Assembly (NCBI RefSeq): GCF_000211475.1
Contig: NC_015474.1
Location: 868,001-932,000 of the forward strand
Direction of reading: 5' to 3'
DNA: 64,000 nucleotides
Source of the DNA: Pyrococcus sp. NA2
GTDB lineage: Archaea > Methanobacteriota_B > Thermococci > Thermococcales > Thermococcaceae
Part shown: one piece after another, positions 1 to 64,000 of the stretch
Position numbering within the stretch: position 1 is the stretch's first letter
How the letters are laid out: each line of letters starts with the position of its first letter
Notes under the pieces: model-generated
What the model saw: only the letters and a program-made list of their open reading frames with translations
Told to the model about the DNA's origin: nothing
The model's database searches: none
Position numbers and translations under genes: made by a program

Positions 1-843
1 TACGTCTCAAATTACAAAATGTACGATTTTGACATTAAGGGTGACTATGCCTACATAGCTTCTGGCGACATCTTCACCATGGGAATGCGTGGGAATGTCG
101 CTAAGGTTTACCTTCCAAACATGACGAGCGTCTGGAACGTTAGTATAGACCAAATGCCTGGTAGGATAAGGGTTGGCGTTGGAATAATCTACGTTGGTAC
201 GGGTTATCCCTCGGGTTATGCCGGTTCAAAGAGATTCGGTGAGGTCATTGGAATTTCTGAGGACGGTAAAGTACTCTGGAAGGTGAATGTCGGTGAATGG
301 GTCAGGGATTTAGAGGTATGGAAAGGTTACGCCGTCGTTGGGACGGGATACAATAATACTGGTCACTTATTGATTATAGATAAGAACGGAAAGGTTATAA
401 TGAACATGACGCTATTTTACGTTGAAGACGTGCTTATAGACGGGGACATAGCTTACGTTTCTGGATATAAGAGGGTCGCTGCGATAGATCTAGAAAATGG
501 AAAGAAGATCTGGGAAGCAAGTTTCCCTTATAGAATTAGGGTCCTAAAGCTCTACAGGGGGAAGTTATTGGCGGGTGGTGGGGACTTCTTAACGAGGAAT
601 AACACAGTGTACAGTGTTGGTGACCTCTACGTCTTAAACCCTAAGAATGGGAAGGTTCTAAGGGAGATAACTACTGGATACGTTAGGAGCATTGCTGTTG
701 GAAACGGACTAATAGCTATTGGTACGGGAAGCAATATTATTGAAGTTTTGAAAGATGAGGAAGTTCTTCCAAGGGAAATCTGTGGTCCAGGAATTCTACT
801 CCTCCTGCTCCTCCTCGCCAAGAAACTCCAGGAGCTCAAGTAA
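1..843 (+). CDS. PQQ-type beta-propeller surface protein, CGP-CTERM (5' partial)
   Basis: The reading frame is open to the window edge, so the N-terminus lies outside. The visible ~280 residues are repeated beta-strand blades with motifs such as GKVLWKVNVGEW and GKKIWEASF, typical of PQQ-like/WD-type propellers. The C-terminus is Cys-Gly-Pro-Gly, a run of about eight Leu/Ile and then a short basic tail. That is the CGP-CTERM arrangement known from Thermococcales surface proteins, believed to be processed and anchored at the Cys. I infer an extracellular protein held at the membrane; the ligand is unknown. Its last 48 bases overlap the end of the convergent gene at 796-1314. Confidence 0.8.
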   Translation, partial: YVSNYKMYDFDIKGDYAYIASGDIFTMGMRGNVAKVYLPNMTSVWNVSIDQMPGRIRVGVGIIYVGTGYPSGYAGSKRFGEVIGISEDGKVLWKVNVGEWVRDLEVWKGYAVVGTGYNNTGHLLIIDKNGKVIMNMTLFYVEDVLIDGDIAYVSGYKRVAAIDLENGKKIWEASFPYRIRVLKLYRGKLLAGGGDFLTRNNTVYSVGDLYVLNPKNGKVLREITTGYVRSIAVGNGLIAIGTGSNIIEVLKDEEVLPREICGPGILLLLLLLAKKLQELK

Positions 844-1314
844 CTCCTTAACTCTCCTACTTACTTCATAATTCTCAATTTTTCTCCAGTCAGAAATGCT
901 GATAACCTTTGACTCTGTGACGAGGGCGAGGTCGTACATTCCATTGCTCCTCCTAACTATCCTTAGTGTGCCGGGCTTCCCCTCATAGTTAACGATGACA
1001 CCTCCAAGTAGCGTTGAATATAGCATGGAAACGAACCTCAACAGGGAATCCCTTTCATAGGCCAGGGGGTTCTTGCCTATCGTTACGAGAACATTGAAGT
1101 TCGTTAACCTTATGAGGATCGCCTTTCTCGGGGGCTTAAAGAAGTTGAGAGTTAATGGGGTTACATCGATGATTGCCTTTAGGTTTATCTCGATACTTCC
1201 CGAGGGCTTAATGTGAAATATTAAGTTGTTTCCCTGGATTTCAACCTTTGCAACTTTAAAAATTGGGAATTTTGGCGGATTAATTGGGGAGTAAGTTGCT
1301 ATCTCCACCAGCAT
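796..1314 (-). CDS. Hypothetical protein, 172 aa
   Basis: I do not recognise the family. The product is a mixed alpha/beta soluble protein with no signal peptide or membrane segment, ending in a helical acidic tail (RRVKELLELLEFLGEEEQEE). Coding on the minus strand is supported by an ATG 26 nt from a TATA box centred near 1340, which would give a leaderless transcript. It is divergent from the DUF432/mscS operon and appears to share that TATA box, so a related function is possible but not shown. The 3' end overlaps the propeller gene tail-to-tail. Confidence 0.6.
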   Translation of the reverse strand: MLVEIATYSPINPPKFPIFKVAKVEIQGNNLIFHIKPSGSIEINLKAIIDVTPLTLNFFKPPRKAILIRLTNFNVLVTIGKNPLAYERDSLLRFVSMLYSTLLGGVIVNYEGKPGTLRIVRRSNGMYDLALVTESKVISISDWRKIENYEVSRRVKELLELLEFLGEEEQEE

Positions 1315-1333
1315 CTAATTAACTTTCGGGCTA

Positions 1334-1345
1334 GGATATATAAGG
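1334..1345. promoter_or_regulatory. Shared bidirectional TATA box
   Basis: The stretch GGATATATAAGG reads as a TATA box on both strands. The start codons on either side, 1366 (+) and 1314 (-), each lie 26 nt from its centre near 1340, so both transcripts would be almost leaderless. No second TATA-like element is visible in this 51-bp gap. Confidence 0.6.
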
Positions 1346-1365
1346 TTACTCACGTAGTTGAAACC

Positions 1366-1986
1366 ATGTTTGGGGATATTAAACTTGATAACGTTGAGGT
1401 CAAGGTTGGGGATCAAATAGTTAGGATAGAAAAAATGGGAGGTTATTTCCTTTACTCTAGGGGCGATGTTGAGAGAATTATCGTTGGTGATAAGCTTTCA
1501 ATTCTTCCCGCTCCGGCAAGAGGGTATGGAGTTAGGCTCATGATGATAAGGCTTGAAAAGCCGATAGCAATAGCCCCAGGGAAAGTGATAAAGGGCTTCT
1601 TTGATGTGCCCATCGAAGTCAGCGTTAAAGTTGGGGAATCCGAAATAGACAGGTTCTCGATTGGAAGGGAGAAGTACGCACTCTATGGAACTCTGGAAAG
1701 CGGAGTTATAGTTAGGTACTCTCGAGGAGTTCTTAAAGATGAACCAGTGTCAATAGGAAATGTACGGGTGGTAGTAATTAATAAGGGAGAGGACTGGGGT
1801 TTCATCGAGAGGATAGTCTTTCCAATGCTTGATTTGATGTATTATTCTCAGGAGAGGGCGTTTTATCCCCTAGTGAGGGTTGAGATAGAGGAGGATGTGA
1901 ACGTTGTCAACACCGGTGAGCCTCCTCTACCAAACTTGAAATCGACTGGAAAGGAGAACAGCGTGAGATTTAGGATGAGGTGGTGA
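1366..1986 (+). CDS. DUF432 family protein
   Basis: The 206-aa product resembles archaeal DUF432 proteins, which are of unknown function and commonly precede an MscS-type channel gene. No signal peptide or membrane segment is visible; the protein is beta-rich (for example EVKVGDQIVRIEKMGGYFLYSRGD near the N-terminus, shown here only as far as useful). The ATG lies 26 nt from the TATA box, so it is probably leaderless. The stop is 2 nt before the MscS start, indicating one transcript. I infer an accessory role for the channel from gene order only. Confidence 0.7.
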   Translation: MFGDIKLDNVEVKVGDQIVRIEKMGGYFLYSRGDVERIIVGDKLSILPAPARGYGVRLMMIRLEKPIAIAPGKVIKGFFDVPIEVSVKVGESEIDRFSIGREKYALYGTLESGVIVRYSRGVLKDEPVSIGNVRVVVINKGEDWGFIERIVFPMLDLMYYSQERAFYPLVRVEIEEDVNVVNTGEPPLPNLKSTGKENSVRFRMRW

Positions 1987-1988
1987 AC

Positions 1989-2978
1989 ATGGAGGTTTCC
2001 TTGATTAAGCCTGTAATAATCATAGCTGTTGGCCTCATTTTGGCCGAGCTGATTAAGAGGTGGATGCTCAGCCTGTCCAGGAGCACCAAATATGTTTGGG
2101 TGTTCAATGAGGAAACCGCAAGATTATTCTGGAGGTTCACAGTAATCATCTCGATACTCTCAGCTCTAGATGCACTCGGCTTCCTAGAGTTCAGGGTTTA
2201 TGGGGCGAAGGTAAGCTCTCTGATAGCTGCAATCCTTGTGTTCTATGTGGCTTATCTCATTGGAAAGAAAGCTCAGAGTTATTGGGTGGCTAAGGGCGGG
2301 GCTGAGGCTCAGATTAAGGCAAAGCTGTTCTATTACACCGTGGTAGTCCTTGCATTCTTCCTGGCATTAAATATAGCTGGCTTCACAGGCAGGTTGACCA
2401 CGGTAATTGCGGCCGCTGGAATTACGGGTATAGTCCTCGGTTTCTCGGCCCAGACTGTTATAGCTAACTTGATCTCGGGAATATTCATGTACTTCGACAA
2501 GCCCTTGGAGATTGGAGACCCAATTGAAGTTGGAGATTACTCAGGAATAGTGCACGACATAAGGATATTTTCAACCAGGATAAGAACGTGGGATGGTTTG
2601 CTTGTCAGAATACCAAATGAGAAGCTCTTCAACAGCGAGATAAAGAACCTAGCAAAGTATCCAGCTAGAAGGGTTGATGTGATAGTTGGGATTTCATATA
2701 AGGACGACATCGGGAAGGCCATAGATGTCATAAAGAAAACTTTAGATGAGATACCATACGTTCTAGCTGAGCCAGAGCCAATGGTCTTTGTTCAAGAGCT
2801 TGGTGATAGTAGCGTTAACCTTGCAATTAGGGCGTGGGCACCTAGTGAAAAATGGTTTGACGTTAGGGTTGAAATACTAAGGAGAGTTAAGGAGGCTTTA
2901 GATAGGGAAGGAATTGAAATACCGTTCCCACAGCGTGTTAACTGGTTTGCCGAGGAGCTTAGAGTCAAACTTGAGTGA
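1989..2978 (+). CDS. MscS-family mechanosensitive ion channel
   Basis: The small-conductance channel opens under membrane tension and releases solutes on hypo-osmotic shock. About five hydrophobic segments fill residues ~5-175. The last, Gly/Ala-rich one (TVIAAAGITGIVLGFSAQTV, ~140-160) matches the MscS pore helix, followed by the conserved ANLISGIFMYFDKPLEIGD beta-domain entry. A cytoplasmic alpha/beta domain ends the protein. The GTG at 1980 gives a longer frame, but ATG 1989 sits about 7 nt after a GAGGTG ribosome site and is preferred. It follows the DUF432 gene by 2 nt. Confidence 0.93.
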   Translation: MEVSLIKPVIIIAVGLILAELIKRWMLSLSRSTKYVWVFNEETARLFWRFTVIISILSALDALGFLEFRVYGAKVSSLIAAILVFYVAYLIGKKAQSYWVAKGGAEAQIKAKLFYYTVVVLAFFLALNIAGFTGRLTTVIAAAGITGIVLGFSAQTVIANLISGIFMYFDKPLEIGDPIEVGDYSGIVHDIRIFSTRIRTWDGLLVRIPNEKLFNSEIKNLAKYPARRVDVIVGISYKDDIGKAIDVIKKTLDEIPYVLAEPEPMVFVQELGDSSVNLAIRAWAPSEKWFDVRVEILRRVKEALDREGIEIPFPQRVNWFAEELRVKLE

Positions 2979-3000
2979 TCCCTTCGCTTTCTTTTTCTAT
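2979..3000 (+). terminator. Pyrimidine/T-rich terminator candidate
   Basis: Directly after the channel stop codon the plus strand carries CTTTCTTTTTCT. Archaeal RNA polymerase often ends at such T tracts. No hairpin is visible. Confidence 0.35.
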
Positions 3001-3062
3001 TAGTAACATTTATATATAGGAAGTTCTATACTAATCGCGATAGTTATTCGAGGTGAGTATTG

Positions 3063-3638
3063 ATGAAGAAAAATGTTGCATACATAGTGTTGGCATTACT
3101 AGTACTATTCAACATCAAAATAGGAATCAGCAACTTCATGGATGTTGCAAAGTCCCAGGGAAATCTGCTCTCTAGTGGCGAGTTCGATATAAGGATAAGC
3201 AAGGATGGCAATAGATTTTACAATGATTTGAAGCTCGTTAACATCAGAGGCCTCAAACCTGGAGACGTGAAGGAATTCACGCTTTACGTGAAGAACTATG
3301 GAGACATTCCAGTTTCAAACCTGTCCCTCATCATCTATGTTAGAGATTACGAGGAAGAGCTCTCTCCAGCTGAGAAGCCATATGACCTTACGGATGAGGA
3401 AGGAGAATTAAGCAAGTGCCTCTACGTTGAGAAGATACTCGTGAATGGAACTAACATCCTCTCGGAACCTGTGAGATTGTCTGAAATAGCTGGGAAGGAG
3501 GTGAAGCTGTACTCTGGAAGCTTAAGGGAAAAGGATGTAATCCCGGTGAAGTTCGAGATAAGGTTTCCTGAATCTTCTGGAAACGAGTGCATGACAGATG
3601 CAACGGAGATGATGATAAAGATAGTGGGCACGCAATAG
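3063..3638 (+). CDS. TasA/camelysin-like secreted protein
   Basis: The 191-aa product starts with a SipW-type signal/anchor (KKNVAYIVLALLVLFNIKIG) followed by the usual short gap and a beta-sandwich beginning SSGEFDIRIS. The segment LKPGDVKEFTLYVKNYGDIP is typical of the TasA/camelysin (M73) group, whose archaeal members can form donor-strand surface fibres. A TATA box (TTTATATATAGG, ~3009-3020) and a GAGGTGA ribosome site at 3050-3056 support ATG 3063 over the upstream TTG. Two Cys residues are present. Assignment as a filament or matrix protein is inference; the signal peptide and fold signature are visible. Confidence 0.75.
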   Translation: MKKNVAYIVLALLVLFNIKIGISNFMDVAKSQGNLLSSGEFDIRISKDGNRFYNDLKLVNIRGLKPGDVKEFTLYVKNYGDIPVSNLSLIIYVRDYEEELSPAEKPYDLTDEEGELSKCLYVEKILVNGTNILSEPVRLSEIAGKEVKLYSGSLREKDVIPVKFEIRFPESSGNECMTDATEMMIKIVGTQ

Positions 3639-3671
3639 CTTTTAAACCCTTTCATTTCTTTACCTCTCTTG

Positions 3672-4658
3672 ATGTTCTACGTCGAGATTTTAGGGACCCT
3701 TCCTGAGATGGCGGTTGCTGAAGTGAGAAGCCTTGCCGAACTTGGCAATGGATATGTCAATGAGGTAGACTACCTTTTAGTTTCGGGCGAAGTTGAAAAT
3801 CTTAAGGTATTTGAGAGATTGGGCCTAGCTCATGAATATGGAGTACTCTTATTTTCTTGTGAGGACGTAAAAGATCTGCTGGACTTTGTTAAAGGTTTCG
3901 ATTGGAGTAAAGTTATTGCGGGAACCTTCGCCGTTAGGAGGGAGAGAATGAGAAACTGCAGTTACAACATAGAGGGTATTGACAGGTTGATAGGAGGAAT
4001 AATCCATTCCCAGGGATTCAAGGTTAACCTCTCAAGTCCAGACGTTGTTGTGAGGGTCTACTGTGGAGAGAGACTGTGGATTGGCGTGAGGGTTAGGGAG
4101 TTTAAGGGGAAGGAGTTCGACGAAAGAAAAGCAGATAGAAGGCCATTCTCTAGGCCAATAGCCTTACCCCCTAGAATAGCGAGGGCGATGGTAAATCTTA
4201 CAAGAGCTAGGAGGGAGTTGCTTGACCCCTTCATGGGAACTGGGGGAATGCTCATAGAGGCTGGCTTAATGGGACTGAAGGTTTACGGAATTGACATAAG
4301 GGAGGACATGGTTGAGGGAGCGAAGATAAACCTTGAGTATTATGGGGTGAAGGATTACGTTGTTAAGGTTGGAGATGCAACTAAAATTGAGGAAGCCTTT
4401 CCAGGGAAGACCTTTGAGGCAATAGCTACCGATCCACCCTATGGAACCTCAACCACATTGCCCATAGATAGGGATGAACTCTACAGGAGATCACTTGAGA
4501 GTATGTACTCAGTTCTCGAAGGTTATCTTTCAATAGCATTTCCCTCGGATTTCAATGCAGTTGACGTTGCAGAATCGATAGGGTTTAAAGTACTTGACAT
4601 GTTCTATCAACGAGTTCATTCTTCACTTTCAAGGTACTTTTACGTCATGAAGACGTGA
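3672..4658 (+). CDS. trmG10: tRNA (guanine10-N2)-dimethyltransferase Trm-G10
   Basis: The enzyme uses S-adenosylmethionine to methylate the N2 of G10 in archaeal tRNAs; the Pyrococcus abyssi enzyme is the characterised example. The N-terminal ~150 residues form a THUMP-type RNA-binding region. The C-terminal Rossmann domain shows motif X/I region LLDPFMGTGGMLIEAGL (~residue 180) with motif I DPFMGTGG and the catalytic motif IV DPPYG (~255). The ATG at 3672 is preferred over TTG 3669. It is 12 nt upstream of the DHH gene and probably cotranscribed with it. Confidence 0.93.
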   Translation: MFYVEILGTLPEMAVAEVRSLAELGNGYVNEVDYLLVSGEVENLKVFERLGLAHEYGVLLFSCEDVKDLLDFVKGFDWSKVIAGTFAVRRERMRNCSYNIEGIDRLIGGIIHSQGFKVNLSSPDVVVRVYCGERLWIGVRVREFKGKEFDERKADRRPFSRPIALPPRIARAMVNLTRARRELLDPFMGTGGMLIEAGLMGLKVYGIDIREDMVEGAKINLEYYGVKDYVVKVGDATKIEEAFPGKTFEAIATDPPYGTSTTLPIDRDELYRRSLESMYSVLEGYLSIAFPSDFNAVDVAESIGFKVLDMFYQRVHSSLSRYFYVMKT

Positions 4659-4670
4659 GGTGGTGAGAGA

Positions 4671-6893
4671 ATGGCGGTTAAGGACTGTCCTGAATGCCAC
4701 GGAACTGGGAAGGTGAAAGTTGGCGAGAAGGAATGTCCTGTTTGTAACGGTTGGGGTTACGTTCCCGCTGATTTCAAGTTGGGTGACCATTTAAAGGGAT
4801 ACAGGAATTTGGAGAACCTTGGAGTTGATGAGGAGGTTGATGAGATACCATGTCCAGAGTGTCATGGAAAGGGAACTGTGCCAGTTTACGACACTTGTCC
4901 AACATGTGGAGGGACTGGAAAGGTCTTGGCCTGTGACATATGTGGAAGGGTAAAAGGTCCATGGGAGCCTGGAATGGAGACCACTTGGGTATGTCCCGAA
5001 TGCGAGAGGAAATTCAAAGTCGTCTACGTCTTGGATAATGCCTGCGACTATGAGGATGTTGAGATTGGAAAGTACTACAAAGGAATCATAGATAGGGTAG
5101 AGAGGTTTGGAGTCTTCGTGAGGTTGAATAAGCACGTTTTGGGTTTAATAAAGAAGAAGGATCTCCTCGGAAAGAGGCAGTACATTCCTGGAGATGAGAT
5201 AATAGTTCAGGTTCTCGATGTTAGGCCTGATAAGAGAGAGATAGACTTTCTGGAGGCTCCCCTTACTAGGTACAGGGAGGTTCAAGTTAAGAAAGAGCTT
5301 CCGATAACCCTAATTGGAGACCTCAAGGAGGAACTTGCTGGAAAGACTGTTAAGGTTAGAGGAAAAGTTACCCAGGTGCAAGTCACGGGAGGCCCAACAG
5401 TCTTCACGCTAACCGATGGCACTGGAATCACTTGGGCTGCAGCCTTCGAAGCTCCCGGAGTTAGGGCGTATCCAAACATAAACATAGGAGACGTTGTGGA
5501 GGTAATAGGAAAGGTTTCATTCCATGCTGGTAGAATTCAAATTGAAATCATCGACATGCACAGAATCTGGGGTCCAGAAGCTCTAGAGGTTAAGAAGAGG
5601 ATTGAAGAAGAACTCGATAAGAAGGCTCAGCCCGAGGACGTTGGATTCCTGGTTAAAAGTGAAGTCCTTGAAAAGCTCAAGCCCAAGATAATGAAAGCGG
5701 CTTTCATGATAAGGAGGGCGATATTCGAGGGTAGGCCGATAATAATAAGGCACCACGCAGACACTGACGGTTACACGGCTGGGGTTGCGTTGGAAACTGC
5801 GATAATTCCACTAATAGAGCAGGTAGCGCCAGACCCAGATGCCAGATGGCATCTCTTCAAGCGGAGGCCTTCGAGAGCCCCGTTCTATGAGCTTGAGGAT
5901 GTTCTCAAGGACATAATCTTCATGATGGAGGACCACATGAGGTTCGGCGATGAGCTACCACTAATCGTTATAGTTGACAACGGTGGAACGAGCGAGGACA
6001 TTCCAGCCTACAGGAGGTTAAAGGCCTATGGAGTTAAGATAGTGGTAATAGATCATCACGACCCCAGGGAGTGGATAAGTGAAGATAAAGCAAAGGTCGA
6101 CGAGTACGTTGACGTTCATGTCAATCCACACCACGTGAAGAGAGGTTACTATGAGTTAACTGCTGGAATGCTTGCAACCGAGGTTGCCCGCTTTATAAAC
6201 CCTGAAGTCGAGGACAAGATAAAGCACCTTCCAGCTATAGCTGGAACTGGTGATAGGAGTAAGGCCCCAGAATTCTATCAGTACTTGGAGTACGCAAGGG
6301 AGAAAGGATTGACGGAGGAGGATCTTAAGAGGATAGCCGAGGTTATCGATCACGAAGCTTTCTATTGGAAGTTCATGGATGGAAGGGGAATAATAGAGGA
6401 AATATTGCTCGTGACGGGTAACCTTCAGAGGCATAGGATGCTCATTGATGCGATATACCCAGAGGTCAAGGAGAAGCAGGAGAGAGTTCTGAAGGCCGTT
6501 CTGCCTCATGTTAAGAGTGTCGTTCTTCCGAATGGTATTAGATTCAACACAATAGACGTTGAGCTCTATGCTCCAAAGTTTGACTATCCAAGCCCAGGGA
6601 AGCTTTCGGGAATAATCCATGACCACTTCAAGGAGAAGTACGGGGAGGACTCTCCAATATTGACGTTAGCTTACGGCCCAGATTTCGCGGTTGTGAGGGC
6701 GAGCGATGGCATGGCAAAGTACAACTTCGATTTGAACAAGATTGTTAAGATTCTAGAAGAAAAGCTACCAGATGCTGGGGTTGAGGGAGGAGGACACAGC
6801 TACGCTGGTTCAATAAAGTTCTTTGAGGGTAAGAGGAAGGAAGTTTTAGAGGCCTTTGCTAAGGAGATATTAAAGCTTAAGGCTGGTGGATAA
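4671..6893 (+). CDS. DHH-family phosphoesterase with DnaJ-type zinc finger, S1 and OB domains (COG1107)
   Basis: This large archaea-specific RecJ-like protein has four parts. Residues 1-125 contain CPECHGTG, CPVCNGWG, CPECHGKG and CPTCGGTG zinc-binding repeats as in DnaJ, plus CDIC/CPEC. An S1 RNA-binding domain lies at ~125-200 (YYKGIIDRVERFGVFVRL). An OB domain at ~205-300 contains VKVRGKVTQVQVTGG. A DHH/DHHA1 phosphoesterase follows, with HHADTDGYTAG (~363), IVDNGG and VIDHHDP (~462). The C-terminal GGGHSYAG matches DHHA1. It probably cleaves or processes single-stranded nucleic acid, RNA or DNA; the precise substrate cannot be read from sequence. A GAGGTGGTGAGAG ribosome site precedes the ATG. 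Confidence 0.9.
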   Translation: MAVKDCPECHGTGKVKVGEKECPVCNGWGYVPADFKLGDHLKGYRNLENLGVDEEVDEIPCPECHGKGTVPVYDTCPTCGGTGKVLACDICGRVKGPWEPGMETTWVCPECERKFKVVYVLDNACDYEDVEIGKYYKGIIDRVERFGVFVRLNKHVLGLIKKKDLLGKRQYIPGDEIIVQVLDVRPDKREIDFLEAPLTRYREVQVKKELPITLIGDLKEELAGKTVKVRGKVTQVQVTGGPTVFTLTDGTGITWAAAFEAPGVRAYPNINIGDVVEVIGKVSFHAGRIQIEIIDMHRIWGPEALEVKKRIEEELDKKAQPEDVGFLVKSEVLEKLKPKIMKAAFMIRRAIFEGRPIIIRHHADTDGYTAGVALETAIIPLIEQVAPDPDARWHLFKRRPSRAPFYELEDVLKDIIFMMEDHMRFGDELPLIVIVDNGGTSEDIPAYRRLKAYGVKIVVIDHHDPREWISEDKAKVDEYVDVHVNPHHVKRGYYELTAGMLATEVARFINPEVEDKIKHLPAIAGTGDRSKAPEFYQYLEYAREKGLTEEDLKRIAEVIDHEAFYWKFMDGRGIIEEILLVTGNLQRHRMLIDAIYPEVKEKQERVLKAVLPHVKSVVLPNGIRFNTIDVELYAPKFDYPSPGKLSGIIHDHFKEKYGEDSPILTLAYGPDFAVVRASDGMAKYNFDLNKIVKILEEKLPDAGVEGGGHSYAGSIKFFEGKRKEVLEAFAKEILKLKAGG

Positions 6894-6894
6894 A

Positions 6895-7401
6895 GTGAAT
6901 CCAATCCTAGATGCTTTCTGGTACATACTTCCAGCATATTTTGCCAATTCATCTCCAGTTGTGCTTGGTGGGGGAACTCCGATAGACATGGGGAAAAAGT
7001 GGAGGGATGGAAGAAGGATATTCGGTGATGGAAAGACGTGGAGGGGATTCTTTGGAGGGTTAGCCGTTGGAACTTCCATAGGCGTTGTTCAACACCTAAT
7101 TCTTCCTTCCTATTATGGGAGTCTTAGGATTGCCGTTGAGGTTGCATTTTTGCTATCCCTGGGAACTTTAATCGGTGATCTCATTGGAAGCTTCATAAAG
7201 AGGAGATTGAACTTACCGAGGGGTTATCCAGCTGTTGGTCTCGATCAATGGGGATTCCTAATATCGGCCCTCTGCTTCGCTTATCCAGTGAGAACCATTC
7301 CCACGGGAGAGGTTCTGTTTCTCCTAGTTGTAACCCCGATTATACACTGGTTGGCAAACGTATTTGCATATAAGATGAAGTGGAAAAGCGTGCCGTGGTG
7401 A
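6895..7401 (+). CDS. carS: CDP-archaeol synthase
   Basis: The membrane enzyme transfers CTP onto digeranylgeranylglyceryl phosphate, giving CDP-archaeol for polar lipid synthesis. The protein (~168 aa) has several hydrophobic segments. It shows the family signature PVVLGGGTPIDMGKKWRDGR, then FGDGKTWRGFFGG near residue 50 and a DQWGFL motif near 120. GTG 6886 is in frame, but GTG 6895 has a GGTGG site about 6 nt upstream and is a better start. Both overlap or abut the end of the DHH gene, so the two are translationally linked. Confidence 0.92.
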   Translation: MNPILDAFWYILPAYFANSSPVVLGGGTPIDMGKKWRDGRRIFGDGKTWRGFFGGLAVGTSIGVVQHLILPSYYGSLRIAVEVAFLLSLGTLIGDLIGSFIKRRLNLPRGYPAVGLDQWGFLISALCFAYPVRTIPTGEVLFLLVVTPIIHWLANVFAYKMKWKSVPW

Positions 7402-7962
7402 TCATCTAGCGTACTGGGCGTAATACGTCAAGGCCTTCAGAAGATCGTTGAAACCCTCATAGGTTACCAGGGATAATAATATTGGTTCCTGTTCGAGCCT
7501 CTTCTTCACGATTTTCCTTAACTCCTCAACCTTCTCCCTTGGTACCAGGTCTATCTTATTTATGACAACGATTATGGGTTTCTCGTATCTGAACTTTAAG
7601 AGGTAGTGTAGCTTTTCCATTCCCCTATGGAGACCTTTTGTGGCATCTATCATATGGATTATTATGTCGGCATTTGTTATTTCCCTTATCAACTCTTTAA
7701 ACTTCTCCTCGCTTAGAACTTTTCCTCTGACCTCCTTTTCGGGGTCAAAAAGTCCTGCTGTGTCTATCAAGACTAACTCATCGGCACCTCCGAAGGGATT
7801 TTTCATAGTCTTCGGTAACTTTATCTTTCCGAATACTCTCCTTATCGTCCCTTTTGTGGTTCCAGGGGTCTCGGAAACTTCCGAAAATTTTCCACCTAGC
7901 AATGCATTCATGAGCGTTGACTTACCAACGTTCTCGGCACCAATAATCGCAACCTTTATCAT
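7402..7962 (-). CDS. Era/TrmE-like small GTPase
   Basis: The protein binds and hydrolyses GTP. The G1 loop is GAENVGKSTLMNALL at the N-terminus, G3 is DTAG (~70), G4 is NKID (~140), and a SETPGTTKG switch-I segment lies between. Length 186 aa. Family members act in ribosome or RNA maturation, or metal transport; with no extra domain the role here is open. I chose ATG 7962, preceded by GGTGAG, instead of the longer frame from 7989. It is convergent with carS and stops one base after it. Confidence 0.85.
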   Translation of the reverse strand: MIKVAIIGAENVGKSTLMNALLGGKFSEVSETPGTTKGTIRRVFGKIKLPKTMKNPFGGADELVLIDTAGLFDPEKEVRGKVLSEEKFKELIREITNADIIIHMIDATKGLHRGMEKLHYLLKFRYEKPIIVVINKIDLVPREKVEELRKIVKKRLEQEPILLSLVTYEGFNDLLKALTYYAQYAR

Positions 7963-8012
7963 TTTCTCACCTATCCTATTTAAGGACAACAGTATTTAAG
8001 GGGTTGAGGGAA

Positions 8013-8324
8013 ATGAAACGGATCAAGCTTGGTCATCACTATTATTACATCGTTACTCCAGAGGATCTAAGAGATGGCAAGTATAAAGGAAAAAATGTCG
8101 TCATTGAAGGCGAGATAAAGGGGAAGCCCATAATAGAGTTCCTCCCGATGGAGTTGCCTAGCTATAGAACAACGTTCGAAATCTCAGGATTCAAGGTTGA
8201 ATTCTCGGGTACACCGAGTATTAGGGTTGGAGAGAGGGTAAAGGTTTATGGCGTTTTCGTTGGCGATGGTATAATAGCGAGGGCCATAGAGACTGAGGGT
8301 GCAATATATCTAACAGAGGAGTGA
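8013..8324 (+). CDS. Hypothetical OB-fold-like protein
   Basis: The ~103-aa beta-rich product contains GKNVVIEGEIKGKP and RVGERVKVYGVFVGDG, repeated beta-strand turns like the OB folds of nucleic-acid-binding proteins. No membrane segment is visible. TTG 8004 is a possible alternative start. A TATA-like GTATTTAAGG at 7990-7999 precedes it. The gene lies 6 nt before the HD hydrolase and probably shares its transcript. The OB-fold call is inference. Confidence 0.65.
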   Translation: MKRIKLGHHYYYIVTPEDLRDGKYKGKNVVIEGEIKGKPIIEFLPMELPSYRTTFEISGFKVEFSGTPSIRVGERVKVYGVFVGDGIIARAIETEGAIYLTEE

Positions 8325-8330
8325 AAGAGG

Positions 8331-8855
8331 ATGCTTGAAAAGATACTGCTTGCCCAAACGTTGAAGAGATTGCCAAGGATGGGATGGTTGATAAAGGGTG
8401 TCCAGAGGCCAGAGAGTATTGCGGACCACTCCTTTGGTGTCGTCTTTATAACGCTCCTCTTGGCTGAGATGTTAAAGGAAAAGAGGGTCAGGATTGACGT
8501 TGAAAGGGCATTGAAAATTGCGATAGTCCATGATCTTGCCGAGGCTATTATAACGGATGTGCCAATATCTGCCCAGGAGTTTCTGGATAAAGATGAAGCT
8601 GAGGAGAGGGTCTTCAAGAGCCTCTTTCCAGAGTTCTATGAATTGTACCTCGAATACAGGGATGGTTCATCCACCGAGGCTCAACTCGTTAGGTTGGCCG
8701 ACAAGCTTGACATGATTCTTCAGGCCTACCAATACGAACTCTCTGGCCATAGAAATCTAGGCGAATTTTGGAGGGCCTTAGATGAAATAGAAGAACTTGA
8801 GATCTCGAAATATTTTAGGGATGTAATAAATTCAGTTAGGAGGCTGAGGGATTGA
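8331..8855 (+). CDS. HD-domain phosphohydrolase (COG1896, YfbR-like)
   Basis: The HD metal-binding residues appear in order: H in ADHSFG (~33), HD in IVHDLAEAI (~67) and D in RLADKLDMI (~128). Members of this family are 5'-deoxynucleotidases or related nucleotide hydrolases that act on dNMPs in the cytoplasm. Length, 174 aa, is normal. It is flanked by the OB-like gene (6 nt upstream) and overlaps the phosphosugar transferase start by 4 nt. Substrate is inferred from the family only. Confidence 0.88.
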   Translation: MLEKILLAQTLKRLPRMGWLIKGVQRPESIADHSFGVVFITLLLAEMLKEKRVRIDVERALKIAIVHDLAEAIITDVPISAQEFLDKDEAEERVFKSLFPEFYELYLEYRDGSSTEAQLVRLADKLDMILQAYQYELSGHRNLGEFWRALDEIEELEISKYFRDVINSVRRLRD

Positions 8856-9733
8856 TAGAGTTTCTCTCTTTTGTTCTTGCATTTCTTTTGACTCCCTACT
8901 TTGGAAAGCTAATGAAGAATGCTGGAATAACGGGAATTGATGTTCATAAACGTGAAAAGTACGAGGTTCCAGAGATGGGGGGCTTAGCCCTCCTCATCTC
9001 AATTTCAGTGATTGCCCTAGCTGCTGGAATTGAATCCTGGATGGTCGGAGTTTTCTTATTGGTTGGTCTTGTTGGTGTCTTAGACGATTTGGTGGAACTA
9101 AGACAGAGCCATAAGGTTTTACTAACATCGCTTGCTACATTTCCTGTTCTCTTAAATTTGAAGAGGCATTATATTGTCATTTTAGGTTCCAGGATTGACC
9201 TCGGATTTCTGGCTCTCATATTCTTCTGGGCCTACGTTGCCATCTCGGCAAACCTAGTTAACATGTTAGCTGGCTTTAATGGCCTTGAAGTTGGGCTTTC
9301 TTCCATAATGTTCTTGATAATCTCGATTCTGGCCAAAGGCCCTGAGAGGAGGCTTGCCTTGATAGCACTCTTTGCCTCTCTGGGCTTCCTATACTGGAAC
9401 AAGTATCCGGCAAAGGTGTTTCCGGGAGATACGGGAACGCTGGCTCTTGGAGCCTTAATTGGTCTCTTGGCGGTCTCATCCGGGTTAGAGTTTCCAGTTG
9501 GAATAATGTTGATCCCTCACATAACCGACTTCCTTCTTAAGGCGAAGGTCAAGTTCAAGGGCAAATCGCTCGGCAGAACCAGGGTTCTAGAAGATGGAAC
9601 TCTCGTTCCTCCACCTTACTTGTCATTCCTTGGTCTAATAATGAGGATTAGGCCAATGAAGGAGTGGGAGCTTGTCCTAATAACACTTATAATTGAAGCA
9701 TTCCTGGGGGCTCTGGCTATTCTATTAGCTTGA
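8852..9733 (+). CDS. MraY/GPT-family phospho-sugar transferase
   Basis: This polytopic enzyme transfers a sugar-1-phosphate (usually HexNAc-1-P) from a UDP-sugar to dolichyl or polyprenyl phosphate. It is the first membrane step of archaeal N-glycan or cell-surface glycan assembly. About nine or ten hydrophobic segments are visible. Family motifs are EMGGLALL (~40), GVLDDLVEL (~75), NLVNMLAGFNGLEVG (~130) with the catalytic Asn/Asp region, and PGDTGTLALG (~190). It starts with TTG inside the HD gene's stop (overlap TTGA). The 3' end overlaps the convergent cas6 gene by 17 nt. Confidence 0.88.
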   Translation: MIEFLSFVLAFLLTPYFGKLMKNAGITGIDVHKREKYEVPEMGGLALLISISVIALAAGIESWMVGVFLLVGLVGVLDDLVELRQSHKVLLTSLATFPVLLNLKRHYIVILGSRIDLGFLALIFFWAYVAISANLVNMLAGFNGLEVGLSSIMFLIISILAKGPERRLALIALFASLGFLYWNKYPAKVFPGDTGTLALGALIGLLAVSSGLEFPVGIMLIPHITDFLLKAKVKFKGKSLGRTRVLEDGTLVPPPYLSFLGLIMRIRPMKEWELVLITLIIEAFLGALAILLA

Positions 9734-10436
9734 CCATGCCAAAACCAAGTCCCGTCTTCTCCCCGAATCCATTTTCATATCCAAATTTGGCTATTTCCTT
9801 GGATCCCTTGTATTTGAACACCATGAGGGATCCTCTAATGTAGGAGTTGCCTACCATGAGCCTGGTTGGTTTGAATTTTAACACCTCTATTTCAAACTCC
9901 TTGTCCCTAGGAGCATGACCCATGACCTCTGTGTACCTGAGTAGCATGACCTTCCTTAATCTATCAATGAACAGCTCGTCATGAGGATAAAGATCCCAGT
10001 GTTTTAGCTTTTCTCCCTCGAATTTCACCGTTCTCACGACTATTGGACTAAGGGTTGAGAACACGTTTTCCCTCTCGATCTCCTTTACCTTCAATGCCCT
10101 TACATCCCCAACTAGAAAAGAAAGATCGCCAATTTTAAACTCAGGGCTTTTTTCGACTGCCTCTGCTATGGCCCTAATTAAGTCCTCATTGATAGAGGAG
10201 ATGTAAAGGGAGACATCGTCGGACAGAATCTCAATACCTTTCTCTGGTATTATCCTCCTTTTCCTGACTATTATCCTTGAAAATGTCCAAAATCCGTGGG
10301 GAGAGGATAATATCTTTGCCATTTCGGGCTCAATTGAGTTAACTTTCTCCATTATCTGGGAATATATTTCGTGATTATAGTTGAAGGGTAGGATTGGGTT
10401 ATCCTTGAGGGGGAGCAACTTCACCTCGATTCTCAT
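9717..10436 (-). CDS. cas6: Cas6-family protein, probably non-catalytic (PH0350-like)
   Basis: The 239-aa protein has the two-RRM Cas6 layout. The N-terminal PFNYNHEIYSQIM matches Pyrococcus furiosus Cas6, and GYENGFGEKTGLGFGMVKL is the C-terminal glycine-rich loop. Against my memory of P. furiosus Cas6 (catalytic Tyr31, His46, Lys52), the position of Tyr31 is Lys, and the His46/Lys52 segment is replaced by the shorter SSPHGFWTF. This resembles the P. horikoshii PH0350 'non-catalytic Cas6', which still binds CRISPR repeat RNA. There are no other cas genes or repeats in the window, so it is a stand-alone copy. Confidence 0.88.
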   Translation of the reverse strand: MRIEVKLLPLKDNPILPFNYNHEIYSQIMEKVNSIEPEMAKILSSPHGFWTFSRIIVRKRRIIPEKGIEILSDDVSLYISSINEDLIRAIAEAVEKSPEFKIGDLSFLVGDVRALKVKEIERENVFSTLSPIVVRTVKFEGEKLKHWDLYPHDELFIDRLRKVMLLRYTEVMGHAPRDKEFEIEVLKFKPTRLMVGNSYIRGSLMVFKYKGSKEIAKFGYENGFGEKTGLGFGMVKLIE

Positions 10437-10507
10437 TACTATACCCCTCCTTATTTCTACCAGTCTAATTATATTGTTATGTAAAAAGAAAATAAAAAGA
10501 CTTCTGT

Positions 10508-11737
10508 TTAGATCTTTTGGGAAAATGGGACTGGGGTTGCGGATATAATGAAGATTACCCAGATTAGTATGGCTAGAATTTTTCTGCCCAAGGTTAGTGG
10601 AGTTACCTCATCAAGGGCCCCTGGATTGCCAACCCTCCCCATCAACAGAATAAGTATGCCCCAAAGGAGCCATCCTGGCCATAGATACGCTAATCCAATT
10701 GTTAGGAATCCGAGGGCATAGGTTAGTACTCTGTGTGTTCTCTCCGACATTAGAGCCCTAGCTACATGCCCCCCATCTAGCTGGGCTGCTGGAATTAGAT
10801 TTAGAAATGTCACGAGTATTCCAACCCACCCAGCAACGGCTAATGGGTGGAGTATTATACCGCTATCTGGTGGAATATCCCCGAGGACGAGCTTGACCAA
10901 TCCATAGAAGAGTAAACTGGCACCAAAGTATATTGTTTCCTCGCCTCTTAGGTAACTGGAAGGAACGATCGCTGAAAGCTTGAGGCCTATTATTGTAACT
11001 GGAATGGCCACAAGTAATCCTGCTATGGGCCCACTAACTCCCAAGTCTACCTCAGCGTTCCTCGTCGGTATTGGAGACTTAACCCTAATGACCGCTCCCA
11101 GGGTTCCTATAAATGAGGGGAAGGGTATAAAGTAGGGAAAGGTCGACTTCACATTGTGAAGAGTGGCGGCAATCTTATGGCCCATCTCATGGGTTCCAAG
11201 TATTGACATTATTGCCAGGGAGAAGGCAAGTGCATTGAGGTAAACGTTCTTTATTCCTGGGATGTTGAGCTCTTTAAGTGTAGTGACGTAGAAAGAGGAC
11301 AAGATGTAGCCTGCAAAGAAAGTGCTTAGGAGGGTTAGGAGGAAGAGGACTATGCCAATTACTGGATTCTCTTTGCTCTCAACTTTTTGAGCTGGAAAGA
11401 CGTATAAAAGTATTTTTCTGTCTTTTCCCCTTTTCAGTGCTACCCAATAACCAAGCTTCTCAACCTCTTTTAGAACCTTCTCAAAATCCCTCTCAATTAT
11501 TTCGACAACCTCATACACGTAGAAATCTCCCCTCCTCTCCAGGAGTTCTCCAAGATTGTAGAACCTCCTTAGAATGTCCTCTATCTCTGGCTTTTCCTCT
11601 TCAATTACATCTATCTCGTACCCAACTAATATCATGTCTCCTCCACAAACGGGACACGCATTTGGAAGAAGGGGCCTAGTTGAGTCCCTAACTTCTCTAT
11701 ATCCGCATGATATGCACTCATAAATTCCCTTCGGCAA
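10508..11737 (-). CDS. Site-2 protease family membrane metalloprotease (M50) with N-terminal zinc ribbon
   Basis: A CISCGYREV...CPVCGGDM zinc ribbon occupies residues 1-40, followed by a soluble linker (~40-120) and six or more membrane helices. The HEMGHKIAA motif (~205) supplies two zinc ligands and the catalytic Glu; NLIPAAQLDGGHV (~315) supplies the Asp ligand. It cleaves membrane-embedded substrates, probably regulatory or misfolded membrane proteins. The start is TTG 11737, with a GGAGGTG site about 7 nt upstream, inside the end of the acnX small-subunit gene (20-nt overlap). The zinc ribbon might recruit a partner; that is a guess. Confidence 0.88.
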   Translation of the reverse strand: MPKGIYECISCGYREVRDSTRPLLPNACPVCGGDMILVGYEIDVIEEEKPEIEDILRRFYNLGELLERRGDFYVYEVVEIIERDFEKVLKEVEKLGYWVALKRGKDRKILLYVFPAQKVESKENPVIGIVLFLLTLLSTFFAGYILSSFYVTTLKELNIPGIKNVYLNALAFSLAIMSILGTHEMGHKIAATLHNVKSTFPYFIPFPSFIGTLGAVIRVKSPIPTRNAEVDLGVSGPIAGLLVAIPVTIIGLKLSAIVPSSYLRGEETIYFGASLLFYGLVKLVLGDIPPDSGIILHPLAVAGWVGILVTFLNLIPAAQLDGGHVARALMSERTHRVLTYALGFLTIGLAYLWPGWLLWGILILLMGRVGNPGALDEVTPLTLGRKILAILIWVIFIISATPVPFSQKI

Positions 11738-12125
11738 TTATTTCCACCTCCCCCTTCTCGGCATTCACCCTGACCTTCATACCAGTCCTTAGAACTGATA
11801 TTTTTATACTCGTTACAAGTGGAATTCCCGAGATTATTGCCCCAGCTGTCACTATTGGTTCTGCTTCTTCAACTATTATCGCCTTGGGCCCCTTTCCATT
11901 TTTGGAGAGAGCATACAAAATGTAGGAACCGACCGTCGAGCCCTTACCCTTAGGAAATGCAAGTATCTTACCAGTAATGCTTTCTCCTCTTATATCACTC
12001 TCGGGATCCGTGATTATGCCCGTCTCGGGATCGACTCCTCCGAGGAAAGATATTGGCTTTCTTGAAACTATTATTTCCCCCTCAACTATCCCCTTTCCAA
12101 CTCCTCTTCCCTTGAGCTTCATCAT
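11718..12125 (-). CDS. Phosphomevalonate dehydratase small subunit (aconitase X swivel domain, DUF126)
   Basis: The 135-aa swivel subunit pairs with the large subunit encoded just upstream to dehydrate (R)-5-phosphomevalonate to trans-anhydromevalonate phosphate in the archaeal mevalonate pathway, as shown for Aeropyrum pernix. Typical segments are GRGVGKGIVEGEIIVSRKP (N-terminus) and FPKGKGSTVGSYILYAL (~75), which contains the catalytic-region Ser-Thr. The start overlaps the large-subunit stop (ATGA), so the two are translationally coupled. Confidence 0.9.
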   Translation of the reverse strand: MMKLKGRGVGKGIVEGEIIVSRKPISFLGGVDPETGIITDPESDIRGESITGKILAFPKGKGSTVGSYILYALSKNGKGPKAIIVEEAEPIVTAGAIISGIPLVTSIKISVLRTGMKVRVNAEKGEVEIIAEGNL

Positions 12126-13282
12126 GGCGCCTCCATGATGATCTTTTCCCTATCCTCCAATTTAACCTTCAAACCAAAGGACTTGAAGTAGAATGCGGCT
12201 TTCCCACTATCAGTGGCAACTCCCGAATACCACTCCTTCACTGGAGAGACCACGAGGCATGCATCGCTTATCAACTTACCGTTGTATCTCTCTATAATCT
12301 CTGCGTACCCAAGGTAATCTGCAAGTGCCTTAACGCCCCTACTAACGGTTATGAACAGTGGAAGTTTTAGGGGCCTTCCTCTCACCCTTAAAAGTTCTGC
12401 AATCTCCTTTATTTCCGTAATTGATGCGTGTGGGCAACCGAGGAGTATGAAATCAACTTCGCTCCACTCTGCACTGAACTTCTCCTTCACATCGCTTACA
12501 TCCTCGATCTCTATCCTCTCAATTTTATCCCCTAATGCATTCCTCCACTCAGGCGTGTGATTTTCAATATGGTAAAGTGCAACCCCACCACTGGCAGCCA
12601 TGCTTGCTCCAAGGGCCTTCATATCATCAACTCCTGGATTGATGTTCCTAAAGTAGGGGACTCCGCTCTCGACTATCTCCCCAACTTTGTACCCTAGAAG
12701 AGAGTACTCCGTCTCATTCCTGGGGTTGAACTTTACCTCGATAATGTGGGTGGCCTTCCTATTCTCCTCAAGGTGGAGTCCAAAATTGGGAGTTTTACCA
12801 ACTATTGCGGCGGCCAGGCTAGAAGGCCCTCCCTCTCTGTTTGTCCTTGCCCCAATTACGGAGTTTGCAAATATAACTGCCGAGCTCTCGCTCCAGGCGA
12901 TATGGTCTCCAAACTTCGGAAGGTTGGCACCGTAGTAAGGTGTGCAAGTTGAGGTCACATCTATTCCCATTCTCCTGTAGAGCTCTATTATCTCTCTCTG
13001 CCTCTCCATGAATTCCTCGTTTCCTATCCCTGGGGGATTTAACGTTGTGTACACTGAAACTTTCGCTCCCATTTCGACAAGATCCCTCAAGAACTGAAGA
13101 CCTGCCTCACCAAGGTTCTTGTAACTAACCCCAGCGATTTGTGCACTCTTTATTGGAATAAGCCTATCTGCCCCATATAGATCTCCAAGGGCAACAAGTA
13201 TTTCCATTGCCTTTTGAATTGCAGGTCCGTATTCTCCCGAGAGTGCTAACTCCTCTTCCTTGGTTAAGTACAATTCAACCAC
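12122..13282 (-). CDS. Phosphomevalonate dehydratase large subunit (aconitase X, DUF521)
   Basis: This 386-aa catalytic subunit carries the 4Fe-4S cluster of aconitase X. Conserved segments are VYTTLNPPGIG (~95), STCTPYYGANLP (~125, cluster Cys), ANSVIGARTNREGGP (~150) and LGCPHASI (~290, second Cys region). Its product feeds isopentenyl diphosphate synthesis, fitting the geranylgeranyl reductase downstream in this same minus-strand block. It directly precedes the small subunit with a 4-nt overlap. The ASCH gene stop lies at 13284, one base upstream of this ATG. Confidence 0.92.
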   Translation of the reverse strand: MVELYLTKEEELALSGEYGPAIQKAMEILVALGDLYGADRLIPIKSAQIAGVSYKNLGEAGLQFLRDLVEMGAKVSVYTTLNPPGIGNEEFMERQREIIELYRRMGIDVTSTCTPYYGANLPKFGDHIAWSESSAVIFANSVIGARTNREGGPSSLAAAIVGKTPNFGLHLEENRKATHIIEVKFNPRNETEYSLLGYKVGEIVESGVPYFRNINPGVDDMKALGASMAASGGVALYHIENHTPEWRNALGDKIERIEIEDVSDVKEKFSAEWSEVDFILLGCPHASITEIKEIAELLRVRGRPLKLPLFITVSRGVKALADYLGYAEIIERYNGKLISDACLVVSPVKEWYSGVATDSGKAAFYFKSFGLKVKLEDREKIIMEAP

Positions 13283-13283
13283 C

Positions 13284-13613
13284 TCATTCTATTGGCTCTA
13301 TCTCAATTGCAACTACCCCATACTTCTTTTCCCTTTCTTCATCGTAGAATTGTCTATAAACTTTCACACCTTCCTCAACGTCCTTTACACCCGGCAAGAC
13401 GTTCTCTATCCCCTCTTTCTCAAGCATCTCCTTGAATGATTTGTAAACTCTTATCGCCTTCACTTTGACCTTTAGCTTTCCTCCTTCGAAGATTATAATA
13501 TCCCCTGGTTTTATCTGCCTCCTCTTTTCGTCATATAGTCTTCCTTCAATCTTCTTTTTTCCAGATTTTATCAGTTCTATGTACTCCTCCTGCAGCCCCA
13601 TTTCCCACTCCAT
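13284..13613 (-). CDS. ASCH-domain protein
   Basis: The 109-aa product contains the ASCH signature IKSGKKKIEGRLYDEKRRQIKPGD (quoted as its parts: SGKKKIEGR then QIKPGDIIIF). It belongs to the beta-barrel RNA-binding or N4-acetylcytidine amidohydrolase-like family. The catalytic-type Lys/Glu pair of the GxKxxExR motif is present at ~residues 17-25. It lies 10 nt from the reductase gene upstream and 1 nt from acnX, so it is in the same transcript. No role in isoprenoid synthesis is implied beyond co-location. Confidence 0.82.
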   Translation of the reverse strand: MEWEMGLQEEYIELIKSGKKKIEGRLYDEKRRQIKPGDIIIFEGGKLKVKVKAIRVYKSFKEMLEKEGIENVLPGVKDVEEGVKVYRQFYDEEREKKYGVVAIEIEPIE

Positions 13614-13623
13614 CTTTGATCCC

Positions 13624-14736
13624 TCACACCAAGGTTCTCAAGATGGAGGGAGCTATCCTAATGAGCTTCGCGAGTATCCTGGGGTTCTTCAAAAGGGCCT
13701 TAACGGTTTTCACATGGTCGTCAAAATCGGCTTTTTCGATTATCATCTTCCTCACTTCATCAGATCCTAGAACCTCAAATATTTCTTCTATCTTTTCTTG
13801 GGGTAGAGACTTGAAGATCTTCCTAACTCTGAGTCCAAACTTAACTTGTTCCCTAACCCAGGAGCATTCCCTTTCATAGCTTTCCAAGTTATCATTAAGT
13901 ATGGCCTTTGCAAGGGCCTTTGCACAGTAAGCTCCAAAGACTATTCCTCCTCCTGTAGTCGGTTTAATTTGAAGTGCTGCATCTCCAACTATCGCAATGT
14001 TTCCCCTTACCCAGGGTCTCCTCTCTCCCACGATAATTGCTCCAGATTTAATCTCGACTATCCTATGTGGATCTATCCTCCTGATTCTAAGAAAATTCGC
14101 AAGAGATTCTATGTCCCCAAATGTTCCAATCCTAGCTTCTTCCTCGTTTATTGGGGCGACCCAAAAGAAGAACTCAGGATTTATGTCCTTGTTAACCCAC
14201 ACCTCAACGTGATCTCGCTTGAAGTTTCCTAATACTTCTACCTCCCATCCTTTCAGAATCTCTCCTCTTGTCTCCGCTCCAATTTCCCTAGCAACTGAGC
14301 TGTTCACTCCATCGGCTCCAACATAGAATTTTGCCTCGATTTCAAGTCTTGAATCCAAGTGTTGGAGAATAGCCTTCCCATTTTTGAAGCCAATGAAGGT
14401 GGTTGCCAAGTAGTACTCAGCTCCTCTTCTCATGGCCCTCTTGGCAAGTTCCCTCTCAAGGATCTTCCTATCAACAAGGTATGCTTGTGGAATGTTCCTG
14501 TGTATCTCGAAGACCTTTGCCCTGGATATGAAGAATGCTCCATTAAACGCATTCAGAACGGCCTTTTCTGGAAGACCAAGAGCTTCGTAGTTTTCAGCTC
14601 CAATTATTCCCGTGCAGGCTTTTCCTCCAAACGATCCCTTCCTCTCAACCACGGCAACTTCGAGCTTTCCGGCAAGTAAGCTCGCGAGATAGTTTCCGAC
14701 GGGCCCGCCACCAATGATAAGGACATCGTACTTCAT
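13624..14736 (-). CDS. Geranylgeranyl reductase family FAD protein
   Basis: The 370-aa flavoprotein starts with the FAD dinucleotide-binding motif VLIIGGGPVGNYLASLL. It carries the KACTGIIG segment, GADGVNSSVAREIG (~160), a FFFWVAPINEEEARIGTFG region (~205) and the C-terminal FAD motif VGDAALQIKPTTGGGI (~270). Members reduce double bonds of (di)geranylgeranylglycerophospholipids, saturating archaeal membrane lipids. It heads the minus-strand transcript that includes the aconitase X subunits. TATA-like sequences at ~14775-14797 are shared with the divergent gene at 14831. Confidence 0.88.
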   Translation of the reverse strand: MKYDVLIIGGGPVGNYLASLLAGKLEVAVVERKGSFGGKACTGIIGAENYEALGLPEKAVLNAFNGAFFISRAKVFEIHRNIPQAYLVDRKILERELAKRAMRRGAEYYLATTFIGFKNGKAILQHLDSRLEIEAKFYVGADGVNSSVAREIGAETRGEILKGWEVEVLGNFKRDHVEVWVNKDINPEFFFWVAPINEEEARIGTFGDIESLANFLRIRRIDPHRIVEIKSGAIIVGERRPWVRGNIAIVGDAALQIKPTTGGGIVFGAYCAKALAKAILNDNLESYERECSWVREQVKFGLRVRKIFKSLPQEKIEEIFEVLGSDEVRKMIIEKADFDDHVKTVKALLKNPRILAKLIRIAPSILRTLV

Positions 14737-14830
14737 TTAGTCTCCCTATCACATCACTATCCCTTTTGGCGTTAATAAATTTGCGAAATATATTTAGTTA
14801 GAAGGGGGGAGTAATTCGAAGGTGGGATAA

Positions 14831-16408
14831 ATGAAGAGGGCGTTAATCCCTCTCCTATTTGTACTGTTTATTTCATTTCCCGTAAGGGCTCAAGTTACAA
14901 GCTTTACTGCCAACGGTCAGGTTGTATGTTTGGTAGGTTCAACGACAACGGGAGAGTTTGAGCTTGTGAATCCTTTGCCCGTAGAGTTCACGTACGTTTC
15001 TGTTAGAGATATCAAGATCATCGATAAAAACGGTAAAGAGGTTCCCGGAATTTCAGTAAATTTGTTGAACATGATTATCAAGGAGTGGGGAGCAAAGGAA
15101 TCGAGGACTATCAAGTATTTTACAAGAACTTCTAAGGATGTTAAGCCTGGCAAGTACACGTTATACCTTTTCATGTGGGGGTTTACAAGAAAAGAACTCT
15201 ACTTGATCAGGGCATATGTTCCCGTAGAAGTCAGCGATAAGCCATTGGTATTTCGCGAGGCGGTATCCTTCATAAAGGAAAATCCCTTCTCGGGTGTTGC
15301 TCTAACCGGAAATACGATAGTTGTTTATTCCCACGTGACGAACATCGCCAGCTCCCCCATAAACGCAACGTCTAAAGCGTACTTAAGGGATAACCTTGGG
15401 AATGTCATCGTTAAGCTTGAAAGGAATGTGACCCTTAACCCTGGGGACAACCTCATTAGGTTCGAGATTAAGATTCCATTAAACACTTCAGATGGGATTT
15501 ATGAACTTAAATATGTAATCTCGTATCCTGGGGGAACTTACGAGTTCTCAAAGAATTACGTTGTGGAATTTGGAGTCTCTTTCCAGGGTCTTTCAATTGA
15601 GAAGACGAACGTCCTTGAGGGAGAAGAGAACTTTGCCTACATTGCAGTGACCTCCGACAGGTCAATCTCCTTAAATTTAACGCTTAAAGTTTACAACGAG
15701 CTCTCTGGCCTAATATATTCAAATTCCAGCGAGGTAAAGATAGGGAAAGGATCCGCAATAATAAAATTAAGGTTGCCAACAATTCACCCAGGAAAGAACA
15801 CCGTGGTAGTGGATTTGAAGTTTAAAAATAGGGTAATTGGGGAGAAGACTGGCTGGTACCTGGTGGTTGGTTATCCCAGGGTAAATGCAAGCGTTGAGGG
15901 ATCATTCATTCGGATCAATGTTTTCAATCCAAATTCATTTAACGTAAAGGGAATCCTCCAGTATAGGATAGAGTGGGAAGACGGGAGGATCATTAAGAAG
16001 ACGATGGAAATAGACATTCCACCTGGAAATAACACCTATGTTGCAAAGCTGGAAGGTTATGGGAAATTCAAGTACAACGTTTCGGTTGAGTCATTCGGAA
16101 GGAGAATCTGGGTTAGTGGGAGTGGAAAAATAGAGAAGCCAACGATGCCAAGGGCATCAACTCCCAGGGAAACTTCGTCTCCAACAGAGCCATCAAGCAC
16201 GAGCACATCTAAGAGCACAACGCCAATTGTAACTAAAGGTAAGAGTAGAGGATTGTTAGTGCTTGCGATAGCTATCGTCGTTGCCGTGGGGGTTTCCCTC
16301 CTTTACTATTACAACACCCCCAAGAGGAGGAGAAGGAAGAGACCAAAACCAAGAAGGAAATCACCTCTGGGAAGGGTGAATAGGGGATGGAGAGGATTGA
16401 GAGGATAA
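14831..16408 (+). CDS. Secreted, membrane-anchored protein with beta-sandwich domains
   Basis: The 525-aa protein has a signal peptide (residues ~1-21, ending in FPVRAQ) and several immunoglobulin- or NEW3-like beta-sandwich domains (~25-430) rich in N-glycosylation sequons. A Thr/Ser/Pro linker (~440-470) is followed by one membrane helix (LLVLAIAIVVAVGVSLLYYY, ~478) and a very basic tail of Arg/Lys (~500-520). I infer a surface protein projecting out of the cell; no enzyme motif was seen. It overlaps the UPF0216 gene by 22 nt. A GGTGGG ribosome site precedes the ATG. Confidence 0.72.
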   Translation: MKRALIPLLFVLFISFPVRAQVTSFTANGQVVCLVGSTTTGEFELVNPLPVEFTYVSVRDIKIIDKNGKEVPGISVNLLNMIIKEWGAKESRTIKYFTRTSKDVKPGKYTLYLFMWGFTRKELYLIRAYVPVEVSDKPLVFREAVSFIKENPFSGVALTGNTIVVYSHVTNIASSPINATSKAYLRDNLGNVIVKLERNVTLNPGDNLIRFEIKIPLNTSDGIYELKYVISYPGGTYEFSKNYVVEFGVSFQGLSIEKTNVLEGEENFAYIAVTSDRSISLNLTLKVYNELSGLIYSNSSEVKIGKGSAIIKLRLPTIHPGKNTVVVDLKFKNRVIGEKTGWYLVVGYPRVNASVEGSFIRINVFNPNSFNVKGILQYRIEWEDGRIIKKTMEIDIPPGNNTYVAKLEGYGKFKYNVSVESFGRRIWVSGSGKIEKPTMPRASTPRETSSPTEPSSTSTSKSTTPIVTKGKSRGLLVLAIAIVVAVGVSLLYYYNTPKRRRRKRPKPRRKSPLGRVNRGWRGLRG

Positions 16409-16797
16409 TAGAGTTCGAAATAGCAAGAATAAACTCTCACCTTCCTAGAGCTAGAAAGTCACTCAAGGAGCTACTGGAGATGAGGGAGCCGAAGGTTACC
16501 TTAAGGGATGGGAGTGAGCACTACTTTAGAAGGGAGGAGCTGATATTCCTTTCAAATCTTCTTGAAAGTGATGAGCTTGAACTCCTGAAGTTGCCCATAG
16601 TGCTGGAGATAAGCACGATAGAGAGGGATAAATTCGTGGTGAGGGGGAGGGTTGAGGTTAAGGTCATCAAGAGGGTTCTTGGCATTGAGGAAGGTTACAT
16701 CGAGGAATCCATACTCAAGTTGCCCAGATATTACCTGGCAAAGATTAGGAGAATGCTACCGACCACAACCGTTCATGCATTCGTGGTGGAGTGGTGA
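16387..16797 (+). CDS. UPF0216 (DUF61) family protein
   Basis: This conserved archaeal family has no known function. The 136-aa product shows INSHLPRARKSLKELLE near the N-terminus, the HYFRREELIFLSNLL segment (~45) and a C-terminal VHAFVVEW. It overlaps the upstream secreted-protein gene by 22 nt and is followed 3 nt later by a small membrane protein, suggesting one transcript. The function of the operon is unknown. Confidence 0.8.
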   Translation: MERIERIIEFEIARINSHLPRARKSLKELLEMREPKVTLRDGSEHYFRREELIFLSNLLESDELELLKLPIVLEISTIERDKFVVRGRVEVKVIKRVLGIEEGYIEESILKLPRYYLAKIRRMLPTTTVHAFVVEW

Positions 16798-16800
16798 GCC

Positions 16801-17067
16801 ATGGAGAGGGAACTCGTAAGGTACTACATGTTCACGATCCCTCACGTGACTATATTCTCAGGGGCGATATTTGGACTCCTTCTCCTAATGAAGGTGAACA
16901 CGAAGCTTGCTTCCGGTTTATTCGCAACACTCTACGGTTTTCTCCTAACGATTCTGGCACTTATCGTTAGGCAACATTTCTGGAATTCGACCCTTTATAG
17001 AATTAGCCTCATTACCTTCATCTCGCTCTTCGCAGCTGGGATTTTAATCACATTGATGTCAATATGA
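16801..17067 (+). CDS. Small membrane protein (3 helices)
   Basis: The 88-aa product is almost entirely hydrophobic, with segments at ~12-31 (IPHVTIFSGAIFGLLLLMK), ~36-57 and ~66-86. I do not recognise the family. A GGTGAG site lies directly before the ATG, 3 nt after the UPF0216 stop. It ends 160 nt before glutamine synthetase and is probably the last gene of its transcript. Confidence 0.65.
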   Translation: MERELVRYYMFTIPHVTIFSGAIFGLLLLMKVNTKLASGLFATLYGFLLTILALIVRQHFWNSTLYRISLITFISLFAAGILITLMSI

Positions 17068-17142
17068 TCCAAGCAAACTCAAATTTTTACACTTATTTTT
17101 GTCAAACATTTTCAGCTCCCAAAGACTTTTCGTCTAACGTTC

Positions 17143-17182
17143 AATGTTCACAAACAAAAGTTTATATTGGTTAAATGTTCAC
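17143..17182 (+). promoter_or_regulatory. glnA promoter with two direct repeats around the TATA box
   Basis: AATGTTCAC occurs at 17143-17151 and 17174-17182, 31 bp apart (about three helical turns). A TATA box (TTTATATTGG, 17161-17170) lies between. A further inverted repeat ATCAT-TAG-ATGAT is at 17195-17207. These look like a nitrogen-responsive operator, but the regulator is unknown; the sequence is seen and the role is inferred. Confidence 0.5.
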
Positions 17183-17229
17183 TCAATGCGGACAATCATT
17201 AGATGATCATTCAGAAAGGTGAGGAAAAA

Positions 17230-18549
17230 ATGAACATAAGTAAAACAATTGGTGGGTTTGAGAGAAAGCCAAAGTTCGTCCAGCTGATCTTCGTCGACAT
17301 AAACGGAGTGCCTAAGGGGATGGAGATACCCATAACAAGGCTCCAGGAGGCCATTGAAGATGGTATATCATTTGATGGCTCTTCAGTCCCTGGGTTCCAG
17401 GGAATTGAGGACAGTGATTTAGTATTCAAGGCCGACCCCAACACGTACGTAGAGGTTCCCTGGGACAACGTTGCTAGGGTTTACGGTTACATATACAAGG
17501 ATGGTAAGCCATACAAAGCTGATCCAAGGGGAGTCCTTAAGAGGGTCATTGAGAAGCTTGAAAAGGAAGGATTCAAGGCTTACATAGGGCCAGAACCTGA
17601 GTTCTACCTGCTCAAGAAGAATGGAAGTTGGGAGCTAGAGATTCCAGATGTCGGAGGTTACTTCGACATATTGGGCCTCGACAAGGCCAAAGATATAAAG
17701 AGGGAGATAGCGGAATACATGCCTGCCTTCGGCTTGATTCCAGAGGTTCTACATCATGAGGTTGGAAAAAGTCAGCATGAGATAGACTTCCGCTACGATG
17801 AAGCATTAAAGACAGCTGACAACATAATAAGCTTCAAGTACATAGTTAAGGCCGTAGCTGAGATGCATGGACTCTACGCTACCTTCATGCCAAAGCCGAT
17901 CTATGGAATGCCAGGGAATGGAATGCACCTTCACATAAGCCTCTGGAAGGATAGCGAGAACGTGTTCAAGGGAGAAGAAGGGCTAAGCGAGGTGGCATTG
18001 CACTTCATAGGGGGACTTCTGAAGCATGCAAAGGCCCTAACCGCAATAACGAATCCGACAGTGAACAGCTATAAGAGGCTAGTCCCAGGATACGAGGCAC
18101 CAGTTTACATAAGCTGGGGTTACAAGAATAGAAGCGCTCTAATAAGGGTTCCAGCCTTCTGGGGCAACGGAGCTAGAATAGAGTACCGCTGTCCAGATCC
18201 GAGTGCCAATCCATACTTCGCGTTCGCGGCAATATTGATGGCTGGCTTGGATGGAATAAAGCACAAGATTGAACCCTTCGCTTACGTCGAGGAGAATGTT
18301 TACGAGATGGACGAGAGAAAGAGGGCTGAGCTGGGAATAGAAACCCTCCCAGAGAGCCTAGGAGAAGCTTTAGATGAGCTTGAGAAGGACAAAGTTGTAA
18401 GGGAGGCCTTAGGCGGGGCTTACGAGAACTTCATTGAGTACAAGAGGGAAGAGTGGGAGTCATACCTTAGGTACTTGGAGGAGAAGCACCTACCAAAGGA
18501 TACAAAGAGGGTGACCGAGTGGGAGCTGGAGAAATACTTCTTCATCTAG
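17230..18549 (+). CDS. glnA: Glutamine synthetase type I
   Basis: The cytoplasmic enzyme makes glutamine from glutamate, ammonia and ATP. The 439-aa protein shows FDGSSVPGF (~51), the metal-binding IGPEPEFYL (~118), NGMHLHISLW (~233), NPTVNSYKRLVPG (~275) and EYRCPDPSANPYFAFA (~318). Its length matches Pyrococcus GlnA. I chose ATG 17230 because AGGTGAGG at 17217-17224 is a good ribosome site; the frame also opens at 17203, without a site. Regulation may involve the repeats upstream. Its stop overlaps the convergent microprotein by 8 nt. Confidence 0.97.
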   Translation: MNISKTIGGFERKPKFVQLIFVDINGVPKGMEIPITRLQEAIEDGISFDGSSVPGFQGIEDSDLVFKADPNTYVEVPWDNVARVYGYIYKDGKPYKADPRGVLKRVIEKLEKEGFKAYIGPEPEFYLLKKNGSWELEIPDVGGYFDILGLDKAKDIKREIAEYMPAFGLIPEVLHHEVGKSQHEIDFRYDEALKTADNIISFKYIVKAVAEMHGLYATFMPKPIYGMPGNGMHLHISLWKDSENVFKGEEGLSEVALHFIGGLLKHAKALTAITNPTVNSYKRLVPGYEAPVYISWGYKNRSALIRVPAFWGNGARIEYRCPDPSANPYFAFAAILMAGLDGIKHKIEPFAYVEENVYEMDERKRAELGIETLPESLGEALDELEKDKVVREALGGAYENFIEYKREEWESYLRYLEEKHLPKDTKRVTEWELEKYFFI

Positions 18550-18703
18550 AGCCTAACCTAAGGAGCATGAAGAGAACAATGAAGAAGAGCGTTATATAGT
18601 AGCTCACCGAATAAGGAAGGTAACCTAGAATTCCAAGGGTGTAAATGATCGTGAGAATTAAGACCACTACTAGTAGAACCCTGTAGAGCTTTTTCCTCTC
18701 CAT
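18542..18703 (-). CDS. 53-aa membrane microprotein
   Basis: Read on the minus strand, ATG 18703 starts a 53-codon frame: a charged start MERKKLYR, a hydrophobic helix (VLLVVVLILTIIYTLGIL), a short turn, and a second hydrophobic stretch ending MLLRLGSR. A GGTGA ribosome site precedes it inside the end of the PqqD-like gene, so the two are co-translated. It overlaps the glnA stop convergently by 8 nt. I do not recognise the family. I judge it real from the ribosome site and two-helix pattern. Confidence 0.6.
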   Translation of the reverse strand: MERKKLYRVLLVVVLILTIIYTLGILGYLPYSVSYYITLFFIVLFMLLRLGSR

Positions 18704-18708
18704 AATTT

Positions 18709-19035
18709 TCACCTGAACTCTATCAGGTTTCTCTTCCTAAGCTCGAGCATGAATGTTATCAACCTTTCGTATAGGGGTTCCACCTTTTCTCCAAACTTAT
18801 CCTTCAGCATAACCCCTATTTCCCTCACAGTTCTTTTACCATCGCAGAGCTCCCATACGTATGCTCCAACCTCATCAAGCTCTATCCTCCTGTACTTCCC
18901 ATGTATAATTCTTGCCAAGAAGTCGAGCTTAGATTCCATTGGTATGAACAGATAATACTTCCCTCTTACCTTCCTGAGCTCAACCTTGGGATTCCTAACC
19001 GGAATTAGGTTGAGATACCTCTCCATCTCCATCAT
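18709..19035 (-). CDS. PqqD-family small protein (RiPP recognition element-like)
   Basis: The 108-aa product contains the winged-helix fold of PqqD: RIELDEVGAYVWELCDGKRTVREIGVMLKDKFG, here given as its parts DEVGAYVWELCDGKRTV and EIGVMLKDKFG, and ends in LELRKRNLIEF. PqqD proteins bind precursor peptides and hand them to radical SAM enzymes. No radical SAM gene is adjacent, but a 53-aa membrane microprotein follows in the same transcript. The start at 19035 follows a GAGGTG site. Confidence 0.75.
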   Translation of the reverse strand: MMEMERYLNLIPVRNPKVELRKVRGKYYLFIPMESKLDFLARIIHGKYRRIELDEVGAYVWELCDGKRTVREIGVMLKDKFGEKVEPLYERLITFMLELRKRNLIEFR

Positions 19036-19069
19036 TACACCTCAAAAAAATAAGAATATGGGAGAGAAA

Positions 19070-20953
19070 TCACTTCTTTCCTACCTTAACAAGCCAACCA
19101 AGTAACGCCAAGAGGAACAGCACTCCCAGGATGTTCCCTGCCATCGTTGTGCTGACTGATGGTGCAACTCCACCCACTATTAGGGCTGCGAAGACTATTC
19201 CCGTCAATGCCTCACCCGCAATAAGTCCTGCAGCTCCTAGAACTCCTGGATCTGTTAGGCCTTCGCCTTCAGCTTTCCTTGCTTTGGACACAATGTACCT
19301 GGCTATTCCTCCAAGGAGAATTGGCACACCTAGGCTTAGAGGCAGGTATATTCCAACTGCAACGGGCATCACCGGTGTTCTGAACTTGGATCCCTTCTTG
19401 GCCAGTATCTCGTCGAGGATTATTAGGACTATCGCTATGCCCGCTCCTATGAATACCATGCTCCATTCAAGTGTTCCCTTGAAAACTCCCTCAGTAACCT
19501 TTGCCATCAGGAATGCCTGAGGAGCTGGTAAGGCATTTTCTCCCTTTGCTGTTGGCGTTCCCGCTATTCCATAAGCCTTTATTAGGAGATTGAGAACGGG
19601 TGCCATAACCAAGGCTGCAAAGAAAGTTCCTATAACCTCAAAGACCTGCTGTCTCTTCGGCGTTGCTCCAACAAGATAACCAGTTGCTAGATCCTGCATC
19701 GTGTCTCCGGCTATAGCAGCCGCGGTACATATGACCGCTGCAACAAGTATCGTTGCAACCATACCTTCCATTCCAGAAAGACCGAGCCCCTTTAGGATGA
19801 GAGCCGTGAAGAGCAGGCTCATTATGGTTATTCCCGAGACTGGATTGTTTGAGGAACCGACAACTCCGGCTAGGTATCCTGCTATTGCACTACCAAAGAA
19901 GCCAAGTATCAGCATTATCACAGCCATGACGATTGCCATGCCTACGCTCTTCAACACATGTGCATACAGTAGGAACAGGGGCACAACGAAGGCAACTATT
20001 AAGGTTAAGACGTAATTCATGGGGAGATCTTCCTCAGTTCTTAAAACGGCTTCGCCAGCCTGTCTTCTCCTTGCAGCTTCAAGCCCCGCTTTAATTCCCC
20101 TAATTATTGGATTTCTTAGCTTTATCAAGCTCCAAAGTCCACCGACGACCATCGCTCCAACTCCCATGTACCTTATCTTTGTACTCCATATCGTCCAGGC
20201 GAGGTCTAGAGCACTAAGATTCTCTGGATTGCCCATCTTTGCTGCGTAGATTGGTATCGCGATGAACCAAGCTATGGCACCGCCCAGGAATACAAGGAAT
20301 GCGATGTTCAGCCCCACTATGTAACCAACGCTTATCAATGCTGCTGAAAGATCGCTACCAAAGTAGAACACTCTCCTTCCGGCGAACTTGGCAGCCTCAA
20401 GCGTTCCCTTCCAGACTCCAACGCTTCCCAGGAACTTGTAGATTGCACCCAAGATTCCACCGTAGAATATCGGCTTTGCGTGGGTTCCTCCCTTGTCTCC
20501 AGCAATGAGAACCTCGGCACATGCCGTTCCCTCTGGGTAGGGCAACTTCTCCTCAACTATGAATGCCCTTCTTAGAACAATTGTGAATAGTGCTCCAAGC
20601 GAGCCACCCAGTGCAGCTATTATCGTCACTATATAATAGGGGAACTCGGTGTAGTAGTTGAGAACCACAAGGGCTGGGAATGTGAATATGACTCCTGCGG
20701 CAAGTGCTTCTCCTGCGGATGCTGCCGTTTGAACCATATTGTTTTCAAGGATGTTCCTATCTCTTAGTGCCATTAGGATTGCCATCGAGATAACAGCTGC
20801 GGGTATGCTAGCACTAACCGTCATTCCAGCGTACATTCCGAGATACGCATTCGCGGCACCCATTATTATCGAGAGAACAACACCGAGGATAAATGCCTTA
20901 ATTGTGTACTCTGGGAGGGATTTTTCTGGTGGTATGTAAGGTTTATACTCCAT
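19070..20953 (-). CDS. OPT-family oligopeptide transporter
   Basis: The 627-aa polytopic protein has about 14-16 hydrophobic segments. The N-terminal ANAYLGMYAGMTVSASIPAAV region and later GDTMQDLATGYLVGATP and SSNNPVSGITIMSLL are typical of OPT transporters, which import short peptides or metal chelates using a cation gradient. A GGAGGTGAT ribosome site precedes the ATG. A 17-bp palindrome lies on the expected transcription start. Family assignment is firm; substrate is unknown. Confidence 0.92.
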   Translation of the reverse strand: MEYKPYIPPEKSLPEYTIKAFILGVVLSIIMGAANAYLGMYAGMTVSASIPAAVISMAILMALRDRNILENNMVQTAASAGEALAAGVIFTFPALVVLNYYTEFPYYIVTIIAALGGSLGALFTIVLRRAFIVEEKLPYPEGTACAEVLIAGDKGGTHAKPIFYGGILGAIYKFLGSVGVWKGTLEAAKFAGRRVFYFGSDLSAALISVGYIVGLNIAFLVFLGGAIAWFIAIPIYAAKMGNPENLSALDLAWTIWSTKIRYMGVGAMVVGGLWSLIKLRNPIIRGIKAGLEAARRRQAGEAVLRTEEDLPMNYVLTLIVAFVVPLFLLYAHVLKSVGMAIVMAVIMLILGFFGSAIAGYLAGVVGSSNNPVSGITIMSLLFTALILKGLGLSGMEGMVATILVAAVICTAAAIAGDTMQDLATGYLVGATPKRQQVFEVIGTFFAALVMAPVLNLLIKAYGIAGTPTAKGENALPAPQAFLMAKVTEGVFKGTLEWSMVFIGAGIAIVLIILDEILAKKGSKFRTPVMPVAVGIYLPLSLGVPILLGGIARYIVSKARKAEGEGLTDPGVLGAAGLIAGEALTGIVFAALIVGGVAPSVSTTMAGNILGVLFLLALLGWLVKVGKK

Positions 20954-20970
20954 CTAGTATCACCTCCAAA

Positions 20971-20987
20971 TTTGTCACAATGACAAA
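20971..20987. promoter_or_regulatory. Palindromic operator candidate of the OPT gene
   Basis: A perfect inverted repeat, TTTGTCA-3 nt-TGACAAA, lies just upstream of the ribosome site and about 28 nt downstream of a minus-strand TATA-like element (CTTTTATTCC, 21011-21020), so it would cover the transcription start. Binding here would block transcription. Confidence 0.55.
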
Positions 20988-21121
20988 GGCATGGGAAATT
21001 AAGTAAGTTTGGAATAAAAGCTTTTTCGTTTTAGAAATTGGAAATTCGTACTAAACTTTACCTATGTTCAAATCAAATTCAAAAGAGTCAGAACGAAGGA
21101 AGCTTTGAATCCGTTAAAAGC

Positions 21122-22312
21122 TCAACTTAACCTCTTCACTGCCCAATTATAGAGCAACACCGCAATGAGGAGCATCCCAAAGCTACCAACTGAAAGGAAT
21201 ATTAGATCTGGAACTATTTCGGTGGGAAGTCTATGGTAAAGCTCGAGCAATCTCAAGACTTTTAAGGCCCTTCCCAGGGGGAAGTAATTAGCTATCGGCC
21301 TTGCCCATTCTGGAAGAATGCTCTCTGGGATCACGATGCCAGCTAAGAATAGCAGGGGCATTGAGATCAAGTTCACTATCGCATTGGTTGCCTTTATGCT
21401 CCTCGTTCCCATGGCTATGGCCAGTCCAAGGCTCATCGAGAATATTGCGGCAAGGAATATTATCACCCATCCTAGAGGGCTTGGAAAGATCGTCTCTCCA
21501 AATACGAGCTTCGCATAGCATATACCGACAAGTATGCTGACCATTATCGTGATGAACGTTGAAAGCATCTTGCCAATTAGGAAGTCCCAGGCCGTGGCTG
21601 GTGAAGCTACTATCCTCCTCAGGGTTCCCCTCTCTATCTCCTCAAGTGTTCCAGATCCTATCGTGAGCATCGTTGCAAAGAGGAACTGGATTCCTATGAA
21701 GCTCGTGACGTAGAATTGAATTGGTGTAACAGTTTCTCCCTTAACTTCCCTCTCCTCGAGCACAAGGGGATCTGCCAGCGCAAGTATGTACTTCTTGTAC
21801 TTCCTCATCTCATCTGGCATGTACATCTCTATGTACTCCAACGTTATTTCCTGCATTCTCCTCTCAAATTCAGAGAAGAAGCCCTTTACAACTCCACTGA
21901 CGAGTTGATATTTCTGTGGATCGCTCTTGTCGAAGTAAACATAGATCTTCCCCTGTAAACCTTGTGAGATGTTTGCTCCAAAGCCCCTCGGAAAGATTAT
22001 CAGGGCGTCAATTCTTCCATGCTTAAGGGCATCAATCCCCGAGCTTTCGTTGGGATATGTCTTAATTCTAAAGACGTGGACTCCCTCTATGGTAACGTTC
22101 TTCATTACCTCAACTACATAGTGGGCTGAGCTCTCGTTAAAGTAGACAACTCCAACATCTATCGTCATCGGCGGGTTCTTTCCTCCCCATATGCCCCCAA
22201 AGAGGGTGATCCACATAAGGGGAAACACGAAGATCCAGAATATGACCATCTTTTCCCTTCTAACTTCCTTCAGATCCTTCAAAATTATGCCCTTGATTGC
22301 CCTCAGCTTCAT
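21122..22312 (-). CDS. ABC-2 type transporter permease
   Basis: The 396-aa protein has one N-terminal helix (~20-40), a long extracytoplasmic domain (~45-180) and about five C-terminal helices (~190-390), the layout of ABC-2/YhgE-type exporters. A PLLFLAGIVIPESILPEWARPIANYFPLG-like segment, with SMPLLFLAGIVIPESILP visible, is the family hallmark before the last helices. It overlaps the ATPase gene by 4 nt. It probably exports a lipid, antibiotic or other hydrophobic compound. Confidence 0.85.
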   Translation of the reverse strand: MKLRAIKGIILKDLKEVRREKMVIFWIFVFPLMWITLFGGIWGGKNPPMTIDVGVVYFNESSAHYVVEVMKNVTIEGVHVFRIKTYPNESSGIDALKHGRIDALIIFPRGFGANISQGLQGKIYVYFDKSDPQKYQLVSGVVKGFFSEFERRMQEITLEYIEMYMPDEMRKYKKYILALADPLVLEEREVKGETVTPIQFYVTSFIGIQFLFATMLTIGSGTLEEIERGTLRRIVASPATAWDFLIGKMLSTFITIMVSILVGICYAKLVFGETIFPSPLGWVIIFLAAIFSMSLGLAIAMGTRSIKATNAIVNLISMPLLFLAGIVIPESILPEWARPIANYFPLGRALKVLRLLELYHRLPTEIVPDLIFLSVGSFGMLLIAVLLYNWAVKRLS

Positions 22313-23199
22313 TCCAACTTCCTCCCCGTTAGCTTTAGGAAGACATCCTCGAGTGTCGGCTCCTCAACTTTCACAGCCTTAATTTCGCTCCCCTGAGAAA
22401 TCAGAATCTCAACTATCCTTGGAAGGGATTGCCTTGGGTTTTTGACTTGAATCCTCAAAACATTGTCCTTCTCAATCAGCTTTGGGAACTCTTCTCTAAG
22501 TTTTTCAACACCCTTGAGGATCCCTTCCACCTGAATTATGCTCTCCTCTCCAATTAAGGCCTTCAGCTCATCAGTTTTCCCGACGGCTATTACCTTCCCC
22601 TCGTTCATTATCGCGACCCTATCAGCTAAAGCCTCGGCTTCCTCCATGTAGTGCGTTGTTAACAATATCGTTTTTCCTTCCTCCTTGAACTCCCGTATAA
22701 ACTCCCACAGCTTTCTTCTTGATGACACGTCAAGCCCCGTTGAAGGTTCATCAAGTATCAAGATCTTTGGATCGTATAGGAGAGAAATTGCTAGATTTAG
22801 CCTTCTTCTAAACCCTCCGCTCAGCTCTTTTGCCTTCTTCTTGGGAGGAAGTTCAAATCGCTCTATTAGTTCGTCAATCCTATCAGCTGGTGCATCGTAT
22901 AGATCAGCATAGAATTCTAGGTTCTCCTTGACGGTGAGCAGATCATAGGCTATACTCTCCTGAGGAACGTACCCAATGAGTCGAGCAGTTCTCTTGCTCA
23001 GCTTTTCTCCGAAGATCCTTATCTCCCCTTTATCGTAACCCAAACCCTCGGCTAGAATTCGTACTAAGGTGGTCTTCCCGGCACCGTTTGGACCCAGCAA
23101 GGCGAAAATTTCTCCCTCTCTAACCTCCAAATTTATACCGCGAAGAGCCTTGAAGTTGCCATAACTCTTCCATAGATCTTTAATTTCAATTGCATTCAT
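22309..23199 (-). CDS. ABC transporter ATP-binding protein
   Basis: The 296-aa ATPase subunit has Walker A GPNGAGKTTLVRIL (~35), signature LSGGFRRRLNLAISLL (~130), Walker B ILILDEPSTGLD (~150) and the switch His TTHYMEEAE (~186). The C-terminal extension VEEPTLEDVFLKLTGR is typical of exporter ATPases of the drug or lipid class. A TATA box at ~23221-23230 lies 25 nt before the ATG, predicting a leaderless transcript with the permease. Confidence 0.95.
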   Translation of the reverse strand: MNAIEIKDLWKSYGNFKALRGINLEVREGEIFALLGPNGAGKTTLVRILAEGLGYDKGEIRIFGEKLSKRTARLIGYVPQESIAYDLLTVKENLEFYADLYDAPADRIDELIERFELPPKKKAKELSGGFRRRLNLAISLLYDPKILILDEPSTGLDVSSRRKLWEFIREFKEEGKTILLTTHYMEEAEALADRVAIMNEGKVIAVGKTDELKALIGEESIIQVEGILKGVEKLREEFPKLIEKDNVLRIQVKNPRQSLPRIVEILISQGSEIKAVKVEEPTLEDVFLKLTGRKLE

Positions 23200-23249
23200 G
23201 CTTTCACGTAGGTAGAAGTTGTATATAAGTGGTTAGGAAACTTTGAATT

Positions 23250-24299
23250 TCAAAGAAGGGCGATTCTCGTTAGTGGATCGCTTAATTTGTACACCTCATT
23301 TTCTTCCACTATCCACCCCATCTTTTTCAGGTTCTTGAGGAGCTCGTATAACCGCGGCTCTGGAGTTCTAATTCCCCTAACGTAAAGGTAGTCCCTTAAA
23401 AGGCTCCATCTATTGTATCCCAGGGCTATTCCCCTCAGGATTTCGACATAGCGACGAGTTCTCCTCTCCAGTTCTTTAAGCTCTCCAAGAATTAACCCTC
23501 TTGCAGTCTCAAGTGTCCTTTCGAGGGCCTTCTCAGGATTCTTGCTTCTGAGATACTCAACTCCAAAGAGGACAAGCCATCCAGGAATACCATCCAGCAC
23601 CTCAACGGCTCTGTCTATAACCTCCTCTGGAACCTCGACGTTAACTTCCCTAAATCCGGTTATGAGAAATTCCCTTGAAATTTCGGGAGAAAATGGTTTA
23701 ACGTAAACTTCTCCCGCAATTCTTCCATAGAGTGGGCTCTTGTAGTCATCGATTCCAAGGAAGTCATGAAGAAGCCCCACTTCTGAACCCGTTAGGATGA
23801 ACCTTAGATTTGGAAGAGAGTCATAGGCATAGGCAAGGAGGGCCAACAGCTCTTTTCCTCCTCTGGAGCCATAAAAGCGGAGGTATTGAGCCTCATCAAA
23901 GGCTATTATGAACCTTCCCGTCCTCTCTCCAATTTCGTTGAGCTCTCTGAATATTTCTCTCAGCGGGGTTTCCTTGGGCTCGAGTTTGAGAAATTTCAGA
24001 TCAATTGACATCTTGAACTTTGACAGAATTTTCTCCAGAGAGTTAATCTTTGATCGAAGTTCCCTGGTTAAGTCTTCCTTAGTAATATGTCCGCTCTCCG
24101 CGTATAGCTCCCTGCAGTCGATTAATATTCCTGGGTTCTCGTTGAGATACGACTTGAGGATTGAACTTTTCCCTACCCTTCTTATTCCAAGGAGAAGGGT
24201 TATTGGATAACTCTCAACGCTTTTCTCAAGCTCTCTGAACTCTTTTTCCCTGTCAAAAATTTCCTCTCTCCTCTCCTTTGGCCTCAGGTCGAAGAGCAC
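23250..24299 (-). CDS. Archaeal STAND-like ATPase (PF01637 type) without nuclease domain
   Basis: The 349-aa protein carries the FDREKEFRELEK entry motif, Walker A LGIRRVGKSSILKSY (~40), Walker B IIAFDEAQYL (~140), a sensor LTGSEVG (~178), the region GRIAGEVYVKPFSP, and a C-terminal winged helix (RDYLYVRGIRTPEPRLYELLKNL). Unlike its relatives at 26760-32678 it ends after the wHTH and lacks the DUF234 nuclease-like part. The start is GTG 24299, close to its operator repeats. Function is unknown; binding of DNA by the wHTH and self-regulation are inferred. Confidence 0.8.
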   Translation of the reverse strand: MLFDLRPKERREEIFDREKEFRELEKSVESYPITLLLGIRRVGKSSILKSYLNENPGILIDCRELYAESGHITKEDLTRELRSKINSLEKILSKFKMSIDLKFLKLEPKETPLREIFRELNEIGERTGRFIIAFDEAQYLRFYGSRGGKELLALLAYAYDSLPNLRFILTGSEVGLLHDFLGIDDYKSPLYGRIAGEVYVKPFSPEISREFLITGFREVNVEVPEEVIDRAVEVLDGIPGWLVLFGVEYLRSKNPEKALERTLETARGLILGELKELERRTRRYVEILRGIALGYNRWSLLRDYLYVRGIRTPEPRLYELLKNLKKMGWIVEENEVYKLSDPLTRIALL

Positions 24300-24334
24300 T
24301 TACGCCACCGTAAGTTACTTACGGGGGCATAAGT
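24298..24334. promoter_or_regulatory. Double inverted repeat at the ATPase start codon
   Basis: ACTTACG-4 nt-CGTAAGT covers 24298-24315 and a second, weaker copy (ACTTACG...ATAAGT) covers 24317-24334, 19 bp apart. The GTG start of the minus-strand ATPase sits at the edge, and the minus-strand TATA (CTTATAACTT, ~24332-24341) overlaps the second copy. The divergent gene at 24382 has its own TATA (GTTTATTTAC, ~24352). Confidence 0.6.
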
Positions 24335-24381
24335 TATAAGGATTTCGAAAGGTTTATTTACTTAAGCAGATATTAACGGCC

Positions 24382-24933
24382 ATGCGGGTCTTCATCAAGG
24401 ATTATCTGCTTCCATGGTTGCTGGTCATCTTCTTTTGGGTTGCCATCTGGGTTTTCGTTCCCTGGAGGGGGATACACCTGTCACTTCCAAACGTTCTTTT
24501 GGTATTTGCTCTCCTGTCAATATTCCTTCTCGTGGCGCTTCACTTCGTTGGTAAGGCTCTTGAGCGCTACGGCTACTCGCAAGGGGACGTCAGAATGCTC
24601 CCTGAAATCATTGAGAGAGCCCATGGGCAACTTTATCTGGCCAGGGAAATTTTTGATATCATCGCAAGGGCGCTAATTTTCTGGGGACTGTTTTCCACGG
24701 CCGTTTTGCTGACAGAGAACCCCTTGTTGGGTATTGTGAACGCCGTTGCGATGTTTGCTCTGATATTCTCGTTTTTCGTTCTGCTTATCTCGATGGTAAT
24801 CTGGGTGCTATTTATTCCTTGCCTCTACAGGCTTCTCAGGGGAAGGGAACTCAACAGGAGTTTTCTTGTTGAGCTGGTGAAACTCAACTTTATTTTCACG
24901 GCGATTCTTCTAACGGTCAGCACTACATCATGA
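24382..24933 (+). CDS. Four-helix membrane protein, unknown family
   Basis: The 183-aa product has hydrophobic segments at ~10-32, ~36-58, ~90-110 and ~113-145, plus a final one near 165. I do not recognise it. A TATA box lies ~27 nt before the ATG, so the transcript would be leaderless. It overlaps the next small membrane gene (ATGA). It is divergent from the 23250-24299 ATPase and shares the region with that gene's operator, so it may respond to the same regulator. Confidence 0.6.
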   Translation: MRVFIKDYLLPWLLVIFFWVAIWVFVPWRGIHLSLPNVLLVFALLSIFLLVALHFVGKALERYGYSQGDVRMLPEIIERAHGQLYLAREIFDIIARALIFWGLFSTAVLLTENPLLGIVNAVAMFALIFSFFVLLISMVIWVLFIPCLYRLLRGRELNRSFLVELVKLNFIFTAILLTVSTTS

Positions 24934-25160
24934 AGCTAATCACCTCCGGAAGGAACGACTGGGTTTTCGATTCCCTCCTGAAACTTTCGGCCCTAAACTT
25001 CTTCTTTGGCTTGGTTGGCTTTTATGGGCCGAAAAGAATTGGAAAGCTGACTGCATTACTATTGACTCTCATCGTCTTCACCCAGCTGTGGGTTGCTTGG
25101 GGATTTTGGTTTAGGTCAGTAACCTTTAAGTATTTCGTGCATGCATGCACTTATTGGTGA
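24930..25160 (+). CDS. Small membrane protein (2-3 helices)
   Basis: The 76-aa product overlaps the previous gene by 4 nt (ATGA), suggesting translational coupling. It has two hydrophobic segments ([12 protein letters not shown] region and [21 protein letters not shown]). Its last codons contain the palindrome that probably regulates the downstream vapBC pair. Family unknown. Confidence 0.55.
25137..25150. promoter_or_regulatory. vapBC operator candidate
   Basis: GTGCATGCATGCAC is a perfect 14-bp palindrome at the end of the upstream gene. A TATA-like CTTTAAGTAT (~25123-25132) lies directly before it, so it falls on the expected transcription start of vapBC. VapBC complexes commonly repress their own promoters through such sites. 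Confidence 0.55.
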
Positions 25161-25399
25161 TGCCATTGGGCAAGACGATAACCATAGCCGATGATGTTTA
25201 TTATGAACTCGTCAAGATGAAGGGCAAGAAGAGCTTTTCAGAACTCCTAAGGGAGCTGATAGGGAAGAAAAAGAAGGGAAATCTTGACGTGCTCATGATA
25301 GCCTTTGGAACGAGAACTCCAGAAGAGGTCGAACAGCTCAAGAAAGAGCTCAAGGAGGTCGAGGAATGGATAAACTCTTGGACACCAGTGTCATTGTAG
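25160..25399 (+). CDS. vapB: VapB-family antitoxin (DUF217/UPF0330 type)
   Basis: From ATG 25160 (GGTG just upstream) the product is 79 aa: [19 protein letters not shown], then [18 protein letters not shown], and an acidic helical tail ([17 protein letters not shown]). This is the arrangement of archaeal VapB antitoxins, with an N-terminal DNA-binding/dimer part and a C-terminal toxin-neutralising tail. The frame continues upstream to 25145 but without a ribosome site. It overlaps vapC by 34 nt. Confidence 0.82.
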
Positions 25400-25740
25400 A
25401 GATCTTTGGAGGAAACAAAAAGGTTATAGAATCTCTTTCTCCTAATGAAACTTACGCGATCCCAACTATAGTTTTGTTTGAACTTTATTGTGGTAATTTA
25501 AAAGAACGGGAAGTGCTTATGCTCGAAATGATACCAAAAGTTGAGTTTAATGAGGAGGCTGCTAAGATAGCCGGTTGGATGTTCCAGGATTTGAAGGAAA
25601 AGGGAAAACTACCACCGTTGAAAGATCTCCTCATAGCTGCAACGGCGATAGCACATGACATGACCCTTATCACCTGTGATAGGGACTTTGAGATGTTTAA
25701 AGAATATGGCCTGAAAGTGAAGATCTTGGAAATTTGTTAA
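25366..25740 (+). CDS. vapC: VapC-family PIN-domain ribonuclease toxin
   Basis: The 124-aa PIN domain starts with [13 protein letters not shown] (first acidic Asp), then the Glu in [10 protein letters not shown] (~39), the Asp in [21 protein letters not shown] (Asp near 88 in the [11 protein letters not shown] segment, and DRDF at ~103). All four expected acidic positions are present, so it is probably active. It cleaves RNA, often tRNA or rRNA, and is held off by VapB. It overlaps vapB by 34 nt. Confidence 0.87.
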
Positions 25741-25799
25741 TTTTTGTAAACCTAGAACGCGGTCAGTTGTTAGGGAAAGAAGAATGTCCAAATTATTAT

Positions 25800-26735
25800 G
25801 CTTGCTCTTAATGTTTGTAAATCGAAAGGATGAGCTATCACTTCTTGAGTCACTCAGGAGCTTCTGATTCTCTACGGATACAGGCAAATTGGAAAAATGG
25901 AACTTGTGAAAAATTTATCCAGGGAAAAAGCGCAATCTACTTCTTAGCTGACAGGGAAGGGTCTGAAGTCAAGCGAGGCGATTTTATTGCGAGGTAGCAG
26001 ATGTTCTTGGACTTCCAAAACTTGAGGTACGGGATTTTAGAGAGGCATTTGATAGACAAAATCCTCGACGACCGCATAACTCAAACTTAAATCTCTGAAC
26101 CTCTTTCACGTTCGAGAGTACTTCAAAAACTCACCCATCGAAACTATCGTTAGAATATACTCCGTTACCGGTGGCGTTCCGATGTACTTCCGGCCCTTTA
26201 AGGAAAAACTTTGAGGAGGAGCTCCTTAGAATACTTGAGAACGCTGATGTCCCTGGAGCTCGTGAGGCGTGAGGTTCCAGTCACCGAATCGGAGAAGAGC
26301 GAGAAGACCTGCTATTTACCAACTTAGCCTTTTGGTTTTTGCTTTGTTAAACCTAACCGCAGAAAGATAGAAATTGGAACCTTCGAGAGGGGATTGAGAG
26401 GCTTTCAACACCTATGTGGGAGAGGTCTTTGAGGATATAGCCAGGCAGTTTTTAATCGAACTCAACAAACTCGGAAAGCTTCCTTTGGCATAAAAATGAA
26501 GAAATAGACTCTGTGGCCTTGAGCGGGAAAAGGGTTTGTTCGTTGAGGTTAAGTGGAAAAGCCTAAGCGAGAGGGAAGTACGTGGAATTTTAAGGAATTT
26601 GGAGAGAAAAGTGAGCTCGTTGAATTTGATGATCGTGTTGTTTATGGAATTAGTTACTAAGAGAGTTGAAGGAAAAGAGGGCTCAAGAGGGAAGACTAGT
26701 TAGTTTGGGATTCGACCGACTTCGAAATGTTTATA
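25800..26735 (+). pseudogene. Degenerate ATPase-DUF234 gene
   Basis: Fragments in changing frames match the intact copy downstream in order. They are FVNRKDELSLLESL and LILYGYRQIGKMELVKNL (Walker A with Thr/Ser replaced by Met), then VTGGVPMYF, NTYVGEVFEDIARQFLIELNKLGKLP, and WHKNEEIDSVAL with VEVKWKSLSEREVRGILR (each given as recognisable parts). It ends near LVWDSTDFEMF at ~26730. Multiple stops and frameshifts make it a pseudogene. It lies immediately upstream of the intact copy at 26760. Confidence 0.8.
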
Positions 26736-26744
26736 ACTTCAAAA

Positions 26745-26779
26745 AACTTACTCTTGAGTATGATACTCACGAGTAAGTT
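26745..26779. promoter_or_regulatory. 35-bp near-perfect palindrome over the ATPase start
   Basis: The arms AACTTACTC and GAGTAAGTT flank inner arms TGAGTAT/ATACTCA. Only one base pair and the central base break symmetry. The ATG at 26760 lies inside it, and a TATA-like GTTTATAAC (~26729-26737) precedes it. The symmetrical size fits a dimeric DNA-binding protein. Confidence 0.65.
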
Positions 26780-28139
26780 CGTTGATAGGAAGGCCGAGCT
26801 GAACTTCCTCAAGGAGCGCTACAACTCTGGGAAGGCCGAGCTGATAATCCTCTACGGGCGGAGGAGAATCGGGAAGACATACCTACTGATGAAGTTCCTG
26901 GATGAAGTCGGTGGGCTTTATCTCCTGGCTGAAGAGAACGAGATGAACCTCGAGGACTTTTCCACGAGACTGGCTGAGTACTTCAACGACCCCTTCCTAA
27001 AGGAAAATCCGATTCGGAGCTGGGGGGCCTTCTTCACCTATCTCGCTGGAAAGAGCAGGGAGAGACTCGTGGTGGTCATTGACGAGGTTCAATATCTCGC
27101 TAAGGCCGAAAAGAGCTTCCTCAGCACGCTTCAGAAATACTGGGATCTGTATTTGGCTAACACGAAAATAATGCTGATTCTTTGTGGTTCGCTCGGTTCA
27201 TTCATGGAGGGGATTCTCTCCGCGAAGTCGCCGATCTACGGGAGGAGAACGGGAGCGTGGAAGGTGGGAGAAATAGACTTCTTTAATTTGCTCAAATTCC
27301 ACCCTCTCGATATAGAAACCGCCATTAAGGTCTATGCAGTCTTTGGTGGCGTCCCCCAGTACTGGGCGGACTACGATCCAGAGAAGGACTTCTGGGATAA
27401 TATAAGGACATTAATCCTCTCGAAGGGGGCCAAGTACTACGACGAGCCGAAATATCTCCTCAAGGAGGAGCTTAGGGATGTTTCGAGATATTTCTCGATT
27501 CTTCGCGCCATAGCTCTCGGCTACACGCGCTTCGGCCAGATAGCAGATAAAGCGAAGATAGAAACTAAGAGCCTCGGTAAGTACCTCAACGTTCTGGAGG
27601 AGATGGGTTACATCAGGGAGGAAAAGCCCGTCGTGGGGAGGGGGAGAACAGTTTACAGGATAAATGACAATCTCTTCAACTTCTGGTTCCGCTTCGTCTT
27701 TCCGAGGAGGGACGAGATAGAGATGGGTTTCGACGTGGTTGAAGAGATAAGGGAGGAGTTTAACACCTATGTGGGACAGGTCTTCGAAGATATAGCCAGG
27801 CAGTTTTTGATTGAGTTGAATAGGGCGAGAAAACTTCCCTTCAGGTTCACTAAAATCGGTCGCTGGTGGCATAAAAACGAGGAGATAGATCTCGTTGCTT
27901 TGAACGAGCGGGAGAAGAAGGCTTTGTTCGTGGAAGTGAAGTGGAAGGAATTGAGCGATAGGGAAGTGCGTGGAATTTTAAAGGATTTAGAGAGAAAAAG
28001 CGAGCTCGTTGGACTTGAGAGCTGGAAGAAAAGTTATGGTCTTGTAGGGAAGAGGGTTGAAGGAAAGGAGGGGCTCAGGGAAGAGGGGTGGCTAGTGTGG
28101 GACTTAGAAGAGTTTGAAGGGCTTATAAAAAGTGCATGA
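26760..28139 (+). CDS. Archaeal ATPase with wHTH and DUF234 (PD-(D/E)XK-like) domain
   Basis: The ~459-aa protein begins FVDRKAELNFLKERY. Walker A ILYGRRRIGKTYLLMKF (~27) and Walker B VVVIDEVQYL (~110) form the ATPase, followed by a sensor ILCGSLGSFM (~140). A winged helix (~250-310, GQIADKAKIETKSLGKYLNVL) precedes the C-terminal DUF234 domain (~350-459). That domain contains RWWHKNEEIDLVALNERE and ALFVEVKWKELS, whose ID...EVK spacing matches PD-(D/E)XK nucleases. ATG 26760 fits the family length better than the 26727 start. The function, possibly genome defence or selfish regulation, is unknown. Confidence 0.85.
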   Translation: MILTSKFVDRKAELNFLKERYNSGKAELIILYGRRRIGKTYLLMKFLDEVGGLYLLAEENEMNLEDFSTRLAEYFNDPFLKENPIRSWGAFFTYLAGKSRERLVVVIDEVQYLAKAEKSFLSTLQKYWDLYLANTKIMLILCGSLGSFMEGILSAKSPIYGRRTGAWKVGEIDFFNLLKFHPLDIETAIKVYAVFGGVPQYWADYDPEKDFWDNIRTLILSKGAKYYDEPKYLLKEELRDVSRYFSILRAIALGYTRFGQIADKAKIETKSLGKYLNVLEEMGYIREEKPVVGRGRTVYRINDNLFNFWFRFVFPRRDEIEMGFDVVEEIREEFNTYVGQVFEDIARQFLIELNRARKLPFRFTKIGRWWHKNEEIDLVALNEREKKALFVEVKWKELSDREVRGILKDLERKSELVGLESWKKSYGLVGKRVEGKEGLREEGWLVWDLEEFEGLIKSA

Positions 28140-28184
28140 GTTCCAAAAGTTACCCCCAGCACAAGCAGTTACCAAAACTGTTAA

Positions 28185-28217
28185 AATGATAATTGTCATT
28201 ATGATAATGGTGATTAT
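28185..28217. promoter_or_regulatory. Two inverted repeats upstream of ATPase 28221
   Basis: AATGATAATTGTCATT (28185-28200) and ATAAT-GGTG-ATTAT (28204-28217) lie in front of the ATG at 28221. A TATA-like GTTAAAATG (~28180) precedes them. The second element is nearly identical in sequence and in distance to the ATG to the one before the antitoxin at 57391. Confidence 0.55.
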
Positions 28218-28220
28218 TAT

Positions 28221-29588
28221 ATGCCCCCATTTGTTGACAGAAGGGAGGAATTCAAGGCCCTTAAAGAGCGTTTAACGAGCAACAACTTTGAGCTTATCGT
28301 CATTTATGGGCGGAGGAGGGTGGGGAAGACTCGCCTTGTCCTCGAAGCCGTTAAAGACCTTCCCCACGTCTACTATCTGGCGGTTGAAGGCGACAATCTG
28401 AGGCACTTTCGAGAAACCGCTGAGAGAGTGTTTCCGGAAGTTAGATACTCTCGAGAAGATTGGGAGGGGACCCTACATGCCCTAAGAGGGAAAATCATTG
28501 TTATCGACGAGTTCCCGAACCTGATAAAGGAAAATCCTCAGATTCTCTCACTCCTCCAGAGGGTCATAGACTTGGACTTATCGAATTCTAACACCAAGAT
28601 CGTTCTCCTTGGCTCCTCGGTAAGTATGATGACCGAGAAGGTTCTGAGCTACAAGAGCCCCCTCTACGGCAGGAGAACCGGCTCGATGAAGCTCAAACCA
28701 ATGAACTTCTTTTCCCTCAAGGAGTTCTTTCCCAAAGCTAGTTGGGAGGAGCTCGTCGAGATCTATGGTATGACCGATGGAATTCCCTTCTACATAACCC
28801 AGGTTAAGCTCCCCTTCTGGAAGTGGCTGGAGGAAGAGCTTTCCAGCCCGGTGAGCTTCTTCAGGGACGAGGTGGATTTTCTCCTGAAGTACGAGTTCAG
28901 CGAGGTGAGCACCTACAAGAGAATTCTTGAGGCGATAGCCCTCGGAAAGACGACCCCCAAGGAGATAAGGGACTTCACAGGCCTGAGGCATTCGGATATA
29001 AGCCCCTACCTCAGGAATCTGATCGAGGCCGACCTAATAGTGAGGGAGGTGCCAGTTACCGATAAAAGGACATCAAAGAGAGGGCGCTACTATATTGCCG
29101 ACAACTTCCTAGCTTTTTGGTTTAGATTCATCTTCCCGAACCTCTCGCGCATAGAGGAGGGGACGTTCAGCGTTGAGGAGATAAGGGACTCCTATGACCA
29201 TTACCTTGGCTTTGTTTTTGAGAAGGTGGCGAGGCAGTATTTGGTAAAGCTCAATAAAGCCGGTGAACTTCCCTTTAAGTTCACTAAAATCGGCCGCTGG
29301 TGGCATAAAAATGAAGAGATCGATCTGCTCGCCCTGAATGAGTGGGAGAAAAAGGCTCTGTTCGGTGAGGTTAAGTGGAAGAAGCTTAGCGAGAGGGAAG
29401 TACGTGGAATTTTAAAGGATTTGGAGAGAAAAAGCGAGCTCGTTGGACTGGAAGGATGGGAAAAGCATTACGGTCTAGTGGCTAAGGAAATCCAGAATAA
29501 AAGTGCACTGAAAAGCGAGGGTTGGCTTGTATGGGATTTGGAGGATTTCGAAAGGCTTGCTTCTCCTGGGAGAATCTCCTACCTTTGA
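28221..29588 (+). CDS. Archaeal ATPase with wHTH and DUF234 (PD-(D/E)XK-like) domain
   Basis: The 455-aa protein has FVDRREEFKALKERL at the N-terminus, Walker A IYGRRRVGKTRLVLEA (~28), Walker B IVIDEFPNL (~97), the GRRTGSMKL region, and a wHTH (~245-300, RDFTGLRHSDISPYLRNL). The DUF234 domain has WWHKNEEIDLLALNEWE (~360) and ALFGEVKWKKLS. The nuclease-like half is closely related to those at 26760 and 31308, while the N-terminal half differs. Preceded by a distinct operator. Role unknown. Confidence 0.85.
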   Translation: MPPFVDRREEFKALKERLTSNNFELIVIYGRRRVGKTRLVLEAVKDLPHVYYLAVEGDNLRHFRETAERVFPEVRYSREDWEGTLHALRGKIIVIDEFPNLIKENPQILSLLQRVIDLDLSNSNTKIVLLGSSVSMMTEKVLSYKSPLYGRRTGSMKLKPMNFFSLKEFFPKASWEELVEIYGMTDGIPFYITQVKLPFWKWLEEELSSPVSFFRDEVDFLLKYEFSEVSTYKRILEAIALGKTTPKEIRDFTGLRHSDISPYLRNLIEADLIVREVPVTDKRTSKRGRYYIADNFLAFWFRFIFPNLSRIEEGTFSVEEIRDSYDHYLGFVFEKVARQYLVKLNKAGELPFKFTKIGRWWHKNEEIDLLALNEWEKKALFGEVKWKKLSEREVRGILKDLERKSELVGLEGWEKHYGLVAKEIQNKSALKSEGWLVWDLEDFERLASPGRISYL

Positions 29589-29774
29589 TATAATGCCCAA
29601 GATAGAAGAACTGAGTTGTGCTTGCAGTAATGCATTGTTGGGATAACAAGAAGGTCTATCTTCTACCATACAACTTTCTTCTTTCTCATACCTCCGATAC
29701 AGGGGCAACTCCTCACAATATGAGTGACAAGGCCGAAATATCGATTAAGCTCTGACCCTTCAATTTTTAAACCC

Positions 29775-29827
29775 TGAGAACTCATACTTCTCAATCTTTA
29801 TAAAGGATTGAGAACTATAACTTCTCA
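29775..29827. promoter_or_regulatory. Two 19-bp inverted repeats flanking the TATA box of ATPase 29837
   Basis: TGAGAA-7 nt-TTCTCA occurs at 29775-29793 and again at 29809-29827, 34 bp apart. Between them lies the TATA box CTTTATAAAG (~29796-29805), and the ATG (29837) follows 10 bp after the second. The two copies have different central bases, so this is an evolved operator pair and not a simple duplication. Confidence 0.7.
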
Positions 29828-29836
29828 GGTATTCAT

Positions 29837-31030
29837 ATGAGGCTGGGCGATCTCACCTACATGAACCCCTGGTGGGAAGGGAGAGAGGACTACCACGTGA
29901 GGCGCTGGAGGGAACAGAGGTTACACTGGCGGCCGAAATGGCTGGAAAGGCTTTCGCTTAGGCCGTTCTCACTTAACTTCGTCCTCGGCCCGAGGCAGGT
30001 TGGAAAAACGACGGGAATAAAGCTCATGATCCAGGAACTCCTGAAAGATAACCCACCCGAGGCCGTTCTCTACATCAACGTCGAGGTTCTTCCAAGCCAC
30101 CACGAGCTCTTAAACCTCCTCCGTGAGTTCCAGGAGCTTAAAGAGAAGGAAGGCATCAAGATAGGATATGTCTTTCTCGACGAAGTGACTTCCCTTGAGG
30201 GCTGGTGGCGCGGGGTTAAACCGCTCATAGATGCTGGCCTTCTAGAGAGGGATGTGATTACGGTTACGGGCTCAAGCTCCCTGAGGGTCAGGAGGGACAT
30301 TGAACTCTTTCCGGGCAGGAGAGGGGGCGGAAGGATCATAGAGGTCATGCCCCTTTCCTTTCCAGAGTACTTAGAAATTAGGGGACTCAAGAAGCCGGAA
30401 CTTCACAGGGGGAAAGTCCTGAAGCTCTTCGAAGAGTATCTGACTACCGGCGGATTCCCGGGAGCAATAAACGGCCTTCCAATGGATGATCTCCTCGGGG
30501 CGTATATAGGAGATATTGTCCGCTTTGGTAAGAGTCTTGAGATAGCGAAGGAAACCTTTGCGGCGGTGATAAGGAGCGCTCCCTCGGCGACGAGCTTTAG
30601 GACTCTGGCCGGAATGACCTCCGGCTACTCCTACAAGGTGGTTCAGGACTATATAGAGTTTTTCACCGAGCTTTACATCCTTGGGATAGCCTATCTCAAG
30701 CAGGGAAATCAGATCATGTATAAGCGTGAGAAGAAGTTCTTCTTCCGTGATCCTCTCTTGGCGAGGCTCTTTGCGCTGTGGAGTGGGACAGAGCTGAGGG
30801 AAGATGCCCTCTACGAGTGGATCGTTCAAGAGCATCTATACCGTTGTTTTGGGGAGGTTTACTACTACCGGAACTCCTACGAGATCGATGCGATAGCAGG
30901 AAATCTTAAGGTAGAGGTAAAGGCCGGAAAGGCTCATAGGAAGTACCCGAAAAACGTAAGGGTGCTGGAGAAGGAGGATGTACCCTTCTTTCTGCTTGAA
31001 CTTACTCATGAGGGTACTTCTCGATTTTAA
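29837..31030 (+). CDS. AAA_14/DUF4143-type ATPase
   Basis: The 397-aa protein carries MNPWWEGREDYHVRRW, Walker A FVLGPRQVGKTTGIKLM (~55), Walker B VFLDEVTSLEGWWR (~115) and TGSSSLR (~148), then GRRGGGR with a FPEYLEIRG region. The C-terminal DUF4143-type part ends in YRNSYEIDAIAGNLKVEVKAGK, where ID...VEVK matches a PD-(D/E)XK-like core. It is shorter than its relatives but shows no frameshift. Operator copies precede it. Confidence 0.85.
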   Translation: MRLGDLTYMNPWWEGREDYHVRRWREQRLHWRPKWLERLSLRPFSLNFVLGPRQVGKTTGIKLMIQELLKDNPPEAVLYINVEVLPSHHELLNLLREFQELKEKEGIKIGYVFLDEVTSLEGWWRGVKPLIDAGLLERDVITVTGSSSLRVRRDIELFPGRRGGGRIIEVMPLSFPEYLEIRGLKKPELHRGKVLKLFEEYLTTGGFPGAINGLPMDDLLGAYIGDIVRFGKSLEIAKETFAAVIRSAPSATSFRTLAGMTSGYSYKVVQDYIEFFTELYILGIAYLKQGNQIMYKREKKFFFRDPLLARLFALWSGTELREDALYEWIVQEHLYRCFGEVYYYRNSYEIDAIAGNLKVEVKAGKAHRKYPKNVRVLEKEDVPFFLLELTHEGTSRF

Positions 31031-31111
31031 GGCTAGGAGTATTGAGTATTATAGAAGGCTTGAGCCAACTAAATGGTTTAAAAGTTCGAAATTTGGCAAA
31101 TTGGGAGTAGT

Positions 31112-31225
31112 GATGGTTGGGAGAAGAGTTATGGAATAGTTGCTAAGAGGGTTGAAGGGAAGGAAGAACTGAATGAAGAGGGTTACTGTTTTTGGGATCT
31201 GGAGGATTTTGAGCAGATTCAATGA
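31112..31225 (+). pseudogene. C-terminal remnant of a DUF234 ATPase
   Basis: The frame reads DGWEKSYGIVAKRVEGKEEL followed by NEEGYCFWDLEDFEQIQ, matching the last ~38 residues of the proteins at 26760 and 31308. No N-terminal part is present. It sits directly before the ATPase at 31308 and shows that copies were lost or recombined here. The open frame starting at 31173 reads through it in another phase and is not its own gene. Confidence 0.75.
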
Positions 31226-31307
31226 ACTGACAATCAGATCAGAGGAAGGGTCAATAACCTCTTACCTGGCGAAACCTTTTTTATTCATTTCGACTTGTAA
31301 TTATATT

Positions 31308-32678
31308 ATGAGGATTCGAAAATTTGTCAACCGCGAGAAGGAGCTCGAAACCCTGGAAAGGCTTTACGGGAGAGAAGGTTTTACTCTCGTCCTCGTTACT
31401 GGTAGGAGAAGGATCGGGAAGAGCAGGCTTGTTAGAGAGTTTTTAAAGGGAAAAAATGCCATAAGTGTTCAGTTCGAAAAGAGGCTCTGGGAGTACAATT
31501 TGAAGAAGCTTAACAAGGCTATAGGAGAACACTTTGGGATTCCAGCTCCAAACTTCTCCACCTTCAGTGATGCCTTCCACTTTATCGCCTCTCAGTCTAG
31601 GGAAAGGCTCATCGTATTCCTCGACGAGTTCTCCTACCTGCTCCGGTATTCTGAGGTGGAAGCCGAGTTCCAGAGTATAATTGATGAGATACTCCAGGAG
31701 AGCAATATTATGTTGATCCTCTCTGCTTCATCTGTTGGCCTGCTTAAGAGGAGCTTTTTCGAATACTCAAGCCCGCTCTACGGGAGGAGCGATGTCACAC
31801 TGAACCTCCAGCCCTTAGGCTTCAAGCATATCTTCGAGTGGTTTGAGGATATCTCACCAGAGGACGCCGTGAAAGTCTATGCAGTAACCTCCGGCGTTCC
31901 CCGCTACCTTGAGCTTTTCGAGGGAAGGAATGTTGATGAAGAAATCAAGGCCAACTTCTTCGACCCAAACGCCTTCCTCTTCCGCGAGGCCAAAGAGCTG
32001 CTTGAAGAGGAGTTTAGGGAGCCTGAAACGTACTACACCCTGCTTGAGGCGATAGCTAAGGGAAAGACGAGGGTGAACGAGATAGCTCAGCATGCCTTCC
32101 TTGAGCCCAAGAATACAGCAAGATACTTGAGGATACTTGAAGATCTTGGAATACTAAAGAGGGAGCTTCCCGTTGGGAGGAAGGCGAAGAGGGGTATCTA
32201 CCGCTTTAAAGATTTGTATTTTGCTTTCTGGTTTAGGTTTGTCGCCCCTTACTTCGAGGAGATAGAGAGCGGCTTCCCAGAAGGTGCGCTGGAAGACTTT
32301 AACGCAAACTTCAACCGCTACCTAGGCTACGCTTTCGAAGAGATAGCTAAGCAGTTTTTAATCGAAATCAACCGAGCTGGAAAGCTTCCCTTTAAGTTCA
32401 CTAAAATCGGTCGCTGGTGGCATAAAAACGAGGAGATAGATCTCGTTGCTTTGAACGAGCGGGGGAAGGGGGCTTTGTTCGTGGAAGTGAAGTGGAAAGA
32501 TTTGAGCGAGAGGGAAGCTAAGAGAATTTTGAAGGACTTGGAGAGGAAATCTAGATTGGTTGGACTGGAAGGGTGGGAGAAGTGGCATGGATTGGTTGCT
32601 AAGGGGATTGAGGGGAAGGAGGAACTTAGAGAAGAGGGTTTTCTGGTCTGGGACTTGGGGGATTTTGAAATATTTTAG
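31308..32678 (+). CDS. Archaeal ATPase with wHTH and DUF234 (PD-(D/E)XK-like) domain
   Basis: Starting at ATG 31308 the product is 456 aa: KFVNREKELETLERLYG, Walker A VTGRRRIGKSRLVREF (~27), Walker B IVFLDEFSYL (~103), ILSASSVGLL (~140), a wHTH (~250-300), then RWWHKNEEIDLVALNERG and ALFVEVKWKDLS. The frame continues upstream to 31173 but those residues are junk overlapping a remnant. The ~68 bp coding for the nuclease motif (32396-32463) are identical to 27845-27912. No palindrome as clear as in the neighbours was seen upstream. Confidence 0.83.
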   Translation: MRIRKFVNREKELETLERLYGREGFTLVLVTGRRRIGKSRLVREFLKGKNAISVQFEKRLWEYNLKKLNKAIGEHFGIPAPNFSTFSDAFHFIASQSRERLIVFLDEFSYLLRYSEVEAEFQSIIDEILQESNIMLILSASSVGLLKRSFFEYSSPLYGRSDVTLNLQPLGFKHIFEWFEDISPEDAVKVYAVTSGVPRYLELFEGRNVDEEIKANFFDPNAFLFREAKELLEEEFREPETYYTLLEAIAKGKTRVNEIAQHAFLEPKNTARYLRILEDLGILKRELPVGRKAKRGIYRFKDLYFAFWFRFVAPYFEEIESGFPEGALEDFNANFNRYLGYAFEEIAKQFLIEINRAGKLPFKFTKIGRWWHKNEEIDLVALNERGKGALFVEVKWKDLSEREAKRILKDLERKSRLVGLEGWEKWHGLVAKGIEGKEELREEGFLVWDLGDFEIF

Positions 32679-32824
32679 ACTGGAGTGGCTGGCCTTCGTT
32701 CTGCCTTTAGAGTGAGGGCAGGGGAGGAGATCAGTTAGTTCTCAACTACATAAGGGAGCAGAAGTTTGAAAAGCCTTTACGAGGCTTTAAGCTGGTTCAA
32801 TACATTCTCGTCCTTTTACTCTTT

Positions 32825-32908
32825 TGTGAAAGTGCATTTTCACAGCTTTCCCATTTTATGAAAGCAAACTTTCACAAATCTTATAAACTATGAAAGCCCA
32901 CCTTCACA
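32825..32908. promoter_or_regulatory. Triple 20-bp inverted repeat, 32-bp period, before ATPase 32910
   Basis: Copies of the pattern T(G/A)TGAAAG-N-CTTTCACA (the first ends TTTTCACA, the third CCTTCACA) occur at 32825-32844, 32857-32876 and 32889-32908. Starts are exactly 32 bp apart. The TATA box CTTATAAAC (~32880-32888) sits between copies two and three, and the ATG follows copy three. Three sites on one face of the helix suggest cooperative repression. Confidence 0.75.
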
Positions 32909-32909
32909 C

Positions 32910-34232
32910 ATGGCAGTTAAGATAGTTAAGCTCATCAGGCACAATCCCTGGTGGAAGGGCGAAGGGTGGGAGGCAGAAGACCCGGACCTCTCAAAGGTAC
33001 CTAAAGGAGATAGGATACCTCGTAGGACGGTGAGATTGAAAAATGGGGAAATAACTCTTATACGGGGCGTTAGGAGGGCTGGAAAGAGCTTTTATCTCAA
33101 GACTATCATAGAGTCTCTCGTGAGGGAAGTTGACCCCTTAAAGGTGGTTTACATCCCCTGCGACCGCTTCACGAAGAGGGAAGTTAAGGGCTTCATAGAC
33201 GAGCTGAGGAGGAGGCACGGTGAAATATGTCTCTTCCTCGACGAGATAACGTACCTCAAAGACTGGAGGCTTCTCTTGAAGGAACTTGGCGAGGAAGGCA
33301 TCACAACAGTCGCCACTGGCTCAAACCCGGTTGAGCTCAAGAAAGAGAGCGAGCTACTCCCAGGGAGGGGAATAGAGGGCAATGAGTACTACTTCAACCC
33401 CCTCAACTTCAGGGAGTTCGCCCGCTACATGAACGACCGATTTCCCGATGTTGCTTTTACTTACAGGAACCCTGAGGTGGATAAGATTCTTCCCTGGTTC
33501 GAGGAGCTGGATGGTCTGTTTTATGCCTACCTCCAGACTGGTGGCTTTCCGGAGGCGGTGCTCGAGTTCAGGAAAAAGGGTAGGGTGAGCGAGGAGCGCT
33601 ACGAGGAGTTCATAAGGCTCGTCCTGGGCGAAATCGCGAAATCTGGAAAGAGCGAGGAGATAGCCAGGGAAATTCTTGAGACAGTTCTCAATCTGAAGGG
33701 CAACAGGGTGGACTACGTGAGCATAGCTAAGAAAGTTGGAGTTTCGCATCCAACGGTTAGGGAGTATCTCTCGACCCTCGAGAGCGCAAGGTTAATTTAT
33801 ACTCTCGAAGCTTGGGACGTCTCAAAGAAGCACCACGCCCACAGGAAGGAGAAGAAGATAGTCTTCCAGAGCCCACTGATAGCTTTGTCCCTGGCGAAGT
33901 ATATAGGAGAGGATCCCTTTGAGTTTCTTGAGGAAAACATCGAGTGGCTGGTTGAGGGAACTGTTGCCACACACGTTATATGGTCCCTTGAAGAACCAAT
34001 AATCCGGGAGAAGCACTCGTTTGCTGGCTTTTACTACGATTCAAGCAAGGAGTGTGACATTGTGATAAAAGAGGGCGGGAAGTTCTTCGGGATTGAGGTC
34101 AAGTACGGCGAGGTCAAGCGGAAGAGGTATCCCTTCCAGACCATATACATCTCGAAGGACGAAGTTGGCGAGGACGTGTATCCCGTTTCCCTCTACCTCT
34201 ACGGGCTGGAGAAAAGCGGGAGGTCAATATGA
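32910..34232 (+). CDS. AAA_14/DUF4143-type ATPase
   Basis: The 440-aa protein has an N-terminal RHNPWWKGEGWE, Walker A LIRGVRRAGKSFYLKTI (~50), Walker B LFLDEITYLKDWR (~107), VATGSNPVELKK (~132) and a central wHTH (~275-305, VSIAKKVGVSHPTVREYL). The C-terminal part has SSKECDIVIKEGGKFFGIEVKYG, a PD-(D/E)XK-like core. It is regulated by the triple repeat directly upstream. Role unknown. Confidence 0.87.
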   Translation: MAVKIVKLIRHNPWWKGEGWEAEDPDLSKVPKGDRIPRRTVRLKNGEITLIRGVRRAGKSFYLKTIIESLVREVDPLKVVYIPCDRFTKREVKGFIDELRRRHGEICLFLDEITYLKDWRLLLKELGEEGITTVATGSNPVELKKESELLPGRGIEGNEYYFNPLNFREFARYMNDRFPDVAFTYRNPEVDKILPWFEELDGLFYAYLQTGGFPEAVLEFRKKGRVSEERYEEFIRLVLGEIAKSGKSEEIAREILETVLNLKGNRVDYVSIAKKVGVSHPTVREYLSTLESARLIYTLEAWDVSKKHHAHRKEKKIVFQSPLIALSLAKYIGEDPFEFLEENIEWLVEGTVATHVIWSLEEPIIREKHSFAGFYYDSSKECDIVIKEGGKFFGIEVKYGEVKRKRYPFQTIYISKDEVGEDVYPVSLYLYGLEKSGRSI

Positions 34233-34269
34233 TAACCTTAAGGTCAGAAACAAAACCTAAGGCTCAATG

Positions 34270-35244
34270 CTAACCCTTGGGCGTGAAAATTACGATGTAT
34301 TTGTTGGGGCCCGGACCTCTCCCACCGACTATGTATATCCTCCGACCGTCCCACCCTCCCGGAGCCTGCCCAAGAGGATACGGAAGGGTTCCAACTCTTG
34401 TTAGGATATTATTCTCGGGAACGAAGAGGTAGATGTTACGGCTGAAATTAACGTTGTCGTCAAAGCCACCAAAGATGTATATTCCCTTGCCAGTCGCAAC
34501 CGCCGTTCTGGCCCAGTATTTGTCGGGAAGCCTAACCTGTGCCCAGACAAGGCTTTTCGAGAAAGGATCGAAGACCGCTATCCTATCGCCGTGTACGAGG
34601 TATCCCTTACCCTTGTACCACACTGCTGCATACTGTGAAGTTCCCGGAAAGACGAAACCCTCTGGAAAACCGAGATCGAGACGTTGGAACTTCTTTGCAT
34701 AGGGGTCAAATGAATAGGCGGAGAGGTTTCCATTTAGAAATCTAACGAAGAGATAAGCCTTTGAGCCGTCCCAGAGGAGGGAGAGCTGATCGTAGTCCCT
34801 AAAGGGCATCTCCGCGAATTTCTTCATGCTCCCGTTTTCAGGGTTATAAGCGTAAACGACCGGGATTAGGGTGATGTTACCGGGATTCATGCCTCCAAAG
34901 AGCAACACTTCATTGTCTATCCACAAAGCAGGCACATCTACCACGAAGGGCACGTCGAGCTTTCCAATCAGCTCCGACTTTCCATCCTTCAACCGATACA
35001 CCCTATGCTCAACCCGCTCTCCCTTAACCAAAACCTTAAGACTCATCATGAAGGTCGAGTTGTCCACCTTCACAAAAAACCCGTTTCCAAGTCCTATGAG
35101 AACATCGTGGTCAATTTCTGTGAGTTCAATATTATTAGTGACTTGCATGCTATCCGGTTTAGATCCGAAGGAATTCCACGCCCAATGTCCAGCTATTCCC
35201 AATATCAGAAGAAAAAAGAGAGTCAAGAGCAAACCACGCTTCAT
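34270..35244 (-). CDS. Kelch-like propeller protein with N-terminal anchor
   Basis: The ~324-aa product has one N-terminal membrane helix (RGLLLTLFFLLILGIAGHWAW), and then repeats that look like Kelch blades (IYIFGGFDD, RRIYIVGGRGPG). It is probably outside the membrane, anchored at the N-terminus. A GGGGTGG site precedes the second ATG, my preferred start. Family not certain; the ligand is unknown. It is the only clearly intact gene between two ATPase genes. Confidence 0.68.
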   Translation of the reverse strand: MKRGLLLTLFFLLILGIAGHWAWNSFGSKPDSMQVTNNIELTEIDHDVLIGLGNGFFVKVDNSTFMMSLKVLVKGERVEHRVYRLKDGKSELIGKLDVPFVVDVPALWIDNEVLLFGGMNPGNITLIPVVYAYNPENGSMKKFAEMPFRDYDQLSLLWDGSKAYLFVRFLNGNLSAYSFDPYAKKFQRLDLGFPEGFVFPGTSQYAAVWYKGKGYLVHGDRIAVFDPFSKSLVWAQVRLPDKYWARTAVATGKGIYIFGGFDDNVNFSRNIYLFVPENNILTRVGTLPYPLGQAPGGWDGRRIYIVGGRGPGPNKYIVIFTPKG

Positions 35245-35384
35245 GTCATCCACCCCAATAAAACGGTATAGTTAGAGTTTTTCCGTTTAGATATTTGACT
35301 TTTTCCCTGGTTATACACATGAAACGGAACAAAAAGTCAGACGTTGTTCCATTTCCAAAGTCCCACATTATGGAGAGGGCCTCA

Positions 35385-35821
35385 TCATACGTCTCTAGTA
35401 AAGACACAAACAAATAACCATTGATCTCTGGAACATATCACCCGCACTGCGTCTTTGGTTAGGGTGGGAGGTCTTTGGACATAAAATCCCTTAATAACCA
35501 AGATTAGTGCCCGCTTCATTCTCCTAGATAAAGCGGGAGGAACCTTAAAGTTTAGTATTATATTGTCCCCTAGCGTCAAGACAGCGTAATGTCTATCATC
35601 CTCTAAGAGTTTCTCTGTGATTTGTGATTTCTCTCCCTATATCCGAGGTAGCTAATTCCTTTTACAACATGATAAGAGGCATTTACGAGGATTCCATTTA
35701 TACTTAAGAGTATATTATGTTCCAAGTCAACATTGCTACTTGCAATTTCCGTTGTAAATGAAGCATAATTAAAAAGCCACCCATCACATCCAAGAACCTT
35801 TTTAAACTTCAAAACTCCCAA
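35385..35821 (-). pseudogene. Frameshifted remnant of an unidentified gene
   Basis: On the minus strand the coding-like text VLKFKKVLGCDGWLFNYASF...GISYLGYRE shifts frame near 35635 and continues EKSQITEKLLEDDRHYAV and LGDNIILNFKVPPALS, ending with a string that no longer looks coding (~35385). No start codon fits before 35821. I do not recognise the family; a secreted or propeller protein is possible because the neighbour at 34270 is one. Confidence 0.45.
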
Positions 35822-36064
35822 CCATGCTCGAAAGACTTTCAGCCTCGATTACTCCAACGAACTCTGAGGCGAAAGGAAAAGGGCCTTAGCGTTTGCCGAG
35901 GGTTCCTGTCAAGGTGCTCCCCCTGTGAACATACTAAGAATAGAGGTTTCAAAGCTCATAAAACTCCTCAACAAGAAGGACTTCCAGTTCAAGAGTCCCT
36001 GGGCGAGAGGGGCTTTAGTGATGTTATGTTGGTTTAATGCTCGAAAAGTTGGGCAAGTTTACAA

Positions 36065-36088
36065 AACAACTATTTATAAATAGTTGTT
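36065..36088. promoter_or_regulatory. Perfect 24-bp palindrome upstream of ATPase 36136
   Basis: The half-site AACAACTATTTA is followed by its exact complement in reverse. TTTATAAATA, a TATA-like core, lies in its middle, and the same TTTATAAATA recurs at 36106-36115, 33 bp further, close to the ATG at 36136. The first copy could be an operator overlapping an upstream promoter. Confidence 0.6.
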
Positions 36089-36135
36089 CAATATACTGGA
36101 CAAGGTTTATAAATAATGCTGAGGTATTAACCCCT

Positions 36136-37425
36136 ATGAGGGAAGATTTAGCCAAGGTTTTGGTGGAATGGCAGGAAACATGGACGCCCGAGCTCGTCGA
36201 GAGGGACTTTGACCTCTCCCTGATTCCGGATAAACCGAGAAAGGTTGTAACCTTCGCAGGTTGCCGGAGGGTCGGCAAAACCTACCTCATGTTCCAGCTC
36301 ATCAACGAATTGTCAAAAAAGGTTCCGAAGGAGGAGATATTCTACGTCAACTTCGAGGACGAAAGGCTTGAAAAGAAGGTTGAAACCCTAACCGAGCTCA
36401 TCCCAACGATAGAGGAGCTTTATGGAAGGAAAGAAAGGCTATACCTCTTTCTGGACGAAATACAGAACATTCCAAACTGGGATTCATGGGTGAGGAGAGT
36501 TCACGATTCGAGGAAGGATGTGAGACTCTTCCTGAGCGGTTCCTCCTCAAAGCTGTCAAGCAGAGAGATCCCGACATCACTCAGGGGCAGGGCGCTGACA
36601 TTTGAAGTTTTTCCTCTGAGCTTCCGGGAGTTTCTTAGGTTCAAGGGTTTTGAAATGCCGGAGAAACTGGATTTCAGCTCGAAGAAGCCGGTTCTCCTTA
36701 ACCTGTTGAGGGAGTACGTCCTTTACGGAGGCCTTCCCGAGGTTATTCTAACCGAAGACGTGAGGATTAAGAGGCTAATCGTCAGGGACTACTTCAACAC
36801 GATAATAGCCCTCGATATTGTGGAGAGGTATTCAATCAGAAATCCTGAAGAGCTCAGGGCATTCATCAGGCTTCTCCTTAACTCTGAGTACGTAAGCCTA
36901 AGTAAAATCGCTAAGACGATGAAGAGCATGGGCTATTCAATATCCAAATCAACCCTCGCAAACTACCTGAGGTACCTTGAGGAGTGCTACTTTGCATTTC
37001 CCCTTGAGGTTTATTCCCCAAAGGTAAAGCTCAGAATGCAGCACCCCAGAAAGATATACTTCATTGACACATCGTTCCTGACGTTTTTGAGCGTAAAGTT
37101 CAGCGAGAACATGGGGAGACTTATGGAGAACACGGTTTTCATCGAGCTTCTCAGGCGTGGAAAGGAGGTTAACTATGCTCTCGGGGAGAACTGGGAGGCT
37201 GATTTCGTTCTACCAGAGGAAGAAACCCTCATACAGGTTAGCTACGATGTTAGTGATGAGGAAACGCTAAGGCGTGAGGTGAATGCGCTAAGGAAGGCAT
37301 CAAGGGAATTCGACTTTAAAAATGCTTTGTTGATTACGTGGGATTCCGAAGGGAGGATAGAGGAGTGGAGAGTTACGATAGAGATCGTTCCATTGTGGAA
37401 ATTCCTGATTGGGGATTATACTTGA
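36136..37425 (+). CDS. AAA_14/DUF4143-type ATPase
   Basis: From ATG 36136 the protein is 429 aa: EDLAKVLVEWQETWTPELV, Walker A FAGCRRVGKTYLMFQL (~44), Walker B LFLDEIQNIPNWDSWVRRV (~105), LSGSSSKLSSREIPTSLRGR (~130), DUF4143 region from ~250. The acidic end NWEADFVLPEEETLIQVSYD has Gln-Val-Ser where the nuclease Glu-x-Lys would be, so this copy is probably not a nuclease. The frame runs upstream to 36037 but that includes the operator. Confidence 0.83.
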   Translation: MREDLAKVLVEWQETWTPELVERDFDLSLIPDKPRKVVTFAGCRRVGKTYLMFQLINELSKKVPKEEIFYVNFEDERLEKKVETLTELIPTIEELYGRKERLYLFLDEIQNIPNWDSWVRRVHDSRKDVRLFLSGSSSKLSSREIPTSLRGRALTFEVFPLSFREFLRFKGFEMPEKLDFSSKKPVLLNLLREYVLYGGLPEVILTEDVRIKRLIVRDYFNTIIALDIVERYSIRNPEELRAFIRLLLNSEYVSLSKIAKTMKSMGYSISKSTLANYLRYLEECYFAFPLEVYSPKVKLRMQHPRKIYFIDTSFLTFLSVKFSENMGRLMENTVFIELLRRGKEVNYALGENWEADFVLPEEETLIQVSYDVSDEETLRREVNALRKASREFDFKNALLITWDSEGRIEEWRVTIEIVPLWKFLIGDYT

Positions 37426-37684
37426 TCGGCAGGGAGATCCGATAACAGGAGCTAGGAGTGGGAGGAGTTTTGGCAATACCTTAGAATCTCTAGCGGTGAG
37501 AAAGCAGAGGGAAAACGGGACTTTCAAAGCTTCCACACTAATCCAAAGTTTGAAGTCCTGTTGTTTATGGAATATTAGGAGGGAGAGCTGGTTAGTTTGA
37601 GGTTTAATATTTTGATAGGCCGGGGATCACTAGAGGTGCTAACTAATGTCTGCCACATCTTCCTAATAAAATAAGGTGATGAAC

Positions 37685-37930
37685 ATGAAACATATCGTGT
37701 TAAAAAAGAACATACTTCCTGGCCAGTGGTAGTATTGTTGGGAACCTTGATAGCTTAGACCCCTATAGTAGTGTTCTCACTTCTATCGATCGCTAAGGGA
37801 ATTGATGTTCCCTTACTAGTAGAAAAAGTCTCATCAAATGAAGCCACTGTTTTCAAAGCAACGCCACTGCTTATAATATTTAGATTTGGTATGTCAATCT
37901 CCCAAGGAGTAGGTCAGCTTAATAGGGACT
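37685..37930 (+). pseudogene. Broken secreted or membrane protein gene
   Basis: A GGTGAT ribosome site precedes ATG 37685, whose frame (MKHIVLKKNILPGQW) stops after 15 codons. Another frame continues VVVLLGTLIA, TPIVVFSLLSIAKGIDVPLL and VEKVSSNEATVFKATPLLII, like an N-terminal signal followed by a domain. It ends just before the IS-like end at 37958. No family was recognised. Confidence 0.4.
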
Positions 37931-37957
37931 GAAGAATGTTCCACATTACGCTTGGTC

Positions 37958-38006
37958 TTACATTTTCCTTTTGAAAGCCTCGCCCTTTAGGGCGGGAAGG
38001 ATGTCA
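37958..38006 (+). mobile_element. IS200/IS605-type right-end remnant (TnpB element)
   Basis: The 3' end shows TTACATTTTC, TTTTGAAAGCCTCGCCC, TTTAGGGCGGGAAGGATGTCAG: a stem with the loop CCCTTTAGGG. I know this from the tails of archaeal TnpB-only elements in Thermococcales, where it belongs to the guide RNA region. No tnpA or tnpB lies within 1 kb; it is an orphan end. A second copy at 58011-58050 is inverted. Confidence 0.5.
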
Positions 38007-38013
38007 GATAACT

Positions 38014-39168
38014 CTACTCTTGCATCTTCCTTAATATTATGGTGATCATGACAAGAATGATGGCCGTAAGGATAATAGTGTAGTGAGTTTTCTTCGGTTC
38101 TCCCTCTATGCTTAGATTAACAGTGGGAACTTTAAGCTTCACAGGAAATAACTTCATTTCAAGGGGTTCCTCTTTAAAGTTGATCCTGATGGCGTAGCAC
38201 TTCGTTGTTTCTTCGTTCTGTTTAAGTGGAATAGTTATTATCGTTCCATTCGATTGAACAATTAAAGAACCTTTTATTATCCCTATGGCCTTTTCAGAAA
38301 CGTTAAGATATGTAAGCGGGTCTCCTTCGGGGTTTATGATGAAAGTTCCTGTAGTTGTACTAAAGGTGCAGATCCCCCCGTTGCAGAAGGCTCTTCGTAT
38401 CTTCATAATCCAAAAGGCGTCCCAATCACTCTCTCCTGGACAGTGATAGGAGTTGAACCATTTTATCTTTCCTCCTTGTGATACCTTCAATGCGAAGTAA
38501 TCGGCTAACCAAGGTGCATCACTCCCTCCTCCGTAAACGCCTGCAACTATTCCTTCGCCGTTGACAACATCGGGGCGATCATAATAACCCGTATTGACTA
38601 TTTTGACCCAGAGAAGAGTTCCATTCAAGGAGAGAGCGCCAAGAAGGAGGTGGGACTTTGGATCATCATTGAGTCTGATAGTTCCAACTACGAGAATTGT
38701 TCCATTAAGAGGGCCAAGTAGCTTCAATTTGGTACCATTTGCAATGAATTTCCTGGCCCAGAGCAGGTTTCCGTCTGGATTAATCAGCCCAACGATGTTA
38801 TCCTTTAGAAACGCAACATGGCCATTGGGCAAACCAATGGCATCGTCAACGCTTATGTTTTTTGCCCAAACAACTTTTCCATTATTGTCAACTTTAGCCA
38901 GAACTTCATCAAGGAGAAGGACACCGTTATCGGAGGAGCTAAGGCGTTCAAAGCTTATTCCCTTAATTTGAACTTTCCAAACTGGCTTAATATTCTCATC
39001 CAGCCTTATGAGAGTGTTGTTCTCTTTTAGGGCGTATATTCCATCTGAGATAATGACATCCTTGAACAGCAAGTTGAAGCTGATACCCATTGCGTTCAAT
39101 GTGGAAGAGATCACTAGAATAAGTACCCCTAATATGGCCATAACAACTTTCCACTCCACAAGGTCCAT
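38014..39168 (-). CDS. Membrane-anchored PQQ-type propeller protein
   Basis: The 384-aa protein has an N-terminal helix (KVVMAILGVLILVISSTLNAMG), propeller-type blades (GIYALKENNTLIRLDENIKPVWKVQIKG, in parts GIYALKENNTLIRLDE and VWKVQI), and a C-terminal helix (THYTIILTAIILVMITIILRK). It is probably exposed outside and held at both ends. The stop lies 7 nt after the IS-like end at 38006. Family only inferred from repeats. The ATG is at 39168. Confidence 0.68.
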   Translation of the reverse strand: MDLVEWKVVMAILGVLILVISSTLNAMGISFNLLFKDVIISDGIYALKENNTLIRLDENIKPVWKVQIKGISFERLSSSDNGVLLLDEVLAKVDNNGKVVWAKNISVDDAIGLPNGHVAFLKDNIVGLINPDGNLLWARKFIANGTKLKLLGPLNGTILVVGTIRLNDDPKSHLLLGALSLNGTLLWVKIVNTGYYDRPDVVNGEGIVAGVYGGGSDAPWLADYFALKVSQGGKIKWFNSYHCPGESDWDAFWIMKIRRAFCNGGICTFSTTTGTFIINPEGDPLTYLNVSEKAIGIIKGSLIVQSNGTIITIPLKQNEETTKCYAIRINFKEEPLEMKLFPVKLKVPTVNLSIEGEPKKTHYTIILTAIILVMITIILRKMQE

Positions 39169-39511
39169 CCTCCCATAATTTCACGTTATATGTGCTAGGT
39201 GAGTTATCTTTATGATTTTTTCTATTTTTATTTTATTAAGTTAAGCTATTCCCAAGTCTTTAAAGTGTATTCTTCTCTTTAAATAACTTGAAAGGCATAA
39301 CTTTAAAGTTATAGATAATTTCATTAATCTATTGTTTTTGTCTTTTTTGTTGAAAAATGGTTGTTCCATAATCTTCTCAGTTCTCCCTAGATTTGTTAAG
39401 GCCCTTCTTACATTCAGGAGTCAATTAGGTTGCAAGTGGTGAGGTTAAGATTTCTTTTTAAATAATTATAAGGATCAAAGTTCCGTTAACATCCAACTAA
39501 GTTTACCTTTA
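39169..39511. other. Gene-free AT-rich stretch
   Basis: Between 39168 and the operator of the next ATPase I see no open frame, RNA gene or repeat. It is rich in A/T and T tracts and probably holds the promoter of the minus-strand gene at 38014-39168. Confidence 0.6.
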
Positions 39512-39573
39512 TTTTGACCTTTTGACATTTGGCTATCAGAGTATTTATATATACTTTGTTATCAAAATATCAA
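39512..39573. promoter_or_regulatory. Inverted array of TTTTGAC-type sites around the TATA box of ATPase 39584
   Basis: TTTTGAC-C-TTTTGAC (39512-39526) faces ATCAAAA-TATCAA (39561-39573), and the TATA box TATTTATATATAC (39542-39553) lies between. Each side holds two half-sites in tandem. Confidence 0.5.
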
Positions 39574-39583
39574 GGATATAAAA

Positions 39584-40903
39584 ATGGAGGACTTGATTGT
39601 CATACAAAATCCCTGGTGGATAGAGCCAAGTGTAATATACGAGGACGAACGTGTTAAAAAAGCCCTCTCCCAGGAACCTGGGATTGGCTACCGCTTTGAA
39701 CAAGTAAACAAGATCTTAATAGGCCCGAGACAGGTCGGTAAGACTACCTACATGAAGCTCTCCATAGCAAACCTTATTGAAGCAGGAGTCGACCCAAGAA
39801 ACATTCTCTACTTCTCGTGCGATCTCCTTAAAGACTATCGTGAGATAGTTTCCGTTGTCAAATCCTTTCTCCGTAGCATAAAGGGAAGGGCATACGTCTT
39901 TCTTGATGAGGTCACCTTCGTTGATAACTGGGAGCGAGCAGTTAAGTTCCTCCTTGATTCTCCTCTTGCCTCAAGGATGGTGCTTCAAGTTACGGGTTCG
40001 ACTTCAGCTGGGCTAAAGAAGGAGAGCTTTCCTGGAAGGAATATAAAGGTTGAGGAATTCCTTCCTCTTGACTTCAGGATGGTTTCCCTTATCTTTGAAC
40101 CAAAGCTAAAGAACCTCGAGCTTCCCCACAGGTTTCCAAGAACAAGTCTGGAATTCTACGAAAATGCTCTCGAACTCTATCCATATCTAGATGTCCTAAG
40201 CGGGGCACTAAACTTTTATCTCTCCTCTGGAGGTTATCCAAGGTCGATATATGAATCGCTGGAAGGTGGAATAACTTCGGAGACCTACGAGATGCTCTAC
40301 AATGCAACAATTTTCGACGTCGTTAAGTTGGGGAGGAGTGAGAGAATAGCCCTCCCAATAATACTGGGTCTCCTGCGCCGTTATGGCGATAGGATAACTC
40401 TTAACTCCATAGCTAAAGAGCTTGAAATTGGCTCTCATGTTACCGTGAGGGACTACCTTGAGCTCTTTGAAGAGCTTTTCATTGGGCGAAACTATTTCCA
40501 AATTAAACTTCACGATTTCACTCCGCTGTTTCGAAAGGAGCGCAAGTTTTACTTTACGGATCCACTAATACTTCAAACTTTCAAGAGAACTTTTGGAATC
40601 GGACCTGGCATTGATAGGATGATCGAGGGGATAGTCGGTGAGCACTTAAAGCGACTCTATCAAACTTACTTCTTCAGCGGTTCCAAGGAGGTGGACTTTG
40701 TGACACCTCACTTTGGAGTTGAGGTGAAGTGGAGAGGTAAAGTTAAGCCCTCGGACTTTCCAAGGGTTGGGATAAAAGAGAAGATACTCCTCTCAAGGGA
40801 CAAACTGGAGTTCATTGAAAGTAAAAACCTTGCAATAATTCCAGTTCCCCTATTCCTCTTCCAGCTTCAAACCTCGAGCTCTAGGATCATCTTAAGGTCA
40901 TAG
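39584..40903 (+). CDS. AAA_14/DUF4143-type ATPase
   Basis: The 439-aa protein contains IQNPWWIEPSV, Walker A LIGPRQVGKTTYMKLS (~48), Walker B VFLDEVTFVDNWERAV (~105), TGSTSAGLKKESFPGR (~138), a wHTH (~270-300) and SGSKEVDFVTPHFGVEVKWRGK, with the VD...VEVKW core of PD-(D/E)XK-like nucleases. It follows its own operator array. It stops 23 nt before the convergent RNR gene. Confidence 0.87.
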   Translation: MEDLIVIQNPWWIEPSVIYEDERVKKALSQEPGIGYRFEQVNKILIGPRQVGKTTYMKLSIANLIEAGVDPRNILYFSCDLLKDYREIVSVVKSFLRSIKGRAYVFLDEVTFVDNWERAVKFLLDSPLASRMVLQVTGSTSAGLKKESFPGRNIKVEEFLPLDFRMVSLIFEPKLKNLELPHRFPRTSLEFYENALELYPYLDVLSGALNFYLSSGGYPRSIYESLEGGITSETYEMLYNATIFDVVKLGRSERIALPIILGLLRRYGDRITLNSIAKELEIGSHVTVRDYLELFEELFIGRNYFQIKLHDFTPLFRKERKFYFTDPLILQTFKRTFGIGPGIDRMIEGIVGEHLKRLYQTYFFSGSKEVDFVTPHFGVEVKWRGKVKPSDFPRVGIKEKILLSRDKLEFIESKNLAIIPVPLFLFQLQTSSSRIILRS

Positions 40904-40926
40904 GATGGGAAATAGAGAAGGAAAAA

Positions 40927-46062
<5,136 letters not shown>

Positions 46063-46077
46063 TTAAATAAGTAAAAT

Positions 46078-46096
46078 CGCTGTAATATTTACAGCG
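46078..46096. promoter_or_regulatory. Palindromic operator candidate of the RNR gene
   Basis: CGCTGTAA-TAT-TTACAGCG is an 8+3+8 perfect inverted repeat. A TATA box (GTATAAATTT on the minus strand, ~46103-46112) lies directly upstream, so the repeat covers the transcription start. It is not the classic bacterial NrdR box. Confidence 0.6.
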
Positions 46097-46250
46097 CCCA
46101 AAAATTTATACTCCAACTTATTATATCTTACCCCTTCCATTGTTATCTTATCGACGAAATTCCCTGCTAATCATTGATGATATAACAATCATTTTTAAAG
46201 GCCTTCAAGACAGGAGTGGATTTTTTATCCATATAATCCTATTATCACTC

Positions 46251-46967
46251 ATGACGCGGGTGTATCACATCGTGAAATTCAAAGATGGAAGTGCATACGT
46301 CCTCTTCGATGGTTGCAATTGGAAGTGTTCCTACTGTGTCTGGAGAGAAGTGACGAGATGGAGCCTCTGTCTACCTGAGGAAAGGCGCAAAGAACTTGAT
46401 ATGCTCTGGATAAACGGAAGAGTGAGATACTTAAGATTGGAGGAGGTCGTTAGTATGTTAAAGAGAAACAGCGTTAAGTTTGCATTTTTTGGAGGTGGGG
46501 AACCAACACTGGATCCAGAGCTTAAGCCACTCCTAAGGGCTCTTTCGAGGGAAGGAATCAAGGTTTGGCTGGTCACAAATGGGGAGAACCTTGATGAGGA
46601 GATCATAAATCTTGTAGAGGGAGTAACGTTTAGCATAAAAGCTCTAGATAGGGAGCTTCATAGGAGAATTACCGGAGTTTCAAACGAAAAAGTTCTTGAA
46701 AATTTAAGGAGGTTTGGAAAAAGTGGGAAGATTGTCGCAGAGACTGTTTTCGTTCCAGGTTTGGTTGAATGTGACGAGATAGAGAGGATTGCAAGGTTCA
46801 TAGCCTCGATAAATCCATCGATTCCATTAAGGGTGGATCCCCTGGTTCAAGGTGCTAGCGTTGAGAAGGTTGATGAGTGCATAGAGAGGATCACCGAGGT
46901 AAAGGCCTACAGGATCAAGGTCAAGGGAAAGATCGAACCTCCCGAAGTGATATATCCGGTGATCTAA
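46251..46967 (+). CDS. Radical SAM protein of the cobamide cluster
   Basis: The 238-aa protein has the cluster-binding [10 protein letters not shown] (CX3CX2C), the SAM-binding [14 protein letters not shown] (~82) and a C-terminal region with [16 protein letters not shown]. From ATG 46251 the product begins [18 protein letters not shown]. It ends 1 nt before cobQ and is therefore co-expressed with cobamide genes. Its reaction is unknown. A longer frame from 46140 lacks a site. Confidence 0.8.
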
Positions 46968-46968
46968 G

Positions 46969-48423
46969 ATGGGAAAGGCTCTAATGGTGCTTGGCACCTC
47001 CTCTGGTGCCGGAAAATCCCTCATCGCGATGGCCCTCTGCAGGATATTCACAAACATGGGCTACGATGTTGTCCCCTTTAAGCTTCAAAACATGAGCCTG
47101 AACTCGGCACCAAGCATAGAGGGAGGGGAGATAAGCAGGGCTCAATATCTCCAGGCGATAGCCTGTAGGAAGAAGCCGAGCGTGAAGTTCAATCCAATAC
47201 TCCTCAAGCCTGAGGGCAACATGAGGAGTCAGCTGATATTCATGGGAAGGCCAATAGGTAGCGTATCCGCGAGGGAGTACATGCTCTCCAGGAAGGAGGA
47301 GCTCTTTAGCAAGGCCATGAAGGTGCTCAGGGAGCTGAAGGAGAAGCATGACATAGTCGTTATTGAAGGTGCCGGTTCTCCGGTTGAGATAAACTTGAAG
47401 GATTATGACATAGCGAACACAAGGGTCATGCTTCATGTAAAGGCTAAGGGAATACTTGTTACCGACATAGACAGAGGAGGTAGCTTCGCCTCAATAGTCG
47501 GAACCATGGAGCTTCTCAAGCCCGAGGAGAGGGACGCGATAATTGGCTTCATCTTCAACAAATTCAGAGGTGATAAATCTCTCCTGGAGCCTGGCTTTAA
47601 GTATCTGGAAGAGCGCTATGGGAAGCCAACTTTGGGAGTCGTTCCATTCATCTCGCACCGTCTTCCAGAGGAGGATTCCCTGGTTGAGTTCCCGAGGGTT
47701 AAGGGGGATTTGCATATTCAGATCGTGAGGCTTCCCCACATTAGCAACTTCACTGACTTTGAGCCTCTCCATTGGGCCAACGGGGTTGATTACGTGGAAA
47801 AAGCGGAAGATATAGAGGGAGACCTGATAATAGTTCCAGGGAGCAAGAATACCGTTGAAGATCTGCTCTGGATGAGGGAGAACGGGATAGAGGATGCGAT
47901 AATTCAAGCCCATAAGGATGGATCTTTTGTAGTTGGAATCTGCGGGGGTCTTCAAATACTTGGTAGGGAGATAATAGACAACGTTGAGTCGAAGAGGGGT
48001 AAAGTTAAGGGAATTGGAATACTTCCAGTTAAGACGTCTTTTTCAAGGATAAAGAGGACGAATAGCTTGAAGGCCGAAGTTCTATGGGATGTTGCTAGGG
48101 GAATGGTGGTTGAGGGTTACGAGATAAGGTTCGGCCGTTCCAGGAGCGAGAGGCCATTCTCTATAATAAGGGAGGTCAATGGGGTTAAAACTTTCGAGCC
48201 CGAGGGTGGCATTGGGAAGAGGTCCTTTGGAACTTATCTACACGGCATATTCCACAACTTTGCATTCACGCAGAGATTCCTGAACTTTCTCAGAGCTGAG
48301 AAGGGCTTGGAGCCAATAACATTGGAGGAGTGGAGCATTGAGGATGAGATAGAGAAGTTCTCGAAGGTAGTTGAGGAGAACGTGGACGTAGAGAGGATAC
48401 TGAGTGAATTGGGAGTCGAGTAA
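46969..48423 (+). CDS. cobQ: Cobyric acid synthase (adenosylcobyrinic acid a,c-diamide amidotransferase)
   Basis: The 484-aa enzyme amidates corrin side chains b, d, e and g using glutamine and ATP. It shows the N-terminal ATP-binding [17 protein letters not shown], the KLQNMSLNS motif (~36), [13 protein letters not shown] (~130), and a C-terminal class I glutaminase part with [11 protein letters not shown] (~285), [11 protein letters not shown] (Cys ~330) and a His near [10 protein letters not shown] (~430). It stops 8 nt before the convergent orphan gene. Confidence 0.93.
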
Positions 48424-48431
48424 ATAAAAAA

Positions 48432-49115
48432 TCATAGTGAAGACCAGAGAAGCAATCTAATTTCTGAGTCCTCCCTGAACTCTATGTTTTTTGAGATTAT
48501 CTTTTGGATATTTAAAATGAAATTCCTAAGCTCATTCTTATTTCGTTTGTTCACATGTTCTTCTAGGAACCTAATAAAATCTTTGAATCCTACTGGTTCT
48601 GAGAGTCTCCATCTTTTATATCCTTCGGGCTTAATGTAAATCTTTAGGAAGTCAAGAATAGCATTTTTGACATGAGGATAAGAGTCATAATAAACTTCTG
48701 ATAAAAGGAGCATTGTTTTCCAATAATCAGAACCAAAAAGTAATTCTGAAAGAGTTGGACAAATAGCTGTGTACCTTACTACTCCCATGAACCTTATTTT
48801 CCAATATTTATAATTAAATCGTTCAGTATCGCTAGAATAATTTGCAAATATTATCGTGTCTCCAGGTAACGGTGCATCATTAACTTCGTGAATTCCCCAT
48901 ATTTTTATTTGACCCCTCTTTGGAACTGCATTTTTGAAACACTTCCTCATTAGAGACACAATTGTTGATATGTATCCCCATTGCTGAAGCGGTAGGGAGG
49001 TTGAATACTGCAATGGAATTCCTTGGAGTAAATAGGCACGCAATTTCATTACATAATATTTTCCTCTACCACTGTCATGGTAATTCAATTTGTCATCATT
49101 ACCAACAACCATCAT
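48432..49115 (-). CDS. AT-rich orphan gene inside the cob cluster; possible EVE/PUA-like fold
   Basis: The 227-aa product is not one I recognise. The N-terminal half has GQIKIWGIHEVNDAPLPGD, then FANYSSD...WKIRFMGVVRYT, then WKTMLLLSEVYY, YKRWRLSEPVGFKDF. That layout, with a gate-like 'GD...F', 'W.I...G.V' and a 'W...LyLse', reminds me of EVE/PUA-type modified-base binding domains. Base composition is visibly more A/T-rich than its neighbours, so recent transfer into the cluster is likely. It is transcribed with no cob gene. Confidence 0.5.
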   Translation of the reverse strand: MMVVGNDDKLNYHDSGRGKYYVMKLRAYLLQGIPLQYSTSLPLQQWGYISTIVSLMRKCFKNAVPKRGQIKIWGIHEVNDAPLPGDTIIFANYSSDTERFNYKYWKIRFMGVVRYTAICPTLSELLFGSDYWKTMLLLSEVYYDSYPHVKNAILDFLKIYIKPEGYKRWRLSEPVGFKDFIRFLEEHVNKRNKNELRNFILNIQKIISKNIEFREDSEIRLLLWSSL

Positions 49116-49153
49116 TACTAAAATAGCATAGTCACATGTTAAATATTTTGCTC

Positions 49154-49705
49154 CTAATAATGGTTCTTGGTTCTATTTAATAATCTTGCAATCCTGTTCG
49201 CGATCTCCAAATCCCTGGGGGTGTTCACGTTCAGTGCAAGCAATGGATTGCTGAGCTCAACGAAACCTTCCCCCTCGAAGCCAACTCCGTTCAGGCCGAC
49301 TATTGCGTACCCCTTATAGACGACTGGGCTTAGATCCCTCGGAACCTTCTCAAGGGGAAGCACCCCAGTTAGACTCTCACCCCTAAATTCTTTCATGACC
49401 TCGTAGATGTCGCTGGCCTTGAGAAAAGGCACATCAGCTGGGACGCTTATGAAGGGCCCGAGCTCGTTCAAAAGGAAAATCAAATCTTCAACGTACCCTT
49501 TTCCCGGTGTTTCGATGAAGGGTATTCCCATCTTGATGCACAGCTCTCTCGTCTTAGGGGTGTTCCTGGAGATGGCCACTAAGGTATCTCCAACCTTTGA
49601 GGCCTCTTCATAGACCCAGAGCACCATCTCCCTATCTCCGACCTTAAGGACGGGCTTCTCTTTTCCCATCCTCGTTGAGCGCCCTCCCGCCATTACGACT
49701 ATCAC
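49154..49705 (-). CDS. cobY: GTP:adenosylcobinamide-phosphate guanylyltransferase
   Basis: The 183-aa archaeal enzyme activates adenosylcobinamide phosphate with GTP. It starts [21 protein letters not shown], the nucleotide-binding loop of nucleotidyltransferases, and has [13 protein letters not shown] (~93) and [22 protein letters not shown]. It is replaced in bacteria by CobU. It overlaps cobS by 4 nt. Confidence 0.85.
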
Positions 49706-50394
49706 AAGTTTAAGATCACTGCAATTATTAAAAGGGTTCCGGCCCTCGTTATCTCGGCTATCGCTCCTAAGCAGTCCCCATTTATTCCACCGAAGTTTTC
49801 CAGGGAAATTTTAATCGCGTACACCCCAGGGATAATTCCCAGGATTCCAAGAATTGCCCTTGGATCGTAGAGGATTGGAATTGCGTAAAGGACTAGGTAT
49901 AGTACGGTTCCATAGACTAGCTGTCTCCCATTCATTCCCTCCATGAAGTAATACCCGAGGCCCCTTCCAAGGGGCTTCCTTGTTCCTATTCCAAGTAGCA
50001 TCGCGAACTTAGAGTTCAGCTCAGCCAAGAATATTGAGTAGAAGGGGGCAAGTGACAAGGAATGGAGCTGAATTAAGATCACAGCTGTGACCGCGAAGAC
50101 GCCGGCTATTCCAGTGTTAACGTCTTTCATAGCTTTAACTTTCACTTCTCTAGGCCCCTTAACCATAACCCCGTCGGCCCAGTCAGCTAGCCCATCTAGG
50201 TGGAGAAGGCCGATGATTGAGTAAAGGGTGAGCAGTGCTAGGAGGTTGGCTAAAGGTATTCCAAAGTACAGGATCACCATTGGCGGGAGCGATGTCACGA
50301 CTGAAACCAGAGGGAAGACCCAAAGCTCTTCCCTTACCCTTTCAAAGTCTCCCCTCACTGGAATCCTCGTCAGGAACGAGAGTAGATTCCTCAT
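49702..50394 (-). CDS. cobS: Adenosylcobalamin 5'-phosphate synthase
   Basis: The polytopic 230-aa enzyme joins GDP-cobinamide with alpha-ribazole (phosphate). Motifs are [12 protein letters not shown] (N-terminus), [13 protein letters not shown] (~62, acidic CDP-alcohol-transferase-like site) and [13 protein letters not shown] (~92). About six hydrophobic segments. It overlaps cobZ's end by 53 nt. Confidence 0.92.
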
Positions 50395-50800
50395 TGCCTC
50401 TCCTCTCCTGGAACAACCTCGTCATGCAACCCGCTATGAATCCCCCTATTGCATCATCTAAGAAGGGAGGCAACTCCCTAAGTATTCCAGGCTTCCTGGT
50501 GTCGTAGTAGAAGAAGTTGAAAAGGCCCATCTTTCCCCCTATGTACTCGGCGATGCTTATTCCTATAAGCTCATCGGCCACCAAATTCACCGGGTCTCCC
50601 TCGACTTCAAAGTTCTCTTCGAGTAGTATTGCCGAGAGTATTAGTGCTTGAACATTAATGTCCCCTAGGTACTTGAGCATGATCCCTCTGAGCTCCTCCC
50701 TTACCCCCTCAGCATCATCCCCTATGTAGAGCGCCAAGGCCGTCTCAATCATTTTTTCAAGGGTTATGCCCCTATCCTCAAGGATTCTAATTACGTCCAT
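50342..50800 (-). CDS. cobZ: Alpha-ribazole phosphatase (PgpA-like)
   Basis: From ATG 50800 the protein is 152 aa: [20 protein letters not shown] and [46 protein letters not shown]. The DE and DD positions match the acidic groups of PgpA/CobZ proteins. In archaea CobZ removes phosphate from alpha-ribazole 5'-phosphate or from cobalamin phosphate. It heads cobZ-cobS-cobY. Confidence 0.8.
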
Positions 50801-50814
50801 CTCGACTCCCAAAC

Positions 50815-50845
50815 CTTATAAGCAAATTTGGAGTTTTTATCCATA
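50815..50845. promoter_or_regulatory. Divergent promoter region cobZ / cbiB
   Basis: CTTATAAG at 50815-50822 lies 27 nt before the cbiB ATG (50846). On the minus strand GATAAAAACT (~50832-50842) can serve cobZ. The two TATA boxes overlap in a 45-bp gap, so the cluster's two halves may compete or respond together. Confidence 0.5.
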
Positions 50846-51769
50846 ATGGAGCTCCTGACCTTTGTATTAGCATTATCCCTTGACCTGCTACTCGGTGAGC
50901 CTCCGGCAATCTTCCACCCAGTGGTCTGGATGGGAAAGCTCATAGGGCTACTCGACGGTGTTTACAGTAGGAGGTCTCCTCTCCTCGATTTCCTGGCTGG
51001 AACCCTCTCGGCCTTCGCCGTTATTTCTTTTGCCCTTCTCCTGTCCTTGCTCCCTTCCCTTCTACCTCCTCCCCTCAACTACCTCTTGGCTTCCTATTTG
51101 CTGAAGAGCTCATTCGCTATAAGGTCTCTGCATGAGCACGTTGCCAGGACTATAACCGAGAACATCGAGGAGAAGAGGAGGGCCGTGTCGATGATAGTCA
51201 GTAGGGACGTTAAAGGCCTGGACAGATTTCATTTGAACTCGGCCGCCATAGAGAGCCTAGCGGAGAACTTGAACGATTCCGTCGTTGCTCCCCTATTCTA
51301 CTTCCTTCTCCTGGGCCTTCCTGGGGCGATGGTTTATAGGGCTGTAAACACCTTGGATGCGATGCTCGGCTACAGGAGCGAGCGCTACGAATTCTTCGGG
51401 AAGTTCTCCGCTAGATTGGATGATCTCCTGAACTTCATCCCAGCTAGGTTAACGGTGCTCCTCTACATCCCCCTGAACCCCAGGAAGATTCTGAAATACT
51501 ATGGGATGGCCAAGTTCAAGATAAATTCAGATAAACCAATTGCCGCCATGAGCGCCGTCCTTGGGGTTTACCTTGAAAAGATCAACTGCTATAGGTTCCC
51601 TGGGAGGGAGCCGAGAGATGAGGATATAAGGAGGGCCCTTAAGGTTTACTGGATCCTCGTCATCGAATGGGTGGGGGTGGTTCTGTTATGCTTGAGCCTC
51701 TTAGGTTCTCCACTCATCACGGCGGTGCTAGGAGGAGGGAAAGGCTCCTGGATTTTTCAGCTTCCCTAA
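50846..51769 (+). CDS. cbiB: Adenosylcobinamide-phosphate synthase
   Basis: The membrane enzyme attaches the aminopropanol (phosphate) arm to adenosylcobyric acid. Starting from ATG 50846 ([20 protein letters not shown]) it is ~307 aa, with [33 protein letters not shown] as its conserved core, visible as [20 protein letters not shown] and [15 protein letters not shown], and [17 protein letters not shown] after it. Its end overlaps cobD by 82 nt. Confidence 0.92.
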
Positions 51770-52650
51770 ACCCCTATCCTCCAGAATGGATTGGGGAGGT
51801 GTTCGAGAGGGCTAAGGAACTTTCCCAGAGGTATCCGTACTACGAGGATCTCGAGGAGGAGCTTTCCCAGCTGGTTGGAGATGAAATAACTGTAACCGCT
51901 GGCATAACGGAGGCCCTCTACCTGGTGGGAATACTGGCCCTTAGGAGGGATAAGAAGGTCGTGATTCCCAGGCACACCTTTGGCGAGTACGAGAGGGTAG
52001 CGAGGATGTTCAACGCTAGGGTTGTTAAAGGGCCCAATGAGCCTGAGAGGCTGGCCGAGCTTGTGGACAGGAACTCGGTCGTCTTCTTCTGCAACCCGAA
52101 CAATCCAGATGGGAAGTTCTATGATGTTAGGCCACTGATAGATGTGGTTGAGGATACGAACTCTTTGCTGGTTCTAGATGAGGCCTTCATAGACTTCGTC
52201 AGGGGGGCTAAGAGCTACGAGAGTGAGAACGTTGTAAAGCTTAGGACATTCACTAAAAGCTATGGGGTCCCAGGGATAAGGGTTGGCTACGTCATAGGCT
52301 TTTCGGAAGCTTTTAGAAGCGTGAGGATGCCCTGGGGAATTGGTTCCCTGGGAGTTGCGTTCCTTGAGAAGGTGGTTGAAGATAAGTTTGACCACATAAG
52401 GAAGACCATGCCCTTGATATGGAAGGAAAAGGAGAGGATTGAGAGAAGGCTTAACCTGAAGAGCGATGCGAACTACTTCGTGATGGAAGTTGGAGATGCA
52501 AGGACTGTTGTAGAAAAGCTCAGGGAGCTGGGGATACTGGTAAGGGACTGTTCCAGCTTCGGATTACCAAGACACATAAGGTTCTCCGTTAGAAAGCCGG
52601 AGGAGAACGATGCTTTACTAGAAGCTTTGGAGAAAGTTTTAGATGTATAA
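51688..52650 (+). CDS. cobD: L-threonine-O-3-phosphate decarboxylase, PLP fold I
   Basis: The 320-aa aminotransferase-like enzyme makes (R)-1-aminopropan-2-ol phosphate. It has [25 protein letters not shown] (~130), LDEAFIDFV (~165) and the PLP-lysine segment [19 protein letters not shown] (~190). ATG 51688 gives the length expected; the frame opens at 51667. It overlaps cbiB by 82 nt. It could be a histidinol-phosphate aminotransferase, but the cluster makes cobD more likely. Confidence 0.85.
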
Positions 52651-52690
52651 TGGCTGTTATTATAATGGTGGTTATTATAATGGCCATTAT
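52646..52690 (+). repeat. Three tandem 15-bp repeats (TATAATGG-type operator)
   Basis: TATAATGGCTGTTAT, TATAATGGTGGTTAT and TATAATGGCCATTAT follow each other without gaps at 52646-52660, 52661-52675 and 52676-52690. The third contains the perfect palindrome ATAATGGCCATTAT. The ATG of the broken ATPase (52680) lies inside it, and the first begins inside the cobD stop. Confidence 0.75.
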
Positions 52691-53895
52691 AATAAGGAGG
52701 GAACTTGAAGATGTATTGAACTCGAGGTGGCTACTCCTGTAAGACTGGGAAAACGTTCTATGTTAGGGAGAGAGGGGATTACTCAAGGTATTTCATAGTG
52801 ACGAAGAGCAGGGTCCTCATAAACATAACTAATGGGGAGGAAATGAGCGAATCCGAGTTTCGGAAGTTGCTTCCATTTCTCATCCGGGAGGAGAGAATAG
52901 TCGTGGATGAGTTCCATAGGTTAAGCGATGAAACGCTATCAACTATACAGGCCCTAGGTGGTAGTGGAAGTATAATCCTGATAACATCTACGATTAGGAA
53001 GATAGTTGGAAAGAACAGTCCAATTTTGGGACTTTTTGAACTCAAAAAGGTTGACCTAGTGGATCCGAGAGATGCAATATCCTTTTCGAGGTCCTTGGGC
53101 TTTAAAGGAAAGGAGATGATGGAGATAGCATGTTTAGTTAGGGAACCCTGGATAGTCCCTAAGCTTGAGAGAGTTAGGGGGAGGATATTCGACGAGCTCG
53201 AGGAAGAACTTAGGATATACGTTCCCCATTTAGTTGGAGAGGTATTTGAGGAGGAAGATATTGAGTTCACGAGCAGGTACTCAGGAATACTTGAGGCCGT
53301 TGCTAATGGTAAGAACTCGGCTTCTGAGATATCCAGCTACCTCTACTCTTTAGGTTTAATAGAGAAGGACAATCCTGGGCTGATATCCCAGTACCTGAGG
53401 AACCTAGTTGACATGGGGCTCATCGTTCCTAGACTCGTATTCGGAAAGAGAAAGAAGGTTTTCAAGTACAGATTGACGTCCCTACTCGTTGATCTAGCTT
53501 TCTACTTGAACTCAAAGTACGCATTCTTTGAATCTGGAGCTGGAGTGGGAGAGAATGTTGGTGAAATTCTGAGAAGGAGAATCCCGATTTACATGGAGTG
53601 GTTCTTTGAGGAGCTCCTTGAGAGGTACTTTGGAATGCAACCCATCAAGATTGCGAAACCTGAACTCGAAGTTGATATAGCCCTAAGGGACTTCAAGAGG
53701 ATAAAGGTGGTTGGAGAGGTCAAGTGGAGGGAGAGCATAGGGGAGAAGGAGATAAGGAAAGCTGAGGAGAAGCTTAGAAGATTCGGGGAAGCGAGGAAGA
53801 TGCTAATAGTTCCGAGCAAGGATTCCCTAAAGAGGGAGCCCAGAGGGATTGAGGTGTGGGACTGGGAGGACTTCCTCAGGATATCTCTTTTATAG
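52680..53895 (+). pseudogene. Broken ATPase gene (P-loop damaged)
   Basis: From ATG 52680 the frame gives AIIIRRELEDVLNSRWLLL and then stops. One frame later (from ~52744) TGKTFYVRERGDYSRYF continues to the end. A 'GRRK'-type run of the P-loop is missing between them, so the break removes the Walker A. The remainder reads VVDEFHRLSDETL (Walker B region), TSTIRK, wHTH (~160-215) and an EVDIALRDFKRIKVVGEVKWRES end with a PD-(D/E)XK-like core. The GTG start at 52798 is a late re-entry and not the original start. Confidence 0.75.
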
Positions 53896-54295
53896 CCTAA
53901 AAGAAGAGGGGAACCATTGCTACTCTCATTGCCGGGTTCGGGTCAGTCCGGCTATAACTTTGGCTCCCCAGAGTTCTTAATCACCTGAAAGTGGTCTTGA
54001 GAGACACATGGCGTTCTATCCTAAAGGCTTTCTCAGGGTGAAGTTCAGCATCATAAATCCATTATCGCTTCGAGCTTAAGTTCCTTCAAAATCTTCAGGG
54101 CTGTTCCAATTGTTGCACTCTCATTTCGAGTTACTAAAAAATTTCTTCAATGTAAGATGTTTTGTATACCTAAACAAGATTCTGCTTCTTTGAGCTTTAA
54201 TGCAAGGGTTAGGAAAGGTGTGTTCTTTACTGTGTGGACTGGAAGAAGGTCATATACGTGGCCAGTTTATAGCCTAGAGGAAGGGCTTATAGAAG
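53896..54295. other. Stretch without an intact gene; possible degraded toxin
   Basis: I see no complete gene. On the minus strand, in one frame, VKNTPFLTLALKLKEAE, then after a stop RNFLVTRNESATIGTALKILKELKLEAI, could be the remains of a PIN-type toxin next to the antitoxin-like gene at 54296. Confidence in this reading is low. Confidence 0.3.
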
Positions 54296-54502
54296 CTAAT
54301 CCCCTTCTTCCAAGAGCTTTCTCAACTCCTCAACCGTTAGAGGCTTTACCTTACCAGTTGCCATCTCCGTATAAGCCTTAACGGCCTCTCTCAACTCTTC
54401 CCCCGTAACCTCATCATCATAAGGAAGCCTTTCGGCCTCTAACCTCATTAGCTCCTCAGGCTCTCTCCCAACCCTCTTCAAAACTGGCAAAATCCCAGCC
54501 AT
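54296..54502 (-). CDS. Antitoxin-like small protein
   Basis: The 68-aa product is acidic and helical (EELMRLEAERLPYDDEVTGE and VKPLTVEELRKLLEEGD). A TATA box (TTTATATAAAAG, ~54531-54542) lies 30-40 nt before the ATG. The length and acidic tail resemble VapB-type antitoxins. No intact toxin follows downstream; the region beyond contains only a possible remnant. Confidence 0.5.
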   Translation of the reverse strand: MAGILPVLKRVGREPEELMRLEAERLPYDDEVTGEELREAVKAYTEMATGKVKPLTVEELRKLLEEGD

Positions 54503-54665
54503 ACTACCCCTAGAGGATTATGAGAGATATCTTTTATATAAATATCGAACACAGGTGAAATCATCGAAGTTGGGGGATGGCCTTCAAACGGGGCAAATAT
54601 ACTCCGCACTCATCATATATTTCACGAGAGGAGGATTACAAAAAGGAAGGCAGGTGAGTTGAGGA

Positions 54666-55283
54666 ATGCGGTTCTCAGGCTTGCCGATAGGATTAGGGGA
54701 GATAATGAGGGTGGCTAGGGAGTTCAAGGAGAGGCACAAGAAGGTCTTTGATGTAGTCCTCTACGGCTCGACGACCATGGGGAAGGAGGAGCCGAATGAC
54801 TACGACTTCTTGGTAATCACGAGAGGAGCCAGCGAGGGGGAGAGGTTTGACTTGGCCTTTGAGTTCAGGGAGGAACTTTTTGACTTGGGCTTTCAGCATG
54901 AAAAGCTTGATGTGAAGGCCCTGAACCTCGAGGACCTCTTCAACCCAAACTATCTGGCCACCCCAGGAGTAATAACTAGCGGGTTCTCCCTCACCAAGGG
55001 GAAGTTCATCCACGAGCTCATGAACGGGGAGGGCTACTCCCTGTTCATCATGAGGGTGGGGCTCAGGGGGAGTGAGAGGAAGAGGTTCTCCTACGCACTC
55101 AGGGGGAGAAATGGGGATAGTGGAGTCATCACCGAGCTTGGCGGTTTGCTGTTATCATCGAACGTCGCCCTAATCCCCGTGGAAAAAACGTATAAGTTCA
55201 AGGAGTTCCTGGACTACTGGAGAATTGACTACGAAAATCTACCTCCTCTACGGACTCAAGATATCAATCAGAAACCATACTAA
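54666..55283 (+). CDS. Nucleotidyltransferase-domain protein
   Basis: The 205-aa product shows VVLYGSTTMGKEEPNDYDFLV, whose GS...DxD pattern is that of the pol-beta/MNT superfamily (~35-52), and a further acidic EKLDVKALNLEDL. The C-terminus (LPPLRTQDINQKPY) departs from the expected ending, and another frame continues IYLLYGLKISIRNH, so it may be frameshifted at ~55240. Such NTases sit in HepT/MNT pairs, but no partner is visible. Confidence 0.6.
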   Translation: MRFSGLPIGLGEIMRVAREFKERHKKVFDVVLYGSTTMGKEEPNDYDFLVITRGASEGERFDLAFEFREELFDLGFQHEKLDVKALNLEDLFNPNYLATPGVITSGFSLTKGKFIHELMNGEGYSLFIMRVGLRGSERKRFSYALRGRNGDSGVITELGGLLLSSNVALIPVEKTYKFKEFLDYWRIDYENLPPLRTQDINQKPY

Positions 55284-55335
55284 TACTAAACAAATACCAC
55301 CCACAAAGTCCCCAAACAAACACCATAAGTAGCCC

Positions 55336-55563
55336 TTGAGAGTGATGTATGACCCTAGACATTGGGTGCCTATGATGAGGGTCATCACGGTTCTTGACAA
55401 GGATGTGGCCAAGGTTTTTGGAATTGAATTAGATGAAAACAATCGGCCCTTGAGGCGGGGTGGTAGGATAGTAACAAAAAAGCCGAGGAAAGTGCCGATT
55501 CACATTCAAGAGAAATTTGTTAGGAGGAGTGTCAGACTTATGACGCTTTCCTCTCAGTTCTAG
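55336..55563 (+). pseudogene. Possible remnant, 75-codon frame
   Basis: TTG 55336 opens a frame reading VFGIELDENNRPLRRGGRIV and KKPRKVPIHIQEKFVRRSV. Coding-like composition but no recognised family. The frame closes at 55563 while coding-like text continues in another phase. It may be a degraded antitoxin-type gene. Confidence 0.3.
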
Positions 55564-55627
55564 AGAGGTATCAGTCCAAACGATTGGAGCCAAGCAAATA
55601 CACCAAGAAGATGGTTGCTATTGCCCA

Positions 55628-55798
55628 ATGGCTTTATTCGGGATTCACGTGGACGCCAAAAAGATTAGGCTTTTGCGGATAAGGCTAAGTAGGGATTATA
55701 GGGTTACTCTCGGCTTATGGGTAAAAGAGAATGGTGAAGTTGTAGTTTTCCTATTAGTCCTAGAAGGCGGTTCGAGAGAGAATTATTACAAACCCTAA
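55628..55798 (+). CDS. Short frame, RelE-like motif, low confidence
   Basis: ATG 55628 gives a 56-codon frame, MALFGIHVDAKKIRLLRIRL with SRDYRVTLGLWVKENGEVVV, whose 'KxRxLRIRLSRDYRV' reminds me of RelE-type toxin cores. It overlaps the convergent gene's end. It may be a remnant of a toxin paired with the frame at 55336. Confidence 0.3.
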   Translation: MALFGIHVDAKKIRLLRIRLSRDYRVTLGLWVKENGEVVVFLLVLEGGSRENYYKP

Positions 55799-55980
55799 AG
55801 CTTTTCGGCCTTCTTCATGAGCTTGGCCATTTTCAGGGTCAATCTAAGGGATTCAAGTGGGGTTATCTCCTCTGATGGCATTTTATCTATGACCTTCAAG
55901 AACTCATCAACCTCTAGGTTTGTGCTAACGCTCTCATCCTTTGTTACATGGCCCACGTGAAAAATTCCCCTACCCACGTT
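55795..55980 (-). CDS. Small protein with operator, antitoxin-like
   Basis: The frame is open to 56025, but the TATA box (CTTATATATTCC, 56010-56021) places the start at one of the GTG codons near 55980. The product is ~60 aa and ends MPSEEITPLESLRLTLKMAK with a lysine-rich tail (LMKKAEKL). A palindrome covers the likely transcription start. No toxin neighbour was recognised. Confidence 0.4.
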   Translation of the reverse strand, partial: NVGRGIFHVGHVTKDESVSTNLEVDEFLKVIDKMPSEEITPLESLRLTLKMAKLMKKAEKL

Positions 55981-55984
55981 GCTT

Positions 55985-56005
55985 ACCCTCAAAAGAGCTG
56001 AGGGT
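55985..56005. promoter_or_regulatory. Inverted repeat near the start of the small gene
   Basis: ACCCTCA-7 nt-TGAGGGT, perfect in the arms. It lies 5-25 bp from the minus-strand TATA box, where a repressor would sit. Confidence 0.5.
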
Positions 56006-56090
56006 TTGGAATATATAAGGGTCACGCAGTTCTCTTACTATCTCTAATTGTAAAGAAATAATTTGATTGTTTCGTAGATGGTAACCTTCC

Positions 56091-57083
56091 TCAGGATATC
56101 TCTTTGACCTCCACGTTCAGCTTTAGGCTCTGTATTGTTCCATTTATAGCCTGAATTATCCTCCAAGCTTCAGTATCGGCACAGTTCTCTCCCCTCAAGC
56201 AGCTCTCGGGTATCAGGGGCTCCTTGTCCTTAAAGAGAAGGAACCAGACCTGCCACCTTCCGGGCTTATCTATGCTGAAGGTATAATTCGTCTCGAACTG
56301 CGGCGTCCAGTTCCCCTCGATGTTCACAGGAATTGGGGGCAGAGTAACGTTGAACCGGTTCATGAGGTACATCTCGTGGACTGTAGTTTCATTTGTGGTG
56401 AAGTTAAACGTTAAGTTGACGAGCCATATCTCAACGAAGTACGTGACGTTCCTGTGCTCGTGGTTAACTATCCCAATTATCACAGTCCCGTTCTGGCCAA
56501 CGTAAAGCTTCGTCGGATAATCACTCGCCTTTCCTTTGGGCCCTAGGATGTAGAACTCCGTGAAAGCTTCCCCCGGCTTTGGGTGCGTTATTACGTAGAC
56601 CAATGTTGCCACGGAGGCCACTATGGCTATGAGCAGTACAACTGTCAGGGCCTTGTCAAGCTTACTTGCTTTATCCCACTCGAGCTCCTCCTTTATCCTC
56701 TCGATAGTTATCCATGGAATCCAAGGCTTTATCGCCTTGCTCCTCCTGTAGATTGCAATTAAGGAGAACGAAATGTTGAAGAGGGTTAAGCTGACCAGTA
56801 TTGGCTCGAGCCTTATCCCCCAGGGGGTGTAGTTTAAGGCAAGTCCTATGAGGGGGACTATCGCTATGCTCAGCCCAAAGCTTAAGGCCAGCCTTTCAAG
56901 GTTGTCCAACTCTTTCTTCTCGGGGAAGAGAGCTGTGATGAACACATAACCGGGGAAGAAAAGGACGAAAGCTAAGCCAAGGATTTTTCTTATTATGCTC
57001 TCTGGGTAGAAAGCGATGAGAAAGTCGAGAAGGAGTGAAAGTGCGATGATCGTTATTAAATCCCAGTAATCCTTGAGCTTCAT
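56091..57083 (-). CDS. DUF1616 family membrane protein
   Basis: The 330-aa product has five hydrophobic segments (~8-28, ~33-55, ~65-85, ~90-110, ~145-165) and then a long extracytoplasmic part with several N-glycosylation sequons (NVTYF, NFTTN, NYTFS). The N-terminal LSLLLDFLIAFYPES and IRKILGLAFVLFFPGYVF fit the DUF1616 family of unknown function. It is followed on the minus strand by the small gene at 55980. Confidence 0.85.
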   Translation of the reverse strand: MKLKDYWDLITIIALSLLLDFLIAFYPESIIRKILGLAFVLFFPGYVFITALFPEKKELDNLERLALSFGLSIAIVPLIGLALNYTPWGIRLEPILVSLTLFNISFSLIAIYRRSKAIKPWIPWITIERIKEELEWDKASKLDKALTVVLLIAIVASVATLVYVITHPKPGEAFTEFYILGPKGKASDYPTKLYVGQNGTVIIGIVNHEHRNVTYFVEIWLVNLTFNFTTNETTVHEMYLMNRFNVTLPPIPVNIEGNWTPQFETNYTFSIDKPGRWQVWFLLFKDKEPLIPESCLRGENCADTEAWRIIQAINGTIQSLKLNVEVKEIS

Positions 57084-57374
57084 TCAATCACCGAGGTGGA
57101 GAAAGAAAGGAAGTCTTAAAATTCTTTTGCAAAGCTGGTATCTAAGATCTACAGGCTTTACCTTTTTGCTTCCATAAGCTTTCTCTCCTCCTTCATTCCC
57201 TTGAATTATGAAACTTAGGGTGCCATCGATTCTTCCATTTTTAAAAGGGAAGACGTTGATCCTGTTACAATTATTTGGACATTCTCCTTTTCCATCGAGG
57301 ACTATTAGGGCAAATCCATCCTTAATATTTCGCAGATTAGCATTAACCCTTATTATATGGAACCAGCAGTACAA
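57084..57374 (-). CDS. Uncertain 96-aa frame upstream of DUF1616
   Basis: The frame reads VNANLRNIKDGFALIVLDGK then CPNNCNRINVFPFKNGRIDG and GTLSFIIQGNEGGEKAYG. The middle looks coding (beta-strand type), but no start fits well. It may be a remnant or an artefact. Confidence 0.3.
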   Translation of the reverse strand: MYCWFHIIRVNANLRNIKDGFALIVLDGKGECPNNCNRINVFPFKNGRIDGTLSFIIQGNEGGEKAYGSKKVKPVDLRYQLCKRILRLPFFLHLGD

Positions 57375-57390
57375 TAATGGTGATAATTAT
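57374..57390. promoter_or_regulatory. ATAATGGTGATAAT element before the antitoxin
   Basis: The 17 bases directly before ATG 57391 differ by one base from those before ATPase 28221 (ATAATGGTGAT[A/T]ATTAT). A TATA-like TTATTATATGG (57349-57360) lies further upstream. Confidence 0.5.
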
Positions 57391-57558
57391 ATGATGTGGC
57401 GTGAGAAGTGGGGCGATGAGGTTCTGTTAATCGAGCTTGATGATAGGATAGAGATACTACCGAGGAAGAAGCCCAACCTCTCCAAGTTCTTTGACGTGGT
57501 TGAATTTGAGGTTAAGGGTGAGGATCTCGAAAAGGAACTTCTGGAGGATCTGATATGA
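57391..57558 (+). CDS. vapB: VapB-like antitoxin
   Basis: ATG 57391 (or 57394) starts a ~55-aa protein: MWREKWGDEVLLIELDDRIE, then PRKKPNLSKFFDVVEFEVKG and an acidic tail. It overlaps the next frame by 4 nt (ATGA), as in vapBC pairs. Its operator is shared in sequence with an ATPase gene. Confidence 0.65.
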   Translation: MMWREKWGDEVLLIELDDRIEILPRKKPNLSKFFDVVEFEVKGEDLEKELLEDLI

Positions 57559-58028
57559 GATTCATAGATGCTAATGTCTTTCTGTATGCCATGATAAAAC
57601 CAAAAGGTAACCTTCATCCCAAAATTCTGGAAAGAAAAGGCAAAAATAATCCTCCAGAGAGTTCAAAAGGGAGAAGAGGTTACCACAACCATTGTTCACC
57701 TCAGTGAGGTTGCTAATATTCTCGAAGCAAAGAGCAACTTACAAACTGCCTTAGACTTTCTAGAAGAGCTCCTAACAGCTAAAAATGTTAAGATACTCCC
57801 CGTAACAACAGAAGACTACCTAAAAGCCGTCCTAATAGCGAGAGAGAAGAATATAAGTGCTAATGACGCCCTTGCATATCTTAAAATGAAGGAGTTGGGG
57901 ATTAAAGAGATTTATACCTTTGATAGACACTTTGAAGGTGGTTATCAGGGACTGATCCACTCCTCGTCCTTGGCTAAGGGTTTAATCTCTAGAAGACGGT
58001 TTTTGAGAGGATGTCACCCTAAAGGGCG
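57555..58028 (+). pseudogene. vapC: Frameshifted VapC-type PIN toxin gene
   Basis: MRFIDANVFLYAMIKPKGNL runs to ~57625, where an extra or missing base in an A run changes frame. The second frame gives FWKEKAKIILQRVQKGEEVT, TTTIVHLSEVANILEAKSN, NISANDALAYLKMKELG and YTFDRHFEGGYQ. All four PIN acidic groups (D, E, D, D) are present across the two frames. The C-terminus runs into the IS-type end at 58011. Likely inactive unless the break is an assembly error. Confidence 0.7.
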
Positions 58029-58050
58029 AGGCTTTCAAAAGAAAATGTAA
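58011..58050 (-). mobile_element. IS200/IS605-type end remnant (inverted copy)
   Basis: The minus strand reads TTACATTTTC TTTTGAAAGCCTCGCCCTTTAGGG, which matches 37958-37990 but for one C, and ends at TGACAT where the first copy has CGGGAAGGATGTCA. No transposase gene is nearby. Confidence 0.5.
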
Positions 58051-58293
58051 CTAACCACTTAAAACCTCGTAAACCTTCTTCGCCACTATTATCGCGAAGA
58101 TCACTAGTAGGATTTCAACGAGGGGTTTTAGATCTTCTTTCTGCTCCTTGCTCAGGAACAGGCTACCTACCTCTAAAGCTATTAGGAGGCCTATAAGGGT
58201 TAGGGTTAGGAATACATCTACGCTCTTAACAATCAAAGCCGAGGCTATTATCCAGAACGAGAGGAAGAGAGTTATGTAATCCTCTACATCCAC
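58051..58293 (-). CDS. Small membrane protein
   Basis: The 80-aa product has three hydrophobic segments (VEDYITLFLSFWIIASALIV, FLTLTLIGLLIALEVGSLFL and VEILLVIFAIIVAKKVY). It overlaps the 3' end of the 58284-59042 gene by 10 nt. Unknown family; the stop is next to the IS-type end at 58050. Confidence 0.6.
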   Translation of the reverse strand: MDVEDYITLFLSFWIIASALIVKSVDVFLTLTLIGLLIALEVGSLFLSKEQKEDLKPLVEILLVIFAIIVAKKVYEVLSG

Positions 58294-59042
58294 TCTCTCA
58301 CACCTCCGAGTTTCCTCGCCTCAATCTTGACTCTCTCTCCCTCTATCGAGAAGTTCTTGGCCTCTATGATCTCATTGGTGGCCTTGGCTAGGCCTAGGAG
58401 TATGGAGGAGCATATGGGGCAGGCGACCTTGTTGCAGTACTTAATGTTCCTCCTGCAGAACCCAATGTCTTCAGGGGTTACGTATATCGTAAAGCTTTCC
58501 CCTTCTTCCTCTATGTAGACTCCATTCGCCAATCCCAAGGCTCTTAGAACTGATGAAGAAGCACTCTCCAATTCTCCAACGCTTGTAATTTCTCCCTCTA
58601 GGTGTTCCTCGAACTTCTCAAGGAGTTCGAGACCTAGAGGCTTCAACAGCAAACCCATCTGCCTCTCGCTACCTACATTAGTAAGAAAAGCTATATCCTC
58701 TCCAAATCTCCCGGGATCTATGTCGAAGTCCTTGTGTAGGGGAATGAACGTCCAGCCCCTTGGGAGGTTCTCGTAAGGTGGGATGTAGAGTGAGTTCCCC
58801 TCTAGCTCCAGATCCTCAACCATCCTTTTAATGGACTCGTGATAGGACCTCAAAGTTAGTGAAAGGGTATCCCTCTTCACGTATTCCTTCCCCTTTATCG
58901 TCAGAACTATGGCTCCAAGGAATATGCCGGCGAATCCAATATTTATCATTTCAGAATTACCGCTAACAGCCGAATAGAGCAGGATTACAGCTCCGATTAT
59001 TGCAAGTGAAGCCCCAACCAAAAGCTCAATTCTAAGCCTCAC
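58284..59042 (-). CDS. Membrane-anchored protein with cytoplasmic domain, unknown family
   Basis: From GTG 59042 the product is ~252 aa with two helices (~5-25 and ~30-50), then a soluble part containing PPYENLPRGWTFIPLHKDFD and a CRRNIKYCNKVACPICSS cysteine cluster (~200) that may bind a metal. The GTG is 25 nt from the TATA box shared with the divergent operon. The longer frame to 59081 would start before that TATA box. It may belong to the MoxR/DUF58 system, being its divergent neighbour. Confidence 0.6.
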   Translation of the reverse strand: MRLRIELLVGASLAIIGAVILLYSAVSGNSEMINIGFAGIFLGAIVLTIKGKEYVKRDTLSLTLRSYHESIKRMVEDLELEGNSLYIPPYENLPRGWTFIPLHKDFDIDPGRFGEDIAFLTNVGSERQMGLLLKPLGLELLEKFEEHLEGEITSVGELESASSSVLRALGLANGVYIEEEGESFTIYVTPEDIGFCRRNIKYCNKVACPICSSILLGLAKATNEIIEAKNFSIEGERVKIEARKLGGVREWM

Positions 59043-59061
59043 GCCACTTCTATTGGGCAAC

Positions 59062-59072
59062 CCTTTTAAAAA
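59062..59072. promoter_or_regulatory. Shared TATA box of the MoxR operon and the divergent gene
   Basis: CTTTTAAAAAG at the centre of the 57-bp gap reads as TATA on both strands. The starts at 59042 (-, 25 nt) and 59100 (+, 33 nt) are close to it. Confidence 0.5.
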
Positions 59073-59099
59073 GTTACCCAAAATAGGGTCTCGGTTAAA

Positions 59100-60797
59100 A
59101 TGAGGCGGGTTGCAATTATCATGTTCATCCTCCTCATCCTCACGTCTCCAGTGTTAGCCGAACCAAGGCAGATCCCCCTTAATGAGGTTAGGGAGAGCGA
59201 TGAGGGTTACTACATATTCTTCTCTGCTTTACTTAAGTTGTACTCCAAATCGCTTGACGACGTTCTAGATGAGAACTTAAACGGCACTTCCTATGAAAGG
59301 CTTGGTCTCATCTTGAACTTTTTAATCGAGGAGCAAAATGAGAGGCTTAGGCATTTTTTGCCTCCTTTCCTCGAGCTCTATAAGGGGATTGGAAAGATAG
59401 TTGAGGGGCAAAGGGTATTCTTCAAGGGAAAGATGCTTAGCGGAGTTGCAATGATGAAGGAGGGGATTTCGGAGAGCGAATTGGCCCTTAGCGACATAGA
59501 AGGTTTGGAGTTCAAAACGGAGAATGATGTGAAAAGGTTAAACGTTGGTGAAGTGAGGGATAAGCTCGAGAGAGTTAAGGATCTAGTCTCAACCTACGAG
59601 TTCTTGGTTAAGAAAAAGCTTTCCGAGAATATCACGCTTGCCCTCTACGTCTCAGATGAAAACCCTTTCATATATGAGAACGTTACCTTCTACGGAATAG
59701 CGAGGAACTTCTCTGAGGTTACAGTTCACGTAGGAAACGAGAGCTTCAAGGTTAAGGTGGTGAAGGGAGAGTTTTCCCTGAACTACACCTTCTACACTCC
59801 TGGGGTCTACATAGCTTACGCCGAGGCAGGCAACATTAGGTCGAACGTTTTAAGGATAAACGTCACGAGGATTCCTACGAGGATAATAGTTCCTAAGGTT
59901 GTCGTCGGGAGGATATTCCAGGATGTGATTGTTAACGGTTCCCTCGTGGATTACATGGGCAACCCAATACAGGGGAACCTAATAACTTCGATTGGAAACG
60001 TAAGCGTCAACGGAAGCTTTTCGATAAAGCTTAGATACAAGAAATACGGGAACTACGTAATCAACCTTTATTACCCAGGGAACAACATCTACGAGAGTAG
60101 CGAGGCAAGCGTGAGGCTCGTCATTCTAAGACTGCCCGTTACAATAAGGATCTCCTCCGAGAGGGAGAAGGTCAGGGCTGGGAAGGAGTTCAGGGTTTAC
60201 GGGAATGTGAGCGTTGACGTTCCCATTGAGCTCTGTGTCGACGGCAACTGCTCTTCCATTGAGGTTGAAAATGGGAGCTTTAACGCCACCTTATCCATTA
60301 ACGACGTTGGCGAGCACGAGATCTATGCCTACTTTAAGGGAAATGAGATGTACGAGCCGGCCAAGTCCAACGTTATAATCGTCGAGGTCTACTCTTATCC
60401 CGTTAGAGAAATTGCCGTTGCTGTGCTCTTATTATTCCTTGTCTTCCTTATACTTAGGCTTAGGCCCAGGAAAATGCAGGGAATCGAGATAGGTGGGGAG
60501 ATAGAAGAGCTCCTTAAGAGGGAGGAGGTGCCCGAGGGAACGCCCACGGTTAGGGACTCTTACAGGCGCATCTACTTTACCCTAATAAGGAAGTTCAACC
60601 TCGGGAGGAGCACCACTCCCAGGGAACTACTGAACTTCCTCAAGGACAAGCCATTCTGGGATCACCTGGCTAAGGTCACGATGGGTCATGAGAAGGAGGT
60701 TTACGCCGGCAGGAGGTTAAGCCTTAAGGAAGTCAAGGCCTTCTTCAGGGCGTTGGGAAACCTCATGCTAACTCTAATCCTGGGTGAGGAGCCATGA
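59100..60797 (+). CDS. Membrane protein with Ig-like domains, DUF4129-like C-terminus
   Basis: The 565-aa product has a signal peptide (RVAIIMFILLILTSPVLAEP), a helical N-terminal domain (~25-180), three Ig-like domains (~185-440) and one membrane helix (EIAVAVLLLFLVFLILRL, ~450). It ends in a cytoplasmic domain resembling DUF4129 (RRIYFTLIRKFNLGRSTTPR). In MoxR operons such proteins often pair with transglutaminase-type partners, but no protease motif is visible here. It overlaps the next gene by 4 nt. Confidence 0.75.
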   Translation: MRRVAIIMFILLILTSPVLAEPRQIPLNEVRESDEGYYIFFSALLKLYSKSLDDVLDENLNGTSYERLGLILNFLIEEQNERLRHFLPPFLELYKGIGKIVEGQRVFFKGKMLSGVAMMKEGISESELALSDIEGLEFKTENDVKRLNVGEVRDKLERVKDLVSTYEFLVKKKLSENITLALYVSDENPFIYENVTFYGIARNFSEVTVHVGNESFKVKVVKGEFSLNYTFYTPGVYIAYAEAGNIRSNVLRINVTRIPTRIIVPKVVVGRIFQDVIVNGSLVDYMGNPIQGNLITSIGNVSVNGSFSIKLRYKKYGNYVINLYYPGNNIYESSEASVRLVILRLPVTIRISSEREKVRAGKEFRVYGNVSVDVPIELCVDGNCSSIEVENGSFNATLSINDVGEHEIYAYFKGNEMYEPAKSNVIIVEVYSYPVREIAVAVLLLFLVFLILRLRPRKMQGIEIGGEIEELLKREEVPEGTPTVRDSYRRIYFTLIRKFNLGRSTTPRELLNFLKDKPFWDHLAKVTMGHEKEVYAGRRLSLKEVKAFFRALGNLMLTLILGEEP

Positions 60798-61783
60798 GGA
60801 GGGCAACCTACGCAATAATGCTCATCTTTGGACTGGGCTTTCTTATATTGCCTATCTCAATTCCTGTTTTCCTTTCAAACACAGAGTTCAGCATTTTAAA
60901 TAATAAGTGGAACGGTCTCTCAAGCTTCGCGAAGCTGGTTTATGAGGAAAAAGGCATGGTAATTCCGATAACCGACAGCCTAAATAACTTCAACTTTAGG
61001 AAGGGCACGTTGATAATAGCCGGCCCTGATTTAGGCTACTCTTCATTGGAGGTTGAGAGGATCAAGGAGTTCCTCGAGAACGGAGGTACAGTGATAATCA
61101 TGGACGACTTTGGAACCGGAAATCAAATATTAGAAGGGCTGAACTTAACTTTGAGGTTCTCCAGGAAGGTTCCAATTGATCCTTTGTACTTCAAGGACTA
61201 CAGGCTTCCAATAATCGTGAACATAGAGGATCCAGAGCTGGCAAAGAACGTCAAGGGGATAATTCTAAACTATCCGTCGGTGATAACCGGCGGAGAGGGT
61301 GAAGTTTTTACAAGTAAAGTAACTCTGCTCGATGGCAAGTTCGGCCAATACCCGGTTCTAGTTGAACTCAACTACGGAAAGGGGAAGCTCATTCTATTTT
61401 CAGACCCAAGCGTGTTCACGAACGACATGTTTCCCTTGAACAGGGAGTTCATAGAGAACTTCGTCGAGAAGTACGTTAAACCTCCAGTCTACTTTGATGA
61501 GGCCCATCATTCGAACTTCAACCCCTACTACGTTGGAACGATAGTGGTTAGGAGGAGCTTGGATAAGGAGAAGGCCTTTTACGTTGTTTTGGCTGTCGGC
61601 TTAATAGCTCTTGCAGTTGAGAGTGGTTTAGTTTACAGCGTTATGAGCAAGGCGCTAGAGCTCGTGCTTAAGATTCTCTTCAAGGAGGAGAAGGTTAATT
61701 TGGAGGAGATAATTGAGAAGCTCGAGAGGGAGGGCTACGATAGGAGGATACTTGAGAAGATAGTTAGGGAGGTTGGTGGTTGA
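60794..61783 (+). CDS. DUF4350-like membrane protein
   Basis: The 329-aa product has an N-terminal helix (TYAIMLIFGLGFLILPISIP), a soluble part (~30-255) and a C-terminal helix (VVLAVGLIALAVESGLVY). LENGGTVIIMDDFGTGNQIL and VELNYGKGKLILFSDPS resemble DUF4350 segments (glutamine-amidotransferase-like Rossmann fold). The last residues overlap the MoxR frame. Confidence 0.75.
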   Translation: MRRATYAIMLIFGLGFLILPISIPVFLSNTEFSILNNKWNGLSSFAKLVYEEKGMVIPITDSLNNFNFRKGTLIIAGPDLGYSSLEVERIKEFLENGGTVIIMDDFGTGNQILEGLNLTLRFSRKVPIDPLYFKDYRLPIIVNIEDPELAKNVKGIILNYPSVITGGEGEVFTSKVTLLDGKFGQYPVLVELNYGKGKLILFSDPSVFTNDMFPLNREFIENFVEKYVKPPVYFDEAHHSNFNPYYVGTIVVRRSLDKEKAFYVVLAVGLIALAVESGLVYSVMSKALELVLKILFKEEKVNLEEIIEKLEREGYDRRILEKIVREVGG

Positions 61784-61784
61784 A

Positions 61785-62714
61785 ATGGACGGAAAGAAGT
61801 TCCTTGAGCTGCTCAAGGGCGAAGTCCACAAGGCCGTAGTTGGCAAGGACGATGTGATAGAGCTTTTGACCATAGCCCTACTCGCTGAGGGCCACGTAAT
61901 CCTGGAGGGAATCCCTGGGGTTGCCAAGACGACCATAGCAAAGAGCTTCGCCCAAGCCTTGGGCCTGAAGTTCTCGAGGATTCAGCTGACCCCAGATCTG
62001 TTGCCTGCCGATATAATGGGAACCGTCTACTACGACCAGAAGGATGGGTTCTGGAAGATAAAGAAGGGTCCAATCTTCGCCAACGTCGTGTTGGCTGATG
62101 AGATAAATAGAGCCCAACCAAAGACCCAGTCGGCTCTACTGGAGGCGATGCAGGAGAGGCAGGTCACTATAGAAGGGAGAACTTTCCAATTAGAGAGGCC
62201 TTTCATAGTCATAGCAACGAAGAATCCGCTCGAGGTCGAAGGCGTGTATAATCTGCCGGAAGCTCAAGTCGACAGGTTCATGATGACCATAAAGATAGGT
62301 TATCCGGACAAGGATGAGGAGCTTGAGATGCTCAGGAAGAAGGACAGGAACGAGTTCAGGGAAGTTAGGAGCATCTTCTCCAAAGATGTAATAGTTAAGG
62401 CTATTGAGCAGGTTAGAAGGGTTAGGACGAGCGATGAGGTTCTCCACTACCTGTACGAGATAGTGAACGAGACGAGGAAGGATGATAGGCTAATAGTCGG
62501 AGCCTCGCCGAGAGCAAGTGAGCATCTCCTGTACGCAGCTAAGGCGAAGGCCTTCTTGGAGGGTAGGGATTATGTTATTCCTGATGACGTTAAAGCTTTA
62601 GCCGTTCCAGTCCTGGCCCACAGGTTGCTGGTTAAGGCAGAGTACGAGGTTGAGGGTGTTAAAGGAGAGGACGTCGTCAGGGAGATCCTCGAGAGGGTAG
62701 AGGTGCCGGTATGA
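61785..62714 (+). CDS. MoxR-family AAA+ ATPase
   Basis: From ATG 61785 (GGTGG site 5 nt upstream) the 309-aa protein shows Walker A GIPGVAKTTIAKSF (~42), Walker B VLADEINRAQPKTQSALLEAM (~105), sensor 1 ATKNP (~150) and the sensor 2 Arg in GASPRASE (~245). MoxR proteins act as chaperones for DUF58/vWA partners, such as the next gene. It overlaps the DUF58 start by 4 nt. Confidence 0.93.
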   Translation: MDGKKFLELLKGEVHKAVVGKDDVIELLTIALLAEGHVILEGIPGVAKTTIAKSFAQALGLKFSRIQLTPDLLPADIMGTVYYDQKDGFWKIKKGPIFANVVLADEINRAQPKTQSALLEAMQERQVTIEGRTFQLERPFIVIATKNPLEVEGVYNLPEAQVDRFMMTIKIGYPDKDEELEMLRKKDRNEFREVRSIFSKDVIVKAIEQVRRVRTSDEVLHYLYEIVNETRKDDRLIVGASPRASEHLLYAAKAKAFLEGRDYVIPDDVKALAVPVLAHRLLVKAEYEVEGVKGEDVVREILERVEVPV

Positions 62715-63954
62715 AGAGGGAAGACATCCTGTGGACTTTGATAGGCTTGAGCCTCCTCTACAGTTACTTGACCAATAATTTGAGCGGTGTTCTATTCGGG
62801 GTTGTGCTGTTTGCCTATTTGGTTCAGGCCAGGAGGAGCTTCAATCCAGACTTCGACGTTAAAGTTGATATCCCTAAGAGGTTTGAGGAAGGCGTTACCG
62901 GCGAGGTTATAGTTAGAGTCGTGAACAGGGGGAGCGAGGGCTTCTTGGAGGTTGAGGTTGAGGGAGAGGATGTTGGGGGGGATAAAAGGGGGTGTTTTTA
63001 AGGAAGGGAGAGAGCGTTGTAAAGGTAAAGGTTAAGCCAATTGCGAAGGGCGAGAGGGAGCTCAAGCTTAAGCTTAGGTTTGAGGATAGGGCCGGTTTGT
63101 ATTATGAAGAGGAGGAGAGAGAATTTAGGATTCAAGTTCTTCCCTCCGTGGATTCGATAAGGGAAGCAATGAAGGAGGAGAGGAGGGTTAGGCTAAAAGA
63201 AGCTTATAAGAAGGGAAGGATTGGAGTTGAGAGCTTGGAAATTTATGGGCTTAGGGAGTACTTGCCTGGAGATGACGTGAGGAGGATAGACTGGAAGGCA
63301 AGTACTAGGATAGGCAAGCTGATCGTTAAGGAGTTCTTGAGGGAGAGCGAAGGTGACGTTTACATAGTTCTAGATGCCTCAAGGGAGATGAGGAAGAGGA
63401 TTAGGAGGAGTAAGATAGACTATGCCTCAACTCTAGCCCTTTACTTGGCCACCCTCATAGTGAGGGAAGGCAGGAGGGTTGGGCTCATAATCTTCTGGGA
63501 CGAGGACTTCAAGGTGGTAAAGCCTGGAAGGGAGCTGGAGAAGATAAGGGAGGCGATAAGGTTCAGGCCCGTGAGGGGATTGATGAGCTTCAAGGGGGAA
63601 ATTAGTCTAAGGGTGAGGGGTTTCCTCAAGCTCTTCCCCAGGAAGAGGAGGAGCATCGCTGATGCTCTGCTAAGCTTAAGGGAGAGCTCTCACCTGATAC
63701 TAATTTCAGATTTAATGAGCAACACGCCGCTCCTCTACAGGGCCATAGCGATGGCCAAGAAGAAGCATAAGATAGTGATTTTATCTCCTAACCCCGTCCT
63801 TTTCTATTCTGGGGAGCTGGATGAGGAAACGTTAAGGTTCCTGTACAGGAAGTACAGGGAGAGGGAGAAGGTTATTAGGAGGTTCAATTCCCTAGTTCCA
63901 ACTCTCGACTTGGGGCCTTCCGATTATAGGGAAGTGCTGGAGGTGTTGGGATGA
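62711..63954 (+). pseudogene. DUF58 protein gene with one-base frameshift
   Basis: The first frame (62711-63001) gives two hydrophobic segments and the beta-rich start, ending VEVEGEDVGGDKRGCF. The second (from GTG 62992) continues FLRKGESVVKVKVKP and contains the DUF58 signature EYLPGDDVRRIDWKASTR (~residue 95 of it). The break is the run of five G at 62988-62992; one added G joins the frames. Either a real mutation, a slippage site, or a sequencing error. The vWA-like domain works with MoxR. Confidence 0.85.
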
Positions 63955-64000
63955 TCCTTTCGTTAGTACTTTTGGGTTTGTCCTACTTAGCGCTCAGGAA
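63951..64000 (+). CDS. Start of a membrane protein (3' partial)
   Basis: ATG 63951 overlaps the DUF58 stop (ATGA) and the visible part, MILSLVLLGLSYLALR, is a membrane helix. Probably the next gene of the MoxR/DUF58 operon; it runs out of the window. Confidence 0.6.
   Translation, partial: MILSLVLLGLSYLALR

What the first reader, a model, noticed from the sequence alone, without database searches (positions are those of the whole stretch)
23250..40903. Family of ATPase-nuclease genes, each with its own palindromic operator: a candidate system
Eight intact P-loop ATPase genes (three with DUF234 and four with DUF4143 ends, one without) lie between 23 and 41 kb. Apart from the one at 31308, each has its own inverted repeat sitting on the TATA box, likely transcription start, or start codon: 24298, 26745, 28185, 29775, 32825, 36065, 39512. 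The sequences differ from gene to gene. Each protein has a wHTH between ATPase and nuclease-like part. I infer that each ATPase binds and represses its own promoter, like a toxin-antitoxin module in one chain. Sites and domains are seen; the self-regulation and any defence or selfish role are inferred. PF01637, DUF234 and DUF4143 families are known; their function in archaea is not.
Basis: partly seen in the sequence, partly recalled or inferred. Interest (0 to 1): 0.9.

Follow-up and report, generated by a model that had tools for sequence, protein, structure and literature searches.

The report
ATPase-nuclease genes with private palindromic switches
A very common but uncharacterised family of ATPase-nuclease genes (candidate virus-defence genes) carries, in front of most genes examined in a family of heat-loving archaea, its own distinct repeated palindrome around the promoter, so each protein probably switches off its own gene; these palindromes can even persist where the gene is missing.

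Summary
Confirmed, corrected and extended. The window holds eight intact ATPase genes: one ATPase+winged helix, three with DUF234, four with DUF4143-like ends. The palindromes are mostly tandem dyads flanking the TATA box and reaching the start codon. In other Thermococcaceae each orthologous group keeps its own dyad while surrounding DNA diverges (g6 14/14 relatives, g4 29, g3 about 27). Exact operator patterns are rare (9 to about 70 places in 94 genomes); reversed control patterns give none. Most of about 30 further ATPase groups have other dyads in the same place; distant archaeal and bacterial relatives of g7 show them too. Two listed palindromes needed correction (g7, g8) and g5 has a weak one. 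Self-repression by the built-in winged helix is the best explanation; binding is untested. The families are already listed as unvalidated defence candidates PDC-S27 and PDC-S01; the operator rule was not found in the paper library. New and unexplained: g6- and g4-type operators also sit, at one fixed chromosomal site each, in 17 and 12 genomes lacking the gene. A toxin-antitoxin-like or defence role remains inference.

The parts
23250..24299 (-). g1: ATPase_2 + C-terminal winged helix (MCM_C-like), no nuclease part
   Evidence: ORF; Pfam
24298..24334 (.). g1 operator: two tandem dyads ACTTACGccacCGTAAGT (24298-24315) and ACTTACGggggCATAAGT (24317-24334), across the GTG start
   Evidence: paralogs L010, L011, L013 have the same layout with other sequences
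26760..28139 (+). g2: ATPase_2 + winged helix + DUF234 (start most likely ATG 26760)
26745..26779 (.). g2 operator: 35-bp inverted repeat AACTTACTC...GAGTAAGTT made of dyads TACTCTTGAGTA (26749-26760) and TACTCACGAGTA (26764-26775), over the start codon; TATA TTTATAA at 26730
   Evidence: ortholog L337 keeps it
28221..29588 (+). g3: ATPase_2 + winged helix + DUF234
28189..28217 (.). g3 operator: ATAATtgtcATTAT (28189-28202) and ATAATggtgATTAT (28204-28217), between TATA-like element and ATG
   Evidence: conserved in about 27 orthologs as TGATAATnnnnATTATnATAATGGTGATTATCA
29837..31030 (+). g4: AAA_14 + winged helix + DUF4143-like nuclease part (ID...EVK motif)
29775..29827 (.). g4 operator pair TGAGAACTcatACTTCTCA (29775-29793) - TATA TTTATAAA (29797-29804) - TGAGAACTataACTTCTCA (29809-29827)
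   Evidence: 29 orthologs keep both dyads and the TATA box; pattern found in 48/94 genomes, control 0
31308..32678 (+). g5: ATPase_2 + winged helix + DUF234
31288..31321 (.). possible weak g5 operator TTTCGA...TCGAAA across the ATG (paralog L006: TCGAATCGTG...CATGATTCGA)
   Evidence: not significant in the window copy
32910..34232 (+). g6: AAA_14 + winged helix (recognition helix residues 280-292) + DUF4143 nuclease-like end
32825..32908 (.). g6 operator array: three dyads of type TNTGAAAG....CTTTCACA at 32825-32844, 32857-32876, 32889-32908 (32-bp period), TATA CTTATAAA at 32880 between the last two, ATG 32910 right after the last
36136..37425 (+). g7: AAA_14 + winged helix + DUF4143 (third nuclease motif is QVSY, not ExK)
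36084..36103 (.). g7 conserved operator TTGTTCAatatacTGGACAA, between two TATA-like elements (36072-36081 and 36106-36113)
39584..40903 (+). g8: AAA_14 + winged helix + DUF4143
39522..39573 (.). g8 operator pair, degenerate here: TTGACATTTGGCTATCAG (39522-39539) - TATA - TTTGTTATCAAAATATCAA (39555-39573)
   Evidence: orthologs have clean TTGATA...TATCAA pairs flanking TTTATATAT
35832..36023 (+). remnant of the methyltransferase gene that lies downstream of g6 orthologs in other genomes
   Evidence: tblastn 52% over 75 aa; intact copy at G000:C1:1834757-1835683

Best explanation
Each of these ATPases is a single-chain, self-repressing gene unit. The winged helix (between ATPase and nuclease-like domain; C-terminal in g1) recognises a private palindrome of roughly 14-21 bp, usually present in two to five copies that straddle the TATA box and the start site. 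Occupancy blocks TBP, TFB or RNA polymerase, so the protein keeps its own level low; dyads in register (32-34 bp, three helical turns, for g4 and g6) suggest cooperative binding by an oligomeric AAA+ protein. Diversification of the recognition helix gives each paralog an insulated switch, so many copies can coexist in one genome and move as gene-plus-operator units. Shown: operators, their conservation, position, specificity and group-specific sequence; presence and predicted fold of the winged helix. Inferred: that the encoded protein is the binder, that binding represses, and that a trigger (for example foreign DNA, or a change of nucleotide state) releases the operator and frees the nuclease part.
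For: Ortholog footprints: g6 14/14 relatives, g4 29, g3 about 27 and g7 about 20, g8 about 20. Most of 34 ATPase clusters have different dyads in the same place. Specificity: 106, 86 and 18 strand hits for three operator patterns in 94 genomes, 0 for reversed controls. Own-genome statistic p=6e-7. Diverse archaeal and bacterial relatives of g7 score above other genes on the same contigs (p=1e-6). AlphaFold model of g6 (pLDDT 87) has a winged helix with recognition helix 280-292. In the g4/g6/g8 superfamily operator similarity follows the recognition helix (partial rank correlation 0.40) more than the ATPase (-0.02) or C-terminus (0.16); L215 resembles g4 in ATPase and C-terminus but has a g6-like recognition helix and a g6-like operator.
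Against: No binding or expression data. Recognition-helix covariation is weak in the DUF234 and g7 families (0.17, 0.18), a first measure showed none between clusters, and pairs are not independent. Operators persist at fixed sites in genomes that lack the gene, so something other than the cis-encoded protein may bind them, or gene loss is very recent. A few paralogs (L012, L014, L029) have no clear dyad.
Confidence: 0.78

Rival explanations
1. Self-repressed inducible defence effector (an extension of the best explanation rather than its opposite): the function is anti-virus or anti-plasmid. A viral trigger lifts self-repression, expression rises and the PD-(D/E)XK-like part cuts nucleic acid, comparable with single-gene STAND/Avs-type sensors.
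For: The proteins match PADLOC candidate families PDC-S27 (DUF234, E to 1e-51) or PDC-S01 (DUF4143, E to 1e-113); a 2026 survey of archaeal immunity lists both as ATPase + PD-(D/E)XK single-gene candidates with validation pending (PMC12988326). Patchy distribution, pseudogenes and repeated loss. Fold hits include ORC, RuvB and STAND proteins.
Against: No defence assay exists; besides a VapBC pair and other ATPases no defence neighbours were seen; g7 lacks the canonical lysine of the nuclease motif.
Confidence: 0.45
2. The palindromes are bound by other, host-encoded regulators and the ATPases are ordinary members of their regulons.
For: g6- and g4-type operators are conserved in genomes without the gene.
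Against: More than 30 gene groups would each need a separate dedicated regulator; dyads are nearly absent elsewhere in the genomes; where the gene is present, the element always shared with each dyad type is the ATPase gene itself.
Confidence: 0.12
3. The dyads are recombination or homing sites used by the ATPase-nuclease to move, and only secondarily operators: the ORF toggles between operator and next gene at a fixed home site.
For: Fixed sites with empty, operator-only and filled states: g6 lies exactly between its array and the methyltransferase promoter, g4 between its operator pair and the 3' end of a yjbQ-like gene; states are interleaved on gene trees.
Against: Filled sites keep intact dyads, unlike homing sites that insertion destroys; the T71-type orphan in G086/G087 keeps traces resembling the gene's first codons and G092 keeps a g6 tail, both pointing to simple gene loss; dyads lie systematically around TATA boxes.
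Confidence: 0.08

Closest known systems
PDC-S27 (PADLOC candidate; ATPase_2 + DUF234)
   Same: g2, g3, g5 match with E 3e-42 to 1e-51 over nearly full length
   Different: known only as an unvalidated single-gene defence candidate; no description of a built-in operator was found in the library searched
PDC-S01 (PADLOC candidate; AAA_14 + DUF4143)
   Same: g7 E 1e-113; g4, g6, g8 E about 1e-30 to 1e-33
   Different: as above; g4, g6 and g8 form a distinct subfamily with an N-terminal NPWW motif and a canonical ExK motif
Type II toxin-antitoxin operons
   Same: self-repression through a palindromic operator at the promoter, mobile units, many paralogs per genome (general knowledge)
   Different: one chain, no separate antitoxin, toxicity not shown
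ORC/Cdc6, RuvB and STAND AAA+ proteins with winged helix; 2QEN-type archaeal ATPases
   Same: fold of ATPase plus winged helix (2qen_A sequence hit)
   Different: added PD-(D/E)XK-like end; sites at the own promoter rather than at replication origins

Membership tests
PDC-S27 / DUF234 ATPases | near full-length match to PADLOC and Pfam models (ATPase_2 + DUF234) | tested here: met
   g2, g3, g5:
PDC-S01 / DUF4143 ATPases | match to PADLOC PDC-S01 and to AAA_14 + DUF4143 | tested here: met
   g6, g7, g8 met; g4 met for PDC-S01 and AAA_14, DUF4143 below cut-off but alignable
Anti-virus defence system | measured protection against virus or plasmid | not testable with these tools
   literature states validation pending
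PD-(D/E)XK nuclease | D...(D/E)xK motif in the C-terminal domain | tested here: met
   E381, D383, E396 invariant and K398 nearly so in alignment A1; g7 has QVSY instead; activity untested
Autoregulated DNA-binding protein | conserved operator at the own promoter | tested here: met
Autoregulated DNA-binding protein | the encoded protein binds that operator and represses | not testable with these tools
   only indirect covariation, moderate in one of three families
Type II toxin-antitoxin system | toxin plus separate antitoxin encoded together | tested here: not met
   each unit is a single gene; neighbours of g6 and g4 orthologs are housekeeping genes
Homing endonuclease | insertion interrupts the recognition site | tested here: not met
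   filled g6 and g4 sites keep intact dyads

The most novel reading that the evidence does not exclude
Operators of these ATPases are maintained chromosomal elements in their own right: each type has one home locus (OTC|methyltransferase for g6, the yjbQ 3' end for g4) where the operator array stays under selection while the ATPase ORF is repeatedly lost and regained next to it, so the array acts as a docking or control site for swapping defence genes, or serves an unknown trans-acting binder.
Probability: 0.2. Interest if true: 0.87.

Novelty: new variant of a known kind. Interest (0 to 1): 0.74.

Why it matters
PDC-S01 is reported as the fourth most common defence-type gene in prokaryotes and PDC-S27 as enriched in archaea, yet neither has a tested function (PMC12988326). 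A general rule that these genes carry private operators gives an immediate experimental handle: what the protein binds, when it lets go, and what induces it. It also supplies many natural protein-DNA specificity pairs for learning winged-helix recognition, and mutually insulated promoter/repressor parts for hyperthermophiles. The orphan operators raise a new question about how such genes come and go.

Tried and rejected
Single-sequence palindrome statistics alone: too weak for g3, g5, g6, g8; replaced by ortholog footprints. Correlating operator similarity with the recognition helix: a first measure gave no signal between clusters (rho about 0), a second gave 0.40 partial correlation in one family only, so it is used as weak support. 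Carriers on plasmids and phages: distant homologues exist (48 and 16 records for g7, 140 plasmids for g3), the closest a 62% match on the 58-kb element of Methanocaldococcus jannaschii; no support for a present plasmid vehicle. Literature terms DUF234, DUF4143, COG1373, COG1672, PF01637, PDC-S01: no paper describing operators. The idea that arrays are targets destroyed by insertion was dropped because filled sites keep them. Divergence of orphan arrays as proof of selection without the gene was not accepted, because repeated recent losses would leave the same pattern.
Full report
1. What is there. The window is G000:C1:868001-932000 of a 1.86-Mb single-contig genome, with 94 genomes of the same family available for comparison. 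Between 23,250 and 40,903 lie eight intact ATPase ORFs. Pfam: g2, g3, g5 carry ATPase_2 and DUF234; g6, g7, g8 AAA_14 and DUF4143; g4 AAA_14; g1 ATPase_2 and a C-terminal MCM_C-like winged helix. An alignment of 27 relatives shows that g4 has the same winged helix and nuclease-like end as g6 and g8, with an invariant E.D...EVK motif, while g7 has QVSY in place of EVK. The AlphaFold model of g6 (27 sequences, mean pLDDT 87) has an AAA+ core, a winged helix (H249-262, H269-276, recognition helix H280-292, wing 296-319) and a C-terminal alpha/beta domain; the best PDB folds are ORC, RuvB, RFC and STAND proteins.

2. The palindromes. Exact sites are listed under parts. Most are tandem: two dyads for g1, g2, g3, g4, g8, three for g6, with a TATA box between or beside them and the ATG within or just after the last dyad. 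Against shuffles, g1, g2, g4 and g7 exceed chance individually. Against 370 upstream regions of other genes in the same genome, 19 distinct ATPase genes have better dyads (p=6e-7; 9 above the control 95th percentile, 1 expected). Across 245 loci of many genomes the difference is larger, but those rows are related to each other.

3. Orthologs. g6: fourteen full-length copies in other genomes (73-80% identical) keep 2-5 dyads at a 32-bp period, with TATA between the last two and the ATG directly after the last; dyad arms are 96% conserved, centres 51%, flanks 58%. g4: 30 copies keep TGAGAACTnnnAnTTCTCA - TTTATAAA - TGAGAACTAnnAnTTCTCAGGTG - ATG. g8: TTGATA...TATCAA pairs around TTTATATAT. g3: TGATAATnnnnATTATnATAATGGTGATTATCA. 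Other groups have other dyads, for example TTTGCAGTnnnACTGCAAA, TTGGTAATnnnATTACCAA, TTGCCGAACGnnGTTCGGCAA, TTGAAAGTTAACTTTCAA and a 49-bp GTTAAGTATnGAGGTAAA repeat around TATA. g5 and its paralog L006 share a TTCGA-type repeat across the ATG.

4. Specificity. Exact operator patterns searched in 94 genomes gave 106 strand hits (g6 type), 86 (g4 type) and 18 (T71 type, nine places); the reversed control gave none in any. The hits are at the ATPase promoters or at the orphan sites below, with a few singletons. A scan of all genome contigs with the g7 profile returned relatives from many archaeal and bacterial phyla; their upstream dyads exceed those of other genes on the same contigs (79 vs 230, p=1e-6), for example TATCCTTGTTAACAAGGATA, with a second imperfect copy upstream, in a Thiomargarita MAG and TCGTTTACTATAGTAAACGA in a Bathyarchaeon. 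So the rule reaches beyond Thermococcaceae, at least for this family.

5. Who binds. The encoded protein is the natural candidate: the dyad type follows the gene group and its winged helix is well formed. Operator similarity in the g4/g6/g8 superfamily correlates with recognition-helix identity after correcting for ATPase and C-terminal identity (0.40 vs -0.02 and 0.16); the other two families give weak values. L215 is 54-60% identical to g4 in ATPase and C-terminal parts but 15% in the recognition helix (46% to g6), and carries a g6-like operator. This is support, not proof.

6. Orphan operators. g6 orthologs in most genomes sit between an OTC-like gene and a methyltransferase gene. In 17 genomes without g6 the array is still there, 2-5 units at about 32 bp, arms 94% conserved versus 51% in the centre; in others it is decayed or absent. 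The g6 block lies exactly between the last upstream dyad and the TATA box of the methyltransferase gene, and G017 (array only) and G051 (array + g6) have identical three-unit arrays. On an OTC tree the states are interleaved. The g4 type behaves alike: g4 lies tail to tail with a yjbQ-like gene, and in 12 genomes without g4 (one decayed) the operator pair with its TATA box lies at the yjbQ stop. Over 13 orphan pairs, including three in genomes with a g4 elsewhere, arms differ by 7% versus 56% in the centre, against 4.5% and 58% in g4+ loci; states are interleaved on a yjbQ tree. A T71-type pair in G086 and G087 is followed by traces resembling the gene's first codons, and G092 keeps a g6 tail beside its array, which indicates gene loss. 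Repeated recent loss explains much; whether arrays are also selected without the gene cannot be decided here, because independent recent losses would leave the same pattern.

7. Known or new. PADLOC models place the proteins in PDC-S27 or PDC-S01 (g1 only weakly, 1.6e-9). A 2026 survey reports both as abundant single-gene candidates, ATPase fused to PD-(D/E)XK, validation pending (PMC12988326). The open-access library holds one paper naming DUF4143 and none found on their regulation; most subscription papers are not in it. Membership in these families is therefore established, the operator rule and the orphan operators appear undescribed, and function stays open.

8. Verdict. Observation confirmed with corrections; self-regulation well supported; toxin-antitoxin analogy and defence role not shown.

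Noticed in passing
window 25145-25740 (+): A VapB antitoxin gene and a PIN-domain toxin gene (VapBC pair) lie directly before the ATPase cluster.
   Followed up: no
window 26071-26726 (+): A frameshifted DUF234 ATPase pseudogene precedes g2 (tblastn pieces of g2, g3, g5), so the cluster is duplicating and decaying.
   Followed up: partly
window 52756-53886 (+): A further gene distantly similar to g3 and g5 (27-29% identity, E 1e-13) lies outside the named region.
   Followed up: no
L499:2527-3837 (-) (G000:C1:957526-958836): The window genome's own copy of the T71-type ATPase lacks the usual N-terminal NPWW reading frame and may be frameshifted there, while its operator pair is intact.
   Followed up: partly
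L286:14977 (-); L287:7096 (-) and 13007 (+): A few control genes also show strong paired dyads in front of them (for example TTGTTCCATATATAGAACA-type sites between two divergent genes); possibly other self-regulated genes.
   Followed up: no
L133:4311-4631; L064:2820-3296; L060: A small gene of about 106 aa in L133, and a non-coding or remnant stretch of about 480 bp in L064 and L060, lie between the g6 array or g6 and the methyltransferase gene.
   Followed up: no
L479, L155, L158: In one clade g4 with its own operator has an additional orphan operator pair downstream at the yjbQ end (op-g4-op direct repeat), suggesting re-insertion beside an old site.
   Followed up: partly

Follow-up and report, generated by a model that had tools for sequence, protein, structure and literature searches.

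In the genome of Pyrococcus sp. NA2, the start codon of a gene for a 459-residue ATPase, here called g1, lies at the centre of a nearly perfect palindrome. We propose, with a probability of roughly 0.7, that this palindrome is a private operator through which the g1 ATPase represses its own gene by means of its own winged helix. Comparison with orthologues and paralogues gives good support for a conserved, gene-specific and subfamily-specific DNA element at the g1 promoter, and from the same sequences we infer the g1 product as the binder and repression as the direction. Negative autoregulation appears most likely because each genome holds one site, each paralogue has a distinct site, a protein bound at this position would block the polymerase, the product has a winged helix, and the distances between operators fit.

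Palindrome over the promoter and start codon of g1

The window, the whole stretch of 64,000 nucleotides that was analysed, contains the features collected in Table 1. The palindrome is centred on position 26762, which is the G of the ATG at 26760-26762. Across the 35 bp from 26745 to 26779, 16 of 17 pairs are matched, which bears out the initial annotation of a 35-bp palindrome over the start codon, one pair off perfect and with the ATG inside. A repeat search extended the symmetry to arms that are 87% complementary with 1 nt between them. With arms of 17, its score of 16/17 is the best in the 64-kb window, and only one of 40 dinucleotide-preserving shuffles of the window contained any 16/17 palindrome (mean 0.025 per shuffle). 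Two 14-bp dyads, TTACTCTTGAGTAT-G-ATACTCACGAGTAA, arranged in tandem with a 15-bp period, make up the palindrome, which places four half-sites under one overall dyad. The initial annotation had missed this tandem structure and the similar elements at nearly all ATPase gene starts of the window.

Table 1. Coordinates of features in the window
Feature	Position	Strand	Basis or remark
BRE/TATA-like promoter element of g1, CGAAATGTTTATAA	26723..26736	+	sequence; kept in orthologues
Full inverted repeat at g1 start	26739..26785	none	repeat search; 23-nt arms 26739-26761 and 26763-26785
Left 14-bp dyad, TTACTCTTGAGTAT	26748..26761	none	sequence; 15-bp self-match period
Right 14-bp dyad, ATACTCACGAGTAA	26763..26776	none	sequence; overlaps codons 2-6, codon constraint
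g1, ATPase_2 + winged helix + DUF234 (PD-(D/E)XK-like) protein, 459 aa	26760..28139	+	Pfam, AlphaFold2
Candidate g4 operator, ATAATTGTCATTAT-G-ATAATGGTGATTAT	28189..28217	none	palindrome score; kept in 24 aligned orthologues
g4, paralogous ATPase_2/DUF234 gene	28221..29588	+	Pfam
Candidate g5 operator, TTTCGACTTGTAATTATATTATGAGGATTCGAAA, over ATG 31308	31288..31321	none	orthologue alignment, symmetry
g5, paralogous ATPase_2/DUF234 gene	31308..32678	+	Pfam, orthologue alignment
15/17 palindrome at start of minus-strand ATPase_2 gene 23250-24299	24299..24333	none	also between that gene and divergent gene 24382
Two GAGAACT/TTCTCA dyads flanking TATA box of AAA_14 gene 29837-31030	29774..29828	none	kept in 23 orthologues
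Three TGAAAG-N6-TTCACA-type dyads, 32 bp apart, before AAA_14/DUF4143 gene 32910-34232	32827..32908	none	kept in 12 orthologues
AACAACTATTTATAAATAGTTGTT before PDC-S01-type ATPase, ORF 36037-37425	36065..36088	none	palindrome score, PADLOC
14/17 palindrome at start of broken DUF234-type ATPase gene (52659-53895)	52659..52693	none	palindrome score

To place the palindrome relative to the promoter, we measured its distance from the TATA box. The middle of the TATA box lies about 28 bp from the dyad centre at 26762 (g1 median 27.5 bp), and CTTATAA or TTTATAA stands at the same position in nearly all aligned g1 orthologues. The group medians of this distance range from 20.5 to 27.5 bp in six of the seven paralogue groups described below; in g7, unlike the other six, the dyad covers the TATA region. 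For Thermococcus kodakarensis, the reported spacing between TATA box and transcription start is ~23 bp, and leaderless transcripts make up ~14% of mRNAs (PMC4247193). Since the palindrome lies just downstream of the TATA box, it would cover the likely transcription start together with the start codon, and by analogy with T. kodakarensis the transcription start is predicted at or near the dyad centre in six groups. The right spacer in g2 and g4 holds GGTG, which is likely a ribosome-binding sequence.

The g1 set comprised 25 Thermococcaceae orthologues and the window gene (26 sequences). These keep TACTCnn-AGTAT-G-ATACTCnnGAGTA with few departures and have a single symmetric centre (z 6.3), and all 26 aligned sequences have ATG at the same codon, which backs the MILTSKF start. 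Codons 2 and 5 are ATA and AGT, respectively, in 26/26; codon 3 is CTC in 24 (CTT in one, CCC in one), and codon 6 is AAG in 20, AGG in five and ATG in one. Codon 4, located in the 2-bp spacer, varies freely (T, M, V, A or R), and the codons from 7 onward show mostly synonymous variation. As read from this alignment, selection at the g1 start holds the DNA and not the protein. The initial annotation had suggested that a repressor sitting here would stop transcription as well as initiation. In part this is supported, in that the palindrome behaves like a DNA site for a protein over promoter and start codon and is retained in the 25 orthologues. The palindrome had also been said to constrain the first seven codons; this holds for codons 2, 3, 5 and 6, which are nearly frozen even synonymously, but not for codons 4 and 7, which are free. 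Orthologues that keep the N-terminal protein sequence and lose the symmetry had been named as the refuting case, and the reverse was seen, in that residue 4 changes while the arm bases stay. As for compensating changes, which the initial annotation proposed to look for in orthologues, the palindrome is conserved and covariation appears in g4, in g7 and between paralogues, but it is rare within g1 (permutation p 0.82), where it cannot show because the arm bases hardly vary. Within groups, covariation by permutation was significant only in g4 (p 0.0025) and g7 (p 0.003) and was not significant in g2 (p 0.12), g3 (p 0.96), g5 (p 0.73) and g6 (p 0.26), likewise to g1.

When the full g1 pattern was searched in its own genome with up to 3 mismatches, we found the g1 site and one site at the promoter of the paralogue g3 (3 mismatches). 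A regulon was rejected as a reading, since this search gave no further target. The g1 core pattern with at most 1 mismatch gave 94 hits in 94 genomes against four for a reversed control, the hits being counted strand-wise so that both strands of one dyad are separate. Eight sites away from intact g1 or g3 genes were inspected: four were relics (decayed gene starts, a DUF234 remnant or an orphan operator) and four were one-mismatch occurrences in unrelated sequence; hits beyond these eight were assigned from coordinates only. On one contig (L295, genome G022), an orphan g1-type operator at ~1919-1991 lies 260 bp upstream of an AAA_14 gene with no recognisable g1 gene; it is either a relic or a captured operator.

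Domain structure of the g1 protein

The g1 protein matches PF01637 (ATPase_2) at 2.9e-24 and PF03008 (DUF234) at 4.8e-37, with scores above the gathering thresholds (86.6 against 33.2 bits and 126.8 against 22.5 bits, respectively). Walker A residues G33, R34, R35, R36, G38 and K39 and Walker B residues D108 and E109 are invariant in 31 sequences. The AlphaFold2 model has a pLDDT of 92, with values below 50 for residues 1-6, and the first six residues are thus predicted to be disordered, which we count in favour of the operator reading. The closest PDB structures to the model are 2qen (Z 22.8) and 2fna (Z 21.1), followed by plant NLRs and Orc/Cdc6 proteins. At residues ~243-300, the model contains a winged helix of the MarR/ArsR/MCM_C-like kind; its Pfam match is sub-threshold in g1 (MCM_C, 19.9 against 27 bits) and above threshold in the paralogue g4 (MarR_2, 28.2 against 27 bits). 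In the C-terminal domain, the conserved residues D377, E392 and K394 form a D...ExK motif. When this domain was modelled alone, it matched 1y88 (Z 10.2), 2vld (Z 9.1) and Can2/Card1 (Z 8-9), and Foldseek alone was weak (E at best 4.5e-3). Based on the model, the domain looks like a PD-(D/E)XK nuclease with putative activity. In PADLOC, the protein starting at 26760 matches PDC-S27 at 1.1e-51, and another PDC-S27 match was obtained at 6.9e-35.

Elements at paralogues and in the wider family

The genome holds seven full ATPase/winged-helix/DUF234 members (g1-g7), and each of the seven groups has one outstanding conserved symmetric centre at its promoter (z 4.1-6.3) with different letters. Besides the elements of g1 and g4, these are TTACTTACAAGTAA-A-TTACTGGTGAGTAA in g2, GAGTAT-T-ATACTC in g3, TTTCGA...TCGAAA in g5, TTCGAATCATG..TTAT-T-ATAATCATGATTCGAA in g6, and outer arms AAAATGnTGT/ACATCATTTT in g7; those of g3 and g5 are partly of poor symmetry. 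A shift of 15 bp gave the best self-match in five of the seven groups (0.47-0.70 against ~0.25). Considering that each operator has different letters, the paralogues would not cross-regulate one another.

We extended the comparison to 21 protein clusters, which span Geoglobus, Aenigmatarchaeota, Micrarchaeota, Methanoperedens and one bacterial contig. The best promoter palindrome averaged 12.9/17, compared with 9.65 ± 0.98 in shuffles; it reached at least 13 in 62% against 0.5%, and own arms matched at 13.3/17 against 9.6 for swapped arms. At the 3' ends of family genes no counterpart was found, the best score being 9.7 against 12.5 at the 5' ends. The genes occupy differing neighbourhoods across species, and relatedness was seen in 20 of the 325 pairs of upstream flanks. 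The distance between operators of different clusters tracks that between winged helices (r 0.33) and between ATPase domains (r 0.30), and its correlation with the nuclease domain was not significant (r 0.14); for the recognition helix, the partial correlation with the operator was weak (0.15-0.17). Since the winged-helix correlation is weak and that of the ATPase nearly as strong, shared ancestry may explain it. The bacterial homologue, on a Deltaproteobacteria contig (L051), has a 13/17 promoter palindrome, AGTATAATCCATATTATACTAATGACGATTATACT, upstream of position 2003 and of a Shine-Dalgarno-like sequence.

Within the window, all five palindromes scoring at least 14/17 (at 26762, 24316, 29801, 36076.5 and 52676) lie at the starts of ATPase genes or remnants. 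The 47 other gene starts had a mean best score of 9.7, and the single score of 15 among them comes from a start that shares the 24316 palindrome with the divergent ATPase gene. Two genes escape this simple scoring with arms of 17: g5, for which the start of the long ORF differs from the true one, and gene 32910 (score 9-10), which has several short dyads. The true start of ORF 36037-37425 is probably at ~36136, and the ORF from there matches PDC-S01 at 9.9e-114 in PADLOC. Judging from their conserved dyads, the AAA_14 genes 29837 and 32910 may carry further private operators. In gene 32910 and its 12 orthologues (for example, L251), three to four TGAAAG...CTTTCA dyads are spaced ~32 bp, or three helical turns, apart, a multi-site candidate operator array that differs from the 15-bp tandem seen at DUF234 genes.

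At least seven ATPase genes, which PADLOC assigns to the two families PDC-S27 and PDC-S01, are clustered between 23250 and 37425. All of them have a promoter dyad, and the cluster looks like a candidate defence island. Just upstream of g1, positions 25790-26700 hold a decayed copy of the same ATPase family, in which the C-terminal DUF234 part is 65% identical and interrupted by three in-frame stops. Beside the cluster, at 25145-25740, two adjacent small ORFs (84 and 124 aa), judged by eye, have the look of a VapB/VapC-type (PIN) toxin-antitoxin pair.

Alternative explanations for the palindrome

A different host transcription factor could bind the site and control these ATPase genes. The g4 letters (GATAAT...ATTATC) resemble a common metal-regulator box, which together with the only moderate link between operator and own winged helix would suit such a factor. 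However, the motif differs in each paralogue group, so that a separate single-target factor would be needed for each, which is uneconomical; the full g1 site, unlike a regulon, occurs once in the genome, and the motif moves with its gene into unrelated neighbourhoods. As such, we regard control by a host factor as unlikely. The DUF234 nuclease might instead recognise the palindrome for self-cleavage, homing or mobility, as the PD-(D/E)XK-like domain (D377, E392 and K394; folds of 1y88 and 2vld) and the differing gene neighbourhoods would allow. This is very unlikely, given that the site position is tied to the TATA box and that operator distance does not track the nuclease domain, and the missing 3'-end counterpart speaks against it as well. 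The end of a mobile element was rejected on the same 3'-end result.

The palindrome might also act in RNA, as a hairpin that hides the start codon. An RNA started upstream of 26740 would fold strongly (-30.6 kcal/mol, z -4.0) with the AUG inside, but judged from the TATA box, transcription starts near the dyad centre, and the RNA would then contain only half of the palindrome. Moreover, A-C-like mismatches (60) are as frequent as G-U-like ones (58), although an RNA helix would tolerate G-U, and in g7 and the 29837 family the dyads span the TATA box. Based on these three points, the hairpin was rejected as the main reading, and we find it barely plausible. That the palindrome arose by chance, or from promoter and codon bias alone, is extremely improbable: one window shuffle in 40 did yield a 16/17 palindrome, but chance is ruled out by the 25 orthologues that keep the site and by the comparable elements at all paralogues. 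Within the proposed autogenous control, the g1 product may activate its gene instead of repressing it; repression is the most likely direction, based on the position of the site and on the analogy with Pyrococcus LrpA and Phr.

Discussion

According to the proposed autogenous model, the g1 ATPase would bind as an oligomer, through its own winged helix, to both adjacent dyads. These dyads have their centre at the predicted transcription start and the ATG; once bound there, the ATPase would block transcription of its own gene, and it would have no other target in the genome. A nucleotide state or a trigger may then relieve the repression, as we infer.

Autoregulation through a palindrome is already known as a kind. 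LrpA and Phr repressors have a palindromic site over their own promoter near the transcription start, and g1 is similar in having a conserved dyad over its own promoter and start and a DNA-binding domain in its product. In contrast, g1 encodes a STAND-like ATPase whose C-terminus is nuclease-like, and this protein is not a recognised transcription factor; its candidate operator, present once in each genome, pairs two dyads in a 15-bp tandem. MalT and mycobacterial IniR are also STAND ATPases that control transcription, but they regulate other operons with other DNA-binding domains, unlike the self-control proposed for g1. SSO1545 (2fna) and PABY2304 (2qen) share the ATPase and winged helix (Z 21.1 over 287 residues and 22.8 over 296 residues, respectively); unlike g1, they have ~350 residues and lack the DUF234 C-terminus, and we know of no DNA target for either. 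Titles cited in a catalogue of P. furiosus transcription factors describe Pyrococcus LrpA as negatively autoregulated and as abrogating RNA polymerase recruitment, and the main text of the catalogue does not mention ATPases (PMC6316755).

PDC-S27 has been described as a candidate, unvalidated antiviral family in which an ATPase is fused to PD-(D/E)XK, and the archaeal copies number 3503 for PDC-S27 and 9986 for PDC-S01 (PMC12988326). The window proteins match the models of both families and have the same domain make-up, whereas the main text of that paper is silent on promoters, palindromes and autoregulation (PMC12988326). In the open-access literature we found no report of operators at these ATPase genes, and a report in a subscription journal is possible; the papers found for DUF234 are mostly unrelated ones on T6SS. 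As far as our searches show, what is new is the presence of operators across an ATPase-nuclease family, private to each paralogue and sharing the 15-bp tandem.

Few putative defence genes are commoner in archaea than those of PDC-S27 and PDC-S01, whose function is unvalidated. A private operator for each copy predicts a DNA target for an uncharacterised winged helix and offers a reason why many paralogues coexist in one genome, and the g1 start is a case in which selection on DNA dictates the first codons of a protein. It is conceivable, if rather doubtful, that thousands of archaeal PDC-S27 and PDC-S01 ATPases are one-protein circuits in which the same molecule serves as STAND sensor, nuclease-like effector and sole self-repressor. 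If this were true, sensing an invader would trigger the effector and also relieve the repression, and many paralogues could exist side by side without cross-talk thanks to their diverging private operators.

What the first reader, a model, noticed from the sequence alone, without database searches (positions are those of the whole stretch)
32825..32908. Three 20-bp operators at an exact 32-bp period
Three copies of a TGAAAG/CTTTCA type site lie on one face of the helix (32 bp is three turns), with the TATA box between copies two and three. The middle bases differ while the arms hold, so selection acts on the arms.
Basis: seen in the sequence. Interest (0 to 1): 0.7.

Follow-up and report, generated by a model that had tools for sequence, protein, structure and literature searches.

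The report
ATPase gene with matching operator array
An archaeal ATPase gene from a widespread but untested candidate antiviral-defence family carries a row of mirror-image DNA sites at exact 32-base steps over its own promoter; relatives across archaea keep the spacing but each lineage uses its own site sequence, so the protein most likely controls its own gene through them.

Summary
In detail: three 20-bp imperfect palindromes (32825-32844, 32857-32876, 32889-32908) at an exact 32-bp step, a TATA box between copies 2 and 3, and the ATG of a 440-aa AAA_14-DUF4143 ATPase at 32910. Arrays of two or more copies in 32-bp register occur in 31 of 94 Thermococcaceae genomes (control pattern: 0). The array moves with the ATPase gene. 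Homologues down to 34% identity in Aciduliprofundum, Thermoplasmatota and ANME archaea keep the 32-bp step (21 of 21), with a different palindrome in each lineage; more distant subfamilies mostly use 34, 35 or 31 bp. So the period is a trait of the ATPase clade, and the site sequence drifts with the protein. Best explanation: the ATPase, predicted to be a STAND-type NTPase with a winged helix and a PD-(D/E)XK-like end (PADLOC candidate PDC-S01), binds its own promoter and represses itself. Self-binding is inferred, not shown; a test of the recognition helix was negative. In 19 genomes without the ATPase, array copies remain, mostly beside an RNA methyltransferase gene.

The parts
32825..32844 (.). 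Palindrome 1, TGTGAAAGTGCATTTTCACA
   Evidence: conserved unit in 31 of 94 family genomes
32857..32876 (.). Palindrome 2, TATGAAAGCAAACTTTCACA; on the BRE side of the TATA box
   Evidence: centre at -43 from the ATG, same register in distant homologues
32880..32887 (+). TATA box CTTATAAA, -30 to -23 from the ATG; position suggests leaderless transcription
   Evidence: same place in orthologues; start site not measured
32889..32908 (.). Palindrome 3, TATGAAAGCCCACCTTCACA; would cover the transcription start
32910..34232 (+). AAA_14-DUF4143 ATPase, 440 aa: STAND-like NTPase with winged helix and C-terminal PD-(D/E)XK-like motif (E381, D383, E396, K398); PADLOC PDC-S01 candidate

Best explanation
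The array is the cognate operator of the gene it precedes. The AAA_14-DUF4143 ATPase binds the palindromes in its own promoter, probably one dimer per 24-bp palindrome, with neighbouring units packed at the clade's fixed step (32 bp here). Copy 2 covers the BRE side of the TATA box and copy 3 the expected transcription start, so a filled array shuts out TBP/TFB and RNA polymerase and keeps the ATPase scarce. A trigger (nucleotide state, a phage-made change, or loss of protein to another target) would empty the array and raise expression. Shown: geometry, conservation, transfer of array and gene together, and a period that follows the protein clade. Inferred: that the ATPase is the ligand, that the outcome is repression, and that the protein serves in defence.
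For: All 21 homologues with at least 34% identity have best period exactly 32, with lineage-specific palindromes; more distant clades use 34, 35 or 31. All 9 non-redundant members of the 32-bp clade score above the 99th percentile of 280 control promoters. The register to the ATG is fixed. Array and ATPase moved together into other loci. Paralogues in the same genome have different palindromes at their own promoters. No regulon of this site elsewhere in the genome. Half-site similarity follows whole-protein similarity, r = 0.50. Winged-helix models match residues 215-307.
Against: No binding data. The recognition-helix segment explains half-site differences no better than the rest of the protein (partial r -0.13). 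In STAND proteins the winged-helix domain usually does not touch DNA (own knowledge). 19 genomes keep array copies without the ATPase, several with intact arms, which a dedicated ligand does not predict unless the loss is recent or the alleles are exchanged. A few distant homologues show no clear array.
Confidence: 0.6

Rival explanations
1. A separate host transcription factor, not the ATPase, binds the array and controls the ATPase gene, for example switching it on or off under infection or stress.
For: Orphan arrays persist next to the methyltransferase gene in genomes without the ATPase. The recognition helix shows no special co-variation with the site.
Against: The palindrome differs between lineages and between paralogues of one genome, and the site has no other targets in this genome. 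The period follows the ATPase clade. A separate regulator would have to change in step with the ATPase in every lineage.
Confidence: 0.22
2. The array is mainly a docking or sensing platform for the ATPase-nuclease (a self site that stores or times the enzyme), and control of transcription is a side effect.
For: Array length varies up to about eight copies in ANME, more than repression needs. STAND proteins work as ordered oligomers (own knowledge; fold).
Against: The array always ends in a fixed register over the core promoter, which suits control of transcription. Nothing here tests nuclease activity.
Confidence: 0.12
3. The array is an end or insertion site of a mobile block that carries the ATPase, and the palindromes serve recombination.
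For: ATPase presence and absence alternate at the argF-methyltransferase locus with the array kept, and the block was transferred between genera.
Against: Only one side of the gene has palindromes, there is no recombinase in the block, and homologues at unrelated loci in other phyla have arrays in the same register to the ATG.
Confidence: 0.05
4. Chance or simple tandem duplication without function.
For: Some ANME units are identical repeats, as slippage would make.
Against: Arms stay complementary while inner bases and spacers differ, in many lineages; the control pattern gives 0 in 94 genomes.
Confidence: 0.01

Closest known systems
PDC-S01, a PADLOC candidate defence family (AAA ATPase with PD-(D/E)XK-like end)
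   Same: The window protein hits seven PDC-S01 models (best E 2.8e-33); AAA_14 and DUF4143 domains. PMC12988326 describes PDC-S01 as an ATPase fused to a PD-(D/E)XK member and the fourth most common defence entry across prokaryotes, mostly untested.
   Different: The best PDC-S01 match in the window is another gene (36037, E 9.4e-114); this one is a more distant member. No operator array is mentioned in the passages read.
STAND NTPases (CED-4, plant NLRs, archaeal PABY2304 and SSO1545) and archaeal Orc1/Cdc6
   Same: Fold of residues about 6-342: Z 16.1 to CED-4, 16.0 to PABY2304, 15.3 to SSO1545. Foldseek's best hit is Orc1/Cdc6 on origin DNA, which also reads inverted repeats (own knowledge).
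   Different: C-terminal PD-(D/E)XK-like part; sequence identity only 10-21%; DNA binding not shown.
Autoregulatory operators of defence genes: C proteins of restriction-modification systems, toxin-antitoxin operators, BrxR/CapW repressors (own knowledge)
   Same: Palindromes over the promoter of the gene or operon that encodes, or is linked to, the regulator.
   Different: Those regulators are small dedicated DNA-binding proteins. Here no separate regulator gene is present and the effector-type ATPase itself is the likely reader; arrays run to 3-8 copies at a clade-specific step.

Membership tests
PDC-S01 candidate defence ATPases | Matches the PADLOC PDC-S01 profile models | tested here: met
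   E 2.8e-33 to PDLC04787 and six further models
PDC-S01 candidate defence ATPases | ATPase plus PD-(D/E)XK-like C-terminal part | tested here: met
   Walker A and Walker B columns and E381, D383, E396, K398 invariant or nearly so in 46 homologues; the C-terminal domain was not folded or searched alone
PDC-S01 candidate defence ATPases | Protects against viruses | not testable with these tools
   needs plaque assays with and without the gene
STAND NTPases | NBD-helical-winged-helix fold | tested here: met
   AF2 model pLDDT 90.5; top VIA-align rows are STAND proteins, Z 12-16
STAND NTPases | Nucleotide-driven oligomerisation | not testable with these tools
   no complex prediction or biochemistry available
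Autoregulatory operator system | Conserved operator over the core promoter of the regulator's own gene | tested here: met
   fixed register around TATA and ATG in orthologues and distant homologues
Autoregulatory operator system | The encoded protein binds the operator | not testable with these tools
   only indirect: co-transfer, clade-specific period and co-divergence
Autoregulatory operator system | DNA-reading helix co-varies with the operator sequence | tested here: inconclusive
   partial r -0.13 with 30 half-sites curated by eye
Autoregulatory operator system | Binding represses the promoter | not testable with these tools
   needs a reporter or deletion strain

The most novel reading that the evidence does not exclude
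A STAND-class ATPase-nuclease uses a palindrome array at its own promoter as a parking and sensing platform: the protein sits in an ordered row at a clade-specific step, and leaving the array, when phage DNA or a phage factor competes, both arms the enzyme and switches on its gene.
Probability: 0.15. Interest if true: 0.88.

Novelty: new variant of a known kind. Interest (0 to 1): 0.72.

Why it matters
PDC-S01-type ATPases are among the most common putative defence genes in prokaryotes (PMC12988326), and no mechanism for them was found in the papers searched here. A conserved cognate DNA target, read straight from genomes and different in each lineage, gives a ready substrate for binding, structure and swap experiments, and a natural set of protein-site pairs for learning how a STAND-type protein could read DNA. 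The array step (31, 32, 34 or 35 bp) also tells ATPase subfamilies apart.

Tried and rejected
Chance or duplication: rejected by controls (the first control set still held orphan arrays and family members, which were removed). Recognition-helix co-variation (partial Mantel, 30 half-sites curated by eye): negative, partial r -0.13; the test is weak. Automatic half-site calling picked the wrong phase for several sequences and was not used for claims. Whether orphan arrays are still under selection: mixed; eight fused to the methyltransferase promoter keep their arms, others (G015, G047, G049, G060, G069) are decayed, and the tree interleaves ATPase and orphan states. A regulon: none found in this genome. 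Virus-borne copies: 5 pattern hits in 2.9 million viral contigs, not opened and taken as chance; no encoded relatives. Literature searches by domain name gave almost nothing. Sequence search of solved structures found no clear relative. The C-terminal domain was not folded alone.

Full report
1. What is there. The window lies in a Thermococcaceae-family genome (G000, 1.86 Mb, one contig; relatives are Thermococci). Three 20-bp imperfect palindromes at 32825, 32857 and 32889 repeat at exactly 32 bp, with CTTATAAA between the second and third, and the ATG of a 440-aa protein one base after the third. The protein has AAA_14 and DUF4143 domains. In the whole genome the relaxed site is found at these three places plus two scattered singles, against four for the reversed control pattern.

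2. Conservation in the family. A pattern of two sites in 32-bp register hits 31 of 94 family genomes; the reversed pattern hits none. In 14 orthologous loci (73-80% protein identity) the last palindrome ends at the same distance from the ATG, with two to five units in the array (the two-unit case is cut by a contig end). Pairwise differences are about 0.06 in the arms, 0.5 in the four inner bases and 0.3 in the spacers. The unit is about a 24-bp palindrome TTTRTGAAAGTNNACTTTCAYAAA plus 8 bp.

3. The array travels with the ATPase. In most Thermococcus genomes that have it, the ATPase lies between or near argF and an RNA m5C methyltransferase gene (names from sequence resemblance, own knowledge). 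In the window genome it lies elsewhere, with a decayed methyltransferase relic 1.6 kb downstream that matches Thermococcus genes at up to 83% and gave no match to this genome's own copy. In G008 the array and ATPase are followed by a methyltransferase fragment 87% identical to Thermococcus G039 but 71% to the genome's own gene. That indicates horizontal transfer of the block together with its array.

4. Array geometry across archaea. Homologues in Aciduliprofundum, Thermoplasmatota and ANME/Methanosarcinia have their own arrays before the ATG with other palindromes: TGATA or TGACA types and AGGCA in Thermoplasmatota, TTGGTAA in ANME (about eight copies in L047). All 21 homologues with at least 34% identity have best period 32. 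In 31 non-redundant sequences the best periods are 32 (10), 34 (10), 31 and 33 (2 each) and scattered singles, whereas other genes spread over 24-45. All 9 non-redundant members of the 32-bp clade score above the 99th percentile of 280 control promoters, although the single best control (22.0) beats some of them. More distant clades have 34 (TGGTCA, TGGTTA, TTGTCA, TGGTAT types), 35 (TTGTTAT) and 31 bp. A few distant members show no clear array. The last palindrome's centre is at -11 and the next at -43 or -44 in most of the 32-bp clade (rows near -27 are the same array read in antiphase).

5. Several cognate systems in one genome. The AAA_14 gene at 29837 has two TGAGAA...TTCTCA palindromes 34 bp apart around its TATA box, and another paralogue (L219) has TTGGTAAT...ATTACCAA-type palindromes 34 bp apart. 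A single host regulator would have to read all of these.

6. The protein. An AlphaFold model built on 46 homologues has mean pLDDT 90.5. The fold of residues 6-342 is STAND-like: CED-4, PABY2304, plant NLRs and SSO1545 at Z about 15-16; Foldseek's best hit is Orc1/Cdc6 on origin DNA. Winged-helix models of Csa3 and LrpA match residues 215-307 below their curated cut-offs. E381, D383, E396 and K398 form a PD-(D/E)XK-like motif. PADLOC lists the family as PDC-S01. PMC12988326 calls PDC-S01 the fourth most common defence entry across prokaryotes and says that validation is pending for most such candidates.

7. Mechanism. From the geometry, filled sites would cover the BRE/TATA and the expected start, so repression is the most likely outcome (inferred). 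The ligand is most likely the ATPase itself: the period follows its clade, the site sequence co-diverges with it (r = 0.50, no significance computed), array and gene move together, and the site has no other targets in this genome. Not shown: binding, repression, and which residues read the DNA. The recognition-helix test was negative.

8. Orphan arrays. In 19 genomes arrays of two or more units occur without the ATPase, in most cases directly before the methyltransferase promoter. ATPase and orphan states interleave on an argF-plus-methyltransferase tree and force at least five changes each. G054 keeps a 42-residue ATPase remnant beside its array. Arms are well kept in eight orphans fused to the methyltransferase promoter (0.036 against 0.33 inner and 0.41 spacer) and are decaying in others. 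Recent loss, exchange of the two alleles, or a second role near the methyltransferase are all open.

9. Bacteria. Of seven plasmid-borne bacterial homologues, two had a palindrome pair above the 95th percentile of shuffles (L226, period 40, 25.0 against 20.5; L227, period 39, 21.0 against 20.0); the others did not. This is a lead only.

10. Verdict. Observation confirmed. The operator reading is supported and extended to a family-wide cognate array. Autoregulation by tandem operators is a known kind of arrangement; its occurrence in this ATPase family, with a clade-specific step and lineage-specific sites, was not found in the literature searched here.

Noticed in passing
window 35794-36015 (+): Decayed 5' relic of an RNA m5C methyltransferase gene with its TTTTTAAAC promoter, just upstream of the AAA_14 ORF at 36037; this genome's intact copy is at G000:C1:1834757.
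   Followed up: yes
window 29775-29827: Two palindromes TGAGAACTCATACTTCTCA and TGAGAACTATAACTTCTCA, 34 bp apart around TTTATAAA, before the AAA_14 gene at 29837: a second ATPase with its own operator pair.
   Followed up: partly
window 26727-40890: Cluster of archaeal ATPase genes of two types (AAA_14/DUF4143 at 29837, 32910, 36037, 39596; ATPase_2/DUF234 at 26727, 28221, 31173), possibly a defence island.
   Followed up: no
window 28180-28220: Overlapping TGATAAT/ATTATCA-like repeats before the ATPase_2/DUF234 gene at 28221, perhaps a compact operator of another ATPase family.
   Followed up: no
argF-methyltransferase locus in 19 Thermococcaceae genomes, e.g. L012 1501-1580, L020 1501-1580: Orphan arrays without the ATPase; ATPase present and absent states interleave on the tree.
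   Followed up: partly
L053 and L058, about 150 bp upstream of the methyltransferase: A different repeated element, TTTAGGCACCTCCTGCTTAA, occurs in near-identical copies between the ATPase and the methyltransferase.
   Followed up: no
L219 (G000:C1:957661): Paralogue with its own TTGGTAAT palindrome pair whose apparent ATG frame hits an early stop (MIEQFNPW then TAG), perhaps a recent pseudogene.
   Followed up: no
L226 (Monoglobus plasmid), L227 (Lactobacillus), L228 (Moraxella): Bacterial homologues show palindrome pairs 39-40 bp apart before the gene; only L226 is well above shuffles, L227 barely, L228 not.
   Followed up: partly
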